A stretch of DNA of 64,000 nucleotides, taken from Acidobacteriota bacterium (GTDB lineage: Bacteria; Acidobacteriota; Terriglobia; Bryobacterales; UBA6623). Below are positions 1 to 64,000 of the stretch, in pieces. Numbering within the stretch: position 1 is the stretch's first letter; every line of letters starts with the position of its first letter. The notes beneath the pieces were generated by a model that was not told where the DNA came from, searched no databases, and saw nothing but the letters and a program-made list of their open reading frames with translations. Location of the stretch: the NCBI GenBank assembly GCA_016125275.1, contig WGMB01000008.1, positions 62,001 to 126,000 of the forward strand. The letters are read 5' to 3'. A program made the position numbers and the translations under genes.

Positions 1-170
1 TCAGCGTGCTGGTCGGCCCGGAAGGCGGCTGGTCAGACGCGGAGCGCGAAGCGGCCGCCGCCGCCGGTTGGACCGCGGTGCGGCTGGGCGACACAGTTCT
101 GCGCGCCGAGACGGCGGCCATCGTGGCCGTCGCGCTGATTCGCCAGCTCACGCGCGAGGGGCGGGTTTGA
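1..170 (+). CDS. rsmE: 16S rRNA m3U1498 methyltransferase RsmE, C-terminal part
   Basis: Only the last 55 codons are in the window (reading frame from base 3). The fragment contains the SPOUT-fold signature of RsmE: VGPEGG near its start and LGDTVLRAETAA near its end, the knotted S-adenosylmethionine-binding loop. RsmE methylates N3 of U1498 in 16S rRNA. The stop codon TGA (168-170) overlaps a TTG that begins the next gene. The motif pair is highly specific, so the family call is secure although the N-terminal part lies outside the window. Confidence 0.9.
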   Translation, partial: SVLVGPEGGWSDAEREAAAAAGWTAVRLGDTVLRAETAAIVAVALIRQLTREGRV

Positions 171-841
171 GCGATAGGGGTTGGCGCTCGCGCCTCCACA
201 CGCTGGCGCCGTTCGCGGCCGGCGTCGTGTTGTTGCTGCTGGCCGCGGCGGCTTGGAAGCTGGGCTGGTTCGAACGGCTGCGCGACGTGGACGCGTTGGC
301 CGAGGAGCTCCGGCAGGAGGGCTGGAAGGGCGCTCTGCTGTGCATCGCGGCTCAGTTCGTGCAGGTGGTGATCTTCATGATTCCGGGGGAGATCACCCAG
401 GTCGCGGCGGGCTACGTTTTCGGGCTCTGGGTGGGCTTTTTCTACTCCGTGGTCGGGATCATGGCGGGCTCGGCGTGCGCTTACGGGCTGGGAAAGGCGT
501 TGGGGCGGCCCACCTTCCTCAAGATCTTTGGGGAGGAGGCGCTGCAGAGGATGGTGGCGGCGGTCAACTCCGAGCGGGGCGTCTGGGGACTGTTCCTGCT
601 GTTTCTGGCGCCGGGCGCTCCGAAGGACGCCATGTCGTACGGCTCCGGGTTGGCGGGCGTGGGGCTGGGGCGTTTTCTACTGGTTTCGGGGCTCGGCCGC
701 CTGCCGGCGTTGTTCTTCAGCACGCTGTTCGGGGCCCAGGCCTTCGAGCGGGATTGGCGATCGCTGCTGTGGACAGCCCTGGTGGCGGGAGCCGCCGGAT
801 TGGCATTTTGGCTGGTGCGCCGGAGGATCATGCCGTCGTGA
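167..841 (+). CDS. TVP38/TMEM64 (SNARE-associated/DedA-like) membrane protein
   Basis: A protein of about 224 residues with several hydrophobic helices. It carries the TVP38/TMEM64 pattern: IPGEITQVAAGYVFG, then a glycine-rich helix (GIMAGSACAYGLGKALGR), then a FLAPGAPKD motif. Members are inner-membrane proteins thought to move lipids or solutes; the substrate here is unknown. I chose TTG at 167 because it overlaps the rsmE stop (TTGA) and because codons further upstream read through the rsmE coding sequence. The gene ends in a GTGA overlap with the following acetyltransferase gene, so the three genes are probably co-translated. Confidence 0.8.
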   Translation: MSDRGWRSRLHTLAPFAAGVVLLLLAAAAWKLGWFERLRDVDALAEELRQEGWKGALLCIAAQFVQVVIFMIPGEITQVAAGYVFGLWVGFFYSVVGIMAGSACAYGLGKALGRPTFLKIFGEEALQRMVAAVNSERGVWGLFLLFLAPGAPKDAMSYGSGLAGVGLGRFLLVSGLGRLPALFFSTLFGAQAFERDWRSLLWTALVAGAAGLAFWLVRRRIMPS

Positions 842-1659
842 TACGACCGATGACGTCCGTGGACATCCCCGGAGCGATGCGCTTGAAGGAGGCCGCCGGC
901 TGGAACCAGACGCAGGCGGACTGGGAGTTACTGCTCCGCATGGCCCCGGACGGTTGCTGGATCTACGAGGCCGACGGTTTGGCGGCGGGGTCGGTCACGG
1001 CCGTGCGCTACGGGCTCGATCTGGCCTGGATCGGCATGGTGCTGGTGCTGCCGGAGTATCGCCGCCGCGGCATCGGCCGCCAGCTCCTGTTGCACGCCAT
1101 CGAAGCTTGCGATCGGCTGGGGGTTCGGCGGCTGGCGCTGGACGCCACCGAGATGGGCAGGCCGCTGTATCTTTCCTTGGGCTTCGTGGATGAGGAGCCG
1201 ATTGAACGTTGGGCGCTCGACGGGCTTGCTCCGCCGAACGTGGCTGATCGGACCTCAACAGGCCTGGAGTTGCGATACGAGGAAGGGCTCGACCGGCAGG
1301 CGCTGGGCGTCGACCGGCGGCGGCTGGTGGAGGAGCTGGCTGCCTTGCCGGGAGCCGAGGCGGCGTGGGACAGCGACGGCTACGCCTTGAGCCGACCCGG
1401 CTACCAAGCCCGTTACCTAGGGCCTCTGACGGCTCGCAACGTGGCCGCGGCGCGGCGATTATGTGAGGCGCTCTTGGCGAAACATCGCGGCGAGCGCTTC
1501 TTTTTCGATATCCTGCCTATGCGGGACCCCGTTGCGGAGTTGGCGACGAGCCTGGGCTTTCGACCGCTACGGAAGCTGGTCCGCATGAGCCGTCCCGCGG
1601 CGTCTCGTTCAACAGCTCCAGTTGGGATCTGTTCCGCCGCCGGGTTTGAGCTCGGCTAG
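838..1659 (+). CDS. Two-domain GNAT family N-acetyltransferase
   Basis: 273 residues from a GTG start that overlaps the previous stop codon (GTGA). The N-terminal half is a GNAT domain: the acetyl-CoA loop is visible in VLPEYRRRGIGRQLL, followed by the LGFVDEE region typical of the end of the fold. The C-terminal half ends with a second LGF-type motif (SLGFRPLRKLVRM) and resembles the Acetyltransf_18 tail of YitH/YitI-like enzymes. It should transfer an acetyl group to an amine, but the substrate cannot be read from the sequence. An in-frame ATG at 850 is an alternative start. Confidence 0.8.
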   Translation: MIRPMTSVDIPGAMRLKEAAGWNQTQADWELLLRMAPDGCWIYEADGLAAGSVTAVRYGLDLAWIGMVLVLPEYRRRGIGRQLLLHAIEACDRLGVRRLALDATEMGRPLYLSLGFVDEEPIERWALDGLAPPNVADRTSTGLELRYEEGLDRQALGVDRRRLVEELAALPGAEAAWDSDGYALSRPGYQARYLGPLTARNVAAARRLCEALLAKHRGERFFFDILPMRDPVAELATSLGFRPLRKLVRMSRPAASRSTAPVGICSAAGFELG

Positions 1660-1699
1660 GATTGTTTTCGCTCGGAGTCCGTCCGCACCGTATCCCCGC

Positions 1700-2614
1700 A
1701 TGCCCCACCAACGCCCGCGCTTGACCTGGAAGATCCGTGAAGGGGAGTTGCCTCTCGGCGCCCGCACGATCGTGATCGGGTGCGTCGACCTTTCGGCGCA
1801 GAGTTGGCCCGTGAAACCCGACCCGGACGCCTGCTTGCGCCACGCGCAGCGGCACTTGGAGGCAGGAGCCGAGATCGTGGACGTCTCCGCCCTACCGGGG
1901 CCGCCGGTCTCGGTGCGGATGTCGGCCGATGAGGAGCTGCGCCGGCTGGTACCCACGCTGCGCAAGCTGCGCTCGGGCCTGGACGCGCCGGTGTGCGTGA
2001 CAACCTATAACGCCGAGACCGCCGAACGAGTCTTGGAGCTGGAAGCGAGCATCATCCACGACCCGACCGGGTTGGCGCTCGACCCGCCGATGGGGCGCGT
2101 GATCAACGCCACCGACGCCGGAGTGATCCTGGGCCACGCGCCGGGACCGCCGGAGATGTGGAACCGGGCGCGTCCGGTGGCCCGCTTCATGGACTCCCTA
2201 CTGCATGAGCTCGACTCCGCGGTGGCGCGCGCGCGACAGGCCGGACTCGAGCGCCGGCGCGTGGCGGTGGACCCCGGCCTGGGCCGAGGCAAGAAGGCAT
2301 CGCAAAGCTGGGAGGTTCTGGAACGGTTGGGCGATCTGCGGACGCTGGGTCAGCCGGTGGGGATCAGCCCGTCGCGGCTGCCCTTCCTGACTGACAGCGT
2401 GAAGGCGCCCGAGCTGGAGTGGACGATGGCGGCCTCGGTGGCGGTAACCCTTGCGGTGCGGGGTTCGGCGCACTTTGTCCGCGTTCGCGAGGTCGAGCAG
2501 TTGGCAGCCGTGGTCAGGGCCGCCGACCGCTGGAGCGAAGCTCTGGAAGAGATCGATCGCGACGCCGAGGAGCGCGCCCGAGCCGGAGCCCCGGCGCAGG
2601 GCCGCAAGCGGTAG
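1700..2614 (+). CDS. Divergent dihydropteroate synthase-like protein
   Basis: About 304 residues from ATG 1700. The pattern of dihydropteroate synthase (FolP, folate synthesis) is recognisable. GAEIVDVSA (residues 56-64) stands where FolP has its GG-EST loop, IIHDPTG (118-124) where it has INDVSG, then VILGHAPGPP, DPGLGRGKK, a VGISPSR segment and a final HFVRVRE in place of the R-x-H element. The usual DIGGEST pterin/pABA loop is absent. It is either a diverged FolP or a relative with another pterin substrate. The gene converges with the Clp-like gene, and both stop codons lie in one hairpin (2608-2627). Confidence 0.7.
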   Translation: MPHQRPRLTWKIREGELPLGARTIVIGCVDLSAQSWPVKPDPDACLRHAQRHLEAGAEIVDVSALPGPPVSVRMSADEELRRLVPTLRKLRSGLDAPVCVTTYNAETAERVLELEASIIHDPTGLALDPPMGRVINATDAGVILGHAPGPPEMWNRARPVARFMDSLLHELDSAVARARQAGLERRRVAVDPGLGRGKKASQSWEVLERLGDLRTLGQPVGISPSRLPFLTDSVKAPELEWTMAASVAVTLAVRGSAHFVRVREVEQLAAVVRAADRWSEALEEIDRDAEERARAGAPAQGRKR

Positions 2615-2627
2615 CCGAAGCTACCGC
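2608..2627. terminator. Hairpin shared by two convergent gene ends
   Basis: An 8-bp perfect inverted repeat (2608-2615 with 2620-2627) with a CGAA loop. The folP-like stop TAG (2612-2614) and the complementary stop of the Clp-like gene (2621-2623) lie inside the opposite stem arms. There is no long T-tract directly after it on either strand (TCTTTT appears about 8 bases later on +), so termination is likely but not certain. Confidence 0.45.
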
Positions 2628-3766
2628 GAAGCCGTCTTTTCAGCCAGCCCGTCCAGGGCCAGGCTGATGCGATCCTCGTCCGAGGCGTTCTTGCGAAACA
2701 GAGTGTAGACCGGTAGTCCTTCGTCGACGCGATCAAAGCGCATGCCGGTCCCATTGGCGTCGGTGTCGACGGCGATCAGGTCGCCGGCCCGCACCTGCTG
2801 CGTCGCGATCAAGTTGGCCAGGGGATGCACCAGGGAGCGCTCGATGGCGCGCTTGAGGTGGCGTGCGCCGTACTTGGCGTCCGTCCCTTCCTGGAGCAAG
2901 CGCTCCTTGGCCGCGTCAGTGAGCTGAAACAGGAAGGGCACTCCGGCGAACACCCTCTCTTGGACGCGCAGCAGCTCGATCTTGAGGATCTGGCGCAGCT
3001 CCCGGTCGCCCAACGGATTGAAGACGACGATCTTGTCGAGACGGTTGATGAACTCCGGCGTGAACTTGCGCCGGGCCGCACCCACGCCCGCACTCTTGAT
3101 CCGCTTGGACAGTGCGGCGGGATCGTCCGCGCCGTTGGCATGGGCGCCGTGAAAGCCCATGCCAGGCCGCATCATGGCGTCCATCTCCGCCGCGCCGAGG
3201 TTGCTCGTCATGAAGATCAAGGCGTTCGAGAAGTCCACCCGGCGGTTGTCGCCCAGGGTCAGGTTGGCCTTGTCGAGGATGCCGAGGAGCAAATTCCAGA
3301 GCGCGTCGCTGGCCTTCTCGATCTCGTCGAAGAGCACGAACGAGAGCTTGATGCGGTCGTTGTGGAACTGGTTGAGCGCCTCCTGGCTCAGCAGAGGGTG
3401 CGTTTCGCGATGGCCCAGGTAGCCGGGCGGCGAACCGATGAGCTTGGCGATCTCGTGGCTGTGCTGGAACTCTGCGCAGTCGATCTTGATGACGGCGCGC
3501 GCATCGCCTGCCAGCGATTCCGCCGCGGCCTCCACGATGCGGGTCTTGCCTGTTCCGGTGGGTCCCAGGAAGAGGAAGTTCCCGATGGGGCGCGAGGGGG
3601 GATTCAGTCCCGCCAGGTAGGTCTGGTAGACGTTGATGATCTGCTCGATCGCCTCGCCTTGGCCTACAATCATGCGGCGCAGGCTGCGATCGAGCTCAAT
3701 CGCGTCCCGGCCTGTTTGGGAAGGGTCCAGCCGTTTTGGTCTTGCCATTCGTCCCACTGCCGTCAC
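2621..3766 (-). CDS. Single-module Clp/HSP100-type AAA+ ATPase
   Basis: 381 residues from a GTG start with a GGGGGTG-like ribosome site; ATG at 3748 is an alternative start. It corresponds to the second AAA+ module of ClpA/ClpB alone: VGQ box, Walker A GPTGTGKT (68-75), pore loop GYLGH (115-119), Walker B VLFDEIE (144-150), sensor MTSN, an Arg-finger region (TPEFINRLD) and sensor 2 GARHLKRAIE. The first AAA+ module and the N-terminal repeats of normal ClpA/B are missing, as is the ClpX zinc-binding domain. It is probably an ATP-driven unfoldase. No clear ClpP-docking loop is visible. Confidence 0.85.
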   Translation of the reverse strand: MTAVGRMARPKRLDPSQTGRDAIELDRSLRRMIVGQGEAIEQIINVYQTYLAGLNPPSRPIGNFLFLGPTGTGKTRIVEAAAESLAGDARAVIKIDCAEFQHSHEIAKLIGSPPGYLGHRETHPLLSQEALNQFHNDRIKLSFVLFDEIEKASDALWNLLLGILDKANLTLGDNRRVDFSNALIFMTSNLGAAEMDAMMRPGMGFHGAHANGADDPAALSKRIKSAGVGAARRKFTPEFINRLDKIVVFNPLGDRELRQILKIELLRVQERVFAGVPFLFQLTDAAKERLLQEGTDAKYGARHLKRAIERSLVHPLANLIATQQVRAGDLIAVDTDANGTGMRFDRVDEGLPVYTLFRKNASDEDRISLALDGLAEKTASR

Positions 3767-4015
3767 CTATCACCCCCGCATCGAACCAAGCGCACCAACG
3801 TCCTGCCACGAGTGGCTCGGACGGAAGGCTTATCGGCGGGCCTACGCGCGCTCTGTACCTCGGTACGGGGGAATGAAGAGCTGGATCGCCGAGCGGCGCG
3901 CTCTCACGGCTTCATTGTAAGGACGGCGAGACCAACCCAGGGCCTCAAGATTTCCTTAACTGATTGATTTCAATACAACAAGAAAATCTCAAAATCCGTG
4001 ACAGCGATCGACCGG

Positions 4016-4639
4016 CTAGCCGGGGTCCTGGATATCGAGGCTGCGCCAGCAGTACCAACTGGCAATGCTGGCATAGGGGCGCCAGGGCTGGGCCAATCGC
4101 TCGCAGAGGGCGGGGTCGGGCAGCTCGTCAAGCTCGAAGAGCTTGCGCATCGCCGACCGCACGCCGAGGTCTCCGACCGGCAGGACATCAGGGCGACCGA
4201 GCGTGAACATCAGGAACATGTGGGCCGACCATACGCCCACGCCCTTGACCTGGGTGAGATCCGCGATCACCTCTTCGTCGGTTCGCGCCGACAACCCCTG
4301 GAAGCGCACCTGCCGATCGAGCGTGAGCTGGGCCAAGCTGCGCAAATAGCCTCGTTTCTGGGCAGAGACGCCCGCTTGGCGAAACTCGTCGTCGCCGAGG
4401 GCCGCCAAGCCCGCGGCAGCCAAGCGCTGCTCGGGCAGACGGGCGACGAGGCGGTCATGGATGGCGGTCGCGGCCGGTCCGGCCAATTGCTGGAACAGGA
4501 TGATGCGGGCCAGGGACTCGAAGCGATCCCGGCGCAGCCGAATGCGGCAGGGCCCGACCTGTTCGATGACGGGTCGAAGGCGGGGACAACTCTGGCGCAG
4601 ATGAGCCGGAGCGGCTTGCAGAACTTCGCGAAACGTCAC
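4016..4639 (-). CDS. DNA-3-methyladenine glycosylase II (AlkA-like)
   Basis: 207 residues from a GTG that overlaps the stop of the kinase gene (GTGA). It belongs to the HhH-GPD base-excision glycosylases. A helix-hairpin-helix (VKGVGVWSA, residues 131-139) is followed by the catalytic aspartate in VGDLGV (Asp157). The early RIILFQQLAGPAA stretch matches the AlkA family. It should remove alkylated purines from DNA. The N-terminal beta domain of E. coli AlkA is absent, so it resembles the short, single-domain form. It is the third gene of a probable operon running from 6140 down to 4016. Confidence 0.88.
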   Translation of the reverse strand: MTFREVLQAAPAHLRQSCPRLRPVIEQVGPCRIRLRRDRFESLARIILFQQLAGPAATAIHDRLVARLPEQRLAAAGLAALGDDEFRQAGVSAQKRGYLRSLAQLTLDRQVRFQGLSARTDEEVIADLTQVKGVGVWSAHMFLMFTLGRPDVLPVGDLGVRSAMRKLFELDELPDPALCERLAQPWRPYASIASWYCWRSLDIQDPG

Positions 4640-5553
4640 TCGACGACCTCCACCTTCAAACCAGCCGACCTCCAGGCGCGCAGCAGGGCGCCGACGGCCG
4701 GCGCATGCAACGGGGGCTTCACGTCGCCGGGCGCGGTCCGGATGAAGGCCTGCCGCACTCTTTCGCTCTCGAACACTCCGCCGACCAGGGCGATGCGCGG
4801 GATGACGTCGCCGAACAGTGAGCCTCCCGCGGCTCGCGCCAGCTCGGCCAACGATTCGCCGGCGCGAACGAGCAGATCGGCGGCCACGCTGTCGCCTTCG
4901 ACGGCTGCTTCCTCCACCAGCGGCGCCAACGCCGCAACGCGGGCCCGCGGCCACTCGCTGGTATAGAACAGGTGCAGGACGGCGTTGGCGTCGCGGGCGC
5001 CGGTGGCCTGCAGCAGTTTCTGGTGCAGAGTCGAGGGAGGCCCCCAACCCTCCTCCTCGCGCAGAGCCGCGCGAAGGGCTTGCCGAACCAAGTCGAAGGC
5101 GCCGCCCTCGTCGCCGAAGACATAGCCCCAGCCGCCGGCGCGGGCCGTGCGGCCGGAAGAGGTCTCAGCCAAGGCGATGGAGCCGGTCCCGGCGATAACG
5201 ATCGCTCCGGGGAAGCCGCCCAAGGCTCCGGTGAGGGCGATGTGCGCGTCGGTGGTGACCTCGAGGCGGTCGGCGGGCAACAGCTCGGCCAGGATCTCGC
5301 GCTTGTCGTCGGGACCGCCGCTCATGCCGCAGCAGGCGGCCTCAAAGCGCAGGGAATTCGACAGAAGGTCGGCGGCGGCGAGAGCTTGGGCCAGGGAGCC
5401 CGTGACGGCGCGGGTGAGCTTGCCGCGGCCTTCAGCAGCCCCCACGTGATTGCAGGGACCGGCGGAGCCGCGCCCTAGAATGCGGCCGGTCGCGTCGCCG
5501 ATAACGGCTTCGGTGCCACTCTGGCCGCCGTCGATGCCGAGGAAAAGTCTCAT
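4636..5553 (-). CDS. BadF/BadG/BcrA/BcrD-type ATPase, probable N-acetylglucosamine kinase
   Basis: 305 residues. The N-terminal LGIDGGQSGTEAVI is the phosphate-1 loop of the ASKHA fold. AGTGSIA is the phosphate-2 motif, followed by GGWGYVFGDEGG, which is characteristic of the N-acetylglucosamine kinase subgroup of the BadF family. IALVGGVFES is the adenosine motif. It probably phosphorylates an amino sugar for cell-wall recycling, although the substrate is an inference. ATG 5553 was chosen because the FLGIDGG motif follows directly. It lies 8 bases after an unknown gene and overlaps alkA by 4 bases. Confidence 0.85.
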   Translation of the reverse strand: MRLFLGIDGGQSGTEAVIGDATGRILGRGSAGPCNHVGAAEGRGKLTRAVTGSLAQALAAADLLSNSLRFEAACCGMSGGPDDKREILAELLPADRLEVTTDAHIALTGALGGFPGAIVIAGTGSIALAETSSGRTARAGGWGYVFGDEGGAFDLVRQALRAALREEEGWGPPSTLHQKLLQATGARDANAVLHLFYTSEWPRARVAALAPLVEEAAVEGDSVAADLLVRAGESLAELARAAGGSLFGDVIPRIALVGGVFESERVRQAFIRTAPGDVKPPLHAPAVGALLRAWRSAGLKVEVVE

Positions 5554-5561
5554 CGGGCCGC

Positions 5562-6140
5562 CTAGCCGCTCAGGGCCCGCCGGTAGCTGTAGTCGAAGAG
5601 CAGGTCCCATTCGAGCCGCTGAATCTCGATGAGATCGGCGGCCAGCAGGTCATCGCCGGCGACCGCGCGCTCGACCTGATCGACGAACCAGAAAGGGTCC
5701 CACTTGGGGGCGCTCCGGATAGCTGCAGGTAAGACCTCGCTCTTCAGCGGAAGCCGCAGAGCGTCTTCACGCAACGTGGGGAAAAGCTCATGAGAGCCCA
5801 CGCGGCGGAACCAGTACTTGGCGTTCGAGTAGTCCGGCTCCTGGCGGTGCATGATCCCGTGCAGGAAGCTTCCGGACGGGGAGCCGATGTCCTGCGAGAT
5901 ACGGTGGGAGTCGTCGAGGGCGGAATAGTACAGAAACAGGGCGCTTCGGACGCACTGGGCGAACTCGCGAGAGGCGACCCGCGCGCCGTCGAAGAGCTCG
6001 TCCACGGTGACGCGGCGCAGGGCGGCCAAGCCCTTGCCTTCCACCGGTCGCGTGGGCGCCAACGGCATGCGACGGCAACCCTCTTCGAGGCCGTGGAGGA
6101 ACTCGCCGACGGTCAAGCTGTAGCTTGCAACATCGAACAT
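5562..6140 (-). CDS. Conserved protein of unknown function (HGIMHR family)
   Basis: 192 residues from ATG 6140. A central conserved block contains LHGIMHRQEPDYSNAKYW followed by an FRRVG element, a pattern I associate with widespread uncharacterised proteins in acidobacteria and planctomycetes. It has no signal peptide and no membrane segment. The His/Glu-rich block could be a metal site, but that is speculation. It is the first gene of the operon with the sugar kinase and AlkA. Its promoter region is shared with the divergent gene at 6214 and contains the 6178-6202 dyad. Confidence 0.7.
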   Translation of the reverse strand: MFDVASYSLTVGEFLHGLEEGCRRMPLAPTRPVEGKGLAALRRVTVDELFDGARVASREFAQCVRSALFLYYSALDDSHRISQDIGSPSGSFLHGIMHRQEPDYSNAKYWFRRVGSHELFPTLREDALRLPLKSEVLPAAIRSAPKWDPFWFVDQVERAVAGDDLLAADLIEIQRLEWDLLFDYSYRRALSG

Positions 6141-6176
6141 CGTTCCATCATTAGACCACGCAGGCGCAGAAAACCA

Positions 6177-6202
6177 TTGACACCCACTATGAAGTGGTGT
6201 CA
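6177..6202. promoter_or_regulatory. TTGACA box inside an imperfect dyad, divergent promoter region
   Basis: Between two divergent genes. A perfect -35 hexamer TTGACA (6177-6182, + strand) is embedded in a dyad with arms TGACACCCACT and AGTGGTGTCA (6178-6202; one extra C in the left arm, short centre). No good -10 hexamer lies 17 bases downstream. It could be an operator over a promoter or an RNA hairpin in the short leader of the gene at 6214. Confidence 0.35.
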
Positions 6203-6213
6203 TTCTCTTCCCC

Positions 6214-6936
6214 ATGCGATCCGACATGCGGAAAGTGGTGGTGGAGCAGCCCCGCTACGGTTCGCGGAATCGTAGTCGGAAGACTGCTCAGAAGATCAGG
6301 CCGGTCGAGGTTCATGAGGACTTCGACTCCGGTCCGGTTCGGGCGCCGTCGAGCCGCTGGGAGAAGTCGTTCGGAGAACACCTGACTCCCTTGTGGCGCT
6401 TTGTGCGCAGGAACGTGGGCCGTCCGTGGGACAAGGTCTACTCGGAGGTTCGCTCGCAGCTCGACGGGCGGAGCGTGACGGGGAAACATGTCCTGGACCA
6501 TTTGGGGTGGGAAGTGACAACGGATGTCGTGATGGTAGACGGCAAGCCGATGCACGATCGTTGGGGCCACAGGACGAACGTCTATGGCTTCTACGTCGAT
6601 CCCCGAACCGGCATACTGCGCGAGGCTCCGAGTTGGAACGCGCAGCGCCGCCGGGAAGAGAACAATCGGAGCGTGCTGTACGTGGAGTTGGAAGACGGCT
6701 TGATGTTTCAGCGCATCGAGGACAACTGGTTCCGCGTCGCGTACGTGGAGAACGCGCAGACCGGCAAGCGACGGCTGGTTTGGAAGCAACAGGCAAGCCG
6801 CAAAGAGGTTCGATGGATCGGCGAGCAGATCCAGGCGGCCGATCGCGGCAGGAAGGGCTACGTGCGGGGGACGCGCTCCGTCAAATCCCCCGCATGGAGC
6901 AAACCCGGGCCGACTGAGCTACCCTATGCGGCGTGA
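6214..6936 (+). CDS. Conserved basic protein of unknown function
   Basis: 240 residues, rich in Arg and Lys, with no signal peptide or membrane segment. Conserved-looking blocks are a WRFVRRNVGRPWDKVYSE segment, a VTGKHVLDHLGWEV segment and a VYGFYVDPRTGIL segment. I have seen this arrangement in uncharacterised proteins of planctomycetes and acidobacteria but cannot name a function. The basic N- and C-terminal tails suggest nucleic-acid contact, which is only an inference. ATG 6214 or ATG 6226 may be the start. The stop overlaps the GTG of the next gene (GTGA). Confidence 0.65.
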   Translation: MRSDMRKVVVEQPRYGSRNRSRKTAQKIRPVEVHEDFDSGPVRAPSSRWEKSFGEHLTPLWRFVRRNVGRPWDKVYSEVRSQLDGRSVTGKHVLDHLGWEVTTDVVMVDGKPMHDRWGHRTNVYGFYVDPRTGILREAPSWNAQRRREENNRSVLYVELEDGLMFQRIEDNWFRVAYVENAQTGKRRLVWKQQASRKEVRWIGEQIQAADRGRKGYVRGTRSVKSPAWSKPGPTELPYAA

Positions 6937-8825
6937 CGCTGCGATTCGTTCTGCTGGGCGCGCTGTGCACGCTGCCCGCCTTCTCCGCTGAAGTTCCCCG
7001 CCTCCGCGCCGACGCTCCCGAGCCCGCTCCGAACTGGGCCGTGCTCGAGCGCCACCTGATCGCGCAGCTCAACCGCGCCGCGGAGATCTTCGCCGAAACC
7101 TATTGCCTGCCCGACGGCTCGTTGCGCTGGAAGGACCGCTACGAGGGCGGCATGAACTCCTCTGACGACGCCTACGAGGCATTTCGCGGCTATTCCCTGC
7201 TCTACGCTCTGGGCGGCGACGAGAAGCTGGACAAACTGCACCGACACATCTGGAACGGCATCACCAAGCAGTTCACGCGCTACGGGCAGATCTACCGCGA
7301 GTTCGACTCCAACTGGGACTGGATGCACCACGGCGAGGGCTATACGTCGTTCTACCCGTTTGGGCTGGTCGATCCCGACGACGCGCTGTTCCGGGACCGT
7401 TCCGAGCGCTTCGCCGCGATGTACACGGGCGAGGACCCGGAGGCCAAGAACTACGATCCGGTCCACAAAATCATCCGAGCGTCAATGAACGGCAGCCGCG
7501 GACCGAAGATGGAGTGGGTGAAGCGGGACTGGATCCCGACCAACGCCAACCTCGTGTACTACCACCTGCCGGTGGAAGGCGTCCCGGGCGTCGATTCCAC
7601 CAGCGCCTGGATCAATGACCATCCCGACAACGACCAATTCGCCAAGATCGTGAAGGCGATGAGCGATCACATGGCGCGCGGAGACGTGCCCATCAACCTC
7701 ACCTCGACGCCGATGGCCGCCAACGCCTTTCTCTACACCGGCGACGCCAAGTACCGCCGCTGGGTGGAAGAGTATGTGGGCGCCTGGGTGGACCGCACCA
7801 AGGCCAACGGCGGCGTCACGCCGGATAACGTGGGCCTTTCCGGCAAGATCGGCGAGTACAACGACGGACATTGGTGGGGAGGCTACTACGGCTGGAAGTG
7901 GGTGCGCGGCGGCACGGACATCGTGCTGGCCACGTATACGGCCGCCAAGGTGGCTACGCTGCTCACGGGCGACCGGAAATGGTTCGACTTACCGCGCAGC
8001 CAACTGCACCTGATGAGCGACCAGGGCCGGCAGGACGGCAAGCGCTGGATGATCCCGATTCGGTACGACGACGAGCAGAAGTGGCACCTATTCGTCCCCG
8101 AAGGCGGGTCGGAGGCGGTCAATCTGTGGGCGTCCACCCAAGACGAAGGCGATTGGGCCCATGTGCAGAAGTTGATGGAAGTGAAGGGCGGCTTTCAGGG
8201 CGACGAGTCGCTGGAGTGGGCGGCCTTCTTGCAAGGGAACAACCCGGGTTTTGCCGAGCAGGCGTTTCGTGACGACCTGCGCTTCGTGGCCGCCAAAATG
8301 CACGAGATCCTGAATGAGGCGGGCGATCCGGAGACTTGGTTCGACGCCAAATGGCTGTCGCTCGATCCCATCGCGAACGACAATCTGGTCCGGCTGACTG
8401 TGGGAGGCCCGCCGATCCACAAGCGCGGCGAGATGCTGCACTCCTTCGTGCGCTACTTCGACGGCGAGAACAAGAGGCCCGGCCTGCCCGAGGGCGTGGC
8501 GGCGCTGGTCACGCGCATGGCGGACGCGTCGGTCGAAATCGAGTTGGTGAATACGAACCTGTTCGACCAGCGGACGGTCGTGGTGCAAGGCGGCGCATAC
8601 GGCGAGCACCGGATCGTGAAGGCGCGATGGCGGACCGCGAAGGATTCCCAGCCGCCAGGCGCCCGCGTTTCCCGCAATCTGGAGACTGAGGTGCGGTCGC
8701 AAGCGATCAACGGCAAGGCGGTGTCGGTGGCGCTGGCGCCGGGTGCGGGAACGACGCTTCAACTCGACATCGAACGGTGGGCGAATACACCGACTTACGA
8801 CTTTCCCTGGGAGGCGCGGCAGTGA
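6933..8825 (+). CDS. Large secreted protein of unknown function
   Basis: 630 residues from a GTG start overlapping the previous stop. The first 19 residues form a signal peptide (LRFVLLGALCTLPAFSA). The mature part is rich in aromatic and acidic residues, with motifs such as WDWMHHGEGY, ANLVYYHLPVEG and WWGGYYGWKW. These are spaced as in helical-barrel carbohydrate-active enzymes, and the tail (about residue 520 onward) looks like a beta-sandwich. I do not recognise a named family. A periplasmic or extracellular polysaccharide-acting enzyme is the likeliest guess. It is coupled by GTGA to a secreted beta-propeller gene. Confidence 0.7.
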   Translation: MTLRFVLLGALCTLPAFSAEVPRLRADAPEPAPNWAVLERHLIAQLNRAAEIFAETYCLPDGSLRWKDRYEGGMNSSDDAYEAFRGYSLLYALGGDEKLDKLHRHIWNGITKQFTRYGQIYREFDSNWDWMHHGEGYTSFYPFGLVDPDDALFRDRSERFAAMYTGEDPEAKNYDPVHKIIRASMNGSRGPKMEWVKRDWIPTNANLVYYHLPVEGVPGVDSTSAWINDHPDNDQFAKIVKAMSDHMARGDVPINLTSTPMAANAFLYTGDAKYRRWVEEYVGAWVDRTKANGGVTPDNVGLSGKIGEYNDGHWWGGYYGWKWVRGGTDIVLATYTAAKVATLLTGDRKWFDLPRSQLHLMSDQGRQDGKRWMIPIRYDDEQKWHLFVPEGGSEAVNLWASTQDEGDWAHVQKLMEVKGGFQGDESLEWAAFLQGNNPGFAEQAFRDDLRFVAAKMHEILNEAGDPETWFDAKWLSLDPIANDNLVRLTVGGPPIHKRGEMLHSFVRYFDGENKRPGLPEGVAALVTRMADASVEIELVNTNLFDQRTVVVQGGAYGEHRIVKARWRTAKDSQPPGARVSRNLETEVRSQAINGKAVSVALAPGAGTTLQLDIERWANTPTYDFPWEARQ

Positions 8826-9802
8826 AGAGGCTGTTTGCATTCGGAATGCTGCTGGCCGCGCCGGCGATCGGCCAGATGGGCTCGCCGGGCGGCGGCGAGA
8901 CACAGGCGATCGCGCTGGACCCGTCGAATCCGCAAGTGATCTACGTGGGGGCGGCGAAGGGACTGTGCAAGACGACCAAGGGCGGCCTGGACAACTGGCC
9001 TTCGGTGGGTTTGGAGCCGCTGGGGCCGAACTCAGTGGTCGTCAATCCGAAGAACCCTCAGATCGTCTACGCCGGCACCTACAGCTCCGGCGTTTGGAAT
9101 ACCCCGGATGGCGGCGGCGCCTGGAAGGCGGTGAACAAGGGCATCAGCTACCCGGACGTTCGAGCCCTGGCGATCGACCCGGTGCAGCCCGACACGGTCT
9201 ACGCCGCTACGGACGGCGGCGGGGTCTTCAAGACTACGGACGGCGGCCAATCCTGGACCGAGAGCAACGTCGGCCTGATCGACAAGACGATCCGGGCCCT
9301 GGTGATCGATCCGAAGCGCCCGCAAACGCTCTACGCCGGAACGTGGCACGGCGTCTACAAGACCACGGACGGCGCGCAAAGCTGGTTCCCGTTTCCGGAT
9401 GGCCCGCTCTACGACGTCGACGTGAAGGCTCTGGCGCTCGATCCAACCAACTCGCAGGTGATCTACGCCGGAACGGACCCGCGCGGCGTCTTTCGCAGCG
9501 ACGACGGCGGTAAGACCTGGACCAAGAGCCGGGAGCCGCTGACCGAACGCATCGAGACGCTGGCCGTGGACCCCAAAACGCCGTCCGACGTCTATGCAGG
9601 GACGCTGGCGGGCGTATTCCGGTCCACGGATCGGGGCATGAGTTGGAAGCCCGCCGGCCTGCATTGGTCGAACCACACTTGGACGCTGGTGTTCGACGAC
9701 AGGACCGATCCCCCCACGCTGTACTACGGAGGCGAGGGCGGCGTTCTGAAGACGCAGGACGGCGGCTACTGGTGGGAGGTCACCGGGCCCAAGCGGAAAT
9801 GA
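8822..9802 (+). CDS. Secreted BNR/Ycf48-type beta-propeller protein
   Basis: 326 residues from GTG 8822, overlapping the previous stop. A signal peptide (RLFAFGMLLAAPAIGQ) is followed by about six repeats, each with a VIYVGT-like strand and a G-V-F-K-T-T-D-G-G-x-S-W Asp-box motif, ending with LKTQDGGYWWEV. Asp-box propellers occur in sialidases, Vps10 domains and the photosystem II assembly factor Ycf48. No catalytic set is evident, so a binding or scaffolding role in the periplasm is more likely. It is translationally coupled to the large secreted protein, with which it may work. Confidence 0.8.
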   Translation: MKRLFAFGMLLAAPAIGQMGSPGGGETQAIALDPSNPQVIYVGAAKGLCKTTKGGLDNWPSVGLEPLGPNSVVVNPKNPQIVYAGTYSSGVWNTPDGGGAWKAVNKGISYPDVRALAIDPVQPDTVYAATDGGGVFKTTDGGQSWTESNVGLIDKTIRALVIDPKRPQTLYAGTWHGVYKTTDGAQSWFPFPDGPLYDVDVKALALDPTNSQVIYAGTDPRGVFRSDDGGKTWTKSREPLTERIETLAVDPKTPSDVYAGTLAGVFRSTDRGMSWKPAGLHWSNHTWTLVFDDRTDPPTLYYGGEGGVLKTQDGGYWWEVTGPKRK

Positions 9803-9814
9803 GGCCGGCCGGGC

Positions 9815-11065
9815 TCACTCGTGGCGCAGGGCTTCCACAGGGTTGAGCTCGGCGGCGCGGGCCGCCGGCAGCAAGCCGAAGATGGCGCCGACGGCCCCCG
9901 AGACGACGGCGGCGGCCAGAATCGACAGGCCGGAGATGGGGATCTCGAGCTGGGCCAGCGCCGGTATTTCCAGCGCCGGCAGCAAGCGCCGGGCCGCCAG
10001 TGGGATCGCCACCCCGACCAGAATGCCGCTGAAGCCTCCCAGCAGACTGATGCCGACCGCTTCCAATAGAAACTGCATCTTCACTTGACGCCGGGTGGCT
10101 CCGACGGCCATACGGACGCCGATCTCCTTGGTGCGCTCGGCCACCGAGATCAGCATGATGTTCATGATGAAGATACCGCTGATCGACAGCGTGATGGCCG
10201 CCACGAGGACCAGCACGACGGTCAGCGCGGCGGAGATCTGGCGGGCCGCATCGAGCACGCCCGTCAGATTGTCCACGCGGTATTGAGAACCAGGGCGGTG
10301 CCGCGATTCCAGCGTTTGGCGGATCAGCTCTCCGGCCTGCTCGACCTCTCCCGCCGAGCGGACCGAGACGTAGAGCGGGTCCAGTCGCTCTACGGGCTGG
10401 AAGTACTGGATGACTGTGATGGGGATGAGCGCGCTGTTGCCGGCGACCTCGGACTGGCCGAACGTCTCCACGCCTTCCTCGAAGACGCCGATGACGCGGA
10501 AATCAAGGCCGCGAATCTTGATCGAGCCGCCGATGGACTGCGCAGCGCCGCCAAAGACCTTCTGGGCCAGGGAGGGCGTCAGCAGAGCGACTTTGTTGCG
10601 GTCGGCCAGGTCGCTCTCATCGAAGTAGCGGCCGGCCAGGATGCGCAGGTTGCGGACCTGGCGGTAGTCGACGTTCGAGCCGAGCACGCGGATTTGCAGC
10701 GGGCGGCCGTCCACGGGGGTCCAGTCCCAGGCGCTGATGACGCCCGCCGCCGCGACGGCGGCATCGCCCAGGCGCTGCTTGATGGCGTCCAGGTCTCCCA
10801 AGTCGATGTAGTCGGCTTCGGCCGCGGAGACGTTGCCGCCCGCCTCGTAATAGGCGTAGATCAAATTGGAGCCGACGCCTTCGATCTGGGCGACCACGAA
10901 GTTGCGGCCCGCCAGCGCCACGCTCACCACGGCGATGACGGAGGCGTTGGCGATGAGCATGCTCAAACCGGTGAGCAGGCTGCGGGACTTGTTCGCCAGC
11001 AGGGCCTGCACGGCGAAGCGGAAGGCCTCGATGGAGTCGCCGCTGCGGTGGGCCGGCGGAATCAT
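9815..11065 (-). CDS. MacB-type ABC transporter permease
   Basis: 416 residues with the MacB layout: one N-terminal helix (about 25-50), a large periplasmic domain (MacB_PCD), then three C-terminal helices of the FtsX domain with the usual VAERTKEIGVRMAVGATRR loop. It ends in AELNPVEALRHE. Such proteins are mechanotransmitters that couple cytoplasmic ATP hydrolysis to periplasmic work, often efflux. The start overlaps the TPR gene stop by 4 bases. No partner ATPase gene is found in the window. Confidence 0.88.
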   Translation of the reverse strand: MIPPAHRSGDSIEAFRFAVQALLANKSRSLLTGLSMLIANASVIAVVSVALAGRNFVVAQIEGVGSNLIYAYYEAGGNVSAAEADYIDLGDLDAIKQRLGDAAVAAAGVISAWDWTPVDGRPLQIRVLGSNVDYRQVRNLRILAGRYFDESDLADRNKVALLTPSLAQKVFGGAAQSIGGSIKIRGLDFRVIGVFEEGVETFGQSEVAGNSALIPITVIQYFQPVERLDPLYVSVRSAGEVEQAGELIRQTLESRHRPGSQYRVDNLTGVLDAARQISAALTVVLVLVAAITLSISGIFIMNIMLISVAERTKEIGVRMAVGATRRQVKMQFLLEAVGISLLGGFSGILVGVAIPLAARRLLPALEIPALAQLEIPISGLSILAAAVVSGAVGAIFGLLPAARAAELNPVEALRHE

Positions 11066-11844
11066 AGCTCGTCGAGCAGGCTCCGCGCGTTCGAGTAGGG
11101 CTCGGCGTCGGGCTCTGCGAGAGGCGTCTTCAGATAGCGTTCGAGCAACCGGCGAGCCTCGGCGGCGCCGCGCTTGGAGCGGATCAGCGCCTTGGCGCGG
11201 GCGTACCAGACGGCCGGCGAATCGGGCGCTTGCTCGGCGGCAGCGACGAAGAAGCGGTCGCTCTCTTCAAAGCGACCCTGCCGCGCCAGGAAGCCGGCCA
11301 GGCTGAGCTGATGGTCGAGCTCGTTCGGCTCCAGGCGGACGGCCTCCCGCAGAGCCTTCTCGGCTTCGTCGGCGGCGCCCTGCTTTTCGAGCAGAGCCGC
11401 ACGGGCGCGCAAGCCTCGAGCCGGGTCGACGGCGGCGATGTCGTCGATCAGGGCCTCCGCCTTGTCGTCGCCGCCTCCGACGATGCCCGGAGCGTTGAGG
11501 TAGTAGTCGAACAGCGACTGCAAAGCCCCCAAGTGCTTGGGATCGAGCTCGATGGCGCGGAGAAACTCGTCGCGGACCTGCCGCGCCAGAGACAGTGCGC
11601 CGAGCTTCGCGAACCCCGTGGCGCGTTCGGCGCGGCGGCCCCAGGCGCGGCCGAGCCATAAGTGGAAATCCGGATTCTCGGGCTCGGCCGCTACGGCTTT
11701 CTCAAAGGCCTGTCCCGAGGCCTTGTAGTCTTCCTTGACGAACGCTGCGACGCCTTGTTCATAGCAGCCCGCCGCCGGAGGACAAGCCGCGGCGCCGACA
11801 GCAGCGAAGGCCCCGGCCAACAGGAGGGAGCGGAGGAGGGTCAC
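11062..11844 (-). CDS. Periplasmic tetratricopeptide-repeat protein
   Basis: 260 residues with a signal peptide (LLRSLLLAGAFAAVGAAA), then several TPR-like helical pairs, for example around KASGQAFEKAVAAEPENPDFHLWLGRA and the later EADKALREAVRLEPNEL-type units. Two cysteines follow closely after the signal. TPR proteins act as protein-binding scaffolds. The gene lies between the adaptor and permease genes with 4-base overlaps on both sides, so it probably belongs to the same envelope machine. Confidence 0.8.
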   Translation of the reverse strand: MTLLRSLLLAGAFAAVGAAACPPAAGCYEQGVAAFVKEDYKASGQAFEKAVAAEPENPDFHLWLGRAWGRRAERATGFAKLGALSLARQVRDEFLRAIELDPKHLGALQSLFDYYLNAPGIVGGGDDKAEALIDDIAAVDPARGLRARAALLEKQGAADEAEKALREAVRLEPNELDHQLSLAGFLARQGRFEESDRFFVAAAEQAPDSPAVWYARAKALIRSKRGAAEARRLLERYLKTPLAEPDAEPYSNARSLLDEL

Positions 11845-13067
11845 GGCGCACCCTCCAGAACCACCGGCTGGCCCTCGACCAGCGCCTGACCGTCGGGAAG
11901 CAAAACGCGTTGCCCTTCGCTGAGGCCGGCGCGAACCTCCACGCGATCGGGGCCGCGTACGCCGGTCTCAATCACTTTGCGCCGGACCAGCGAGGCGTCA
12001 TCCAGGGTCCAGACGGTTTCCTCGGAACCGCGCCTTTCGATCGCCTCGCGCGGGAGGCTCAACACGTTGGCGGCGAACGCGGTGCGGATCGCCACGTCCA
12101 CGGTGAGGTTGGGGATGAGCCATTCGAGGTCGGCCTGGTCCTCCGCGACGGCGCAGCGCAGCTCGCCGACGCGGCGGCTCTCGAGCTCGATGACCTCGGT
12201 CGGCAGGCGATCGACGCGGCAAGTCCAACTCTTGCCGGGATAGGCGTCCGCGGTGAGAGTCGCCTCGTCGCCGAGCTGGACCCGGCCCAGTTCGGGTTCA
12301 TCGACAAAGATGAGCGCTTCGAGGCGTTTGCCGGCGGCGATTCGCGCCAGCAGCGTGCCCGGCGTAACATAGTCGCCCACACGCACGGGAGCCGAGTAGG
12401 CGACGCCTGCGACCGGCGCGCGGACGACGGCTTCGCTTTGGGCGCGGGTTGCGATCTCAACGGCCGCCTGGGCCTCGTTCACCGCCGCCTGAGCGCTCTC
12501 CAGGGCTTCAGGCGCGGGCTGCGGGTCCAATTTGCGGCGCAGGGCCGCCAGCTCGCCCTCCAGGGCGGCGACCTGGCGTTCAGCGGCCTCCAGCTCCACG
12601 CGCGGGGCGGCCTTGCGCTCCACCAGCCGTTCGAGCGCGGCGCGGTCTTCGCGTTGGGCAGCCAGCTTGCGCTCGGTCGAGGCGATCTGGGAGGCGGTCT
12701 CGGAGCGCTCGACGGGCGAGGGTCCCCGCCGCAAAGCGGCCAGGTCAGCGCGCGCGGCTTCCAGTCGCGCATCGGCTTGTCGGCGCTGCGCCTCGGCGGG
12801 GCCTGGGTCGAGAGTCGCCAACACGGCTCCGGCCTTCACGGGGGCGCCCGCCTCGACGCCGACCGACAGGACGCGGCCGGCGGCCCGGGAGTAGACATCC
12901 ACGCGCTCAGCGGCTTCGATGCGACCGTTGGTGGTCAGGATGTTGGCGACGTCGGCACGCTCCACGGCAATCGCGCGGACCGCCACGGCCTGCGACGGAC
13001 CGGAGACCAGCCAGAACCCGCCGACGGCCAAGCCGACCAGCAGGAGAATGCCCAAAATCTTCGTCAT
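11841..13067 (-). CDS. HlyD/RND-type membrane fusion (periplasmic adaptor) protein
   Basis: 408 residues with an N-terminal membrane anchor (ILGILLLVGLAVGGFWLV). The first lipoyl half-motif is in VYSRAAGRVLSVGVEAGAPVKAG. Long coiled-coil helices run from about 100 to 200 (Ala/Glu/Arg-rich, with SETASQIASTERKLAAQRED). The second lipoyl half (VVRAPVAGVAYSA) and a beta-barrel domain follow. It would bridge an inner-membrane transporter and an outer-membrane channel. It overlaps both neighbours by 4 bases and probably partners the MacB-type permease. Confidence 0.88.
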   Translation of the reverse strand: MTKILGILLLVGLAVGGFWLVSGPSQAVAVRAIAVERADVANILTTNGRIEAAERVDVYSRAAGRVLSVGVEAGAPVKAGAVLATLDPGPAEAQRRQADARLEAARADLAALRRGPSPVERSETASQIASTERKLAAQREDRAALERLVERKAAPRVELEAAERQVAALEGELAALRRKLDPQPAPEALESAQAAVNEAQAAVEIATRAQSEAVVRAPVAGVAYSAPVRVGDYVTPGTLLARIAAGKRLEALIFVDEPELGRVQLGDEATLTADAYPGKSWTCRVDRLPTEVIELESRRVGELRCAVAEDQADLEWLIPNLTVDVAIRTAFAANVLSLPREAIERRGSEETVWTLDDASLVRRKVIETGVRGPDRVEVRAGLSEGQRVLLPDGQALVEGQPVVLEGAP

Positions 13068-13876
13068 GGCTTCGGAGCGTCGTCGGAGGCGCCGCCGGGC
13101 TGGTAGGCGAAGTCCCAGACCCGCAAGTCCAAGGCCCCCGGCGTGTAGTCCGTGACGGCGTACTCTCCCGGCTCGAGGTCCTGCACCGGCCAGACGCGAT
13201 AGACGCCGTCAGCGAGCTGTTGCCGGAAAACCTCCACGTCCTGCTGCTCCTCGAACAACTCGCGGGTCTGGGGGTGGACCTGCACGATCTGCACGATGCG
13301 CTGGTCCTTTTTGGGCTCGAGCTTGACGATGCCGAAGTGCGAGAGCTGGCTCTGCCGCACGAAAAATACCGGCCGCGACTCGGCCGTGACGAACTTCGCA
13401 TGCAGACCGGCGACGGCCAGCGTGTTCTTGCCGGCCACGATGGGAACGGGCGAGACGATCTTCAGGATGGTGCGCTTGGCGCTCTTCTCGGTCAGGATCT
13501 CGCTCTGCTCCAGGGGCGTGGCCTGGTTGTCGAGGAAGAAGTAGACGCCGTCGTCAACAGGAACGTAGTGCAACTCGGTACGGGCCTTGCGTTCGGCGGC
13601 CCGCTCCTTGGCCGACTCGGCCTTCATGGCTTCCACGCGCTTCTGGCTGCGTTCAATGGTCGCGGAGGTCTTGTCGAGGTCGACCAACTCCACGGGGATC
13701 TCTTCCCACTGGCTGCGCTCCAGGCTGTAGTAGCGAACGCGCTCGCCCTGCACCTCGTACTCGCGCACGAGCAGCTCTCCGCCGCCCTTGAGATAGAGCG
13801 CCAGCCGCTGCGCCGCCAGAGGCGCGACGAGCAGCAGAGTGACCAGTGCAAACCTCGCAATCAAGCCGCTTGACAC
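13064..13876 (-). CDS. Secreted protein of unknown function, first gene of the permease operon
   Basis: 270 residues with a signal peptide (IARFALVTLLLVAPLAAQ). The body is mostly beta with a charged helical stretch near residues 70-100 (RSQKRVEAMKAESAKERA). I do not recognise the family. The start is probably the GTG at 13876, which has a purine-rich AGGGGG run immediately upstream. Its stop overlaps the adaptor gene start (ATGA), so it is likely co-translated with the adaptor, TPR and permease genes and localised to the periplasm. Confidence 0.65.
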   Translation of the reverse strand: MSSGLIARFALVTLLLVAPLAAQRLALYLKGGGELLVREYEVQGERVRYYSLERSQWEEIPVELVDLDKTSATIERSQKRVEAMKAESAKERAAERKARTELHYVPVDDGVYFFLDNQATPLEQSEILTEKSAKRTILKIVSPVPIVAGKNTLAVAGLHAKFVTAESRPVFFVRQSQLSHFGIVKLEPKKDQRIVQIVQVHPQTRELFEEQQDVEVFRQQLADGVYRVWPVQDLEPGEYAVTDYTPGALDLRVWDFAYQPGGASDDAPKP

Positions 13877-13898
13877 CCCCTAACCATCCTAACGTGCG

Positions 13899-13927
13899 CC
13901 GGCGACAGCGGGTTGCGCTGTCGCCGG
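13899..13927. terminator. Strong GC hairpin between two minus-strand genes
   Basis: A perfect 12-bp inverted repeat (13899-13910 with 13916-13927) with a 5-base loop, located in the 101-bp gap after the sugar-nucleotidyltransferase-like gene and before the secreted-protein gene. There is no T-tract on either side, so it is either a Rho-independent-like pause/processing site or a weak terminator. Confidence 0.4.
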
Positions 13928-13977
13928 AAGCATCGCAGGGTGAGGGGCTGCGGAAAGTGTTTGCCGCAGGGCGTGAA

Positions 13978-14997
13978 CTAGGCCCGCGTGGCGGCCTTGT
14001 GCGCAATCGCGCGGGCGGCGGCCGTGCGAGGGGCGCCCCACGAGAAGCCGCTGACTCGGCTGGCTAGCCGAAGCAGGTCGCCGGCGGTGGAGTCGCGCTC
14101 CTCCCGATCGCTGGGGTGGCTGATAATGTCGTCAAGCACCAGAGTGGAGCCATCCGGCGCCAAAGAGCGGTTGCGGACGACGTAGCGCTCGGAAAGGCTC
14201 AGCGGTTCCCGGAGCCGCGTGTGGTTCTCGACGACGCAGCGGTCCAAGCGGACGCCGCTCTCGACGACGCAGCCCGAGCCGATCCAAGCCGGACCGCGCA
14301 CGATGGAACCGGGCGCCAAGCAACTGCCCGGGCCGATCCAGACCGGCCCTTCGATGCGGGCGTGCCGCCACATCTCGGCGGGAGCCGCCGAGTAGACGCC
14401 GGGCGCGATCTCGGGAAAGGTCGGCAGAATGCCGGGGGCTTGGCCGCGCAACGCCGTCATCGTCAGATCCCACCACTCGGCCAGCCGGGAGACAGGGCTC
14501 CAGCGCACCGTGCGGCCGAAGTCCACGGCACGGCTCCAGATATCGCCGGCCTCGAAAGCCTCCGGGCTGATGACAGCCAGCCTGCGGCCGGCCGGTCCGG
14601 TCGCGCTGACCTGCGCGCCGCGCTGGCGGTGGAAGGCTGCCAATTCGTCCGCGCGCGCGTCGGTCCAGCCGGCGGTCTCCAGATACAGGATCGGCTCGTC
14701 ACCGCGACCGAGCCGGCGCAAAGCCGCCAGCACCTGGATCTCCGGATCGACGCCGGGTTGCGCCGCCGCGTGTGTGATCAGCACGCCAAAGCGCCGGCCG
14801 TCACGGAAGTAGTCCGCCACATCGTGCTCGAGCCGCTCGTGCAAAAGGGTGATCTCGGAGGCGCCGGTGTGTGCGAGCTGCGCGATCAGCGGCTCCAGCA
14901 AAGGAGCTCCCAGGAGGGGAACCATCGAAGCGGACGCGGTGAACGTCAACGGCGCCAGCGCGTCGGCCGAGGCGGACAGGCGAATGAGGGCTCTCAT
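13978..14997 (-). CDS. Nucleotidyltransferase-like protein with left-handed beta-helix tail
   Basis: 339 residues. The N-terminal two thirds resemble a GlmU/ManC-type sugar-nucleotidyltransferase fold (LLGAPLLEPLIAQLAHTGASEITLL), but the canonical G-x-G-T-R-M nucleotide loop is not seen. The C-terminal part has hexapeptide repeats of a left-handed beta-helix (GPVWIGPGSCLAPGSIVRGP, then WIGSGCVVESGV). It may have a structural or acyl-transfer role rather than a classical pyrophosphorylase one. The start overlaps a 56-residue gene by ATGA. Confidence 0.7.
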   Translation of the reverse strand: MRALIRLSASADALAPLTFTASASMVPLLGAPLLEPLIAQLAHTGASEITLLHERLEHDVADYFRDGRRFGVLITHAAAQPGVDPEIQVLAALRRLGRGDEPILYLETAGWTDARADELAAFHRQRGAQVSATGPAGRRLAVISPEAFEAGDIWSRAVDFGRTVRWSPVSRLAEWWDLTMTALRGQAPGILPTFPEIAPGVYSAAPAEMWRHARIEGPVWIGPGSCLAPGSIVRGPAWIGSGCVVESGVRLDRCVVENHTRLREPLSLSERYVVRNRSLAPDGSTLVLDDIISHPSDREERDSTAGDLLRLASRVSGFSWGAPRTAAARAIAHKAATRA

Positions 14998-15164
14998 TGG
15001 CTGTCCCGCCCGTTCTGTGATTCGACGCCGGAGGGGGAAGTGGCGGATGACGAGGAAGAGGCCGCGGATTGTGCGGCGTCGAGGCTCTCAGCGAGAGCTC
15101 GCAGACTCAGCAACCAGTTCTCCTGGTCGCTCCAATCGTCTTCGTGGCGGGTCGAGGGGTCCAT
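14994..15164 (-). CDS. Small acidic protein (56 residues), unknown
   Basis: A short gene with a strong ribosome site (AGGAG, 8 bases before ATG 15164) whose TGA overlaps the next ATG (ATGA). The N-terminal part (residues 7-32) is an acidic, Trp-containing helix, DDWSDQENWLLSLRALAESLD; the second half is Ser/Ala-rich. The ribosome site and the coupled stop support a real gene. The function is unknown; a small partner of the beta-helix protein is possible. Confidence 0.55.
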   Translation of the reverse strand: MDPSTRHEDDWSDQENWLLSLRALAESLDAAQSAASSSSSATSPSGVESQNGRDSQ

Positions 15165-15247
15165 ACTGCTGCTCCTGGGAGGCGGGAGCCGCAGCTCCCG
15201 CCCTGGTTCAGATATCGACCACAGGAGCAGCCTTCTTGAAAAGAAAT

Positions 15248-15613
15248 CTAGCCCTCGATCGGCTCGGCCGGGCTCTCGATCACGTCTGCCGCCTCCCGAC
15301 GGAACCGCGAAGCGGCGTCATCGGCAATCTTGCGGCCCTTCTCATAGAGATCCTTGCCCTTCTCCACGACCTTGCGGCCGTGCTCGACGGCCACGTCGGC
15401 CTGTTCGCGACCGCGGGCGTAGACCTCGCGGCCCCGCTCAGCGGCCATGCGACCGGCTTCGTAAGCGCGCTGTCGGCCTTCCTCGGTCCGCCGCCGCAAC
15501 GTCTCACGCGTCTCGCGGCCACTCTGCGGAGCCAGCAGCAGGGCCCCGGCGGCGCCGAGGGCCGCTCCGGCCAGGAACCATGCGATGCTCGATCCATTGT
15601 CGTGCTCAGCCAT
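15248..15613 (-). CDS. YtxH-like protein
   Basis: 121 residues from ATG 15613, which has an excellent AAGGAGG site. One N-terminal helix (SSIAWFLAGAALGAAGALLLAP) is followed by the LAPQSGRETR motif and a long amphipathic helix of repeated G-R-x-x-Y/V-E-x-G-R units. This is the YtxH/gas-vesicle-like general stress architecture: a membrane-anchored, coiled or apolipoprotein-like helix. The exact role is unknown, and envelope stress is the usual association. Confidence 0.8.
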   Translation of the reverse strand: MAEHDNGSSIAWFLAGAALGAAGALLLAPQSGRETRETLRRRTEEGRQRAYEAGRMAAERGREVYARGREQADVAVEHGRKVVEKGKDLYEKGRKIADDAASRFRREAADVIESPAEPIEG

Positions 15614-15670
15614 TTCTTTCTTCCTCCTTGTTCGCGTCAAGTATAGCGGTTCGCCGAGCGCCGGCCTGTC

Positions 15671-16465
15671 TCAGGGCGCCGGCGTGAAGTGCGCGCGGCG
15701 GTTCAAGCTCCAGCAGGACTCGGCGGCTTCGAAGCACTGCGGCTTCTCTTCACCGTAACTGACCGTCTGCAGGTTCTGCGCCGGAACGCCCTGCTCAACC
15801 AGGAAATCGCGGGCGATCGCGGCGCGGCGGTCGCCGAGCGCCAAGTTGTATTCGTTCGAGCCCCGCTCGTCACAGTGCCCCTCGATGAGCACACGCCCAT
15901 TGGGGTAGTCGGCGAACAGCATCTTCAGCAGCGTGGCGTTCTGGATCAGGGTGTTCTGCGCATCCGAACCCAGATCGGACTGGTCGTAACCGAAGTAAAC
16001 GTCCCGAATCTCGCTCAGCCGATCTTCCATGCGGGGCATCAAGTCCTCCGAGGTCACACCCGGGCGGCGTCCGCCGATGCCCTCATCGCGGGCCGGCAGC
16101 ACGGCTAGCTTGGCGGTCGCCGAAGCGTCTCCGCCGACGCCCGCGACATCCAACCGGAATACGGTGTCTACCACGGGAGAGACTTCCAGGCGACCGGACG
16201 TTTCGACCGAACCGACGCCGGGGGAAATGCGGGCGCTGGTAGCGCCGGTCGAGCTCCAGCGAAGGATGGCTTTCTCGCCCTTGAGGATGCGCGCAGGCTC
16301 GATCTCGAGCGTCGCGGTGGGGCTCGGCGCGGTGCGAGAGGTATCCGACGGCGTTGGCGCGATCGGAGCAGGCGGCATGATCGGCGCCTTCTTCTTGCCG
16401 CAGCCGGCAAACAGCAGGCTGAGCGCCAGGGCTAGAAACAGCGAGAGGTTGCGAACAACTGGCAT
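15671..16465 (-). CDS. pal: Peptidoglycan-associated lipoprotein (Pal/OmpA family)
   Basis: 264 residues. The signal sequence ends in a lipobox (LLFAGC). A proline-rich linker and an Ig-like segment (residues 50-125) follow, then an OmpA C-terminal domain with VLIEGHCDERGSNEYNLALG, the peptidoglycan-binding signature, and a VSYGEEKPQC block. It anchors the outer membrane to peptidoglycan as part of the Tol-Pal system. Length is greater than a typical Pal because of the extra beta domain. ATG 16465 has a GGAG site upstream. No tol genes are adjacent. Confidence 0.85.
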   Translation of the reverse strand: MPVVRNLSLFLALALSLLFAGCGKKKAPIMPPAPIAPTPSDTSRTAPSPTATLEIEPARILKGEKAILRWSSTGATSARISPGVGSVETSGRLEVSPVVDTVFRLDVAGVGGDASATAKLAVLPARDEGIGGRRPGVTSEDLMPRMEDRLSEIRDVYFGYDQSDLGSDAQNTLIQNATLLKMLFADYPNGRVLIEGHCDERGSNEYNLALGDRRAAIARDFLVEQGVPAQNLQTVSYGEEKPQCFEAAESCWSLNRRAHFTPAP

Positions 16466-16490
16466 TGGGGTCTTCTCCGTAATCAGGGTT

Positions 16491-17954
16491 TCATTGAGGG
16501 CGCGGTGCAGAAGCCGGCGGAGACGTGACCGTCGCCGGACCGGCGGTTTGTTGGAGTATGTCTCGGGCGGCCGCCCGGCTGCGCCGGATGCAGTCGGGGA
16601 CGCCGATCCCGTCGTAGCCGTTTCCGGAAAGGTACAGGCCGGGCCGCTGTCGCAACAGCTCCTCGATGCGCCCGACCACGCGCGCGTGGCCCACCTGATA
16701 CTGCGCCATCGAGCGCCGCCACCGCGAGAAGGAGCTGGCGACGGGTTGCGCCGCAAATCCCATGATCTGCTGCAACTCGCCACCGACGCGGCCCGCGAGC
16801 TCAGCGTCGGTCGCGGCAAGATGAGCGTCTGCCTTGTCGCCGGCAATGAAGGCTCGCAAGAGGGGCTTGTCGGCAGGCGTCCGGTCGTTGAACTTGGTGT
16901 TGACCCAGGTACACGCCGAAAGAGTTCTGTTCTCGGCCCGGGGAACCAGAAAGCCAAAGCCATCGAGTGGATGCGTGAACTCCGGTCGGCGATACACCAG
17001 AGCGCCGGTGACGCAGGAGCCGTAGGCGATCGCCCCAAGCTGCTCGGCCAGAGACGGGTCCTGCCCCTGCAGCAGCTCCGCGGCCCGCCAAGCCGGCGTG
17101 GCGATGATGACCCGGTCGGCGCGCAAGGGATCGGCGTTGGCGACCTCGACTTCGAAGCGCCCCTCCGCCCGCCGGACGACCTGCGCCTGCGCGCCAAGGG
17201 CCACCCTGACGCGGCCGCGAATCGCCTGTTCGAGAGCGTCGATCAAAGTCTGCATTCCGCCGCGCAGCGTGAGGAACAGGGGCGAAGCGGCGCCCGAAGG
17301 CCGGCGCTGCTTCCAACGAGCGAGGAACAGCGCCCGTGAGAGGCTGCCGTACTTCCGTTCGAGTTCCACGAAGCGAGGCAGGACGCTGTCCACGCTGAGC
17401 TGCTCCGGCGAGCCGCCGTAGACGCCCGCCAACATCGGCTGCGCCAGGTATTCGTTCGCCTCGTCGCCATAGTGGTCTTTGACGAACTCGGCCACGGAAC
17501 GGTCGTCCTGAGCCGGACTTGGTCTCCGGAACCATTCCAGCGCCATAGTCAGCTTGGTCCGCGGGCTCAGCAGCGACGTCTCGAGCAACGGAAGGATCTT
17601 CGTGGGGGCCAAGAACTGGATGCCGTCGGGCAAGGCGATTAACCGACCGTCACGCAGGATGTAGGTCCGTCGCAAGGAGTCATTCGATCCAATGACCTCA
17701 TCGCCCAGACCAAGCTCTCGAATGAGCTCGAGAGCCCAGGGCTTCTGGGCGATGAAGCTGTCGGGGCCGCCCTCGACGAGGCAGCCTTCGACGTTCTCTG
17801 TTGAGATCACGCCGCCGAGGCGCCCGGAAGCCTCGAGCAGCGTGCATTCCAACCCGCTGTCCCTGAGCTCATAGGCCGCAGCGAGACCGGAAACGCCGCC
17901 TCCGATGATGAGGACCTGTCGGAGCTCAGCGGCCGGACGTGGCGGATCGATCAT
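16491..17954 (-). CDS. hemG: Protoporphyrinogen oxidase
   Basis: 487 residues of the oxygen-dependent, FAD-containing type (also called HemY). The dinucleotide site is at the N-terminus (VLIIGGGVSGLAAAYELRDSG, residues 13-33). Further family segments are GGVISTENVEGCLVEGGPDSF, EYLAQPMLAGVYGG and a C-terminal LSGNGYDGIGVPDCI. It oxidises protoporphyrinogen to protoporphyrin IX in haem synthesis. It overlaps hemE by 4 bases. No hemH (ferrochelatase) lies between the two, unlike the common hemE-hemH-hemY order. Confidence 0.92.
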   Translation of the reverse strand: MIDPPRPAAELRQVLIIGGGVSGLAAAYELRDSGLECTLLEASGRLGGVISTENVEGCLVEGGPDSFIAQKPWALELIRELGLGDEVIGSNDSLRRTYILRDGRLIALPDGIQFLAPTKILPLLETSLLSPRTKLTMALEWFRRPSPAQDDRSVAEFVKDHYGDEANEYLAQPMLAGVYGGSPEQLSVDSVLPRFVELERKYGSLSRALFLARWKQRRPSGAASPLFLTLRGGMQTLIDALEQAIRGRVRVALGAQAQVVRRAEGRFEVEVANADPLRADRVIIATPAWRAAELLQGQDPSLAEQLGAIAYGSCVTGALVYRRPEFTHPLDGFGFLVPRAENRTLSACTWVNTKFNDRTPADKPLLRAFIAGDKADAHLAATDAELAGRVGGELQQIMGFAAQPVASSFSRWRRSMAQYQVGHARVVGRIEELLRQRPGLYLSGNGYDGIGVPDCIRRSRAAARDILQQTAGPATVTSPPASAPRPQ

Positions 17955-18979
17955 GATTTCGGCCGATACTCCCGCACCATCTCGACGACCGCGCGGACGT
18001 TGTCCACAGGAGTCTGCGGGATGATGCCGTGTCCGAGGTTGAAGATGTGTCCGGGACGACCTCCGGCCCGATCGAGGATCTGCTCCACGCGAGACCGCAG
18101 CAGAGGCAGCGGAGCCAGCAAGGTCAGGGGGTCCAGATTGCCCTGCACGGCCGGGCGGAAGTCAACGCTGCGCCAGGCCTCGTCGAGCGGAATCCGCCAA
18201 TCCACGCCCAGGACGTCCGCGCCGGCCTGATCCAGCAGCGGCATGAACGACGACGCGCCCGTGCCGAAATAGATCACGGGCAGGCCGATCGTCTGGATCT
18301 GGCGGATGAGCATCGTCGTCTGTGGCAGCACGAACTGCTGATAGTCCGCCGGAGAAAGTGCGCCAACCCAGCTATCGAAGACTTGGATCGCGTCCGCGCC
18401 GGCAGCCGCTTGCGCCGCCGCAAACGGAACTATGACCTGGACGATCTTTTCGAGCAGACGGTTCCAAGTTTCGGGCTCGTTGTACATCAAACCCTTGGCG
18501 TTCGCGTACTGGCGCGAGCCGCCGCCTTCGATCATGTAACTGGCGAGGGTGAACGGCGCGCCGACGAATCCGATCAAGGGCTTCTTTCCGGCCAACTCCC
18601 GCCGGACGAGCGCAATAGCCTCAGAGACGTAGCCGAGATCACTGGTATTGGACACGACCAGCCGTTCGACATCCTCTGCGGTGCGTACGGGATTGTGGAT
18701 GACAGGCCCTTCGCCCTGAGCGAACTCGAGATGCAGGCCCATGGGCTCCAGCGGCAGTAGCAGGTCGGCGAAGATGATCGCCGCGTCCGGATCGAGGGCC
18801 TCGATGGGCTGCAGCGTCACCTCGGCGGCCAGTTGCGGCGTCTTGCAGATCTCCAGAATCGTGTGGGAAGCCCGCAGGCGGCGGTATTCGGCCATGTAAC
18901 GGCCAGCCTGCCGCATGAACCAAACGGGAGTGTAGTCCGTGGGCAGCTTGTGGCAAGCCTGGAGAAACGGCGACAGCAC
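17951..18979 (-). CDS. hemE: Uroporphyrinogen decarboxylase
   Basis: 342 residues with the two signature blocks: PVWFMRQAGRYMAEYR (18-33) and GFVGAPFTLASYMIEG. DSWVGALSPADY and the final LGHGIIPQTPVDNV follow. It decarboxylates uroporphyrinogen III to coproporphyrinogen III. The start is GTG 18979, only about 8 bases after a TATAGT sequence on the minus strand, so transcription may begin close to the start codon. It is co-translated with hemG (ATGA-type overlap). Confidence 0.93.
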   Translation of the reverse strand: MLSPFLQACHKLPTDYTPVWFMRQAGRYMAEYRRLRASHTILEICKTPQLAAEVTLQPIEALDPDAAIIFADLLLPLEPMGLHLEFAQGEGPVIHNPVRTAEDVERLVVSNTSDLGYVSEAIALVRRELAGKKPLIGFVGAPFTLASYMIEGGGSRQYANAKGLMYNEPETWNRLLEKIVQVIVPFAAAQAAAGADAIQVFDSWVGALSPADYQQFVLPQTTMLIRQIQTIGLPVIYFGTGASSFMPLLDQAGADVLGVDWRIPLDEAWRSVDFRPAVQGNLDPLTLLAPLPLLRSRVEQILDRAGGRPGHIFNLGHGIIPQTPVDNVRAVVEMVREYRPKS

Positions 18980-19016
18980 TGTCTATGACTATAGAACGGT
19001 TTAGGTCAAAAATGGT

Positions 19017-20078
19017 TCAGGAGGGACGCTTCCACCACTCCAGAAGCCGCTGCTGGAGCCCGACTGGAGCGGAATCCCGATTGGGAGCGATGTCGGGCGG
19101 ACCGGAAAAGTCGCGGGGCGGACCGGCCGGCGTCTCACCGATCGAGACCACTCGCTGGCCTTCCACACGATAGCTACGCAGGAACCAACGACCATCTTTC
19201 TCGAGGTGGATAGAGAAGACCGAGCCTTCGCCGTCCGAGGCGTCCGACCGCTCTACACGCACCGGGAGGCTGCCGCGCAGGTCTCGTTCGAGCTTGATGG
19301 TCTGATATGCATCGCGCGACTTGCTCCAGCGGAAGACGCGGAAGCGATCGAAGTCGTCTCGACTGTTGCCGCCGGCGATCTGCGTCCAAAGCCACGTGGG
19401 CCGGTTCTCGCCCAAGGACTCGTCGTAGACCGACCCGAGGTCGAAGTACGAGGTGATCCGTCGTCCTTCCGCGTACTGCGCTACTTCCACGGGGATAGCG
19501 GGATAGAGCCGAGAAGCGAGAGCCCAGCCGGCATCGCCGGAGGCAAGCCGGACCAAACGCCAGCATTCTGCGGACTCGGAACCCAATCGCCGCACCCACT
19601 TCTGGCCTAGGAGGTCAGCCTCTTCATCAGCTTCGAGTTGGTAGATGGTCGGAGACTCGCGATTGGGTTCCAGATGGACGTTGAGGATGTCGAAGGCCCG
19701 CATGACACCTTGGGAGGCGTCGTCGGCCACAAGACGAACCAAGCTTCGAACCTGGCTGCGGGTCTGTGCCGAGATGAGCTCGGTCTCGTGCGTCCAGCCC
19801 TCCACGCCGCCGCCGGCGTGCACACGAACCGATCGCCTTTTGCGACCGACGATCTCCACCGGAGAGCCCATAGGCAGGGTGGCGACGACTTTGGAACGGG
19901 GAGCGAGCTCAGCGCGAATATCCAAGGATTTGCGAGCGACGAAGGCGATCTCTGCGGCAGGGGCTTCAGGCTTGGCTTGACAGCCCCAGCTCACCGCTCC
20001 GGAAACGGCGGCGAGGCACGCGACCGCAAAGCGCCGTCGTGGGAGCGACCTTTTGCGAACGAGGACCGACGTAGGCAT
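19017..20078 (-). CDS. SH3-domain lipoprotein of unknown function
   Basis: 353 residues. The signal peptide ends in SWGC, a lipobox-like site. A bacterial SH3 domain follows at about 45-100 (KSLDIRAELAPRSKVVATLPMG, then VEIVGRKRRSVRVHAGGGVEGWT). A second SH3-like segment lies around 120-200, and a beta-rich tail contains RFRVFRWSKSRDAYQT. Such domains bind cell-wall peptides or act as scaffolds in the periplasm. It lies between truB and hemE on the same strand with short gaps. Confidence 0.75.
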   Translation of the reverse strand: MPTSVLVRKRSLPRRRFAVACLAAVSGAVSWGCQAKPEAPAAEIAFVARKSLDIRAELAPRSKVVATLPMGSPVEIVGRKRRSVRVHAGGGVEGWTHETELISAQTRSQVRSLVRLVADDASQGVMRAFDILNVHLEPNRESPTIYQLEADEEADLLGQKWVRRLGSESAECWRLVRLASGDAGWALASRLYPAIPVEVAQYAEGRRITSYFDLGSVYDESLGENRPTWLWTQIAGGNSRDDFDRFRVFRWSKSRDAYQTIKLERDLRGSLPVRVERSDASDGEGSVFSIHLEKDGRWFLRSYRVEGQRVVSIGETPAGPPRDFSGPPDIAPNRDSAPVGLQQRLLEWWKRPS

Positions 20079-20129
20079 GATTGCCCGCCTGAAGACCGGG
20101 AGGCGCGACCGGGCTCTACCCGCAGAGTA

Positions 20130-21011
20130 CTAGAAAACGATGATGGGATGATAGGTTCGCGGCAGGCGAATATCCGCTATCGCCAACAAACTACCCTCCG
20201 AATCGAGCGCTTTGATTCGTCGAGCCGAGGCGGCGTCGCCGAAGGCTGTGATCTGAAAATCCATGCCGTGGCCGATGCGCGTGATAGCCACGGAGTCCAC
20301 GCGATGGGCGGGGAACTCCGGCAGCAGCCGAGCCGCCGGAACCAGCGCATTGGAAATGTCGCCTCCGTCCGCCAGATCCTGGAGCTGTTCGAACGAGAGC
20401 GCTTGTTCTAGACCAAACTCGCCCATGGCCACCCTCCGCAGGGCCGTCACATGGCCTCCGCAACCCAGCGCCCGCCCTAGGTCGTGCGCCAGCGAACGAA
20501 CGTAGGCGCCGGCCGAGGTCCTCATGCGGATCTGAGCAACATCGGCCTCGAAGCGCAGCAATGCGAGCTCGTAGATGTCGAGCTCGACCGGCTGCAGATC
20601 AACCTCTTGATGACGGCGGGCGAGTTTGTAGGCGGGAACACCGTTGACTTTCTTGGCCGATACCGGAGGCGGTTTTTGAGAGATCCGTCCCCGAAAAGCG
20701 CACAAGGCCTGCTCCACGTCATCGGCCGAAAGCGCCGGTTCGACGGCCTCTCCGACCTGCTCGCCCTGGCTGTCGTAAGTGGACGTCGCAAACCCGAAAC
20801 GAACGCTCGCCACGTACTCGCGGTCGTGCCCCAGGTAGAACTGAGACAGTCGAGTAGCCTTGCCGATGACCATCGGAAGCACCCCGGACCCCAACGGGTC
20901 GAGCGTCCCCAAGTGCCCGATCCTACGAACGCCGGTCAGCCTCCGCATCTTCTGGACAGCGTCGTGCGAAGAGATGCCCGTCGGCTTGTCCAGGACGATG
21001 ACCCCATCCAT
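20130..21011 (-). CDS. truB: tRNA pseudouridine-55 synthase
   Basis: 293 residues from ATG 21011, which begins with DGVIVLDKPTGISSHDAV, the conserved TruB start. The catalytic aspartate is in GHLGTLDPLGSGVLPMVIG, and the later SAGAYVRSLAHDLG is the uridine-binding block. It makes pseudouridine 55 in tRNA. Upstream, the last gene of the phage-like cluster stops only 23 bases before this start with no clear terminator between, so truB may receive transcripts from that cluster. Confidence 0.95.
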   Translation of the reverse strand: MDGVIVLDKPTGISSHDAVQKMRRLTGVRRIGHLGTLDPLGSGVLPMVIGKATRLSQFYLGHDREYVASVRFGFATSTYDSQGEQVGEAVEPALSADDVEQALCAFRGRISQKPPPVSAKKVNGVPAYKLARRHQEVDLQPVELDIYELALLRFEADVAQIRMRTSAGAYVRSLAHDLGRALGCGGHVTALRRVAMGEFGLEQALSFEQLQDLADGGDISNALVPAARLLPEFPAHRVDSVAITRIGHGMDFQITAFGDAASARRIKALDSEGSLLAIADIRLPRTYHPIIVF

Positions 21012-21034
21012 CCTTCCATCGTACCGACCCGCCC

Positions 21035-23737
21035 TCAGCGGCGGTACAAGGACCGCTTGAGCCCTGTGCGGAGCGGCAGGCGGTAACCGATCATCGAGAA
21101 CTGATCGAACGCCCAAAGCGCAACCGACTCCACGGCCTCCCGACGACTCAGCCTTCGCTCCAGATCCCAGGGCTCAGACGCATTGAAGACGCCGATCAGG
21201 TGCGCACTCTGCGCTCGCGAGAATCCTTTGGTCTGGGGAAACCGAATCGACTCCACGGACTTGTTCAGGTTGCGATCGCCGGTATAGGTGAAATTCTCGG
21301 TCTTCAGAGTTTCGTAGTGGGCGGTGGTCCACTCACTGTCAGGGTAGTTCACGACCCTCGTCAGCGGATGATCGTTCACATCGTGAGGGTAAAGCACCTC
21401 AAAGCGAGCATTCGGATACGCGGCCAAGACAAAATTGCGGATTGCAGCGGTATACGAGCCAATCAGACCCGGCAGAAACTCCGCCTCCTCAGCAAAGCCA
21501 TCGAGCGTCTCGTCGTTGCTCGCGAACACATGCAGGGCTCGGCCGTAGAGGCTCTGGAACTGCGTCGTCGTGTAAGCATCGTAGAACGTCATCCCGGAAG
21601 ACCCCGGGAAATACCACCACTGGACCTCTCCGAACTGGAGATACGGAACCTGCCCCGCCTCGGCCTGCAACTGAGCCATCTCGAGGTACACCTGCTTCCA
21701 GTAGGTCACGGCAACCGAGGAGAAGTTCGTCTGAATGGCGGGAGTGTTGAGCAAGACGGCGCTCCCGTTCGGATACCGCTGCGCGATCCCGGTCGCCGCG
21801 GAAGGGTCACCGTGAGAGAGTTCCGTGGAGAACGCCGCCGTGCCCTCGACGCCCTCGGAGAGCAAAGCCGCAAAGTAGGAACGATGCCAATCGCGTGCGG
21901 CCCGGTTGAGACGTGGTATCGCGGAGAGATCCGTGCGCCACACGCCATCGACGCCCCCACTCAGCGTCGCCCCGGACGCAGTCGCCAGAAAGGCGCCGGA
22001 GGTAGGGCTGGCGGACAGTGTAATCGCATTGCCGGCCGCCCCCAAGGCGCGCGCACTCACGGTCAACACCGGCCCCACGGCCTCCGCACGAACACCGGTC
22101 GACCCATCGTTGATGAGATATTCGAACGATTTGGCGATAGTCTCGTTGGTGTCAGCAGTCAGGGCGAGCCGCGCAAAGGAGGTCCCGTCGATGATTACCT
22201 CGACCGTCTGGCTGAACGCCGGCTGCCCGCTGAATGTCACCGTACCGGTCGCATAGGCGTTGCCCTCGTTCTCCAGTTCATAGAACAGGATGGCTCCGAC
22301 ATAGTGGTTCGCACGCCCGCGAAACCCCAGGCGCACGAGATTCCAAACGACGCGCTCCGGGGCGAGAACTACGGAGTGGTCGGTATCCCAATCCGTCGCC
22401 AGGGTCTCGATTGCATCGCCAGCAACAGGTGACACGGTTGCCGTTGGCGCCGCCGCCTCCACGAAATCAAAGTAGAAAGACTGATTCGAAGAGGCAGGAT
22501 TTTGCCCCACGAGTCGTGCCACTACGGTGTGGCTCCCAACGCCAAACGCGCCCAGATCCAGCCTGGCCAAGAAGTCCTCTCCAGGAACGAAGAGGTCGTA
22601 TTCAATCTCCGGGCCGCCGTCGACCGAGACGGCGATAATCCCCGCTTCATAGGTCCGCCGAACCCCCAAGAACAGTCGATGCCCTTCCAGATGCTGATAC
22701 TGCGCGGTGCAGCTTGCATCCAACTCCACCGTGCGGTAGATCGACCCGCCTGAGAAGTTGCCTTGGCTCTCGGTCCACGTTCCCGAGTAGGAGACGTCAC
22801 CGTTCTCGATTCGCCGGCTCGATGGGCCCGCAACGACGTAGCTCCTGCCGGTTCCGCCCACGACCCAATTGCTGACTGTAACGGCGAACTCTGAGCGCTG
22901 GTACGCCCCCACCTGGAGCGCGGCCGAGTACGTCCAGCGCATCTTCCTGACGTCGGTTGTCGGAATGGGCCCGCCGCCGATGTCGTTGAGTGAGCTGAAG
23001 TCGAGATCCACTTGCCACTCAGTCGGCGACACGCCGCCGGCCAACGTCTGGAAGGCGGGCGTCCAATGCTCCGTCTGGAAGCCCCCCACCGTGGCAACGA
23101 CCCCCAGCCGATTGCCTTCCTCGCCCGGCGCGAGATTCACTATGGTGATCGTCCCCGCCTGAGCGTCTGCGGCCGCTGAAACCGTCGAGGACAAGGCGTT
23201 GATGGTGCTGGCCAGGTCCTCGAGGACTTGGCCGACTGTCTCACCGGATTGAACCGTGTGGTTGTAGTGTTCGTTCCTCCACGCCAACTCGACGCTATCT
23301 CCCGCCGTGAACGAGCCGCCCAGGGAAAACGTCGCCGAGGCGGGAGTGTAGCTGCCCTGAACGGCCGTCGCGTGATCTGCTAGGCGAACCCGGTAGATCT
23401 GCTCCACGCCGTTCTCGTCATCGGCCCAAATCCGCAAATAGGGCCAGTCAACGGTGGGGTAGAGTCCCGAGTCCATCGGAATGCACTCGACGCGAGTCTC
23501 CCGATAGCTCAGGGTGAGTCCGCTCAGGTCGCCGTCTGGAAGGGGCCGAAGCGAGGGGTGTTCGAAGACGTTGTCGCGATTCCACTCGATCACGGCCCAG
23601 TCAAACTGCTGCCGCCAAGTCCCGGAAACCGTGAAACCTCCGGCCGAGGTCTCGCTCAGGGCCGCGATCGCCGACGGACGATAGAAGTAGCACTGCAAGT
23701 CGCGGTCGGGGCGAAGCTTTGCGAGAGTCTCAGACAC
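21035..23737 (-). CDS. Phage tail-tip protein with glycosidase-like C-terminal domain
   Basis: 900 residues, last gene of the phage-like cluster. The N-terminal part is beta-rich. Two repeated modules (about 160-230 and 555-610) end in GEEGNRLGVV and GAAGNAITLS, like flagellar-hook/phage IN-type domains. From about 640 the sequence resembles a TIM-barrel glycosidase, with YLQFGEVQWWYFPGS carrying a candidate catalytic Glu. This echoes the TIM-barrel tail protein of Rhodobacter-type gene transfer agents, but the similarity is judged by eye. It may cut surface sugars or cell wall at the tail tip. It overlaps the upstream gene by 8 bases. Confidence 0.65.
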   Translation of the reverse strand: MSETLAKLRPDRDLQCYFYRPSAIAALSETSAGGFTVSGTWRQQFDWAVIEWNRDNVFEHPSLRPLPDGDLSGLTLSYRETRVECIPMDSGLYPTVDWPYLRIWADDENGVEQIYRVRLADHATAVQGSYTPASATFSLGGSFTAGDSVELAWRNEHYNHTVQSGETVGQVLEDLASTINALSSTVSAAADAQAGTITIVNLAPGEEGNRLGVVATVGGFQTEHWTPAFQTLAGGVSPTEWQVDLDFSSLNDIGGGPIPTTDVRKMRWTYSAALQVGAYQRSEFAVTVSNWVVGGTGRSYVVAGPSSRRIENGDVSYSGTWTESQGNFSGGSIYRTVELDASCTAQYQHLEGHRLFLGVRRTYEAGIIAVSVDGGPEIEYDLFVPGEDFLARLDLGAFGVGSHTVVARLVGQNPASSNQSFYFDFVEAAAPTATVSPVAGDAIETLATDWDTDHSVVLAPERVVWNLVRLGFRGRANHYVGAILFYELENEGNAYATGTVTFSGQPAFSQTVEVIIDGTSFARLALTADTNETIAKSFEYLINDGSTGVRAEAVGPVLTVSARALGAAGNAITLSASPTSGAFLATASGATLSGGVDGVWRTDLSAIPRLNRAARDWHRSYFAALLSEGVEGTAAFSTELSHGDPSAATGIAQRYPNGSAVLLNTPAIQTNFSSVAVTYWKQVYLEMAQLQAEAGQVPYLQFGEVQWWYFPGSSGMTFYDAYTTTQFQSLYGRALHVFASNDETLDGFAEEAEFLPGLIGSYTAAIRNFVLAAYPNARFEVLYPHDVNDHPLTRVVNYPDSEWTTAHYETLKTENFTYTGDRNLNKSVESIRFPQTKGFSRAQSAHLIGVFNASEPWDLERRLSRREAVESVALWAFDQFSMIGYRLPLRTGLKRSLYRR

Positions 23738-26700
23738 GGATCGTCACGCTCAGGTCGCTGCCGGGGTACTGGGAGCCGACTCCAAGAATGTTGAGGGTGA
23801 GGCGGCCGCCCTCACGAAGGATGGGAAGATCGAGACCATTGACCGAACCGCTCGAAGTCTCGCCGTTCAGAATGGTTAGCGTTGCGAGCGCGTTGTCGTC
23901 TTGCATAACCTCCACGACCAGATCCGCCCCTACCGGCGCCGACTTCACCAACGCGAAGAAGTCTCCGATCGAGGCATCCTGTTGGACCGCTAGAGGCGGA
24001 CAAACGTCGTCTAGCACCCCCAGAACGCCTTCGATCTGAAAGTCGAACTGTCCTCCGCGTAGGCTGCGCAGCCCCCTGTCCACAAGTTCAGAAAAGTTGG
24101 CGACAGCCGTCGGGCTGACTCCAATCGAATTGGTGAGTTCCAACTCCGCCGCAGCCAAGCTCACGCTAGGCAACTCCAAGCCATGGGCCCAGCTAGAGCC
24201 CTCCGGAGTACCGAAGAACCCGCGCGGAAACGCGACTGTTTCGATCCTCGTCTGGATCTTCCGGATCGGGGCCCCGGCGCTGTGGCCAGCGGCGACGCTC
24301 TCGCCCTGCGCCCTCTCCACTTGATAGGAGAGCCCGCCACCATCGACCGACGTCACTCGAACCAGTTCGTAGTCGATTTGAAGCAGGTCGCCAATCTCTG
24401 CGGCTCCCGGCGCCACAAGGGTCAGGGATAGCGCCACGTCGTCCACCGCCTGATCGAGGACTTCGTCGGTGGCTGTCGCCAGCTCATCACGGTAGTGCAA
24501 ACGGATCAATCCGGTCGAAATGGTTTGCGTGTTGACCAGCGTGGCAAAACCGATGCCGCCGACATCGAACGAGCCATCGCCCCGAGTGTTGACCGCGAAC
24601 ACAGGCTCTGGAGGCGCGTCCTGGTCGGCGACGCCCAGCCCTCCGCCTCCGATCCGCCAGCGGGTTACGATCGCGAGTCCTTCGAGGGCTTCTACGTTCT
24701 GCGCGTTCGCAGCGCGCCCCGTAAGCTGGACGACCTCGTCTCGCCGATTCGGGATCTGGAATCGAGCGGGGCTGCTTCTCGCACGCCCTCCAAAGCGCCA
24801 CGTTGCCTCCGAGACGACGAACACAGACGACGTGCTGGGTTCCACCTGCCACGACGGCTCAACGATGACCTCCGTGGCGGAGTTGCCTACGACCTTACGC
24901 TCCTGGTCCGCACCCTGCCCCCGAACGATTCGGACCACATGGCCTACGTAGCCGTTCGGAGGCATTTTTAGAAGGTCGCTGCCGATCGAGTCCGGCCCAA
25001 ACGTCGAAGCGAACTGTTCCGGCGTATTCTCGAGGCGCCAGTAGAAGTTCGCGTGGTCGTAGTGCGGGTCGGGAGCCCCTTCGAGCTCAGCCGCAAGGCC
25101 CGTATCGGAAAACGAGATGGAAACCGACTGTCCGGCGGCGATGCGCAGAAGGCGGGACGGAAGCTCACCGCGATACACGCTGAAGCTCGCCGCTGCCGGG
25201 TTGAAGCTCAGTCCATGAATCGTGACCTGATTCGTCGAGCCGCCGGCCGGAATGTCCGCCCGAACGACGAAAGATGGCGAGCTCTCCAAACCATCCCCGT
25301 CGGTCGCCGTCACAGCATAGTAGAGAGTCTGCCCACCTTCGATCGTCCCTCCCATAGACAGAACTTCGGGCTGCAGGTCCAGCAACGGAGCCGTTGCAGC
25401 CAAAGACACTCCCGTCTGGGGCGATCGAAATCCGACTTCCACCTCGGTCAAGATGGTTCCGTCGGAACCGCCTACCGTATACTCTTCGACGCCGAACTGC
25501 TCCCGGCCGAACTCGTCGAGCTCGACGCCGAGAAGCGTGTTAGGCTGCCTCGATTCGGCCGGAGGCAGTCTCTGGGTGGGAGGAATCAGGCTGAGCTGAC
25601 CGTTGGTGTCGTTATACCAGGCATCGTCGTGGAGTTGTGCCGTAATGCGGACCGAGCGGTAGTTCGGGCCAGGCGCAATCTTACAGATCCGGAAGGGCTG
25701 GTTGACCAAGCCCTCCTTGAGATAGGTGACGGCTATGATGTCGCCGAGTTGTTGCCCCAGAGCCTTGACGCTAGTCTCGAGTTCGAGGAAGCGGTTGCCC
25801 CGCACGGAGCGATCCAAGAAGTATTTGAGGGTCCGAGCCGCTTGGTCATAGCTCGGCAGACCGTCCACAATCAAGCGACCCGTGATCTCCTGCCCCGTCG
25901 TCCGGATGCTTTCGAGATCGTTCAGGCCGAGGCTGTCCTGCTGATACTCGTTGAACTCATCCGCAAACTCGACGGCAAATCGGTTCGGGGAATCCACAAT
26001 GGGCCTGGAGGACAACCGGACTGAGGAGGAGCCGTCAGGCCGGCGCACGACCGCGGACGCGATCCCCTCGGCCGATCCGTCGGCGTAGACATACGCCGGC
26101 CAGCCACCGTTGAGGGGCTCGACCGCATTCGATCCATCGGGTTTGCTGGGTTGCTGGAGCAGCAGACTGTTCTCGACCAGCACGGCCAAGCGGCCGTCCG
26201 AGCGATAGGTGAGTTGCAGGCGGGCGTTATTTCGGATACCCCGGATCAGGTCCGCCGCCGTGCGCCGGCTTCGAACCGATAGGTTGCACCGGAAACGCTT
26301 GGTCGAGATTGCATTGCCCTGGTTGTCCGTCGCCGCGATCGCCTCATCGCAAAAGCCCGCAGCCGACGAGAAGCTCGCAAAGTCCAACTCGTCGCTCCGC
26401 CATCCACTGCGCCGCAGTACGTCCAGCAGAATCCACGCCGGATTGTCGGTGTACGAATACCCTTGCGAAACGCCATCCGAGTCGAACGACTCCAGCCTCA
26501 TTCCTCGCAGCAGGACCTTCACCCGCGGCGAGGAGCCGGCGTCGTTGAGTTGATTCGGAACGACGACGGACAGAGCCGCCATGCCTCCGTACGGGTCGCC
26601 CAACGGCTGGCCTGACAAGGTCGCGAAGTTCAGATTGAAGCCGCCCGTACGTGTCCCGGCGGCGAACAGATTCCACCAGCCGCTGGCCGTCATGTCCCGA

Positions 26701-27662
26701 CCGGTTACGCCGAGAGGAATCTCCACATCGTTGACGACAACCTTGATGACCTCTTCGATCTCTCCGGCCGTCAGCACGGTCTCGATGCGCGTCAGATTGC
26801 CGTCGTTGCGGGCGAAAACGACCGGCGGCTCCAGCCAGCCGGTCCCATAGGCCAAGGGCACGAAATCGTTGTACCGTGCCTCGTTCGCCGTCACCTGTGC
26901 GCTCGTCCGCGACTTGTCGCCGTGCGTGCGGACCAGGATCGAAGCTGGAACGAACTCGATGCCACCGAACCGCCGGTTGAAGTTGCCCGAGCCGTCCAGG
27001 TCGAACATGCCTCGGGCCGTACAGTCGCTGCGCGTCAAGTTGCAGTCGATGAACGGCTCGGAGCCGTTGAGGTTCCCACGCCCGCCTGCCTCGCCGGCCG
27101 AGTAGCCGCAGGCGTACACCGGCGAGTAGCGGCCTTCGGTTCCGCCGTCAACAGCCTCCTGTCTCTCGCCGGCCGTCGAGGGAAAGCGCCAAGGGCACCG
27201 TCTCTGGATGCGGATCGGCGGCAGAAGAACCCGTTGCAGGCTCATCCGGTTCACGGCCGTCAGGCGAGCCACGGATTCGGTAATCTCCTCCGGACCGTTG
27301 CAGATCCCTCGGAAAACCACCATCGACTCACTCGCCGGCTCGTCCCCGGCCAAGTCGTAGAACAGGAATCGAACCGTGACCCGAGCGCCGGCCAACCCAG
27401 TAGCCGCCTCGATCTGAGATACCTTGGAGTCAGCGTTGGAGACCGAGATCGAGAACCGCGGAATGGCGTCCACGCCGCTGTCGTCCGACGCCTGCATCTC
27501 AAACACGTTGTGGCGAACGACACGCGCTTCGTAGGTCTCGCCATCCACAACCGCCTGGTGCGTGGCCCAGCGCTCGACATCGCTCCCGGCCAAGCTGATC
27601 TCAAACAGGAGCAGCGGCGTCTGAGCGACGGATTGCTCTTTTAGGCTAGAGATGGCGTCCAT
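23730..27662 (-). CDS. Fused Fe-S hub (lambda L/DUF2163-like) and J-like tail-tip protein
   Basis: 1310 residues. Residues 1-240 look like the baseplate hub of GTA gp13/lambda gpL: four cysteines (C156, C185, C207, C214), with CPW after the first, and the closing RRFGGIEFVP. In gpL these bind an iron-sulfur cluster. Residues about 250-700 resemble the J/Phage-tail_3 central fibre (NPAWILLDVLRRSGW, then RGIRNNARLQLTYRSDGRLAVL). The rest contains fibronectin-like and other beta domains (about 755-870 and beyond). In Rhodobacter-type agents hub and tip are separate genes; here they seem fused. It overlaps the distal-tail gene by 22 bases. Confidence 0.72.
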   Translation of the reverse strand: MDAISSLKEQSVAQTPLLLFEISLAGSDVERWATHQAVVDGETYEARVVRHNVFEMQASDDSGVDAIPRFSISVSNADSKVSQIEAATGLAGARVTVRFLFYDLAGDEPASESMVVFRGICNGPEEITESVARLTAVNRMSLQRVLLPPIRIQRRCPWRFPSTAGERQEAVDGGTEGRYSPVYACGYSAGEAGGRGNLNGSEPFIDCNLTRSDCTARGMFDLDGSGNFNRRFGGIEFVPASILVRTHGDKSRTSAQVTANEARYNDFVPLAYGTGWLEPPVVFARNDGNLTRIETVLTAGEIEEVIKVVVNDVEIPLGVTGRDMTASGWWNLFAAGTRTGGFNLNFATLSGQPLGDPYGGMAALSVVVPNQLNDAGSSPRVKVLLRGMRLESFDSDGVSQGYSYTDNPAWILLDVLRRSGWRSDELDFASFSSAAGFCDEAIAATDNQGNAISTKRFRCNLSVRSRRTAADLIRGIRNNARLQLTYRSDGRLAVLVENSLLLQQPSKPDGSNAVEPLNGGWPAYVYADGSAEGIASAVVRRPDGSSSVRLSSRPIVDSPNRFAVEFADEFNEYQQDSLGLNDLESIRTTGQEITGRLIVDGLPSYDQAARTLKYFLDRSVRGNRFLELETSVKALGQQLGDIIAVTYLKEGLVNQPFRICKIAPGPNYRSVRITAQLHDDAWYNDTNGQLSLIPPTQRLPPAESRQPNTLLGVELDEFGREQFGVEEYTVGGSDGTILTEVEVGFRSPQTGVSLAATAPLLDLQPEVLSMGGTIEGGQTLYYAVTATDGDGLESSPSFVVRADIPAGGSTNQVTIHGLSFNPAAASFSVYRGELPSRLLRIAAGQSVSISFSDTGLAAELEGAPDPHYDHANFYWRLENTPEQFASTFGPDSIGSDLLKMPPNGYVGHVVRIVRGQGADQERKVVGNSATEVIVEPSWQVEPSTSSVFVVSEATWRFGGRARSSPARFQIPNRRDEVVQLTGRAANAQNVEALEGLAIVTRWRIGGGGLGVADQDAPPEPVFAVNTRGDGSFDVGGIGFATLVNTQTISTGLIRLHYRDELATATDEVLDQAVDDVALSLTLVAPGAAEIGDLLQIDYELVRVTSVDGGGLSYQVERAQGESVAAGHSAGAPIRKIQTRIETVAFPRGFFGTPEGSSWAHGLELPSVSLAAAELELTNSIGVSPTAVANFSELVDRGLRSLRGGQFDFQIEGVLGVLDDVCPPLAVQQDASIGDFFALVKSAPVGADLVVEVMQDDNALATLTILNGETSSGSVNGLDLPILREGGRLTLNILGVGSQYPGSDLSVTIRV

Positions 27663-28435
27663 AGAATTCTGACCTTCGTGCTGTGGCGCTGAGGCCCAAC
27701 CAACTGGTCCCGAAGGACCTGCTGGTCAAACCTGGCGTTCGAGAAAACGCCGCCCTGCGGGCTGGATCGTTTGTACGCCGATGTGGCGATCTGAGCCTCG
27801 AGTTGCGGTCCGAACACGTCCAGGGCCGCGGTCCCCAACGCCGAGACCTCGAAGTGCACCGACTCGCCGGATCCCAGCCCCGCGTAGCCAACCTCGTACC
27901 GTCTCCACAGGTTGTCCGGTTCGAACGCCCGCGAAGCATGGACCCCCTGCCCGTCATGGACCCGCACCACCACACCCGAGCTCGCCGTGCGCGCCCAGAT
28001 GCTCCCTGAGTAGTGGTACTGCGCCGGCGCCTCAATCGATTGAGAGAGCGTTCCGCCACCGGCGCCCGTTGTCAGCGCAAAGCCAGCGTTACCGCCCAGT
28101 GGGTCCGGCAAACCTCCGGTCACGCCAACCCCGTTGTTCTGCCAGACGTCTTCGTCCAGCCCTTCCGACCAAGCCAGCAAGTTGCAGCTCGGATCCAGGA
28201 ACGTAAAACCCCGGGCCGATCCGGCGGAACCGATGAACAACTGCTCCAGCCGATCCCATTCCTCGTCCGTCAAGTTCTCGAAAGCCAGCTCCCATGCGCG
28301 TTCAGCGAAGTCGGGATCGGAATAGGAGATCGCGTCGCCAACCTCAGGCCGGTGGAGGATCGTTCGGAACCGAGCCTCCTCCCGGACCGGAAACTGTACC
28401 ATCGACCCAGTCGAGAGTTGTGGAAATGTCGGCAT
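27641..28435 (-). CDS. Distal-tail-like protein with C-terminal carbohydrate-binding-type domain
   Basis: 264 residues. Residues 1-90 have the DUF2460-like distal tail pattern: FPQLSTGSMVQFPVREEAR, then a W-x-L-x-F element, a long E-rich helix and FTFLDP. The same pattern is seen in the gene just upstream. Residues about 110-230 form a beta-sandwich (SGSIWARTASSGVVVRVHDG), like phage or plant-type jelly rolls that bind sugars. It probably forms the ring joining the tail tube to the hub. It starts directly after the stop of the 117-residue paralogue. Confidence 0.62.
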   Translation of the reverse strand: MPTFPQLSTGSMVQFPVREEARFRTILHRPEVGDAISYSDPDFAERAWELAFENLTDEEWDRLEQLFIGSAGSARGFTFLDPSCNLLAWSEGLDEDVWQNNGVGVTGGLPDPLGGNAGFALTTGAGGGTLSQSIEAPAQYHYSGSIWARTASSGVVVRVHDGQGVHASRAFEPDNLWRRYEVGYAGLGSGESVHFEVSALGTAALDVFGPQLEAQIATSAYKRSSPQGGVFSNARFDQQVLRDQLVGPQRHSTKVRILWTPSLA

Positions 28436-28789
28436 CTAAGGCTCCCAGATCGTCACCGATGTACGGAGATCCCATTCGGCCTCTGCCGCCAACGTGAAGG
28501 CGTCGCTTCCGAACCGGCACCCCGTCACCACCTCGCCGGTCCAAGGATCCTCGAAGTCGAACTCGCCGGACGTACCTCGCATCTCCAGAAAGAACTCCCG
28601 GAGGACCGCTGCCTCCGAGCCATCCAACAAGGACAAGTCCAAGACCCATCGCCGCCTCGGCGCAGCCGAGTCGATGTAGCGCTGTTCAGTGCTGTCCAAG
28701 AACCGTTGCGCCTCACTCGCCAGGCGCAGTTCTCTGGTCGCCGGATACTGCGCCGACGCGCCGGTCTTCAACTTCGGAAACTGCGGCAT
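28436..28789 (-). CDS. Distal-tail-like protein (short paralogue)
   Basis: 117 residues. FPKLKTGASAQYPATRELRL, WVLDLSLLDGSEAAVLREFF and FDFEDPWTG match, in order, the pattern of the next gene, so the two are likely paralogues of a DUF2460-type distal tail protein. It lacks the extra beta domain. The start codon overlaps the stop of the beta-helix gene by one base (TGATG). Confidence 0.62.
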   Translation of the reverse strand: MPQFPKLKTGASAQYPATRELRLASEAQRFLDSTEQRYIDSAAPRRRWVLDLSLLDGSEAAVLREFFLEMRGTSGEFDFEDPWTGEVVTGCRFGSDAFTLAAEAEWDLRTSVTIWEP

Positions 28790-30594
28790 CAGCTCAAACC
28801 TCCGATCTGCAATTCGAAGCCCTCCGCCATCGCTCGAATCCAGTCGGCGTCCACGTCGGTCAGCCGGTGGGCGATCGCAGCCCGCCCGTCAGCGAGCTTC
28901 GTCGGCACTCCGATCCAAACCGGGCCGGCGCCTCCCTCCAACAATGCCGTCACCTCGACTTCCGTCCGAAACTGCTCAGCCTTCGCCAAGGTCGAGAAGA
29001 TCAGCAGCGCCGTCGAAGCCGGTGAGGCATAGGGTCCGGCGTGGGCCCGCCAAGCTCTCCGTCTTTGCTGAAGCAACTCGACCCGGATCGCAGGATCATT
29101 CACGCGCCACGCCTCGATCCTCGCGGCTCGTTGCTGCTCGGCCGGTAGGTCGGCCCCAGGGTCGGGTATGGGTTGGGGCTCGCGAGCCTCCGCCACCCAG
29201 CCGGGGTCCGGCCATTCCAACAGGAAGACTCCGAACGCAGGCAGCGTCGGTGGCAGTGGATTCACTGCGACGTCGCGCCCAATCGGGGCTGCCTCCCCCC
29301 ACCCATCCAGAGAGACCACGATTTCGCCGTCATGAAGGCGGAAAGTGCGCCAGTCCGACGGCGCCTGCACCGAACAGATGCGGACCTCCGCCCCGGCAGC
29401 GATCTTTCCCTCGTTCTCCAGTTCGGTCAAGTCGATCTCGATCTCTGGAGCCGACGCCCAGTTCAGAACGCCTACCGTGAGCCTGCGCCGCCCGTCCCAC
29501 AGGTTCGGCTTTCGGCTGTTTTCCCACATCCAGATCCAGCATCCTTCCGCCGGTGCCTGTTCGTAGTAGTCATTCAGAGGAAACAGGTCCTGGACCGCCG
29601 CTCCTTGAATCTCCGCCTCGGATCCCAGCTCGGAGTACGACACTCCGCCTACGATCCGGTTTCCCTCGACGGTCGCGCCCTCCGCCCGCTGAATCTTCGC
29701 CGCTTCGCGACCCGGGTGAACCAACCAGTTGCCCACCAACTCGAGACCGTGACTGCCGCCGGCGCCACCGAAGAGGTTGTACTCGTGCCCACGGGCCGGC
29801 CCTAGCGGCAGATACGCCAAGTTGCTACGGATGATCACCCCCTCGTGCTCGTCCGACCCGTTGCCAAACATCAAGTTCCGATGGAAACCGTCGCCGGCAA
29901 TTCCGTTGTTGAAGAACGCGTTCCCCTCCACCGTCACGTGGGCAAACGGAACCGACCCGAAGCCCTGCAGTCCCTGTCGTCCATGCTGGAAAACGATATT
30001 GCCCTCGATCGTCTTCCGAGGCCCTCCAACCGGGTTCCTGAGGTACAGCCCTGGCCCGTGAGAGCGGTCAGGCCCATCCCAGTAGGCGTTGAAGAATCGG
30101 CATCCTCGAATCTCGATGCCGCTCGGTTGGGACTCGAACAGCGACAGGCCGAAATCGTGAACCTCCAGATCGATCAACTCGATTCCCAGTCCGCTCTCCC
30201 CAAGGATTCCGATCCCCCGCGGATCGCCCACGTCGCCGGGAGTTTCGGACCAGCGGACCGTCTTCGAACAAAACAGCTCAAAATCAACGAACTGCGTGTA
30301 TACGCCCGCGATCCGAAGGCCGAAGCGACTCCCAGTAAAGGCCGCATCGATGCGGGCCGTCCCGGCCTCCGGGTCTCCGCGCACGACAACGGCCTTACCG
30401 GCCAGGCCCGCTAGTCGGCTGACCATCGGACTCCGGGGCTGATACAACCCGCCCAGTAGCCAGATCACGTCGCCTGGCTGAACCTCAGGCGGGTGAGCCA
30501 GAGCCCTCTCCAAACTCCAGGGCCGAAGTCGCGAGCCGTCGCCCCGCCAGCTCCCGGCGGGGCTGCAGTACCAACTCAAACCCTGAAACGGCAT
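28789..30594 (-). CDS. Right-handed beta-helix (tailspike/pectate-lyase-like) protein
   Basis: 601 residues without a signal peptide. Residues about 1-330 contain parallel beta-helix rungs, typical N-x-(V/I/F) ladders: IEGNIVFQHGRQGLQG, VTVEGNAFFNNGIAG, VIIRSNLAYLPLG, LELVGNWLVHPG. The opening YCSPAGSWRGDGSRLRPWSLERAL is the usual first turn of such helices. Phage tailspikes of this fold bind or degrade surface polysaccharides. The C-terminal 250 residues (RIEAWRVNDPAIRVELLQQRR onward) look like a separate attachment or tail domain. Position between tape measure and distal-tail genes supports a side-fibre role. Confidence 0.72.
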   Translation of the reverse strand: MPFQGLSWYCSPAGSWRGDGSRLRPWSLERALAHPPEVQPGDVIWLLGGLYQPRSPMVSRLAGLAGKAVVVRGDPEAGTARIDAAFTGSRFGLRIAGVYTQFVDFELFCSKTVRWSETPGDVGDPRGIGILGESGLGIELIDLEVHDFGLSLFESQPSGIEIRGCRFFNAYWDGPDRSHGPGLYLRNPVGGPRKTIEGNIVFQHGRQGLQGFGSVPFAHVTVEGNAFFNNGIAGDGFHRNLMFGNGSDEHEGVIIRSNLAYLPLGPARGHEYNLFGGAGGSHGLELVGNWLVHPGREAAKIQRAEGATVEGNRIVGGVSYSELGSEAEIQGAAVQDLFPLNDYYEQAPAEGCWIWMWENSRKPNLWDGRRRLTVGVLNWASAPEIEIDLTELENEGKIAAGAEVRICSVQAPSDWRTFRLHDGEIVVSLDGWGEAAPIGRDVAVNPLPPTLPAFGVFLLEWPDPGWVAEAREPQPIPDPGADLPAEQQRAARIEAWRVNDPAIRVELLQQRRRAWRAHAGPYASPASTALLIFSTLAKAEQFRTEVEVTALLEGGAGPVWIGVPTKLADGRAAIAHRLTDVDADWIRAMAEGFELQIGGLS

Positions 30595-30603
30595 GGGAGC
30601 TAG

Positions 30604-31332
30604 CTAAGGCAGCGTTACGCGGCCGGTGAGCACGGCCTTGGCGTACGTACGCATCGCTTCTTTCTCGGCGCCAGACAAGACCCGGTTGTGCACAGAGAAA
30701 AAGGCGACTTCGGCGTTCGCAAAGTAGGTCGTACCGGCCGCACCAAGGCGGCAGATGGTCTTCGACTGCCCCGCCGTGCTGTTGTCCGTACTCGTGGCTG
30801 CGTGGGAGAGTCCGTCCACCACCAGTTCCGACTGAAGGATGTCCGCCGCCGCATTGCCGGGGCACGAGAACACAAAGAAATGCCACCCCCCGTCCTGCAA
30901 ATTCGACGGGGAAGCCTTGTCGAAGTAGCGGAAGCACGTACTCGCCAGCCAAATCAACGGCCGGTTCTGATTGAAGGGCGCAGCCGCGTAGACGGCAGGG
31001 AACTGAGCGACGGACCCCCAACCCACCAGGGGGACAGCGACTCCCGGCGTCACCTTCGCGGCGACGGAGATCGTCCAAGCATCCGATCGAAGCTCCGCCG
31101 CCGAACCGTGGCTCACCCAGTCGTCCACGGCGAACTGCAGACCCGCGGCACTCCACGAAGGGTCATTCGTATCCGCCCCGGTCGTCGACCCAAGAGTCCC
31201 GTGTCTGCCCGCCCCCGAATGGTCAACCACAGTCTGGCCGGAGCCCTCGTCGAGCCACGACAGGACCTGCAACCCGGCGGTCACCGCGCCCGGACCGCTC
31301 GGAACCTCACGTTTGAGCAGCAGAATCGACAT
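30604..31332 (-). CDS. LamG/concanavalin-like lectin protein (tail fibre)
   Basis: 242 residues forming one LamG-type jelly roll: WLDEGSGQTVVDHSGAGRHGTL is the classic opening, followed by WTISVAAKVTP, GWHFFVFSCPG and a closing VHNRVLSGAEKEAMRTYAKAV. Members bind carbohydrates. Without a signal peptide and within the tail module, it is best read as a receptor-binding or decoration protein. It begins five bases before the preceding gene's stop region ends, so it is tightly packed. Confidence 0.72.
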   Translation of the reverse strand: MSILLLKREVPSGPGAVTAGLQVLSWLDEGSGQTVVDHSGAGRHGTLGSTTGADTNDPSWSAAGLQFAVDDWVSHGSAAELRSDAWTISVAAKVTPGVAVPLVGWGSVAQFPAVYAAAPFNQNRPLIWLASTCFRYFDKASPSNLQDGGWHFFVFSCPGNAAADILQSELVVDGLSHAATSTDNSTAGQSKTICRLGAAGTTYFANAEVAFFSVHNRVLSGAEKEAMRTYAKAVLTGRVTLP

Positions 31333-31336
31333 GGCC

Positions 31337-31681
31337 CTACTCGAACGACCGAAACGCCGGCAGGAAGACCCGCTCCGAGGACTCCACCGCGGCGGCTCCC
31401 TGCGCGTCCAGATGGGTCAGGCGCACGTACGCGGCTCCCAACAAACGCGTGGCGTCGAGCGGAATGTACGCGTCCGCGTCGCCCGTCATGGTCCAGGCCT
31501 CTCCCTCGGAGACGATGTCCGCGAAGGTTTGCCCGTCATGGCTGGCCTGCAGGCCCAACCGGGCCGAATCCAGAGCGCTCGGTGTGTAGAAACCCACCAG
31601 GGTGTCGGACTCGAGGCGCAAAGCGCTCGAAACCCCTTGACCCGCCGGCGTCACCCAGCGGCCGTGCTTGATCTGCGGCAT
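31337..31681 (-). CDS. Small phage tail protein of unknown function
   Basis: 114 residues, beta-rich (VGFYTPSALDSARLGLQASHDG and AYVRLTHLDAQGAAAVESSE), with a fold compatible with a small sandwich domain. A GGAGGG site lies upstream inside the end of the previous gene. It is probably a fibre attachment or decoration protein. I do not recognise a named family. Confidence 0.6.
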   Translation of the reverse strand: MPQIKHGRWVTPAGQGVSSALRLESDTLVGFYTPSALDSARLGLQASHDGQTFADIVSEGEAWTMTGDADAYIPLDATRLLGAAYVRLTHLDAQGAAAVESSERVFLPAFRSFE

Positions 31682-31684
31682 CTC

Positions 31685-32281
31685 TTACTGACCCTCCTTC
31701 ACTTCCTGATCTCCGCTCGGCCACAATTGCGGCGGCACGAACGGGTGTTGCTGTTTGGGGGTGACGTTGCGCTCGATCAGCTCGAGTTGAAACTGCGCAA
31801 TCACCAGGTGAGTCGAAAACAACGCCGCCCAGGCGCCGATCTCGAAGTCTGGAACGACCGACTCGGGGAAACGCGCCATCCAGCCGTAGCGCCCCTCGTA
31901 GAACCGCGGAGTCCCCATCTCCCAACTCCGGAACACGTTCGCGGCAGTCTCGACCAAGCCCGCGTCCGCCCATTCCGGCGCGCCCGACTGGCGGAAGTAC
32001 CGCAAGTCCTGCTCCCACTGGACTACTGCCGTGCGGTAAAGCAGACTCGGATTGGCGGAGCCCAAGAAGGCCCCCGCTTGCGGCCGCGGCCCAAAGATTT
32101 CCTCAAACCCCGGCGGCAGATCCTCGTGTTGCGGCCCCTCCCGGAGAGCCGAGACCCACGGCTCCGCACTCGTGAACGGGTTCACCAGCCACCAGCCTCC
32201 GCCGTACTCGGCGGGCGCCTGGCGATAGGGTCCAATGGGGGCCTTCCAATAGTCCGGGACTTGATCGAAGTGCGGCGACAT
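31685..32281 (-). CDS. Phage-cluster protein of unknown function
   Basis: 198 residues from ATG 32281, which has a strong GGAGG site; an upstream in-frame codon at 32311 is less likely. It is rich in Trp, Tyr and Pro (PDYWKAPIGPYRQAPAEYGGGWW, WEQDLRYFRQ). It sits between the tape measure and the fibre genes, so it may be a tail component or a fibre chaperone. I do not recognise the family. Confidence 0.6.
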   Translation of the reverse strand: MSPHFDQVPDYWKAPIGPYRQAPAEYGGGWWLVNPFTSAEPWVSALREGPQHEDLPPGFEEIFGPRPQAGAFLGSANPSLLYRTAVVQWEQDLRYFRQSGAPEWADAGLVETAANVFRSWEMGTPRFYEGRYGWMARFPESVVPDFEIGAWAALFSTHLVIAQFQLELIERNVTPKQQHPFVPPQLWPSGDQEVKEGQ

Positions 32282-32297
32282 CCCTCTCTTTCCTCCT

Positions 32298-32975
32298 TCA
32301 GAGCTCGTCAATCACGTCATTCACGGGGTGCATGTGCAACATCGCATCGCGCACAGCCCTGGCAATGTCCTGTGACCGATCCAAGAACGACTGTGAGTCC
32401 ATCGCTTGAATGTTGACCGTAATTTCAGTCGCGGCAGTTCGACTGGCGACCCGCCGCACCGCTCCGCCGGCCTCGCCGACCGTTGGCGCCAGAGAACCGA
32501 GCGGACCGTTGGCCCTCTCCAACGCGATCGAAGGCGGCAAATGGAACGGCGTCGGCTCGGGTTCTGACTCGTCGCTGCCTCCCCGAAAGAGACCCACGAT
32601 CGAACCAGCCAGCGGCGCCAACCCGAATCCGCCTTTGAGGAACGAACCCACGCCTCCCCCCTGGCCGAGCCCCCCCGACAGAAGTCCGACGGCGCCCCGT
32701 AGGGCGCCGTTCAGCCCTTCCGCAAAGCTGCCCAGAGCCTGGCTGTTCTCCCCAAGCCCGGAGTTCACGTCGTTCAGGCCCCTGGTCACGCCGGCCAATT
32801 CCACCTGCAGCGGCTCGATCGCGCTCACCAGCGCCCCGGCGGTCGACGGCGCCACAACAGCGGCATCCCGCGCGACCGACCCGTCGCCCTGGGCCCGACG
32901 GATGGCTTGAGTCAATGCGTCCAAGGCCGTCGCCGCGCTGCGGTCCAGTTCGCTTCCAGAGTCAACGTTCGCCAT
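32298..32975 (-). CDS. Short tail tape-measure-like protein
   Basis: 225 residues, Gly/Ala/Leu-rich. The middle (LLSGGLGQGGGVGSFLKGGFGLAPLAGSIVGLF) is a hydrophobic stretch like those in tape measures. The C-terminal EITVNIQAMDSQSFLDRSQ, followed by a DIARAVRDAM helix, is a widespread tape-measure ending. Normal phage tape measures are 600 or more residues, but Rhodobacter gene transfer agents use one of about 220, so the length points to a very short tail. The start overlaps the small upstream gene by 14 bases. Confidence 0.7.
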   Translation of the reverse strand: MANVDSGSELDRSAATALDALTQAIRRAQGDGSVARDAAVVAPSTAGALVSAIEPLQVELAGVTRGLNDVNSGLGENSQALGSFAEGLNGALRGAVGLLSGGLGQGGGVGSFLKGGFGLAPLAGSIVGLFRGGSDESEPEPTPFHLPPSIALERANGPLGSLAPTVGEAGGAVRRVASRTAATEITVNIQAMDSQSFLDRSQDIARAVRDAMLHMHPVNDVIDEL

Positions 32976-33252
32976 GGCTAAACCTCATCCAGTCCTCGAG
33001 CTCGGTCGCGAGGAGGCCAAACGCGTCCACGCGCCGAGCCGGCCATCCGCCCACACTCTCGTTCCCGCCCAGTCGTTTCCAAGCAACGAACTCCTCTACC
33101 CAGGCCCAACTCCGTCCGGAAACTCCACTCACCGGACACTCCGTCGTCGACAGGCGAGGTCGATTCTCCACCGCCAGTCGGCTCACCCAGACCGGTCTCT
33201 CGGACCCTCTCTGTCCTTCGGGCAGCCACCCGCAGCGCCGCTGGCGCTCCAA
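32962..33252 (-). CDS. Probable tail assembly chaperone, small
   Basis: 96 residues from a TTG two bases after the previous stop. Trp-rich with a final helix RRVDAFGLLATELEDWMRF, as in small tail chaperones of the GTA gp10-neighbour type. The position between another chaperone-like gene and the tape measure fits. A competing frame at 32978-33283 lacks such features, but the choice is by eye and the start is weak. Confidence 0.45.
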   Translation of the reverse strand: MERQRRCGWLPEGQRGSERPVWVSRLAVENRPRLSTTECPVSGVSGRSWAWVEEFVAWKRLGGNESVGGWPARRVDAFGLLATELEDWMRFSHGER

Positions 33253-33254
33253 GC

Positions 33255-33701
33255 CTAGGCGGCGGCATTCGTCGCAGGTCCATCCGGCTTGGTTGCCTTG
33301 CAGGAAATGGAATGCGACTCGTAGTTTTTTCTTTCAGCCTCGGAGAGCCCCACTTCGGTCCGTACAGCTAGCAGCGCCTCCCGCAGTAATTCTTCGGGGC
33401 CGTCTTCCACAAGGCTCTCCGGCGTCGCCGGAGCCCCGTCAATCGCCAGCCCCTCGATACGCTCCAGACCCCAAAGCAAGTACTCCCTGTCGACCTCGGC
33501 CCCCAGCAGGGCTGCGTCAGCTGCGGCGATCGCGTCCGCATGCGGTTCCGCATCCAGGAACGCCTTCCGCTGAACCAGCTCCCGAATCCTTTCCGTCAAT
33601 GCCAACCGACGCCCAAACGACATGCAGCGGACGACAAAGACCACATCCGGCTGCGCCTCCGACCGGTGCTCCCTGCGACTCTCGTATTCCATCGCTCCCA
33701 A
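33255..33701 (-). CDS. Tail assembly chaperone-like protein
   Basis: 148 residues; ATG 33692 is an alternative start. Residues 10-90 are helical with VRCMSFGRRLALTERIREL and LLGAEVDREYLLWGLERIEG, typical of proteins between the tail tube and tape measure that chaperone the tape measure. The tail is hydrophilic. It is a plausible assembly factor that need not be in the particle. It lies 5 bases after the tube gene. Confidence 0.6.
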   Translation of the reverse strand: MGAMEYESRREHRSEAQPDVVFVVRCMSFGRRLALTERIRELVQRKAFLDAEPHADAIAAADAALLGAEVDREYLLWGLERIEGLAIDGAPATPESLVEDGPEELLREALLAVRTEVGLSEAERKNYESHSISCKATKPDGPATNAAA

Positions 33702-33706
33702 CGCTC

Positions 33707-34879
33707 CTACCCGAACGCCACCGCAATCTCGTCATTGACCGATCCGGCCGCCGACGCCTCCCGGAACGCCCACTGCAGGACCCTTTCCGAGTCGTCGAAC
33801 TCCGGAAGCTGCGGCGTCACCTGCGGCAGATAGACGCCCATCATCTGCCCCGTCGCTTCGCCAAGCTGAAACATCACCTGAATCGCGCTCTCTTGCCGCG
33901 CCGCCGCATAGAGGCCACGGGTCGCCTCGTCATCCCGCTCGAACAACTCCAGATCCGCGAACACCCGGCGCGGCCCCGGAGCGGCGCACAGCGGCGTCTT
34001 CGAGCCAAACTCTCGAGCGCGAACGTCCAGGTCGTTGCGGACCTCCACCAGCGCGCTCGTGACAGTCACAAACTTGCTCGCTGGCGATCCCAGCCAGGCT
34101 TGACCCAGATGCCCGGCGACCGGAGGCTGCGTCGCTCCGCTCACCGGGGGTTCGCCGGGAAAGGCGCCCAACCCGCCTTCGCCCGGCGTGAAGGTCACGC
34201 TGTCAAGCACGTCTTGGGCTGGCCCGGAAAACTCCAACTCGTGGAAGTCGCCGTTGATGCGCACGCGAAAGCGGTCCACCGCAGCCCCCGCCACGATTCG
34301 GTCCACTGCCAGGCCGGGGTCCCAGTAGTCGAAGATCGACGCACTCGGCGGCATCTCAGCCGGCAAGTATGTGACGGCCGCGGTCAAGGGGGTTCCGGCC
34401 GTCGGCGCCGTCTTGAAAGGCGCGTTCACCGTCACCGTCGTGGTGCTGTTCACCGCCGTGACAAAGCGAATCTCGCCGTTCAGGCCAAACGCCTGGCGTT
34501 CAGCCAGCCCGTGCGCGGCGCTGAAGACGATCTGGCTGACACCCGACCCCGAGCCCGCCGTACCGCCGGCGAAGATCAATGGCGTTGCACCCAACGAGGC
34601 CTGCACCATCGACCCGATCGCGGGGGGCGTCGCCGGCGACGGGTTGTTGACCAGGTACGTCAACAGCTCGAACTCCGTTTGGCGCCGCCGACCCGGCAGA
34701 AAACCCGTAAACGTTCTGCCGCCCGTCTTGTCCCGGCGGGTCGGCGTCTCGAGCCGCTGTCGGGCCCGCAGGCGCACCGCGGCGATCCTGTCCCCCGATC
34801 CGATCGTCGGGACTTGTCCATACATCGCCTCGGTCTCGACGTAGAAGCGGTTCTGACTGGAAAGCACACAATCCGGCAT
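33707..34879 (-). CDS. Phage tail tube-like protein
   Basis: 390 residues from ATG 34879. Beta-rich, beginning VLSSQNRFYVETEAMYGQVP. The middle has an inserted Ig-like segment (FAGGTAGSGSGVSQIVFSAAHGLAERQ), and the end (VLQWAFREASAAGSVNDEIAVAFG) resembles tube proteins. Two halves surrounding the insert fit a duplicated tube domain, which would give trimers. The long insertion may decorate the tail surface. The position directly before the chaperone genes matches the tube in siphovirus order. Confidence 0.62.
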   Translation of the reverse strand: MPDCVLSSQNRFYVETEAMYGQVPTIGSGDRIAAVRLRARQRLETPTRRDKTGGRTFTGFLPGRRRQTEFELLTYLVNNPSPATPPAIGSMVQASLGATPLIFAGGTAGSGSGVSQIVFSAAHGLAERQAFGLNGEIRFVTAVNSTTTVTVNAPFKTAPTAGTPLTAAVTYLPAEMPPSASIFDYWDPGLAVDRIVAGAAVDRFRVRINGDFHELEFSGPAQDVLDSVTFTPGEGGLGAFPGEPPVSGATQPPVAGHLGQAWLGSPASKFVTVTSALVEVRNDLDVRAREFGSKTPLCAAPGPRRVFADLELFERDDEATRGLYAAARQESAIQVMFQLGEATGQMMGVYLPQVTPQLPEFDDSERVLQWAFREASAAGSVNDEIAVAFG

Positions 34880-34898
34880 CGTTTGGTCTCCTCGTCCC

Positions 34899-35393
34899 TC
34901 AGGCGTGAGCGATCAGCTCGATCTCCACCCGCGCTGTCTGCCGATAGTTCCGGCCTCCGCGTTCGCAGGGCTGAAAGCGTGCATCCGCCTTCCCGTCGAA
35001 AGCGAGCTCTGGCGTCCACTGCCCCCTGTGGTCTGCCAGTACGTCCATTACAGCCTCGACCAGCCGCGCCGCGTCGCCGTCAATCGACGCCAAGGTCTCA
35101 CCGCTGACCCAGGCCTCGGCGACGATGTACACCCGCCCGGAGAACGCCGTGAACTTCCGCTCCAGACGGTTCTCCAATCGGTCGCAGTACAGGAACACGG
35201 CCGGATGGACCGTGTCCGTGCTTGCGTCGCTGAGCCCCGGCTGCACGTGGCGCAACGTCACGCTCGCGTTGCAGATCCTCGGCGGTTGCACCATGTCCCG
35301 CACGGCGATTGCATAGCTTCTGGGCTCCAGCCCGTCCGCGGCCAGCAGAAACTCCCGGACCTTCTCCACCGCGGCCAACCCAAGATTCGCCAT
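34899..35393 (-). CDS. Tail terminator-like protein
   Basis: 164 residues with an N-terminal helix (LAAVEKVREFLLAADGLE) and a later YIVAEAWVSGE strand, then RLVEAVMDVLADHRGQWT and a final ARVEIELIAH strand. This is the mixed alpha/beta layout of tail terminator or head-tail joining proteins placed just upstream of the tube gene. I infer the function from the position and layout. Confidence 0.55.
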   Translation of the reverse strand: MANLGLAAVEKVREFLLAADGLEPRSYAIAVRDMVQPPRICNASVTLRHVQPGLSDASTDTVHPAVFLYCDRLENRLERKFTAFSGRVYIVAEAWVSGETLASIDGDAARLVEAVMDVLADHRGQWTPELAFDGKADARFQPCERGGRNYRQTARVEIELIAHA

Positions 35394-35402
35394 GTCCGCT
35401 CC

Positions 35403-36197
35403 TCAACCCCTCTGTAGGTACCGGGGGGCGGTCCGATACAGGTCCGGCGCTTGGCCCTCGCCGATCTCCTTGCCCAGAGCGATTCCGCTCTCCGGCATGG
35501 TCCACGGCGTCCCCACCTCCAGGGCTTGCTCGGTCTGGAGCAGGGCCTCGCCCTTCTTGCGCCCGACATAGACGTTCCAACCGGTCACTCCGGCCGGCGA
35601 GTTGGGGGCCGTGAGCTCGATCGCCTGACCCGCCCCGGTTCGTACGGCCTTCTCCAGGCTTCCAGCGCTCTCGTCGGCCCCGCGGGTCCAGGTAATGCGA
35701 ACGAAAGCCGCCATCGCAGGCAGTGTCGAGGCCGCTGAGGACACGTCCGGCTGGTCCGGCCTGGGAATCGGCGTCGCCGACAGCCCCACACCCGTTTGGA
35801 AAAGCAAATCCGCCGCCCACTTGGCGAGCTCCCGGTACTCCCGCCACTTGGGCAGATACTTGTCGTTTTCCTTGCGCGTCTGCGCGTCCCGGAACGTCAG
35901 GGCCAGCGCCTGAAAGATCAGCCACAGGCGCAACGGCGGCGTCACGATCACCTGGCTTAGGTCAAACCGCGGCAGAGAGGCCTCCCCGCCCGTCGACTGC
36001 CAGCCGGCGTCCCCCCCGTAGAACACGTTGCCCGGCCGCCTCGACGACGCCGCGATCTGCGCCCCGACCTCCGTTTGCGCCAAGCGTAGCTTCGTCGAAA
36101 GGTCGATGCCCGCCGTCGTCGCGACATCCTGCAGGTCGGATTCATAGGCCAGAAGATCGGCGATGTCAGCGGCGAATCCGTCATTGAACAGCGCCAT
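35403..36197 (-). CDS. Head-tail connector-like protein with fibronectin-like tail
   Basis: 264 residues. The N-terminal 130 are helical (LADLLAYESDLQDVATTAGIDLSTKL, FQALALTFRDAQTRKENDKYLPKW), as in neck/connector proteins. Residues about 150-250 form a fibronectin-type beta domain (FVRITWTRGADESAG, VTGWNVYVGRKKGEAL). The combination of connector and surface domain is unusual. Position after the coat gene suits a head-completion protein. Confidence 0.58.
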   Translation of the reverse strand: MALFNDGFAADIADLLAYESDLQDVATTAGIDLSTKLRLAQTEVGAQIAASSRRPGNVFYGGDAGWQSTGGEASLPRFDLSQVIVTPPLRLWLIFQALALTFRDAQTRKENDKYLPKWREYRELAKWAADLLFQTGVGLSATPIPRPDQPDVSSAASTLPAMAAFVRITWTRGADESAGSLEKAVRTGAGQAIELTAPNSPAGVTGWNVYVGRKKGEALLQTEQALEVGTPWTMPESGIALGKEIGEGQAPDLYRTAPRYLQRG

Positions 36198-36200
36198 GGA

Positions 36201-36527
36201 CTACTCCTTTCGCTTTCCGCCCGACTGCGTCAGAGCACGCAGGTCGGCCTCCGACAGGACGGCGAACTGCACTTGCGCCGCCTTCCGCCTCTCCTGCTCC
36301 TGCCGTTGAGCGTCCAGGGCCTGGCGCTTCAGCGCCTTGGCTTCGGAGGGATCAGCCAGCTCGGCCACGCCGTCGACGATCATGCGCGCCGCCACGCTTC
36401 GACTCGTTTCGACCAGCCGCCCCCCCTGGCCTCCCGATTCCGTGGGCAGGCTTCGCACCACGGGGAAATCGTCCTCAAAGGAAGCCTCGATTTCGCGAAT
36501 CCTACGGTAGTAAGCTTTCAAGTCCAT
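36201..36527 (-). CDS. Small helical phage-cluster protein
   Basis: 108 residues, charged and mostly helical (YYRRIREIEASFED at the start, KALKRQALDAQRQEQERRKAAQ later). Position between coat and connector suggests a head-completion or assembly factor. It lies after a strong GC hairpin (36540-36563) and starts at ATG 36527. I do not recognise a named family. Confidence 0.55.
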   Translation of the reverse strand: MDLKAYYRRIREIEASFEDDFPVVRSLPTESGGQGGRLVETSRSVAARMIVDGVAELADPSEAKALKRQALDAQRQEQERRKAAQVQFAVLSEADLRALTQSGGKRKE

Positions 36528-36539
36528 AACGATGCTCGC

Positions 36540-36563
36540 GGCGGGCCGGCGAACCGGCCCGCC
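36540..36563 (-). terminator. Strong hairpin after the coat gene
   Basis: A perfect 10-bp GC stem (36540-36549 with 36554-36563); on the transcript the loop is UUCG. It sits in the gap between the coat gene stop (36579) and the next start (36527). There is no T-tract, so RNA stabilisation or processing at the 3' end of coat mRNA is as likely as termination. Confidence 0.5.
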
Positions 36564-36578
36564 TCTCTCCTGCCCTTC

Positions 36579-37490
36579 CTACGACTCGACCTGGACGCCG
36601 AAGCTCGGCCGCACCACGGCCGCGCCGTACAGCACGTCGACCGTGAACTGCTGGGACAGCGTGTTCGGCTGGTAGCTCATCACCACCCGCATCCCGAAGT
36701 TGCCCAGCTCGGCGTACTCCGCGATGGCGCCGGTGCCCGGCAGCGGTTGCGGCAGACGGCGAATCACCAAACCGATCGCATCCCGAGCGAAGGCCACGTT
36801 GTGGGTCGTCACCGGCGACGAGCCCGTCTTGGCCACGAACTGCGAACGGAACACGTTGAAATCCTTGATCCGCCCGACAGTGCCGCTGATCAGCGCGTTC
36901 ACGCCGGCGTCGCCCGCCGACTGGTACTCGCTGAAGCGATTCACCTGCCGCAGAGCCGAGTAGGCGTCGGCGTCCACGATCAGGTTCTTCTGCTGGCTCG
37001 CCGGCACCTTGGCTTGGAACAGGGCGGTCTCGGCGCTGTCGATCACGGCTTCGGTCAGAGTCGTGCCCGGAGCGCCCACCGTCGAGTTGGACGTGAACTG
37101 CGCGTAAAGGCCCAACAGATCCGTCTCGATGCGCTCCGCGATCGCCACCACGGCCGGCTCCATGTAGACCTTCAGCAGGTCCGGCACCGCCAGAACCTTG
37201 GTCACGTCCGGCACTTGGAACGTCGCCTCCGCGTGGGTGTTCAGCACGATCTGCGCGTTGCCCAGATTCGGATTCTGGGTCTGCACCGTGCCGCCCTCGG
37301 CGATGTTGTTCGCCGACATCACCGGCGGAATCGGGACGTTCACTGTGTCCCCAGCCTGGCCCAGCACCGGCTCATAGTTCCGGTTGACCAGATTCCCCAT
37401 CACCAGATTCCCCATCAAGGCCGGCAGGGCGTCCGCCGCTACCAGCTTGACGATCGCCTGGGCCACGTTCGTCGAAGTAATCGCAGGCAT
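36579..37490 (-). CDS. Major capsid (P22 coat-like) protein
   Basis: 303 residues from ATG 37490, preceded by GGAGGAGAGA. The pattern NLVNRNYEPVLGQAGDTVNVPIPP near the start, NLIVDADAYSALRQVNRFSEYQ in the middle and YGAAVVRPSFGV at the end fits the P22-type coat family (HK97 fold). This family usually assembles on a separate scaffold and needs no prohead protease; none is seen here. It is flanked by a terminator-like hairpin upstream and a 10-bp hairpin downstream, so its mRNA may be made or preserved separately. Confidence 0.82.
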   Translation of the reverse strand: MPAITSTNVAQAIVKLVAADALPALMGNLVMGNLVNRNYEPVLGQAGDTVNVPIPPVMSANNIAEGGTVQTQNPNLGNAQIVLNTHAEATFQVPDVTKVLAVPDLLKVYMEPAVVAIAERIETDLLGLYAQFTSNSTVGAPGTTLTEAVIDSAETALFQAKVPASQQKNLIVDADAYSALRQVNRFSEYQSAGDAGVNALISGTVGRIKDFNVFRSQFVAKTGSSPVTTHNVAFARDAIGLVIRRLPQPLPGTGAIAEYAELGNFGMRVVMSYQPNTLSQQFTVDVLYGAAVVRPSFGVQVES

Positions 37491-37551
37491 TCAGTCTCTC
37501 CTCCATTCCTGTTTCCACGGGTTCGAGCAAAGCGCCCGGCCCCTCGACAAC

Positions 37552-37589
37552 AAAAAGACCGGTCGAAGGTCCTGCAACCCTCGCCGGTC
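37552..37589 (-). terminator. Terminator-like hairpin between scaffold and coat genes
   Basis: On the minus strand, GACCGG (37584-37589) pairs with CCGGTC (37557-37562). The stem extends inward by CGAGGG/CCTTCG with one bulged A and is followed at once by TTTTT (37552-37556). It lies about 60 bases before the coat start codon. By the usual stem-plus-T-tract rule it is an intrinsic terminator. Confidence 0.7.
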
Positions 37590-37638
37590 GTTCCTCCATC
37601 GCCCATCGGCGATCCTTTTCCGAGACCTCGACTCGAGC

Positions 37639-38157
37639 CTAGATCTCGCGATGTCCCATCAGCCGGGCGACTTCTCGCCAGGCTTTCCGCGAATCCTCGC
37701 CGCTCATTCCCGGCCGGATGCTGTCCAAATCCACCCCACTCGAGGTGAAGCCGCTCATCGTCGAGCTCGTCGCACCGGACCCGCCCGGAATGCGTGGCGG
37801 CAGAAACTCGGGGTTCTCGGCGACGAAACGGTCCAAGTACTCGTCGAGCGTCGACGTTCGACCGTCGCGATCGACCAGCAGCTCCCCGTCGGAGCCCCTC
37901 CGCACGTCGTCTCGGACGATCCGCACGGCCAAGTCCGCCTTCCGAACGCCCCGTTCGCTCAACCCATCCCGAATCCGCCGGAGCCGGTCCGCCTCGTCGC
38001 GCTCCTGTTGCAGTCGCCGGCCTTGCTCCTCGATCTCCCGAATCTTCCGCTCGAGCTCCAAACGGCGCTCGCGCTCAGCGAGCAAGTCGGCGCTCACCTC
38101 CCGCCGGTCTCCGTCTCCCAACCCCATGTCTTGTTGTGCAAATCGGTTCGGTCCCAT
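37639..38157 (-). CDS. Scaffolding-like protein
   Basis: 172 residues from ATG 38157 with GGAGG spaced 4 bases. Residues 20-75 form a charged coiled coil (LLAERERRLELERKIREIEE, then QERDEADRLRRIRDGLSERG). The C-terminal part is Ser/Gly-rich with a short final helix (DSRKAWREVARLMG). Its position between portal and coat is that of a phage scaffold, which guides coat assembly. The T-tract of an intrinsic terminator abuts its ribosome site. Confidence 0.72.
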   Translation of the reverse strand: MGPNRFAQQDMGLGDGDRREVSADLLAERERRLELERKIREIEEQGRRLQQERDEADRLRRIRDGLSERGVRKADLAVRIVRDDVRRGSDGELLVDRDGRTSTLDEYLDRFVAENPEFLPPRIPGGSGATSSTMSGFTSSGVDLDSIRPGMSGEDSRKAWREVARLMGHREI

Positions 38158-38166
38158 CCCGCCTCC

Positions 38167-38205
38167 AAAAAAACGACGGCGGACCAGCTCACCCGGTCCG
38201 CCGTC
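38167..38205 (-). terminator. Intrinsic terminator directly before the scaffold gene
   Basis: A perfect 11-bp stem (38195-38205 with 38175-38185, 9-base loop) followed on the minus strand by seven T (38167-38173) and then the GGAGG site of the scaffold gene. It has all the parts of a Rho-independent terminator. Its placement inside a same-direction gene cluster means the genes below it need read-through or their own promoter. Confidence 0.8.
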
Positions 38206-38231
38206 AGCCGGTCCATCCCTCGCGCGCCAAT

Positions 38232-39629
38232 CTAGCCCTGCTCGATCTCCTCGAGCACCAAATCCTTCATCTTCTGGCTGGCGCCTTCCAAGTAGCGCAG
38301 CGCCACCCGCTTCGAGGCTTCCTTCTCCAGCCTGGGCGAGGCAAGCTTGAGCTCTCGCAGCAGCCCAGCCGTCTCGACCTCTTCGCGCAAGTCCGGCGAG
38401 TCGAAGTCATCGAGACCGCTGATCTCGAAGGCGATCTCGTCCTGCCGAGCCTTCGCAGTCAGCGCCAGCGTCTGCCGCAGAAACTCCTTGATCGTCTTGG
38501 CGTACGAGCGAAGCACTTCGTGGGTCACGGCGAAATCCCGCTTCTTGCTCGCGCCCGACTGCCCCAGGTTCCGGGCCTCGCGGCCGGCCGACTGCGTCAT
38601 CAGGTAGCAGACTCGGTAGATCTCGTCCTTGAGGCGGTCGAGGTTCTCGGCCGCGATCTCGAAGACCTTCCCTTCGGGCTCCGTCCACCCGAAGCGATCC
38701 TCGGGGCCGAGCTGAATGTAGTAGGCCTCGCCCACGATCTGCTGCCACTCGCGCTCCGAGTAGATCACTGGCATCGCGAACAGCCCCATGTGCAACGCCC
38801 AGCCCAACGCGTTGGACTTGTTGAAGTGCTCCTGTTGCAGCAGAGCAGCCTTGTTGGCCAGCCACAGCCCATCAGAGACCTTCATCCGAACCAGCGGCGT
38901 GCGTTCGAGCTCCGCCAGGGCGTGCCGCCCCTCGCTCACCAGCTCGATCTGACCCGCCCCGGGAGCGTCGCCTTCTCCCTCCCTACGCCTCCGGACGAAG
39001 ACCCTGTAGTCGGTCCGATCGTAGTAGCTCCAGCGCTCCTCTCGAACCGTCGCCGGATCATCCAGGCTCTCCTGGAAGACCCTCTCGGTCTTGACCACCG
39101 CCCAGTCCAGCTCGCCGCGCTCATCCTCTCTCCAGTTGACGAGCTCGAGCGGAGAGACCCTGGTCAGATAGGCCCGGGAAAGCCCGCACTCGTCCTCCTC
39201 GGCGCGATTCCTGGCCGCCGAGTCCACGCGGGGGAAGTCGATCAGCGCATAACTGGAGCCGTACACCAGGGCGTCGATGAACGTGTGCTTCGTCAGCTCG
39301 AACAGAGAGGTGCCGCAACGGTCGCTGTCCGCCAGAAAGTCCCGGAAGAATTGCTTGGCCGCCGGATCCTCGGTGCAAAGCTCCATCCCGGGCTCTGTGC
39401 GGAACAGCGTCGCCGCGTACCAGTCGATGCACGATCCCAGATAGTTCTCGTAGAACGCCCGCGAGACCCGCTCGCCGTAGACGTCCTGCGGCTCCTTCTG
39501 CCGCCGCACCAGGTATCTCGGCGCGCTTCGGCGCAACTGCTCGCCGCCCACGTAGAAGTCCCTGTAGCGCTGCCACATTTCCTTGTGGTCGCGATACGCC
39601 GGATGTTCTCGTTCCAGTAGTCCGATCAC
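38232..39629 (-). CDS. Phage portal protein (DUF4055-like)
   Basis: 465 residues from GTG 39629, with CGGAGA upstream. HPAYRDHKEMWQRYRDFYVGG near the start, YENYLGSCIDWYAATLF and WALHMGLFAMPVIYSE, followed later by VCYLMTQSAGREARN, fit the DUF4055 portal group. Portals form the ring through which DNA is packaged and released. The last third has long helices (RLKDEIYRVCYLM; EFLRQTLALTAKARQDE), as in the portal crown. It starts 22 bases after the terminase stop. Confidence 0.78.
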   Translation of the reverse strand: MIGLLEREHPAYRDHKEMWQRYRDFYVGGEQLRRSAPRYLVRRQKEPQDVYGERVSRAFYENYLGSCIDWYAATLFRTEPGMELCTEDPAAKQFFRDFLADSDRCGTSLFELTKHTFIDALVYGSSYALIDFPRVDSAARNRAEEDECGLSRAYLTRVSPLELVNWREDERGELDWAVVKTERVFQESLDDPATVREERWSYYDRTDYRVFVRRRREGEGDAPGAGQIELVSEGRHALAELERTPLVRMKVSDGLWLANKAALLQQEHFNKSNALGWALHMGLFAMPVIYSEREWQQIVGEAYYIQLGPEDRFGWTEPEGKVFEIAAENLDRLKDEIYRVCYLMTQSAGREARNLGQSGASKKRDFAVTHEVLRSYAKTIKEFLRQTLALTAKARQDEIAFEISGLDDFDSPDLREEVETAGLLRELKLASPRLEKEASKRVALRYLEGASQKMKDLVLEEIEQG

Positions 39630-39651
39630 CGTTTCTCTCCGTCGCCAACCC

Positions 39652-40944
39652 TCAGAACAGCGGCCGACTGCGCTCTCCGGCCTGGGCCGGCGAGCCGATC
39701 TCCTGCCACAGCAGGTAGCCCAACGCATCGGAAAGATGCGTCCGCTCGGGATCTCGATCCTTGTCGATCACGCCCCGGTCCGGCTTGTAGCTCACCTGCT
39801 CGAGATCCTTGATCAGTTCCTTGCACTTCGGGTCGATCAGCAGGCGCCTCCGCCCGTCCGCCGCCTCCAAGCGCGAATTCACGAGGTTGACTCGATCGCG
39901 AACCGGAGGGTTCGATCGCGCTGCAATCAACTTCGCCTTGAGTCCTCGTTCCTCGGCGAAGAACTTCCGTATCACTTGGTGGTCGGAATAGGCGCTCGCC
40001 GAGTGCCTCTGGCGGCCGCTTGCATCGCCGTAGATCCTCACCGCTCCGCGGCGTCGTCCATACCTCGCCACCAACTCCTCACAAACCTCCGGCGTCGACG
40101 ACGTGTGCTGCACAATCTCGTCGACGATGTGAATCACGTCGCCCCGCCTCACTCCGATCACCGAGCACATCGGGTTCACATTGAAGTCCAACGACCACAA
40201 CAAAGTCTCTTGGTGCTCCAGCGAACAGGGCTCCACGTTCTGCCGGCGGTCGAAGGCGTGATAGACCCGGCCCACTTGCGTGTTGAGGTACTTCCCCAGC
40301 ACCTCCTGCTCGTAGAAACGCGGGTCGTAGCTCACCTTCAATCGCTCGTAGTAGTCGGACGGCAGGAACCTGTTCTCAAACGGCTCCGCCTCGACCAAGC
40401 CGTAGCCCTCCACCGGGCTCTCCCGAAACCTCCGGTGCAGCCAATCGAACCCCTTCGGCGTCCACACGCCGAATCCACAAAGCCTCGTCGCCTTCGGGTC
40501 CCGCAGACGGGCCTCCAGCCGCGTCCACGCCTCCTCCCGGCAGTAGCTCAGTTCGTCTACGCCGAACCACGCCAGGTTCGAGCCGCGCAACCGCTCCGGA
40601 TTCTCCATCGATCGAAAGATCACCGTCGAATCCTTCTCCGGGAACCGGATCGTCATCCGCGACTGGTTGAGCTCCATCGGCATACCCCGGCTCGCGCAGA
40701 TGTCTAGGAACATTGCCATCGTGGCGTCCCGCAGCATCCCGTACGTCGGCGCGCCGATCAGCCCGGTCGTCCCCGGATTCTCGAACGCCAAGTAGACCGC
40801 CTCGTGGCACAGAACCAAGCTCTTACCCGACCCGACGCCCCCCGAGAAACCTTTGAACCTGTTCGTCAGCGCGTGAAAGTCGTTTTGTGACTTGAGCAGT
40901 TTTCCGCTCAGTTTCCGGTTGAGCTGTCGTCGTCCGTGTTCCAT
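39652..40944 (-). CDS. terL: Terminase large subunit
   Basis: 430 residues. ATPase: Walker A GGVGSGKS (35-42), Walker B LAWFGVDE (124-131). RNase H-like nuclease acidic residues: D253 in SLDFN, D307 in YGDASG and D406 in RTHLSDALGY. The enzyme packages and cuts DNA into heads. All expected catalytic residues are present, so it appears active. It overlaps the small upstream gene by 37 bases. A complete terminase is needed both by a phage and by a gene transfer agent. Confidence 0.92.
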   Translation of the reverse strand: MEHGRRQLNRKLSGKLLKSQNDFHALTNRFKGFSGGVGSGKSLVLCHEAVYLAFENPGTTGLIGAPTYGMLRDATMAMFLDICASRGMPMELNQSRMTIRFPEKDSTVIFRSMENPERLRGSNLAWFGVDELSYCREEAWTRLEARLRDPKATRLCGFGVWTPKGFDWLHRRFRESPVEGYGLVEAEPFENRFLPSDYYERLKVSYDPRFYEQEVLGKYLNTQVGRVYHAFDRRQNVEPCSLEHQETLLWSLDFNVNPMCSVIGVRRGDVIHIVDEIVQHTSSTPEVCEELVARYGRRRGAVRIYGDASGRQRHSASAYSDHQVIRKFFAEERGLKAKLIAARSNPPVRDRVNLVNSRLEAADGRRRLLIDPKCKELIKDLEQVSYKPDRGVIDKDRDPERTHLSDALGYLLWQEIGSPAQAGERSRPLF

Positions 40945-41192
40945 ATCAGTTGGATCTCGGTGGGCGCCTGTTCCACATCCTCGAGATCCCGATGCAGATT
41001 CAGGAGCTGGATCAAGATCGCAACCGTCTCCTTCGTCAACTTGTCTTCGGAATCGAGCACGGCTCGCAGCTTCTTCATGGCCCTCTCGACGAGCGCCCGC
41101 GGCGAGACCGTGTCAGCGATCGGCTTCCGCTTGGCGCTCTTCGGAGGAGCGATTTGTTTCGTTGATCCCAACTTGTTCTGGGCCCGTTGCAT
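40908..41192 (-). CDS. Probable terminase small subunit
   Basis: 94 residues from ATG 41192. A basic N-terminal tail (PPKSAKRKPIADTVS) and helices (RALVERAMKKLRAVLDSEDK; LIQLLNLHRDLEDVEQ) suit a short DNA-recognition subunit, and it overlaps terL. No clear helix-turn-helix is visible, so the call rests mostly on position. No ribosome site precedes the ATG; instead a terminator-like hairpin and T-tract end about 15 bases upstream. Confidence 0.5.
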   Translation of the reverse strand: MQRAQNKLGSTKQIAPPKSAKRKPIADTVSPRALVERAMKKLRAVLDSEDKLTKETVAILIQLLNLHRDLEDVEQAPTEIQLIWNTDDDSSTGN

Positions 41193-41207
41193 AAGTCGAC
41201 GAGAAAC

Positions 41208-41240
41208 AAAAACGCCGGCGACCCCTTCGGGCTACCGGCG
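41208..41240 (-). terminator. Terminator-like leader hairpin before the phage cluster
   Basis: On the minus strand CGCCGG (41235-41240) pairs with CCGGCG (41213-41218). A smaller inner stem (GCCC with GGGG) is possible, and TTTTT follows (41208-41212). It ends 15 bases before ATG 41192 and about 100 bases downstream of an AT-rich stretch likely to hold the promoter. It fits an attenuator for the whole cluster. Confidence 0.6.
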
Positions 41241-41316
41241 CTGCGCAGCTCGTTGCCGCGTCGCTTTTTCTCTGACCCCAGGCTATCACCGAGGCGCCCC
41301 GCAGACTGCGCCACCG

Positions 41317-41372
41317 AATGCCCATCTCATTGAAAACAAATATCTTAAAAAACAATAAAAACCGTGATACTC
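41317..41372 (-). promoter_or_regulatory. AT-rich probable promoter region of the phage cluster
   Basis: The only strongly AT-rich stretch in this GC-rich neighbourhood (41329-41372), placed between the porin terminator and the leader hairpin. No confident -35/-10 pair could be assigned. The placement suggests the promoter of the cluster. Confidence 0.35.
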
Positions 41373-41416
41373 AAAAAAAGAGGGGCGCGGAGGCCTTGAT
41401 CAGCCCCAGCGCCCCT
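41373..41416 (-). terminator. Intrinsic terminator of the porin gene
   Basis: On the minus strand an 8-bp stem AGGGGCGC (41409-41416 with 41381-41388), extended in part by its 20-base loop, followed by a run of seven T (41373-41379). It lies 29 bases after the porin stop codon. A classical Rho-independent terminator. Confidence 0.85.
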
Positions 41417-41444
41417 ACTCAACCGAGCCCGAAAGCGCAGCCGG

Positions 41445-42857
41445 CTACTCCTTGGGGCCGAACACCCACATGAACCCGAGCGTGATGGTGTCCTGATCGC
41501 TCGTGATGCCCGTCGGTCCGCAGCCCGTGCAGCTGAAGAACGGCGTCGTCGACCAATCGCGGCGATACTCGAGCCGGGTGATGAAGCGCGGTTCCGGGGC
41601 GTACTCGAACGTCAGCGTGTACTCCTTCAGGATGTGCTCCACACCGGTCGCCCGAGCTTCCAGATCGTCGAGATACTCGAAGCGCTGGGCGATCCGGAAC
41701 TTGTCCGTTGCGTTGAACCGGGCGTAACCGCCGCCGCCCCAAGAGGTCTGGCTGACCTTGAACGGGTCCGTGTTCGAGATGTAGTCGAAGTTGCCCATCA
41801 CCTCGAAGCGCGGGTGCAGCGCCGCATAGAAGTTCCAGCTCGCATTCCGCTGCCAACCCTTGTTGGTCAGATCGTTCTCGGGACCGTGAATCCATGTGAA
41901 CGTCGTGTTGAAGCGGTCCGCCGGAGCCCAGGATCCCTGCAAGCCGTACGACTTGCCGGAATTCTGGTCGAACGCGTTGTCGAAACCGTTGACGACCATC
42001 ACGGTGCCCGTGAACGTGTCGGTCAGCGGCATGCTCAGCTTGGCTCCCAAGTGGGAGAACGGCTCGTTCCACGCCCACAGGATGCCTCGGGTGTAGTTCC
42101 AGTTCAGGTGCGACTCCGGAACTTCCAGACCGGCCGGCGTACCGAACAGACCGATGTCGAGTTCGGCGCCATTCTCGAACTGGTAGTACCCGTAGGCTTG
42201 CTGCAAGTAAATCACGTCTTCCAGCGGCCCGGGCTCCAGACCGTCGCGGAACAGGCGGGCGCCCGAACCGAACCAAATGTCAGACCGGAACCCGACCGGA
42301 CCGTCGCCGTGCGCGTCGATCTCCAACTTCGCCTGATTCAAGCCGAAACCGCGAGAGTTCGGGTTGGTGTAGTAGAGCGTGTTGGTTCCGTCTTCCGGGT
42401 TGTTCGTGTTGTAGGTGTAGTAGGTGTCCAGCAGACCCGTAATGCTCAAGGCCTGACCGCCCGTGCTCGCAACGCCCACCGGCATCTCTTCGTCCGGCTC
42501 GGCGTCTGTGGGGGCCGCCGGCAGATCCGTCACTACAGCCACCGTCTCCGCCGGAACAACGACTGTCCCGGAGGCAGGCGCTCCGGGGCTCACGGCCCTG
42601 GGTGCAGCAGCCGCCGGAGCAGCGGCGGTCTCCGTCTTTGCCTCCTCGGCCTCATCCGCTTTGGCTTCCTCCCCCAACTTCGCTCGCAGGAGTGTCTCCA
42701 ACTCCTGAAGCCTCTTCTTCAGCTCTTCGACCTCAGCGCGCAACGCCGAATCGCTTTCTCCGGTCTTCGCCGACGACTCCGTCTGAGCGACGGCCGGTAC
42801 GGCCGTCAACAGTGCAGAGACCGTAGCAGCGATCGTGATGATGCGAATAGCTCTCAT
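41445..42857 (-). CDS. BBP2-type outer-membrane porin
   Basis: 470 residues from ATG 42857. A signal peptide (residues 1-22) is followed by a coiled coil (SDSALRAEVEELKKRLQELE, 32-60) and an Ala/Pro/Glu-rich linker. Then a beta-barrel begins at about 138 (ALSITGLLDTYYTYNTNNPE) and ends in a terminal barrel strand with an aromatic (LGFMWVFGPKE). This matches putative beta-barrel porin-2 (OmpL-like). The coiled coil may touch peptidoglycan as in S-layer-type porins. It is followed by its own terminator, which separates it from the phage cluster. Confidence 0.83.
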   Translation of the reverse strand: MRAIRIITIAATVSALLTAVPAVAQTESSAKTGESDSALRAEVEELKKRLQELETLLRAKLGEEAKADEAEEAKTETAAAPAAAAPRAVSPGAPASGTVVVPAETVAVVTDLPAAPTDAEPDEEMPVGVASTGGQALSITGLLDTYYTYNTNNPEDGTNTLYYTNPNSRGFGLNQAKLEIDAHGDGPVGFRSDIWFGSGARLFRDGLEPGPLEDVIYLQQAYGYYQFENGAELDIGLFGTPAGLEVPESHLNWNYTRGILWAWNEPFSHLGAKLSMPLTDTFTGTVMVVNGFDNAFDQNSGKSYGLQGSWAPADRFNTTFTWIHGPENDLTNKGWQRNASWNFYAALHPRFEVMGNFDYISNTDPFKVSQTSWGGGGYARFNATDKFRIAQRFEYLDDLEARATGVEHILKEYTLTFEYAPEPRFITRLEYRRDWSTTPFFSCTGCGPTGITSDQDTITLGFMWVFGPKE

Positions 42858-43208
42858 GATCGTTTCGTTCTTCTCCTTGGTATGTCCTGCAACGAATCCG
42901 GCTTCATGAGGGCGCACCGATCCCTCAAAGCGCCTCTTTCAGCGCCATTAACCATCAAAATGAACTAATCGGAAAAGACCGAAGAGCCCCAAATCTGCCG
43001 GATCAGCAGGGGGCCAGGCGAGTCACTCGACCCCAACCTTCGCCCCGTCTCGCTTCCACGCAAAGACTGCCCCAGCAGCCTCTGGTTCTTTCCGACGCAC
43101 TACTTGGGACGCCGTCCAAGGAAGGAGATCAATGTGTTCGAAATCCGAATCGGCTCGAACTTAGACCCACTCTAAAAGGGGCAGTCCAACGAAGCAAGAA
43201 GATAATTT
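42858..43208. other. Intergenic region upstream of the porin gene
   Basis: 351 bases without a convincing gene. It should contain the porin promoter on the minus strand; an AAGGAG site for the porin lies at its left edge. A 10-codon open frame with a good AAGGAG site is present on the plus strand (43132-43164), but no plus-strand gene follows it. Confidence 0.5.
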
Positions 43209-44009
43209 TTATGGGTGATATAGAAATCGCTGACTCGATCCGAGGCCTTGGACAGGGCGTTGTGGAGACGGTCGGACCAGCGGACTGGCGCGCATGAGGC
43301 CGCAGTGTTTGGTCAGAATCTCCCCCGAAAGGAAGTTCCGATACTCATGCAGCAAATGAGGGTTCGGGCCCTTCTCATGCCCGCACTCACACAGCAGGTG
43401 GGCCACTTCATGAGCGAGCGTTGAGTAACCCTCGTCCTTACGCTCCATCCAGTGGGTCTTGAAGGCGACCCAAGCGGTGTTCATATAAGGGTAGCGCAAC
43501 GCCTCTTGCGGCGACACGGCGCCTCTGCGGTAGGATCGCGCCAGAGCTTCGTCTCCGCGCAGGCGGCCCAGGAAGAAGACTCTCGGCCAAGCAGCGCCCT
43601 CGGGGACCCGGGAAGCCAATGACAGCACGGCCCGCGGCGCCGGCAGACCCTCGCCCGGGGCCATATCCAGGTCGTGAACGCCCCCCGGAGCCTTGGCCGC
43701 AACGATCTCTACGTCTCCCAACCCGATCCCGCAAGCGGACAGGATCGCCGCAGTCCGTCGGACATGTCGCAACATGCGCTCCTCGGTCCAGTTGGAGCCT
43801 TTTAGCCGAACTAATGTCAATGAAAGCGCCAAGTCCTCCGACGGCGTCGCGTCTGCTCCCCACTCTTCGCGGCCAACTTCGCGAACCGAAGCCTCCTCGA
43901 AGCCTTTCGCTAGCCAATCGCCGGGCTTCGTTTGCGCCCCAGCGGAGTTCGAGGCTAGCATCAAGGCCAGGCAAAGGGCGGGAACGTCCCAGTCCGCGCT
44001 CCGTCTCAC
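43209..44009 (-). CDS. Secreted HExxH putative zinc metallopeptidase
   Basis: 266 residues from a GTG that overlaps the thiE stop (GTGA). A short hydrophobic segment (ALCLALMLASNSAGAQ, 11-26) looks like a signal peptide. HEVAHLLCECGH (200-211) contains the zinc-binding HExxH, with further histidines at 211, 218 and 221 as possible third ligands. A preceding TAWVAFKTHW block is conserved in appearance. I do not recognise a named peptidase family; substrate unknown. Coupling to thiE is probably an expression arrangement rather than a pathway link. Confidence 0.65.
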   Translation of the reverse strand: MRRSADWDVPALCLALMLASNSAGAQTKPGDWLAKGFEEASVREVGREEWGADATPSEDLALSLTLVRLKGSNWTEERMLRHVRRTAAILSACGIGLGDVEIVAAKAPGGVHDLDMAPGEGLPAPRAVLSLASRVPEGAAWPRVFFLGRLRGDEALARSYRRGAVSPQEALRYPYMNTAWVAFKTHWMERKDEGYSTLAHEVAHLLCECGHEKGPNPHLLHEYRNFLSGEILTKHCGLMRASPLVRPSPQRPVQGLGSSQRFLYHP

Positions 44010-44593
44010 AGCCGGTGCAACTCCTCGACGGTCCGCTCCAACTCCGTGCCCTGGAACATCGAGATCCCCGCCACGCCCGCGGCGCCCGCGTCCCGGCAGT
44101 CGCGAGCATTCTTCGGGCTTACCCCGCCCAGAGCCAACACCGGAATCGAAACGGCCCTGGCCGCGTTGGATAGTTCCCCTAGCCCCAGAGGAGTTCCCCA
44201 TCTCCGCTTGCTGGGCGTGTCGAAGACTGGCCCAAACACCGCGAAATCCGCCCCCTCTGACGCGGCTCGTCGCACATCCTCCACGCCATGGCACGAGACC
44301 CCGATCAGCGCGCGTTCGCCCAGAATCCTGCGCGCCCGGGCTGCACCTACCGAATCCGACGGCAGATGCACCCCATCCAAATCCGCTGCGGCCGCCATAT
44401 CGACCCTTTCATTGATGAGAACCTTGCCACCGCCGTCCTCGTAAGCGCCTTGAACCAGCTGCCACAACGCACCGCCAGGCAGATCCTTCTCGCGAACCTG
44501 TATCCAGTCCACGCCCGCCCGCTGGACGCGACGAAGCCAGCTATCGAACCGATCGGACACTCCGCGGCGATCCGTGATGCAATAGAGGAGCAT
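44006..44593 (-). CDS. thiE: Thiamine-phosphate synthase
   Basis: 195 residues from ATG 44593, a TIM barrel. The family blocks are in order: LYCITDRRG, WIQVREKDL, VLINERVDMA, DGVHLPSDSV, FAVFGPVFDTPSKR and VLALGGVSPKNA. It joins the thiazole and pyrimidine parts of thiamine. TenI-type relatives share several blocks, but the ITDR/QVREKD/PVFDT set favours ThiE. The start was chosen where the first conserved strand begins; upstream codons are not conserved-looking. Confidence 0.85.
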   Translation of the reverse strand: MLLYCITDRRGVSDRFDSWLRRVQRAGVDWIQVREKDLPGGALWQLVQGAYEDGGGKVLINERVDMAAAADLDGVHLPSDSVGAARARRILGERALIGVSCHGVEDVRRAASEGADFAVFGPVFDTPSKRRWGTPLGLGELSNAARAVSIPVLALGGVSPKNARDCRDAGAAGVAGISMFQGTELERTVEELHRL

Positions 44594-44711
44594 GCTCGGG
44601 CGACGCAGCCGGTGGCGGCCGCCCCTCGGATTGTAGCCGAGCCCTCGCCTCCCCTTGCTGTGCGCTAGCATCGTCACTGCTATTCAGGCGCCAAGAACTG
44701 ACTGCCACTCC

Positions 44712-46220
44712 GTGTCGGACTCTGTCATCCCTTCCCGCGATCTTTCCTGGTCCCGTCGAGGCGTCGCCACGCGGCTCTTCCTGACCTGCTGGCTGATCTA
44801 CTCGCTCCACTTCGCGACCAACATCGTCCGAGACATCTACCTCGCCCTCGCCATCGGCGACCACCTCTCTTTCCGCGTCGACGAGTACGCCGGGCTTCAT
44901 CCCGACCTGTTCGAACACCCCGGCCATGGCTGGCACACCGGGGCCAACCCCGGCATTTCCCTGATCGGCGCCGCGCCCTACGCACTCGCCCGTCCATTGA
45001 TCGACCGGGTAGTCGCGCACGTCAACGCATCGCGGCAGACTACAGGGCAACAGCCTCCCGACTACCATTCGCCGTGGCCCATGGCCCGCGAGTTCTTCGA
45101 GAAGGCCTGGCGCCGCGGATACGACATCAAGTTCGCCCTCGCCGCCTTTGTCATGCAGTCGTTCGGCATGGCGCCGATCTCGGCCGGCGGCGTTGTGCTC
45201 ATGTTTCTCTACCTTTCGGAGATCACGGGCTCCCGGCGGCAGTCTTTGGCGTTAGCACTGGTCTACGCCTTCGCAACGCCCGTCTTCTTCCGAACGGGCT
45301 ACCTCAACCACAACCTCGTATTGGGGCACATCGCATTCGCCGCGTTCTTTCTCCTACGACCCCGCCACGCGCCGCCGTCCCAGAGACGCTACTTTGCAGC
45401 GGGCCTGCTGGCGGGTTCCTGCATCCTCGTCGACTACAGCGGGGCCTTTCTCGCCTTCCCGCTCGGAATCTTCGTCCTCTGGCGCGCCCGCTCCTCGGCA
45501 ACCGATTGGCTGCGACCACTAATTGCCTTCGCGGTCGGCGCGATCGGACCCATCCTTCTGCTGTGGTTCTACCAGTGGCGCAGTTTCGGACATCCCTTCT
45601 ACCCGCCGCAGCACTGGATGCCTCCTCTCGAGTGGATCGACGAACAGGGCTTCCGGGGCGTTCGCGGGCCGCAGTGGCGCTGGGCTTGGCGGCTCTGGCT
45701 GGACCTGGCTTATGGGTTGATCCCGAGTTGCCCCCTGTTCCTGCTATGGTTCCGGCCCGGGCCGATGTTCCGCCGCGTCGATCGCCCTCACGCCCTACTG
45801 GCCTACGGGTCGGTCGCCCTGGTTTGGCTCTTCCTCAGCGGCGTCGACTACATCGCCATTCAGGCCGACACGGGCGTTCGGTATATGGCGGCGGTCTTCC
45901 CGCTCCTGTTCCTTCCCGCAGCCTTCTGCCTCGTTGAGATGCGCCGGCTCTACGCCTCCCTTTGGGCCCTCGCCTCCCTGGTCGTCAACTGGTCGCTGGC
46001 GATGTCCCGCGACGTCGAACGAGGCCGCGGCGTTCTCGACCCGCTCCTCGACATCTTCGTCGGCGGCTTCCGCCTCCCGGCGCTCACCACCCTCTCCCGG
46101 CTACCCGGCCTGTTCCCCGCCCTCGACCCGGCCGGCGTCTCGCCACTCCCGCTGTTCGCCCTCTGTGGCGCTCTCCTCTACCTGCTTTGGCGCCGCTGGC
46201 CCGACGCGATCGCGGACTGA
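44712..46220 (+). CDS. Polytopic membrane protein, glycosyltransferase-C-like
   Basis: 502 residues from GTG 44712, with about ten hydrophobic helices. A first extracytoplasmic loop carries [25 protein letters not shown], placed where GT-C enzymes (PMT/ArnT-like) have their active-site loop. The last third contains long aromatic helices ([20 protein letters not shown]). The family is probably lipid-linked sugar transfer or a related envelope task, but the call is by topology only. It is divergent from thiE and ends 184 bases before dnaK. Confidence 0.6.
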
Positions 46221-46299
46221 CGTCCCCCGGCTCCTCCCCGCGGACGCCACGCGAGAGCACCGTCCCTGCAACCTTCTTCACGACCCGCGCATCCTTGAT

Positions 46300-46320
46300 C
46301 TTGACAACGGAAGACTAAAG
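46300..46320 (+). promoter_or_regulatory. HAIR-like operator of dnaK (HspR site)
   Basis: CTTGACA (46300-46306), 7 bases, ACTAAAG (46314-46320). The HspR consensus (HAIR) is CTTGAGT-N7-ACTCAAG: 5 of 7 and 6 of 7 bases agree and the spacing is exact. It covers the -35 box of the dnaK promoter, and an hspR gene ends the same gene group. No CIRCE element is present. Confidence 0.65.
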
Positions 46321-46329
46321 TTTAATAAT
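46301..46329 (+). promoter_or_regulatory. Sigma70-type dnaK promoter
   Basis: TTGACA at 46301-46306 and AATAAT at 46324-46329, separated by exactly 17 bases, in an unusually AT-rich patch 80 bases before the dnaK start. It is the best promoter-like sequence in the window. Confidence 0.75.
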
Positions 46330-46404
46330 CAACTCAGACTAAGGGGCGGGCTGGGATCAGGTCGTCGCTGTTGCGTCAATCTACGACGCCCCAAAGGAGC
46401 AAGC

Positions 46405-48318
<1,914 letters not shown>

Positions 48319-48360
48319 AGCGTTCCTTGGGCATGGCCGTCATGGCCGCCCCTGATCCAG

Positions 48361-48397
48361 CGGGAGCGCCATCTGAAGGGATTGGCGCTCCCGTTTT
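48361..48397 (+). terminator. Intrinsic terminator between dnaK and dnaJ
   Basis: A perfect 11-bp stem (48361-48371 with 48383-48393, 11-base loop) followed by TTTT. It lies 43 bases after the dnaK stop and 37 before the dnaJ start. Partial read-through would give less DnaJ and HspR than DnaK. Confidence 0.78.
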
Positions 48398-48433
48398 CCG
48401 TCACGCGTCGGAAAGCGGCGCGGGAGGTGGGCG

Positions 48434-49618
48434 TTGGCAGCGAAGCAGAAACAGGACTACTACAAGACCCTGGGGATCAAGAAGGGGGCTTCCGAAGACG
48501 AGATTCGCAAGGCCTACCGCCGACTCGCGCGCAAATATCATCCGGACGTGAATCCCGGAGACAAGAACGCCGAGGAACGCTTCAAGGAGGTCCAAGACGC
48601 TCACGACGTCCTCAAGGACCCCAAGAAGCGTCAGATGTACGATCAGTACGGCTTCTACGCGCCCGGAGCCTATCCCGGCGCCGGCGGCCCCGATCCCCGG
48701 GCCACGGACTTCAACTTCGGCGGGTTCGATTTCTCCGAGTTCGCCGGCAACGCTCGGCGCGGACAGCAAGGCCAACCACGGGGAGCCGGCGCCGGAGCGG
48801 CGGGAGGCGGTTTCAGCGACCTGTTCTCCCAGTTCTTCCGCTCCGCCGAGACCGGCCGGGAGCAAGCCAAGCCCAAGGCCGGCGAAGATCTCGAGTACAC
48901 GGTCGAGATCGACTTTTGGGACGCCATCCGCGGTACGACGGTACGGATCAACGTCCAACGCTACGAGATCTGCCCGCAATGCCACGGCGTCGGCCAACTA
49001 GACTCGGGCGTCTCCGTCTGCCCCGAGTGTCACGGCCAGGGCCAGGTCAACCAGACCGTCGGCGCAATGCGCTTCAACCTGACCTGCCCGCGCTGCGGCG
49101 GAAGCGGTCAACTGCGTAACGTCTGTCCGACCTGTTCGGGCGACGGTCGTCTGTCTCGAACCGAGAGCGTCGAAGTCCGCATCCCGCCTGGAGCCCAGAA
49201 CGGCTCACGGCTGCGCGTGCCCCACAAGGGCAACGCCGGCGCGCTCGGAGCCGATCCCGGCGATCTGTACATCGTCACTCGCATCGGCGATCACCCCCTG
49301 TTCAAGCGTCAGGGCGACGACATTCGCATCAAGGCGCCGATCACGCCCGCCGAAGCCGTTCTGGGAGCCAAGATCGAAGTCCCGACCATCGAAGGCCGCG
49401 CAATCCTGAAGATTCCGCCTGGGTCGAGCTCCGGCAAGACGTTTCGGCTCCGTGAGCGCGGCGTCACCAACCCCAGAACCCGGGCCCGCGGCGATCAGTT
49501 CGTCGAAGTGCAGGTCGTCGTTCCGGCAATTCCGGATGAAAATACGAAAGAGTTGATGCGGGAATTTGCTAAGCTCAACCCCGAAGATCCTCGACAGGGA
49601 TTGTTTGAGCAGGTCTAG
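48434..49618 (+). CDS. dnaJ: Chaperone protein DnaJ (Hsp40)
   Basis: 394 residues from TTG 48434, preceded by GGGAGG. J domain with HPD at 36-38 in [12 protein letters not shown] Gly/Phe-rich linker (about 75-130) follows, then four zinc-finger repeats ([32 protein letters not shown]) and the C-terminal substrate-binding domain. It stimulates DnaK ATP hydrolysis. All four zinc repeats are present, so this is a full type I DnaJ. It is separated from hspR by 3 bases. Confidence 0.97.
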
Positions 49619-49621
49619 AAG

Positions 49622-50065
49622 ATGGCGAGACGCAAACGCAGTCGCGGGGCTTACACCATCTCGGTCGTCGCGGATCAGTTCGGGATTCACCCCCAAACCC
49701 TCCGCCTTTACGAACGAGAAGGCTTGCTGAAACCTTCGCGAACTGACGGCAATACCAGACTCTATACCGACGAGGACATGGAGCGCCTCGACGTGATTCT
49801 GTCCCTCACGCGCGAGCTCGGCGTAAACTTGGCCGGCGTCGAGATCATCCTCAACATGCGTGAGCGCATGGAGGAAATGCAGCATCAGATGCAGGAGTTC
49901 GTGGCGTACGTCAACGCCAACCTGGGAACGGTGCCGCAGGAAGCAACCGACAACCTGTCCACCTCCCTCGTTCCAATCTCCTCCAGCCGACTCCCCACCA
50001 GACCCAAGCGGCCGGCCCGCAAGAAGGTCGTCCGTCCAAACAGTGGTAACGCACCCGACGCTTGA
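49622..50065 (+). CDS. hspR: MerR-family heat-shock repressor HspR
   Basis: 147 residues. MerR-type DNA-binding domain: YTISVVADQFGIHPQTLRLY, then the wing EREGLLKPSRTDGNTRLYTDED. LGVNLAGVEIILNMRERME forms the dimer helix. The C-terminus is basic and Ser/Pro-rich. HspR represses the dnaK operon at HAIR sites, usually with DnaK as co-repressor; a HAIR-like site is found before dnaK. The gene order dnaK-dnaJ-hspR matches actinobacterial and acidobacterial forms, without grpE here. Confidence 0.93.
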   Translation: MARRKRSRGAYTISVVADQFGIHPQTLRLYEREGLLKPSRTDGNTRLYTDEDMERLDVILSLTRELGVNLAGVEIILNMRERMEEMQHQMQEFVAYVNANLGTVPQEATDNLSTSLVPISSSRLPTRPKRPARKKVVRPNSGNAPDA

Positions 50066-50077
50066 GTGAGTCTCAAG
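50061..50077. promoter_or_regulatory. CTTGAG/CTCAAG inverted repeat after hspR
   Basis: Perfect HAIR-like half sites CTTGAG (50061-50066) and CTCAAG (50072-50077) but with a spacing of 5 bases instead of 9. It contains the hspR stop codon and lies 14 bases before the start of the protease gene. The short spacing makes HspR binding uncertain. Confidence 0.35.
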
Positions 50078-50091
50078 TTGTAGGAGGGAGC

Positions 50092-51237
50092 ATGAAGTGG
50101 TCCCTAAAGATTGGCGAGGTTCGCGGCATCGGCATTTACGTCCACGCCACGTTCCTCCTCATCGTGGTGTGGGCGGGTTTTTCGGGCTGGTCTCAAACGC
50201 AGACGGCGGCGGCGGTCGCGGACAATGTCGCTTTCATCCTCGCCCTGTTCGCCTGCATCGTCCTGCATGAGTTAGGGCACGCCCTGACGGCCCTGCGCTT
50301 CGGAATCCGCACCAAAGACATCACGCTGCTTCCCATCGGCGGCATCGCTCGACTGGAGCGCATGCCCAAGGAACCCTTACAGGAGTTGGCCGTCGCGCTA
50401 GGTGGTCCGGCCGTCAACGTGGTCATTGCGGCAGTGCTGGGAGCCATCCTCGTTGCCACCGGCTCTTGGACCGAGCCATCAGCCACCGCCGTCATGCAAA
50501 TCGGTTTCCTGGAGCGGTTGGCGATCGTCAACGGCTTCCTGGTTTTGTTCAACATGCTCCCGGCCTTCCCCATGGACGGCGGACGGGCCCTTCGCGCCCT
50601 GCTGGCGACCAGGATGGGAGCCTTGCGAGCCACACAAACAGCCGCCTCGATCGGGCAAGTCATGGCCCTCCTATTTGGCTTCTTGGGCCTCTTCTCGAAC
50701 CCGTTCCTGGTGCTGATCGCATTGTTCGTCTGGATGGGAGCCGCCCAGGAGGCCGCTATGGCTCAAGCCGAAGCCCTCTTTGGGAACATCCCGGTGGGGC
50801 GGGCGATGGTGCGGGAATTCCACGTCCTGGCGCCGCAGGACCGACTTGCGCAAGCCGTGCAATACAGCCTCGCCGGATCTCAACATGATTTCCCGGTCGT
50901 CGAAGGCTCTTCCGTCGTCGGCGTCCTGACCCAGGGGGAGCTGATTAAGGGCTTGGCGGACGGCGGAAGCGACTCGCTAGTCTCGGAGGCCATGCACACG
51001 GAGTTCGCAACCGCCGAGTGGTCGATGACCCTCGAAGAGGCCTTCAAGCGACTCCAGACCTGTCAGTGCCGAACCCTTCCGGTCCTACACGACGGCGTTC
51101 TGGCGGGGCTCCTGACGCGCGACAACGTGCAAGCCTTCCTCAACATTCAGGCGGCTCTCAGCGCACCGCACCGAGCCGACCACACACCGCCGGCTCAGCG
51201 CCCGTCGTCTCTGCCGACTTCCGCCAGCAGGCCGTAA
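50092..51237 (+). CDS. M50 site-2 protease with CBS domains
   Basis: 381 residues from ATG 50092 with a GGAGGGA site; TTG 50062 (TTGA overlap with hspR) is an alternative. Membrane metalloprotease: HELGH at 59-63 in a helix and FPMDGGRALRAL with Asp162 as third zinc ligand. Two CBS-like modules (about 230-280 and 290-355) follow in the cytoplasm. It belongs to the Rv2869-unlike, CBS-bearing SpoIVFB-type group that cuts proteins inside the membrane. Downstream of hspR it may join a heat/envelope stress response. Its 3' end overlaps maf by 43 bases. Confidence 0.87.
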   Translation: MKWSLKIGEVRGIGIYVHATFLLIVVWAGFSGWSQTQTAAAVADNVAFILALFACIVLHELGHALTALRFGIRTKDITLLPIGGIARLERMPKEPLQELAVALGGPAVNVVIAAVLGAILVATGSWTEPSATAVMQIGFLERLAIVNGFLVLFNMLPAFPMDGGRALRALLATRMGALRATQTAASIGQVMALLFGFLGLFSNPFLVLIALFVWMGAAQEAAMAQAEALFGNIPVGRAMVREFHVLAPQDRLAQAVQYSLAGSQHDFPVVEGSSVVGVLTQGELIKGLADGGSDSLVSEAMHTEFATAEWSMTLEEAFKRLQTCQCRTLPVLHDGVLAGLLTRDNVQAFLNIQAALSAPHRADHTPPAQRPSSLPTSASRP

Positions 51238-51758
51238 ATCCGCGCCGCCGGCAGCCCCACCACGTTGAAGTAGCACCCCTCGATGCGGTCGATGAACTTC
51301 GACGCCAGCCCTTGCACGCCGTAGCCTCCGGCCTTGTCGAAGGGCTCGCCGGATGCAACGTACGCGGCGATCTCCGCCGCGCTGAGCGGCAGGAACCGCA
51401 CCAGCGTCCGCTCGACACCCGTCCGCGCCGTCGATCCGTCATACAGACAATACCCAGTCAGCACTTCATGCGTTCGGCCGCTCAGCATCTCGAGCATCGC
51501 GGTCGCTTCCTCCGCGTCTTCCGGCTTGGCCAAGATGCGTCCGTCGACCACCACGGTCGTGTCGGCCCCGAGCGTTACTTCGCCGGCGCGCCACACCGCG
51601 CGCGCCTTCGTCTCGGCCAAACGCTCCACGTACTGCTCCGGAGTCTCGCTCGCCTCAACGGATTCATCCACGTCGGCCGGGCGAACCTGAAAGGCGATCC
51701 CCGCCGTCTGCAAGATCTCCCGGCGGCGGGGCGAAGCCGATGCTAGAACGAGGTCCAT
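51195..51758 (-). CDS. maf: Maf-type nucleoside triphosphate pyrophosphatase
   Basis: 187 residues from ATG 51758. Family signatures: LVLASASPRRREIL at the start, LGADTTVVVDG and FDKAGGYGVQGLASKFI. Maf enzymes hydrolyse dTTP/UTP or modified nucleotides and are linked to septum control. The gene converges with the M50 protease and the two coding sequences overlap at their 3' ends (51195-51237). Confidence 0.93.
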   Translation of the reverse strand: MDLVLASASPRRREILQTAGIAFQVRPADVDESVEASETPEQYVERLAETKARAVWRAGEVTLGADTTVVVDGRILAKPEDAEEATAMLEMLSGRTHEVLTGYCLYDGSTARTGVERTLVRFLPLSAAEIAAYVASGEPFDKAGGYGVQGLASKFIDRIEGCYFNVVGLPAARIYGLLAEVGRDDGR

Positions 51759-52113
51759 GGCTCCTTTCTTTGTATCGCAGAGCCCTCACCGGGCGGGCTC
51801 CCATCTTCGCCTCTTCATCTCCGTCGCGATAAGATGGAAGAACAGCCGGCGCGGCCCGTGTTCGGGACCTGCGCAATCGGTTGATTCGAGGGGACTTATT
51901 TTCCGTGGCTGCGCCCAGGGGATTTCCACAACGATTTCCACAGGGCTCAACTGATTGATTCAGAACAACTTACGCCGTTTGCAACCGCCAACCCTGTGGA
52001 AAACCAAGGGTTATGGTTTCAACAGGGTAACGAGTTCGTTCCAGCGACCTTAGAAACTGGTTGCTTCGCCCGCCCAAGGCCCCTACGCTCGAACTTTTGG
52101 AATTCGCAGCCTG
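51759..52113. other. Intergenic region between maf and dnaB
   Basis: 355 bases with no convincing gene. The left half holds the start region of maf (minus strand). The right half, relatively AT-rich, contains three DnaA-box-like sites (51922-52003) and must include the dnaB promoter. No clear -35/-10 pair was found. Confidence 0.5.
51922..52003. promoter_or_regulatory. Cluster of three DnaA-box-like sites
   Basis: ATTTCCACA at 51922-51930 and 51934-51942 (+ strand, 8 of 9 with consensus TTWTNCACA) and TTTTCCACA on the minus strand at 51995-52003 (9 of 9). They lie 111-192 bases before the dnaB start codon. They may bind DnaA for dnaB control or belong to a replication origin. Confidence 0.5.
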
Positions 52114-53520
52114 ATGGAAACCCTGACCGCCAACGCCGTTCTGGAGAAGGGACTACCGGCCAACGTCGAGGCCGAGAAGTTCGTGCTCGGCTCCGTCTTG
52201 CTGGACGAGAGCCTGTTCCCGCAGGTCGACGCGGCCCTTTCGCCCGAAGACTTCATCCTCGAAAAACACAAGCGCATCTTCCTGCGCATGAAGGACTTGG
52301 CGGAGCGGCCGGAGCGTATCGAGTACCTCACCCTGGTCGAAGAGCTCGACCGTCACGGCCAGCTCGAATCCATCGACGGCATCGCCTACATCGCCTCTCT
52401 CAACGAGGGCTTGCCGCGCCTGACGTCTATCGACAGCTACGTCAAGATCGTTAAGGACAAGTCGCTGCTGCGCCAGCTCATCCGCACCTCGCAGACGATC
52501 ATCTCGCAGTGCGTCGAAAGCTCGGAGGAGGTCGAGGACATCCTCGCCGAAGCCGAGTCGAGCGTGATGAAAGTGGGCGACGCCCAGTTGCGCTCCGGCC
52601 TGTCCTCGCCCCGCGAAGTCGTCGAAAGCGTCCCCGGCGGAATTCAGGCGTTTCTGGATCCTTCGCGCCGCGTCAAGGGCTTGGCGTCGCCCTTCCTCAA
52701 GCTCGAAGAGATGACCACCGGCATGCACGGCGGCGAGCTCATCATCCTGGCCGCCCGCCCTGCCATGGGCAAGACGTCGTTCGCGCTCAACATGGCGCAG
52801 CACATCGCCAACGACAACGGCCCCGACGATCCCGCCCGGACCGTCGCGCTGTTCTCGCTCGAAATGTCGAAGGAGTCGCTGCTCACTCGCATCCTGTGCG
52901 CTGAGGCCCGGGTCGACCAGCACCGCTTCCGTGGCGGCTACCTCAATGAAGACGAGAAGCGCCGGCTCCGCGCCTCCCTGCACGGCATCGTCAGCTCCAA
53001 TCTCTTCATCGACGACTCCGCCGACACGTCCATCATGGACATCTCGGCCAAGTGCCGCCGGCTGCGCTCCGAGCACGGCCTCGGCCTGGTCGTGGTCGAC
53101 TACTTGCAGTTGATGGCGTCGAAAGGCAAGGTCGAAAGCCGCGTGCAGGAGATCTCGCAAATCTCGCGCGGCCTCAAGCTGCTGGCCAAGGACCTCGACG
53201 TGCCCGTGCTGGCGCTCTCCCAGCTCAGCCGCGCGCCGGAACAGCGGCAGGGCGACCACCGCCCGATCCTAGCCGACTTGCGCGAGTCCGGCTCGATCGA
53301 ACAAGACGCCGACCGCGTCATGTTCATCTTCCGCGAAGAGATCTACAAACCGGACAGAGAGGACCTCCAGGGCATCGCCGAGCTCATCATCGCCAAACAG
53401 CGTAACGGTCCGACCGGCAAGATCCGACTGGCGTTCATCAACAAGTTCGCCAAGTTCGAGAATCTGGCCGACGACATCGGAGGCGCCCCCAGCGACGACG
53501 ACGCTCCGTTCGACGCCTGA
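52114..53520 (+). CDS. dnaB: Replicative DNA helicase DnaB
   Basis: 468 residues. The N-terminal helical domain (about 12-115) has PANVEAEKFVLGSVLLDE. The RecA-like domain has Walker A ARPAMGKTS (214-222), SLEMSKESL, a Walker B-type VVVDYLQLM, QISRGLKLLAKDL and DLRESGSIEQDADRVMF. It unwinds DNA ahead of the replisome. The acidic tail is normal. No intein or insertion is seen. It is preceded by DnaA-box-like sites and followed by tRNA-Arg. Confidence 0.96.
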   Translation: METLTANAVLEKGLPANVEAEKFVLGSVLLDESLFPQVDAALSPEDFILEKHKRIFLRMKDLAERPERIEYLTLVEELDRHGQLESIDGIAYIASLNEGLPRLTSIDSYVKIVKDKSLLRQLIRTSQTIISQCVESSEEVEDILAEAESSVMKVGDAQLRSGLSSPREVVESVPGGIQAFLDPSRRVKGLASPFLKLEEMTTGMHGGELIILAARPAMGKTSFALNMAQHIANDNGPDDPARTVALFSLEMSKESLLTRILCAEARVDQHRFRGGYLNEDEKRRLRASLHGIVSSNLFIDDSADTSIMDISAKCRRLRSEHGLGLVVVDYLQLMASKGKVESRVQEISQISRGLKLLAKDLDVPVLALSQLSRAPEQRQGDHRPILADLRESGSIEQDADRVMFIFREEIYKPDREDLQGIAELIIAKQRNGPTGKIRLAFINKFAKFENLADDIGGAPSDDDAPFDA

Positions 53521-53563
53521 CCCCGCCGTCCGGGCCTGACATACAATAGGGTCAGCTCGGCGT

Positions 53564-53640
53564 GGGCGCGTAGCTCAGGTGGATAGAGCATCTGCCTTCT
53601 AAGCAGAGGGTCGCAGGTTCGAGTCCTGCCGCGCCTACCA
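53564..53640 (+). tRNA. tRNA-Arg (anticodon TCT)
   Basis: 77 bases with encoded CCA. Acceptor GGGCGCG pairs with CGCGCCT (G-U at the first pair). The D-arm is GCTCAGGTGGATAGAGC and the anticodon stem TCTGC/GCAGA with loop CTTCTAA, so the anticodon is TCT (reads AGA/AGG). The T-arm is GCAGGTTCGAGTCCTGC. All four arms fold. Confidence 0.97.
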
Positions 53641-53686
53641 TTCCGGGCCAAGCCTCTCGTTGCGGCTGAGCCAGCGGGCTCCGCGA

Positions 53687-54724
53687 ATGACCTCACAGCC
53701 CCCGTCTTCGGCCTCCGGCTCGGCGCCCTCGCCGTCCCAAGGCGGCTTCCCGGGCTCCTCCACCAAGGCCTTCGTCTTCGCGTTCCTGGTTCTCTGTCTC
53801 CTGCTGTTCTGGCGCTTCCACGGCCCCGAAGGCTGGCCTGCGCTTGTCAGCGTCATTGATGACAACGCCGAACGCCTCTGGACCTATCCCTACTTCAAGT
53901 TTGGTCGGCTGTCGATCACGCCGGCCTTCCTGACCAAGTCCTTCGTCTTCCTGCTGGCGATGGCTCTGCTCTCGAGCGGCGCCCGCCGGTTCTTCGAGGC
54001 TCGTTTCCTGCGCCGATTTCCCCTGGACCGAGGGCGCAGCTATGCCCTCGCCCAGTTCGTCGGATACGGCGTCTTCGTGATGGGTCTCATGGTCGGTGTG
54101 GAGGCCGCCGGCTTGGACCTGACCACGCTCACAGTCTTCGGTGGTGCGTTGGGCCTCGGCCTGGGCTTCGGACTCCAGACCGTCGCCAACAACTTCGTCT
54201 CCGGACTGGTGCTGCTCACTGACGGCGCGATCAAGGTGGGGGACCGCATCGAGGTCGGGGACCTTGTTGGCAATGTCACCCGCATCGGCCCTCGCGCGAC
54301 CTGGATCGAGACCAACGGCAGCCGCGTCGTGATCGTACCAAACTCTGAGCTAGTCAGCGGCCGCGTCATCAACTGGACAGCCAACAATCCCCGGGTCCGC
54401 TTCTCCCTGATCGTGGGCGTGCCCTACGACTCCGATCTCCGCAAGGCGCAGTCCGTCCTGGTCGATGTCGCGCGCAAGCACCCCAAGACGCTCTCGACGC
54501 CCCCGCCCGAGGTGGTTTGCATCGACTTCGCGGACTCCAGCGTGAACCTCGAGCTGCGCGTCTGGACGATCGCCGGGGTCCGCTCCGCCACCGCCTACGT
54601 CAGCGATCTGCGCTTCTCGGTCTACGAAGCGTTTCGAGACAACGGTCTCAGCTTCCCCTTCCCGCAGTTGGATGTGCACCTACCGCCGGCAATTCCTTCG
54701 GACGACGAACCGCCGGCGGCGTAG
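53687..54724 (+). CDS. MscS-type mechanosensitive channel
   Basis: 345 residues from ATG 53687. A Ser/Pro-rich N-terminus is followed by three or four helices; the pore helix TM3 is seen in GGALGLGLGFGLQTVANNFVSG. The beta domain then starts (KVGDRIEVGDLVGNVTRIGPRATWIET) and runs into VIVPNSELVSGRVINW, the MscS signature. It opens under membrane tension to release solutes. Its C-terminal alpha/beta domain is complete. Confidence 0.9.
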   Translation: MTSQPPSSASGSAPSPSQGGFPGSSTKAFVFAFLVLCLLLFWRFHGPEGWPALVSVIDDNAERLWTYPYFKFGRLSITPAFLTKSFVFLLAMALLSSGARRFFEARFLRRFPLDRGRSYALAQFVGYGVFVMGLMVGVEAAGLDLTTLTVFGGALGLGLGFGLQTVANNFVSGLVLLTDGAIKVGDRIEVGDLVGNVTRIGPRATWIETNGSRVVIVPNSELVSGRVINWTANNPRVRFSLIVGVPYDSDLRKAQSVLVDVARKHPKTLSTPPPEVVCIDFADSSVNLELRVWTIAGVRSATAYVSDLRFSVYEAFRDNGLSFPFPQLDVHLPPAIPSDDEPPAA

Positions 54725-54738
54725 TGCGGTCGCAACTT

Positions 54739-56388
54739 CTACCAGCGGCGTTCGACGCCGGCGACCTCGCCCGCGTCGCCCCTCCGGCGGAGAAAGACCG
54801 ACACGCTCGGCGTCTGCGGCGGACAGTCGATCTGCGCTTCCAGGAAACCGGCCCCACCGGACGCCGCAAAAGCCTCTGCGCTCGACCAGCCGAAGCTCCC
54901 GGTCAGCGCCTTGCTCGACCGCGCCACGTTGTCGTAGGTCGACCAGCGGATCTGGCAATTCTCCGGACGAACCGGGCGCGCGGGAAGAAGCGAGTCGAAC
55001 TTCAACTCCCCGTTCTCCACCCGAAAGGCGTCGATCGGCAGAGTCAAGTACGCATCGGCGATCTTGTCGCGCCGCTCGATCAGCGTCTTCGTCACCCAGT
55101 CCGCCGCCCGCGGATCGGTGTACTGCCCGGTCGCAACCATCGCGCGGATCTGGTCGTCGTCGAAACGCGCGACCTGCTTGGCGGCCCAGAACGCGTCGTC
55201 CTGATCCATCATCAGGAAAGCCGGATTCGGATAGTTCGGCTTCCACTCCTGTGGAACGAACGACTCCGCCTCGAACTGGCCTACGCCGGTGTACTTCGGC
55301 GCGTCCGCCCTCGCCCACAGCGGGACGTACAGCCCTAGGGTGATGATCTGCATCCCGGCCGGCTTGGTCTCGAGAAAGTACTCGTGCCCCAGCCGCGGAT
55401 CCTTCGGCCGCAGACTGTCACTTCCGAGGCTCGAGCCGAAGTCGATCAGGTAGTGCCGTATGAAGCTTCTACCGCCTTCCTGCACGAAGGAATCCAGCGT
55501 ATTGATGGACTTGGCGTCGGTGTGATTCGTCCAAGCCGCAAACACTCGCAGGCCCCGCAAATCCCGCCGGAATTGGTGCCGCACCACATCGTTCGGATCG
55601 TCGCCACGCAGCCCCTCATACAGGAACGGCCCCAGGATCTCGCCGGGGATGAAGCGGCTCGCCAAGGCCCTGTAGCGCTGCTGATCGTCCTTCGGCTGAT
55701 GCCGCAGCATCCGCTCGATCACCGCCTTGGTCAGCTTCTCTCGCCCGCCTCGGCTGTTCTTCCAGGTCGATCCGGCGTCGATCTGCAACTGCTCTTCCGG
55801 GAAATAGACGACGTAGTTCTCCGGCGTGTTGTAGCCGGCGGCGTAAAGAATCTTGCTCACGATCACATCGGCCGCCGAAGCCAACTCCGGGTAGTCCGGA
55901 GGGTCAAACTTCAGCAGGTAGCGGTCGCCCTTGCCGTCTTCCACCAGAAATCCCGGCGAGACGCCGTCTTGTTTCGCGGCGATCACCTTCCACGGAGCGT
56001 CCGGCGTCGGCGGGTGCGAATCGCCCGGCCCTCTCGCCAACTCTTGGTTGGTCATCGGATGCATGCCGTGACGATTCACATACCAAGGACTGTCGGGCAC
56101 GCCGCCCACGGTGTTCACATTCTGAGCCGCGGCCGAGACGCCATCCTCCGACGCCGACCCGGCGCTCTCCACATAGGCCCGGCGTGTGGCATAGAAGCTG
56201 TTCTCGTAGAAGTCGTAGAGAGCATCCACAACCTGCTTCTTCGCCGAAGGGATGCTCCGCGGAGGCGGCTCGCGCCAGATGGGATCATCCGCCAGAAACC
56301 GAGGCAGCGACGGCTCCGCCGCAACCAGCCAAGCGGTCGTGAGGGCCGCCGCCCCCGCCGTTAGAAAGAGGAGCCGCTGCGAAGCCAT
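54739..56388 (-). CDS. Secreted protein with kinase-like motifs
   Basis: 549 residues with a signal peptide (LLFLTAGAAALTTAWLVAAE). Residues about 130-330 show a kinase-like order: RYLLKFDPP (Lys160), a helix region (SAADVIVSKILYAAGYNTPE), NHTDAKSIN (Asp291, Asn296, like a catalytic loop), and HYLIDFGSSLGS (Asp316-Phe-Gly). This order recalls HipA/CotH/Fam20-type atypical kinases. The C-terminal part is unassigned. It starts inside the end of an Omp85-type gene (28-base overlap), so it should act in the envelope. The kinase idea is an inference from motifs. Confidence 0.65.
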   Translation of the reverse strand: MASQRLLFLTAGAAALTTAWLVAAEPSLPRFLADDPIWREPPPRSIPSAKKQVVDALYDFYENSFYATRRAYVESAGSASEDGVSAAAQNVNTVGGVPDSPWYVNRHGMHPMTNQELARGPGDSHPPTPDAPWKVIAAKQDGVSPGFLVEDGKGDRYLLKFDPPDYPELASAADVIVSKILYAAGYNTPENYVVYFPEEQLQIDAGSTWKNSRGGREKLTKAVIERMLRHQPKDDQQRYRALASRFIPGEILGPFLYEGLRGDDPNDVVRHQFRRDLRGLRVFAAWTNHTDAKSINTLDSFVQEGGRSFIRHYLIDFGSSLGSDSLRPKDPRLGHEYFLETKPAGMQIITLGLYVPLWARADAPKYTGVGQFEAESFVPQEWKPNYPNPAFLMMDQDDAFWAAKQVARFDDDQIRAMVATGQYTDPRAADWVTKTLIERRDKIADAYLTLPIDAFRVENGELKFDSLLPARPVRPENCQIRWSTYDNVARSSKALTGSFGWSSAEAFAASGGAGFLEAQIDCPPQTPSVSVFLRRRGDAGEVAGVERRW

Positions 56389-57611
56389 ATCTGAAAACCT
56401 TCCCGGCTGAAGCCCGTGTCAATACGAAAGATCGGCGTGTTCTGCATCTTGAAGCGGAAGCCGAACCCGTAGCTTCGCTCCATCCCATGGATGTTCCATT
56501 GCGACTGCCGCTGAAAGACCTTGCCGGCGTCGGCAAACAGCGCCATCTCCAGGAATGACGCCGCCTCCCAGCGATACTCCGCGTTGAACGCAACGATGTT
56601 GTTGCCCGTGAACCGATAGGCCTGAAAGCCGCGCAGATAGTTCGGTCCGCCGACGGTCGGCTGGAGGTAGAACGGCACCACCTGATCGCTGTGGGCCGAC
56701 GTCAGCGTGGAGACGCCCTGCAACGCGATCACCCGTTTGTGATTGAAGAACGGGATGAAGTGCTGCACCAGCAGATCGGTCTGATCGAAGCCGTATCGCC
56801 GCGAGTCGCCATCCGACGAGCGCGTGTATTGCACCCGATACTGACCGCCCGACGTCGGGTGCCCGGCGCTGTCGCGGTTGTCGTACTTCGCGAAGCCGCC
56901 TGCCGTCCAGAGGTCGCCTTGCTGAAACAGGCCCGGCGCCGTGGTCGCATTGAACAATTGCTCCGAAGAAGGATAGCTGCCGGAACGGGCGGCGCCCACG
57001 TTGATGGCCCGAAACCCTCCGACCCCGCCCGCGCTCAGCCGGCGCGTCACGTGCAGCGCCGGGCGAAAGTCCACGCGGGCCTCCTCAAAGCCGTAGCTCG
57101 TCCGGTCTTCCTTGCGCGAGTCCGGCCCTTGACCGTAATATCCGAGTCCGCCCAGGTTGCTGTACTGCAGATTGAGCTCGACGGACGCTCGCTCCTGCCA
57201 CAGCTTCGGCATGGCCAGTTGCATGTCGCCCTGGTACCAGTGGTGGAGCGAAGCCCGGGCGGAGGTGCTGAACGTCAGTCGCTCGCCCCAAAGGTCCGAC
57301 CGCTGATACGCCGGGCCCAGCGAAAAGCCGCTGCCGACGCCGCGCATGCCGCCCACCCGCACGTGGAAGCCCTCGGCGCCGTTCACCAGTTGCACCCAGC
57401 GGTTGTTTTCCAGGTCGAGCAGCTTCTGCTCGAAGCGGCGGGTGTCGGAGGAAGCCACGGCCTTCTCCTTCGCGTCGCGCGCCGCCTCGATCTGCTCTTC
57501 GCGCGTTGGAGTAGGCGTTGGCGTCTGCCCCCGCGAGAGCGGCATCAGGAAACAAAGGATCGACAGCCACAGCCAAACGCCGCGCCAATGGATAATGAGT
57601 GATTCTTTCAA
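56361..57611 (-). CDS. Omp85/BamA-type outer-membrane barrel protein
   Basis: About 416 residues if TTG 57611 is the start; the frame is open to 57686. A signal peptide (WLWLSILCFLMPLSRGQ) is followed by a short charged helix (REEQIEAARDAKEKAV) and a barrel. VGGPNYLRGFQAYRFTG carries the Omp85 (L/V)RG(F/Y) motif, and the last strand ends in aromatic SSF. POTRA domains are very short or absent compared with BamA (five). This resembles the surface-antigen D15 type, with insertion or secretion of a partner. It overlaps the kinase-like gene and is divergent from the cytochrome gene. Confidence 0.72.
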   Translation of the reverse strand: MKESLIIHWRGVWLWLSILCFLMPLSRGQTPTPTPTREEQIEAARDAKEKAVASSDTRRFEQKLLDLENNRWVQLVNGAEGFHVRVGGMRGVGSGFSLGPAYQRSDLWGERLTFSTSARASLHHWYQGDMQLAMPKLWQERASVELNLQYSNLGGLGYYGQGPDSRKEDRTSYGFEEARVDFRPALHVTRRLSAGGVGGFRAINVGAARSGSYPSSEQLFNATTAPGLFQQGDLWTAGGFAKYDNRDSAGHPTSGGQYRVQYTRSSDGDSRRYGFDQTDLLVQHFIPFFNHKRVIALQGVSTLTSAHSDQVVPFYLQPTVGGPNYLRGFQAYRFTGNNIVAFNAEYRWEAASFLEMALFADAGKVFQRQSQWNIHGMERSYGFGFRFKMQNTPIFRIDTGFSREGFQIWLRSGSSF

Positions 57612-57827
57612 GACGAAAACGCCGATCAATTCTCCCGGCGCTCCTTGTTCAGTTCCGAATATCGCACAACGGCTTCGCCGCCCCATTGCGGCGTGCCACC
57701 CCGTCCCTTCGAGACTCCTGCGAACCGTCCGACGTTACCCCGCCAGCGAAACCCTCCGGCCGCCTCAGAGACGGACCGGCATGGGTCGGTCCGCCGACCC
57801 CAGGGATCGACTACACTACAAGGTGCT

Positions 57828-60212
57828 TTGAAGTCGGGCGACGTTTCCACGCAGGCGCGCGCCTGGACCGCCAAGTGCTCTCGGGCGCTCTGGCTGCCCC
57901 TCTGCGCGATCGTGGTCTGCGCCCCAGTGGGTATTGCGCAATCCGCCCCCATTGACGACGCGGCTCTCTTCGAAAATCGCGTGCGTCCGGTCCTCGACGC
58001 CAACTGCGCAGTCTGCCACAACCCTACTGACCCCAAAAACCGCCACAACTTCCTCAAAGCCGGGGACGCCTCCGACGTGGCCGTCCGACGCACGCTCTGG
58101 CGTGACGTCGCCACCCAACTCCGCAATCGAACGATGCCGCCCGGCGACGCGAAGATTGCCGAGTCGGACCGCCTCTTTGTCTCGGAATGGATTGAAAAAC
58201 AGCTCCAGAGCACGGGATGCGTCACCGGCGAGTATGCGGGCTACGTCGGACCGCGACGCCTGAATCGTCGCGAATACCGGAATACGGTCAGGGATCTGCT
58301 CGGCGTGGAGCTCGAAATCGCGGAGCTCTTCGCAGCCGATGAGGCCGGCGGGGCCGGTTTCGACACCAACGGCGCAACCCTCTATCTGCCGCCGCTGATG
58401 ATCGAGCGCTACATGGAGGCGGCCAAGGCCGTCGTGGACCGTGCGATCGTGTCGCCTCCCTTCAACCGAGTATATCTTTCGCACGAGCTGACACCAACGA
58501 TCCCTCCTCCGCCGGGCGACGCCAAGCCGGGTCGTCGGCTGCAGCCGGGTGAAGAGCTCGGAATCCAGGCCTCCGTCCTCACCGATGCGCCCTACGCCCT
58601 GCGCGTCTCCGTGGAGCGGCCGCGCGTCACGCCGTTCACCGTCGACGTAGCGGTCGACGGCGTCGTCGCGGGTCAGCTTTCTTATGGACGCGACTCCAAT
58701 GGCGGGGCGACGGCGCGCTCGCAGACCGTCAATCTGGCGCGCGGGCTGCACACGGTGTCGCTCATCAACGGGGCCGAACCGATCGACTTCTACAGCCTCA
58801 CCATCACGCAACAGCAGACGCCGCCGACCCCGGATCAGAGGGCCATCCACCATCGCTTGCTCGGACTGGAGCCGGGCCAGGCCCCCCTCGATCCCCGCCG
58901 GACGGCGCAGCGGTTCTTTTCCAGGCTGCTCCCCGCCGCCTACCGGCAGCCCGTGGAGACGGCCGAAGTGGAACGTATACTGTCCCTGTTCGACCGCTCG
59001 GCCGAACGCGGCGACCCTTTCGAGGATTCGGTCAAGTACGGACTCCAAGGCGTGTTGATCTCACCGCGCTTCCTGTTCCGCTACGAAGAAGCTCCGCAGG
59101 GCAGCGGCATTGAGCCGCTGGGCCAGTACGAGATGGCGTCGCGCCTGTCGTACTTCCTGTGGTCCACGATGCCCGACGACGAGTTGCTCGCGCTCGCCAA
59201 GGACGACCGGCTGCAGGACCCGCAGGTCCTATCCGCGCAGGTCGACCGCATGTTGGACGACCCTCGCTCCCGGGCTTTCGCCTCCGCCTTCATCGGCCAG
59301 TGGCTCGGAACGCAAGAGGTCGGCGGACGCGTCGTGCCGTTGCTCACCGAGCTCCAGCACTTCTACACGCCCGAGGTGGCCGCCGATTTGCGCGAGCAGC
59401 CGGAGCTGTTCCTGCACTACATCCTCACCAGCGATCGCAGCGTCGTGGATTTGCTCGACGCGCCCTACACTTTCTTGACCGAACGGCTGGTGAAGTACTA
59501 CCAGCTCGAGGGCAAGGTCCAGGTCCCGGCCAACGGCTTCCACCGGGTCACTTGGCCCGACGAGCAGCGCGCGGGCGTGCTGGGGCTGGCCTCGGTGCTG
59601 GCCATGACTTCGCACTACAAGCAACCGAGCCCTGTGCTCCGCGGGGCATGGGTGCTCGAAAAGCTCCTGGGGACGCCCGTTCCGCCTCCTCCGCCGGACG
59701 TACCGCCGCTGCCCGAAGCCAAGAAGGGCGAGGTCCTGCCGATGCGCGAGATGCTGGCGGCCCACCGCAACTCCACGGCCTGCGCAGCCTGCCACAACCT
59801 GATGGACCCCATCGGCTTGGGCCTGGAGAACTTCGACTGGATGGGCCGCTGGCGCGACGTGCGAGCCGACGGCAGTCCCGTCGACGCGTCCGGTTCGCTG
59901 CCCACCGGCGAGACCTTCAACGGTCCCGTGGAGTTGCGCCAGGTCCTGCTGCAGCGCAAGGGCGAGTTCCTGCGGCAACTGGTGACACGGACCTTGGGCT
60001 ACGCGGTCGGCCGCGGCCGGCAGGACGGCGACCAGTGCACGATTGAAGCGATCCTCGCCAAGCTCGAGGCAGACGACTACCGCGCCCGCACATTGATTCG
60101 AGAGATCGTTCTGAGCACGCCTTTCCGCAATCTCCAGAAGGACGCCGACCTGTCAGTGGCCGAGCCCGAGCCGGTGAAGCGAGCCCCCAAGAGGTTGCTG
60201 GGCACGAAGTAG
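57828..60212 (+). CDS. Planctomycete-type cytochrome multi-domain protein (DUF1587/1592/1588/1585-type)
   Basis: 794 residues from TTG 57828 with AAGGTG upstream. A signal peptide (ALWLPLCAIVVCAPVGIAQ) is followed by a haem-like CAVCH site (about 60) in VLDANCAVCHNPTDP. A second CAACH is near the C-terminus (STACAACHNLMDPIG), the DUF1588 signature. RLNRREYRNTVRDLLGVEL is the DUF1587 block, and DYSFLW-like SRLSYFLWSTMPDDELL belongs to DUF1592. These proteins are periplasmic and of unknown role; haem c attachment is expected from CxxCH. It lies directly upstream of a DUF1552 gene. Confidence 0.85.
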   Translation: MKSGDVSTQARAWTAKCSRALWLPLCAIVVCAPVGIAQSAPIDDAALFENRVRPVLDANCAVCHNPTDPKNRHNFLKAGDASDVAVRRTLWRDVATQLRNRTMPPGDAKIAESDRLFVSEWIEKQLQSTGCVTGEYAGYVGPRRLNRREYRNTVRDLLGVELEIAELFAADEAGGAGFDTNGATLYLPPLMIERYMEAAKAVVDRAIVSPPFNRVYLSHELTPTIPPPPGDAKPGRRLQPGEELGIQASVLTDAPYALRVSVERPRVTPFTVDVAVDGVVAGQLSYGRDSNGGATARSQTVNLARGLHTVSLINGAEPIDFYSLTITQQQTPPTPDQRAIHHRLLGLEPGQAPLDPRRTAQRFFSRLLPAAYRQPVETAEVERILSLFDRSAERGDPFEDSVKYGLQGVLISPRFLFRYEEAPQGSGIEPLGQYEMASRLSYFLWSTMPDDELLALAKDDRLQDPQVLSAQVDRMLDDPRSRAFASAFIGQWLGTQEVGGRVVPLLTELQHFYTPEVAADLREQPELFLHYILTSDRSVVDLLDAPYTFLTERLVKYYQLEGKVQVPANGFHRVTWPDEQRAGVLGLASVLAMTSHYKQPSPVLRGAWVLEKLLGTPVPPPPPDVPPLPEAKKGEVLPMREMLAAHRNSTACAACHNLMDPIGLGLENFDWMGRWRDVRADGSPVDASGSLPTGETFNGPVELRQVLLQRKGEFLRQLVTRTLGYAVGRGRQDGDQCTIEAILAKLEADDYRARTLIREIVLSTPFRNLQKDADLSVAEPEPVKRAPKRLLGTK

Positions 60213-60239
60213 CGACGCTTCGAAAGCGTCGATGCTACT
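60208..60239. terminator. Hairpin between the cytochrome and DUF1552 genes
   Basis: A bulged inverted repeat: GACGCTT pairs with AAGCGTC and GTAGC with GCTAC, with an extra GAT on one side, about 30 bases in all. It covers the stop region of the cytochrome gene. There is no T-tract, so it may be a processing or pausing structure. Confidence 0.35.
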
Positions 60240-60298
60240 GTATGGGCGGGGACGGCACGGAGAGAATCCGCCGAACCCCGGCAGGGAGACCGAACCGC

Positions 60299-61678
60299 AT
60301 GGCAAAACCCATCACCCGTCGGACCGTTCTGCGAGGCGCCGGCGTCGCGCTTTCGTTGCCTTGGCTGGAATCCCTGGCCGCCGGAGCCCCGGTCGATTCG
60401 TCCCAGAGGCTCACCGAGCCGCCGGTCCGCCTCGCCTGCCTATTCGTCCCCAACGGCGTGCGGCCCGAGCAGTGGGTCCCGGCGGGCGACGCCGAAGACT
60501 ACGAGCTCACGCCCCACCTCGAACCCCTGAAATCGCTCAAAAGCGAGTTCCTCGTCCTCGAGAACCTCTGGAACGCCAACACGGTTGGACGGAACGGCCA
60601 CTGGCCCAAAGTCCCCGCGTGGCTATCGGGCGGCTTTGTCGATCGGACGACCGGCGGCGATCTCGACTCGGGCGGAACCAGCGTCGATCAGTTCCTGGCG
60701 CAGCGTGTCGGCGACGGCAGGCCGCTGCCTTCGCTCGAGCTCGGCATCGACGCGCCGCGAACCGGAATCGACACAGCCGGCGGCGGCTTCCCCCGCGCCC
60801 TGGGCTCCTTCCTGTCGTGGGCCGATCCCAACACGCCCATTCCCAAGGAGATCGTGCCGCAACTGGCCTTCGATCGCCTGTTCCGCAATCGCCGGACGCC
60901 GGTGGTCTCGAGTGTCAACCCGCAGGACCCCTCGCTGCTGACTTCGCTCCAGCGCGACGAGACCAGCCTGCTCGATGTGGTGCTGGAACAGGCCAAGGAT
61001 CTTCGCCGCAAGGGCTCCGGCGCCGATCAGGCTCGTCTGGATGAATACTACGAATCGGTTCGCGCGGTGGAGCGGCGACTGGAAGCCTCCCTCAAGCCGC
61101 AGAAGCGTTGGATCAACGAAGGGAAGTTTCCGCTCGACAGGCCCGCGCCTGGCTTGCCCGAGGAGCACAGCGAGCACGTTCGCCTGATGCTCGACATCCT
61201 GCTGCTCGCCTTCTGGACCGATTCCACGCGTGTCGCCACCTTCATGTTCGGAGACGCACAGAGCGCCCAGACCTACGAGTTCTTGGAAGGCATGCCCAAG
61301 GATTCCTTCCACGGCCTGTCCCACCACCGGGACCTGCCCGACCGCCGCGAACAGTACGGGCGCATCGTCACCTGGCACGTCGAGCAGCTCGCCTACTTTC
61401 TCGACAAGATGCGCGGATTGAAGGAAGGCGAGAGCTCGTTGTTGGACAACTCGATGGTGCTCTACGGCGGATCGCTCAGCGACGGAAACCGTCACACCGA
61501 AGAGAATCTGCCCCTGCTGCTGGCGGGCCGCGGCAAGGGTTCCATCCGCCCGGGCCGCCGGCTTCGAGCGGCCGAGAAGACCCCCATGTGTAACCTGCAC
61601 TTGGCGCTGATGGAACGCATGGGCGTCAACGAGAAGGCCTTCGGCGACAGCACCGGCGGGCTCCAAGGGCTGGCGTAG
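60299..61678 (+). CDS. DUF1552 family protein, Tat-exported
   Basis: 459 residues from ATG 60299 with an AGGGAGA site; ATG 60242 is an alternative. A twin-arginine signal is seen at the N-terminus (ITRRTVLRGAGVALSLPWLES). The body has ACLFVPNGVRPEQWVP, GHWPKVPAWLSGG and FHGLSHHRDLPDRREQY, the DUF1552 signature. This family is found with cytochrome DUF1592 genes in planctomycetes and acidobacteria. Tat export suggests a folded or cofactor-containing protein in the periplasm. It resembles sulfatase/alkaline-phosphatase-like proteins, but the function is unknown. Confidence 0.88.
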   Translation: MAKPITRRTVLRGAGVALSLPWLESLAAGAPVDSSQRLTEPPVRLACLFVPNGVRPEQWVPAGDAEDYELTPHLEPLKSLKSEFLVLENLWNANTVGRNGHWPKVPAWLSGGFVDRTTGGDLDSGGTSVDQFLAQRVGDGRPLPSLELGIDAPRTGIDTAGGGFPRALGSFLSWADPNTPIPKEIVPQLAFDRLFRNRRTPVVSSVNPQDPSLLTSLQRDETSLLDVVLEQAKDLRRKGSGADQARLDEYYESVRAVERRLEASLKPQKRWINEGKFPLDRPAPGLPEEHSEHVRLMLDILLLAFWTDSTRVATFMFGDAQSAQTYEFLEGMPKDSFHGLSHHRDLPDRREQYGRIVTWHVEQLAYFLDKMRGLKEGESSLLDNSMVLYGGSLSDGNRHTEENLPLLLAGRGKGSIRPGRRLRAAEKTPMCNLHLALMERMGVNEKAFGDSTGGLQGLA

Positions 61679-61779
61679 TCCTCTAATATCGAGAATTTGA
61701 CCCTCGGGTCGTTCGGCCGGGTTATACTCGGAACGCGCCGATTAGCCCGGGACCTGCGCGGGCCGTGCGCGCCACGAGC

Positions 61780-64000
61780 ATGCCGCCCCGTCTCCTCGCT
61801 CCCCTTCTGCTGGCCGGAGCCGTCGCTCTGGCGGCAGCGCCTGCCTCCACACCCACGTTCGAAACCGATGTGGCGCCCTTGTTCGAGCGCAAGTGCACCG
61901 TGTGCCACGGCGCCTCGATGACGCAGGGGAAGCTCGACCTGCGAACCAAGGCCGCGCTGCTGGCCGGCGGCAAGTCGGGCCCCGGAGTCGTGGTCGGCAA
62001 CTCCTCGGCCAGTCTCTTGCTCGACAAGGTCGTCTCAGGGACGATGCCTCCCGGGGACGACCATCTCTCGAGTGACGAGATCGACCTGCTCCGCCTATGG
62101 ATCGACAAAGGCGCGCCCGACAACCAAGCGGAGCTGGCGGGTGGGACCGGCGCCGCGGAAGGCCCCCTGACCGAGCACGAGATCCTGCCGATCATCCAGA
62201 TCCGCTGCGTGGCCTGCCACGGAAAGCGCAAGCAGGAGGCTGGGCTCGACCTGCGCACCGTCGCCGGCCGCCTGCAGGGCGGCAAATCCGGCCCGGCCAT
62301 CATCCCCGGCGACCCCGACGGCAGCCTGATGATCCAGAAGATCGTCTCCGGCGAGATGCCGCCGCCCGAGTTGCAGTTGAAGTACTCGGTCCGACCCATG
62401 ACCGAGGTCGAGCTCAACAAGGTGCGCCGCTGGATCGCCGAGGGCGCCATGGAAGGCCCTCCGCGGGAGAAGCTCGCTGTGGACTTGGAGAACGACCCTT
62501 TGGTTCAGGACGAAGACCGCCAGTTCTGGTCCTTCCTGCCTCCGAAGCGCCCCTCCGTCCCCAAGGTTCGCGACCAGAAGCCGGTCCGCAATCCGGTCGA
62601 CGCCTTCTTGCTCGCCCGGTTGGAAGCCAAGAACCTCTCCTACTCGGCGGAAGCGGAGAAGGTCGCGCTGATGCGTCGCGCCTATCTGGACCTGATCGGG
62701 ATGCCGCCTACGCCAAAGGAAGTCTCCGAGTACCTTCGTGACACTCGGGCCGACGCCTACGACCGGCTCGTCGATCGCCTGTTGGACTCGCCGCACTACG
62801 GCGAGCGCTGGGCTCGGCACTGGCTCGACCTCGCCGGCCACTCCGACTCCGAAGGGTTCGGCCAGCACGACCGGCCTCGCACCTTCGCTTGGCGGTACCG
62901 CGACTATGTCGTGCGGTCGCTCAACACCGACAAGCCCTACAACCAATTCCTGATGGAACAGATCGCCGGCGATGAGCTGGCGGAATACGACGGCCAGGAA
63001 CCGACGCAGAAGCTCATTGACCGGCTGGCCGCCACGGGTTTCCTGCGCACGGCCGCCGACCCGACCGACGCTCCCGAGCGCGGCTTCATCGCCGAGCGGA
63101 TGAACATCATCGCCGACGAGGTGCAGATCCTGACCTCTTCGGTGATGGGGCTGACCGTGGGATGCGCCCGCTGCCACGATCACAAGTACGACCCCATTCC
63201 GCAGCGCGACTACTACCGCTTCAGCGCCATTCTGCAGACTTCCTACGACCCCTACGACTGGCTCCCGCCGGGCGACCGCGAGCTGAAGGTGGCCCTCGCG
63301 GAGGAGACGCGCGCCGCCCGGGAGGTGAACGAGCCATTGCGTGAGGAGGTCTCCCGCCTGGAGACGGACTTGGCCCGCGAGGAAGAGCCGTACCGGGAAA
63401 GGCTGCTGGAGGAGCGACTCGAAGCTCTGCCCTCAGCCGTCCGAAACGATCTGCGGAAGCTCTCCAAGACGCCCCAGGCCGAGCGTGACGAAGTCCAGCA
63501 ATACCTCGCCCGGGAGTTCCGCGAGACCCTCGAGATCAGCTCCGCGGAGCTCGCCAAGCGCTACCCTGATCTGAAAGCTGTCGCGGACCCGATCCAGAAG
63601 GCGATCGCGGCGGCCAAGCGGGACATGAAGGAGGAGCCCCACGTCCGAGTCTTGGTCGACACAGGCGGCGATCCCTCCCCGGCCTATCTGCTCAAGCGCG
63701 GCGATCCGCTCAACCCCGGCGAGATCGTCGATCCCGGCACGCCCTCGGTCATCAAGGTCGGGCTCGAACCCTATCAGGTGGAAAAGCCTTGGCCGGGCGC
63801 GAACTCCAGCGGTCGCCGCTTGGCGCTGGCCCGCTGGTTGACTCAACCCAACCATCCTCTGACGGCCCGAGTGCTGGTCAACCAGCTCTGGATGCGCCAC
63901 TTCGGCCGGGGCATCGTCGCGAGCCCGTCGAACTTCGGCCGGTCGGGCATGGCGCCATCGCACCCGGAGTTGCTGGACTGGCTCGCCACCGAGTTCGTCG
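61780..64000 (+). CDS. PSCyt1/PSCyt2/PSD1-type cytochrome protein, 3' end outside the window
   Basis: 740 codons are in the window; no stop. A signal peptide (RLLAPLLLAGAVALAAA) is followed by two haem-type sites, KCTVCHG and RCVACHG, in a duplicated PSCyt1-like domain (about 30-210) with repeated GGKSGP segments and TMPPGDD/EMPPPEL. A PSCyt2 domain (PVDAFLLARLEAKNLSYS; YGERWARHWLDLAGHSDSEGFG) carries another CARCHDHKYDP, and a coiled insert at about 500-600 precedes the start of PSD1. ATG 61780 or GTG 61765 may be the start. It is a periplasmic c-type multi-haem protein of unknown role, in line with its two neighbours. Confidence 0.88.
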   Translation, partial: MPPRLLAPLLLAGAVALAAAPASTPTFETDVAPLFERKCTVCHGASMTQGKLDLRTKAALLAGGKSGPGVVVGNSSASLLLDKVVSGTMPPGDDHLSSDEIDLLRLWIDKGAPDNQAELAGGTGAAEGPLTEHEILPIIQIRCVACHGKRKQEAGLDLRTVAGRLQGGKSGPAIIPGDPDGSLMIQKIVSGEMPPPELQLKYSVRPMTEVELNKVRRWIAEGAMEGPPREKLAVDLENDPLVQDEDRQFWSFLPPKRPSVPKVRDQKPVRNPVDAFLLARLEAKNLSYSAEAEKVALMRRAYLDLIGMPPTPKEVSEYLRDTRADAYDRLVDRLLDSPHYGERWARHWLDLAGHSDSEGFGQHDRPRTFAWRYRDYVVRSLNTDKPYNQFLMEQIAGDELAEYDGQEPTQKLIDRLAATGFLRTAADPTDAPERGFIAERMNIIADEVQILTSSVMGLTVGCARCHDHKYDPIPQRDYYRFSAILQTSYDPYDWLPPGDRELKVALAEETRAAREVNEPLREEVSRLETDLAREEEPYRERLLEERLEALPSAVRNDLRKLSKTPQAERDEVQQYLAREFRETLEISSAELAKRYPDLKAVADPIQKAIAAAKRDMKEEPHVRVLVDTGGDPSPAYLLKRGDPLNPGEIVDPGTPSVIKVGLEPYQVEKPWPGANSSGRRLALARWLTQPNHPLTARVLVNQLWMRHFGRGIVASPSNFGRSGMAPSHPELLDWLATEFV

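Follow-up and report, generated by a model that had tools for sequence, protein, structure and literature searches.

Gene content and limits of the cluster

Positions 21035–41192 of the window, by which we mean the whole stretch of 64,000 nt of acidobacterial DNA that was analysed, contain a complete siphovirus-type head-tail module lying between housekeeping genes (Table 1). The ORF listing gives an unbroken series on the minus strand, running from 41192 to 21035, and this series, together with the family matches of its products, bears out the one-strand structural cluster proposed in the first-pass annotation. In the order of transcription, the head genes encode a small terminase-like protein, the large terminase (TerL), the portal, a scaffold-like protein, a P22-type coat and three connector/terminator proteins; they are followed by the tail genes, for the tube, two chaperone frames, a 225-aa tape measure and four accessory proteins, and by the tip genes, for two DUF2460-like proteins, a 1310-aa hub and a 900-aa TIM-barrel protein. 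On one side, the cluster is followed by truB, an SH3 protein gene, hemE and PPOX, and the opposite flank holds the BBP2 porin gene, dnaK and dnaJ.

Table 1. Features of the cluster and its immediate neighbours, in the order of transcription (window coordinates)
Feature	Position	Strand	Evidence or remarks
BBP2 porin	41445..42917	-	Upstream host neighbour, outside the agent
Small terminase-like protein, 94 aa	40908..41192	-	A homologous short ORF immediately precedes terL in 32 clusters, that of the window among them
TerL, 430 aa, catalytic motifs intact	39652..40944	-	Pfam Terminase_6N/6C
Portal	38232..39629	-	phrog_145, E 1.4e-46; DUF4055 weak
Scaffold-like, 172 aa	37639..38157	-	Between portal and coat; coiled-coil-like; conserved in compared clusters
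Major capsid, P22-coat family, 303 aa	36579..37490	-	PF11651, 5e-21; phrog_283, 6e-47
Conserved small head/connector protein, 108 aa	36201..36527	-	Synteny
Connector/head-closure-like, 264 aa	35403..36197	-	phrog_8040 Hc3, E 2e-4
Tail terminator-like, 164 aa	34899..35393	-	Profile match to DUF3168 structure 9mu2, E 0.1 (weak); position
Tail tube, T5 pb6/P74-26 type, 390 aa	33707..34879	-	AF2 model and fold search
Tail assembly chaperone, 0-frame (G-like)	33255..33701	-	Synteny; bears the slippery site
Programmed -1 frameshift site, A AAA AAC	33324..33330	-	Heptamer read at 33330-33324
Chaperone -1 frame extension (GT-like)	32962..33324	-	Open; conserved CDECRRxGLExxRRCGWLPE in compared clusters
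Short tape measure, 225 aa	32298..32975	-	phrog_3779, E 2e-5; conserved C-terminus
f1-lineage accessory protein, 208 aa	31685..32311	-	G021 (41%) and IMG/VR relatives L151, L152, L156, L157
f1-lineage accessory protein, 114 aa	31337..31681	-	As for the 208-aa accessory protein
Accessory protein, 242 aa	30604..31332	-	LamG-like by eye; phrog_4390; also in IMG/VR L152, L156
Right-handed beta-helix accessory protein, 601 aa	28789..30594	-	Beta_helix, 1e-5; also in IMG/VR L156
Distal-tail-like, DUF2460-like, 117 aa	28436..28789	-	PF09343, 5e-5; distal tail protein 8gtc profile, E 0.0015
Second DUF2460-like tail-tip protein, 264 aa	27641..28435	-	Family match; synteny
Tail hub/tip J-like, 1310 aa	23730..27662	-	Phage-tail_3; phrog_31, E 8e-20; T5-type baseplate hub profile, E 0.002
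TIM-barrel "non-contractile tail sheath" type, 900 aa	21035..23737	-	PF23845, 5e-21; variable module
truB	20130..21116	-	Downstream host neighbour, outside the agent; hub-truB-SH3-hemE-PPOX order also in sister genus G029

Family searches recognised no integrase, replication, repressor or lysis genes within the cluster, and no regulator gene was recognised; on this contig the closest PF00589 integrase lies at a distance of about 82 kb, and a search for att-like direct repeats in the flanks was negative, so that the lack of these genes and of such repeats, already claimed from the first reading, holds. Likewise, no integrase, replication or lysis genes were recognised in or beside the other clusters compared, and in those checked the integrases are at least 40 kb off or on different contigs. 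The set that accompanies the structural module of a temperate prophage (integrase, att sites, replication, regulation and lysis) was not found, and neither is the cluster a tail module without head or terminase genes, as expected for a tailocin, since coat, portal and TerL are present and constrained.

Of 46 copies of TerL, nearly all retain the Walker A and B motifs and the nuclease Asp motifs, in agreement with the intact catalytic residues noted previously, and the P22-type coat was confirmed by its match to PF11651; the coat encoded in the main cluster of most genomes of the order shows 72–81% amino acid identity (67% in one). Of the proposed DUF4055-type portal, the identity as a portal stood, through phrog_145, whereas the match to DUF4055 is weak. 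The portal ORF opens at 39728, and a GTG near 39629 is probably the start.

The 94-aa product encoded upstream of terL had no match in Pfam or PHROG, and its AF2 model consists of a basic disordered N-tail, a two-helix hairpin and a C-terminal segment, with helices only at residues 30–46 and 53–73 and nothing resembling an HTH. Its counterparts in other clusters, directly upstream of terL, are 63–175 aa long and only their last ca. 60 residues are conserved; a tail of variable and for the most part basic sequence usually comes before this core. In related true phages, TerS has 137–230 aa and in most cases matches the TerS families phrog_6299 or phrog_309; a profile comparison of the reduced protein with phage TerS paired a similar helix segment and was not significant (E 0.11). 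From its position and architecture, we designate it a putative small terminase that would lack the N-terminal domain seen in the phage proteins.

The tube was identified by fold search, as neither family searches nor a sequence profile search of the PDB gave any match for the 390-aa protein: its AF2 model (pLDDT 87) aligns along the full chain with 8ed0 from P74-26 (Z 26.6) and with the T5 tube (Z 24.3); the match to the RcGTA tube is limited to one domain (Z 8.3). Downstream, ORF 33255–33701 and the region 33324–32962 are predicted to be one -1 frameshift pair of tail chaperones. The heptamer A AAA AAC occurs in 31 of 33 clusters, with AAAAAAT in one more, and in nearly all of them it directly precedes the 0-frame stop and is followed by the conserved -1 frame; the window is an exception, with the 0-frame stop 73 nt downstream of A AAA AAC.

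A short tape measure had also been claimed; one does exist, at 32298–32975, and the claim was partly misassigned, because the 601-aa ORF at 28789–30594 was rejected as a tape measure on account of its match to a beta-helix family. This beta-helix protein is a possible fibre or adhesin. In the lineage of the window, the beta-helix and LamG-like genes (28789–31332) sit between the tape measure and the distal tail genes, and the pair may constitute an adhesin module for recipient recognition. The 208-aa and 114-aa accessory proteins were not detected in the f3 clusters compared. The TIM-barrel gene is a variable end of the cluster, being absent or displaced in several genera.

Distribution, inheritance and selection

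Matches to terL were found in 188 of the 250 genomes of the host order, about 177 of them at E<1e-100, and the gene is single-copy in nearly all genomes of the order; the cluster is absent from several of them. The coat was found in 61 of 299 genomes of the class and the cluster in the two genomes examined from a second order of this class; in a sample of 396 genomes of the phylum, it appeared only in G000 and G006. A coat search of genome contigs gave 126 matching stretches, and among the 80 of these listed the titles are from Acidobacteriota (Bryobacterales/Solibacteraceae-type) with two exceptions (Acidimicrobiia and Nevskia). Portal and terL searches had suggested that, within family f1, the cluster was confined to the genus of the window; this was overturned by hub searches, which retrieved clusters cut by contig ends in G021 and G029.

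The core genes lie on one strand and in one order in 34 other genomes, so the conserved synteny across species anticipated in the first-pass annotation extends over the order. From the start of terL to the end of the hub gene there are 12.9–14.6 kb in 33 of these 34 genomes, and 11.7 kb, counted from the portal, in G020, a member of genus g15 that has no terL; in the window, four accessory genes lengthen the span to 17.2 kb, and some of these genes are also present in the related genus G021 and in relatives from metagenomes. The clusters in the compared genomes are chromosomal and their neighbours are common mainly to related genera (upstream, PBP1/proline dehydrogenase in g18/g19 and ribBA in g15/g27/g42; downstream, an M24 peptidase in 13 genomes and a Wzt-type ABC protein in nine), as expected for an old locus in rearranging genomes. 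Adjacency to truB, which had been expected in many species, is not conserved across the order and is common only to the sister genus G029, where the hub gene directly adjoins truB-SH3-hemE-PPOX as it does in the window. This G029 hub gene (L403, G029:C192:1-1500) contains, at the contig edge beside truB, one in-frame TAG, which may be due to decay of the cluster or to an assembly error. A TAG was also seen inside the alignment of truB from three g2 genomes (G013, G009 and G015; L394, L395 and L397).

The tree of five cluster proteins from 40 genomes has 23 of 37 splits in common with the tree of the host RpoB, against a mean of 0.28 and a maximum of three in 500 label permutations, and the Mantel correlation between them (r 0.64) exceeds the permutation maximum of 0.45. 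IQ-TREE placed all the clusters in one clade with a bootstrap of 100, separated by a branch of 0.57 from 10 phage and prophage relatives; families f3 and f2 and the second order each have a bootstrap of 100, and every genus with several members is monophyletic, with support of 97–100. The phylogeny thus follows the host, as had been predicted for a domesticated locus. The cluster and rpoB trees disagree in the deep order of the families, and therefore an early transfer between families is possible.

Pairwise dN/dS over whole clusters was 0.14–0.32 (ten pairs), the low values that had been anticipated, and 0.16–0.19 between the window and its nearest metagenomic relatives; it was generally lowest in the coat (0.01–0.19), portal, scaffold and TerL genes. 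Judged from the sequences, these ratios, the TerL motifs and the frameshift signal appear to be marks of a working tail assembly programme and not of decay. A prophage remnant fixed in an ancestor and now decaying could account for the in-frame hub stop at the contig edge of the G029 sister MAG, as well as for the several losses across the order, but it is at odds with the open frames, with the dN/dS ratios and with a frameshift heptamer conserved over dozens of genera; this explanation was rejected by the selection analysis, and we regard it as scarcely credible.

Related phages and gene transfer agents of other bacteria

Prophages from the same hosts (G024:C156, G066:C144 and G059:C1) and the IMG/VR contigs L371–L383 are related to the cluster in terL (32–49%), portal (28–34%), coat (52–76%) and tail genes. 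Unlike that of the cluster, their gene sets are bigger and less compact, with additional genes and a full-length TerS (137–230 aa); these prophages and phages fall outside the cluster clade, and one of them has an integrase nearby. In the region G059:C1:822000-897000 (L352, L235, L236 and L353), a stretch of about 17 kb holds two capsid genes of the family that face opposite ways, and an integrase at 824202 is separated from a capsid gene by 23 kb; the region has the appearance of one true prophage, or two, akin to the ancestor from which the cluster came. Isolated phages, which are complete, are only distantly similar: Streptomyces phage Hiyaa has a coat of the same family (28%), and Salmonella phage Jersey and the kagunaviruses have a TerL of the same family (32%).

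In IMG/VR, at least 549 contigs have a gene for a protein related to the coat from the window. The longer contigs that were read carry the same structural genes as the cluster and are, therefore, most simply explained as chromosomal fragments filed as viruses; the contigs (L151–L230; hundreds) are probably chromosomal loci resembling gene transfer agents (GTAs) and not viruses. If so, these 549 or more "viral genomes" are probably mostly host genes, which distorts surveys of soil viruses. The matches in a viral database, the clear phage derivation of the proteins and the presence of related true prophages in the same hosts might nonetheless be taken to indicate an active temperate phage family of the Bryobacterales, with prophages recurring in many strains. 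This we consider very improbable, because the clusters co-diverge with their hosts in monophyletic genera, occur as one copy in nearly all genomes of the order, are uniformly small and, where compared, carry neither inside nor alongside them a recognised gene for integration, replication or lysis, with no att repeats in the window, whereas the true prophages form a separate outgroup and the longer database contigs hold the same structural genes. A survey from 2018 predicted "active" prophages in Bryobacter and Solibacter, which were counted from one virion gene (PMC5900883).

The cluster resembles those of the RcGTA type (Rhodogtaviriformidae) from alphaproteobacteria in being a head-tail cluster of about 14 kb with a short tape measure, a headful-type TerL and a TerS without HTH, in its vertical inheritance and in the lack of phage propagation genes. 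The tail tip is also alike, being of the DUF2460/Phage-tail_3 type in RcGTA. However, the acidobacterial cluster belongs to a different phylum, is known from genes alone and has a P22-family coat and a phrog_145 portal; its tube is of the two-domain T5/P74-26 type (Z 26.6 to P74-26 versus 8.3 to the RcGTA tube), unlike the single-domain tube of the Rhodogtaviriformidae. The PDB matches of the coat, tube, hub, distal tail and terminator queries included no RcGTA chain. The low-carbon amino acid bias reported for alphaproteobacterial GTAs is absent, the values for five genes being not below those of phage homologues. The T5-type tube, the P22-type coat and the merely distant relationship to isolated phages support the origin independent of the Rhodobacter GTA suggested in the first-pass annotation. 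BhGTA from Brachyspira and BaGTA from Bartonella are likewise independently exapted phage clusters that co-diversify with their hosts (PMC9662315); these hosts differ from ours, and the BhGTA cluster includes an endolysin gene, whereas none was recognised in the acidobacterial cluster.

A putative gene transfer agent of the Acidobacteriota

We think it likely that the cluster is an ancient, host-domesticated GTA of independent origin. Structural genes have been kept across the order and those for virus propagation have been lost, and therefore these bacteria probably make virus-like particles that would carry their own DNA between cells. GTAs are defined by structural proteins derived from caudoviricetes, full endogenization, mostly vertical inheritance with host co-diversification, encapsidation of mostly random host DNA, a head too small for the whole genome, and delivery of the DNA (PMC9662315). 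Three of these six features are readable from sequence alone, and all three appear to be present: family, profile and fold matches point to caudoviricete-derived structural proteins; the locus is chromosomal, with housekeeping flanks and neither integrase nor att sites; and it co-diversifies with the host, as seen in the splits common with rpoB and in the monophyly of genera and families. We infer that particles are formed and filled with random host DNA, and that they are released and transfer it.

As a model, an ancestor of these acidobacteria would have domesticated a tailed phage whose coat was of the P22 type, in an event separate from those behind the GTAs of alphaproteobacteria and spirochaetes, and the locus would have been passed on with the chromosome. 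When expressed, it would produce a small tailed particle, with a head made from portal, scaffold and coat and a short non-contractile tail built from the T5-type tube and a very short tape measure (about 170–230 aa); recipients would be recognised by the hub and variable fibres. TerL and the reduced, non-specific small terminase would package host DNA into the heads by a headful mechanism, and lysis of the producer cell would depend on genes outside the locus. No lysis gene was recognised in the cluster; the lysis and regulatory genes of known GTAs can lie elsewhere (PMC11841831).

The RcGTA TerS starts at the coiled coil and lacks a DNA-binding domain, which was proposed as a defining trait of GTA terminases (PMC6854486) and later extended to unrelated GTAs in a review (PMC11841831). 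The putative TerS, assigned by position and architecture, appears to lack this domain too, and the absence of the N-terminal phage domain is consistent with packaging of random host DNA; an ancient GTA present across the order would support the loss of the TerS DNA-binding domain as a recurrent step in GTA evolution. The established GTAs are those of alphaproteobacteria, of one spirochaete genus, and of one desulfovibrio and one methanogen (PMC9662315, PMC11841831), and our literature search found no report of a GTA in Acidobacteriota. An ancient agent occurring order-wide would, if real, be a further independent domestication. The Acidobacteriota are abundant in soil and difficult to culture; such an agent would thus give one of the most abundant soil groups a dedicated route of gene exchange.

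Genus g15 (e.g., G020, L231, and G061, L239) has lost both terS and terL, cleanly in G020, where the portal gene directly follows ribBA; the portal, scaffold, coat, tail and hub genes remain under purifying selection, and hence the particle may serve, at least there, for something other than DNA transfer. These terminase-free clusters with conserved capsid, tail and hub genes, as well as the variable accessory modules on the tail tip, would fit a domesticated particle with no part in DNA transfer, either a phage-like bacteriocin or a vehicle for proteins or adhesins, with the head retained. Nevertheless, outside g15 the catalytic residues of TerL are conserved, and the genes for terminase, portal and coat rank with those under the strongest constraint, while bacteriocins of the tailocin type have neither heads nor terminases; g15 itself lacks the terminase and retains the head. 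We therefore judge a particle without DNA transfer to be unlikely as a general explanation. Returning to the GTA reading, we suggest tentatively, at a little under even chances, that the agent, of independent origin, already existed in the ancestor common to the two orders and became fixed in most present-day soil bacteria of the Bryobacterales type, and that in g15 it turned secondarily DNA-free when both terminase genes were cleanly lost.
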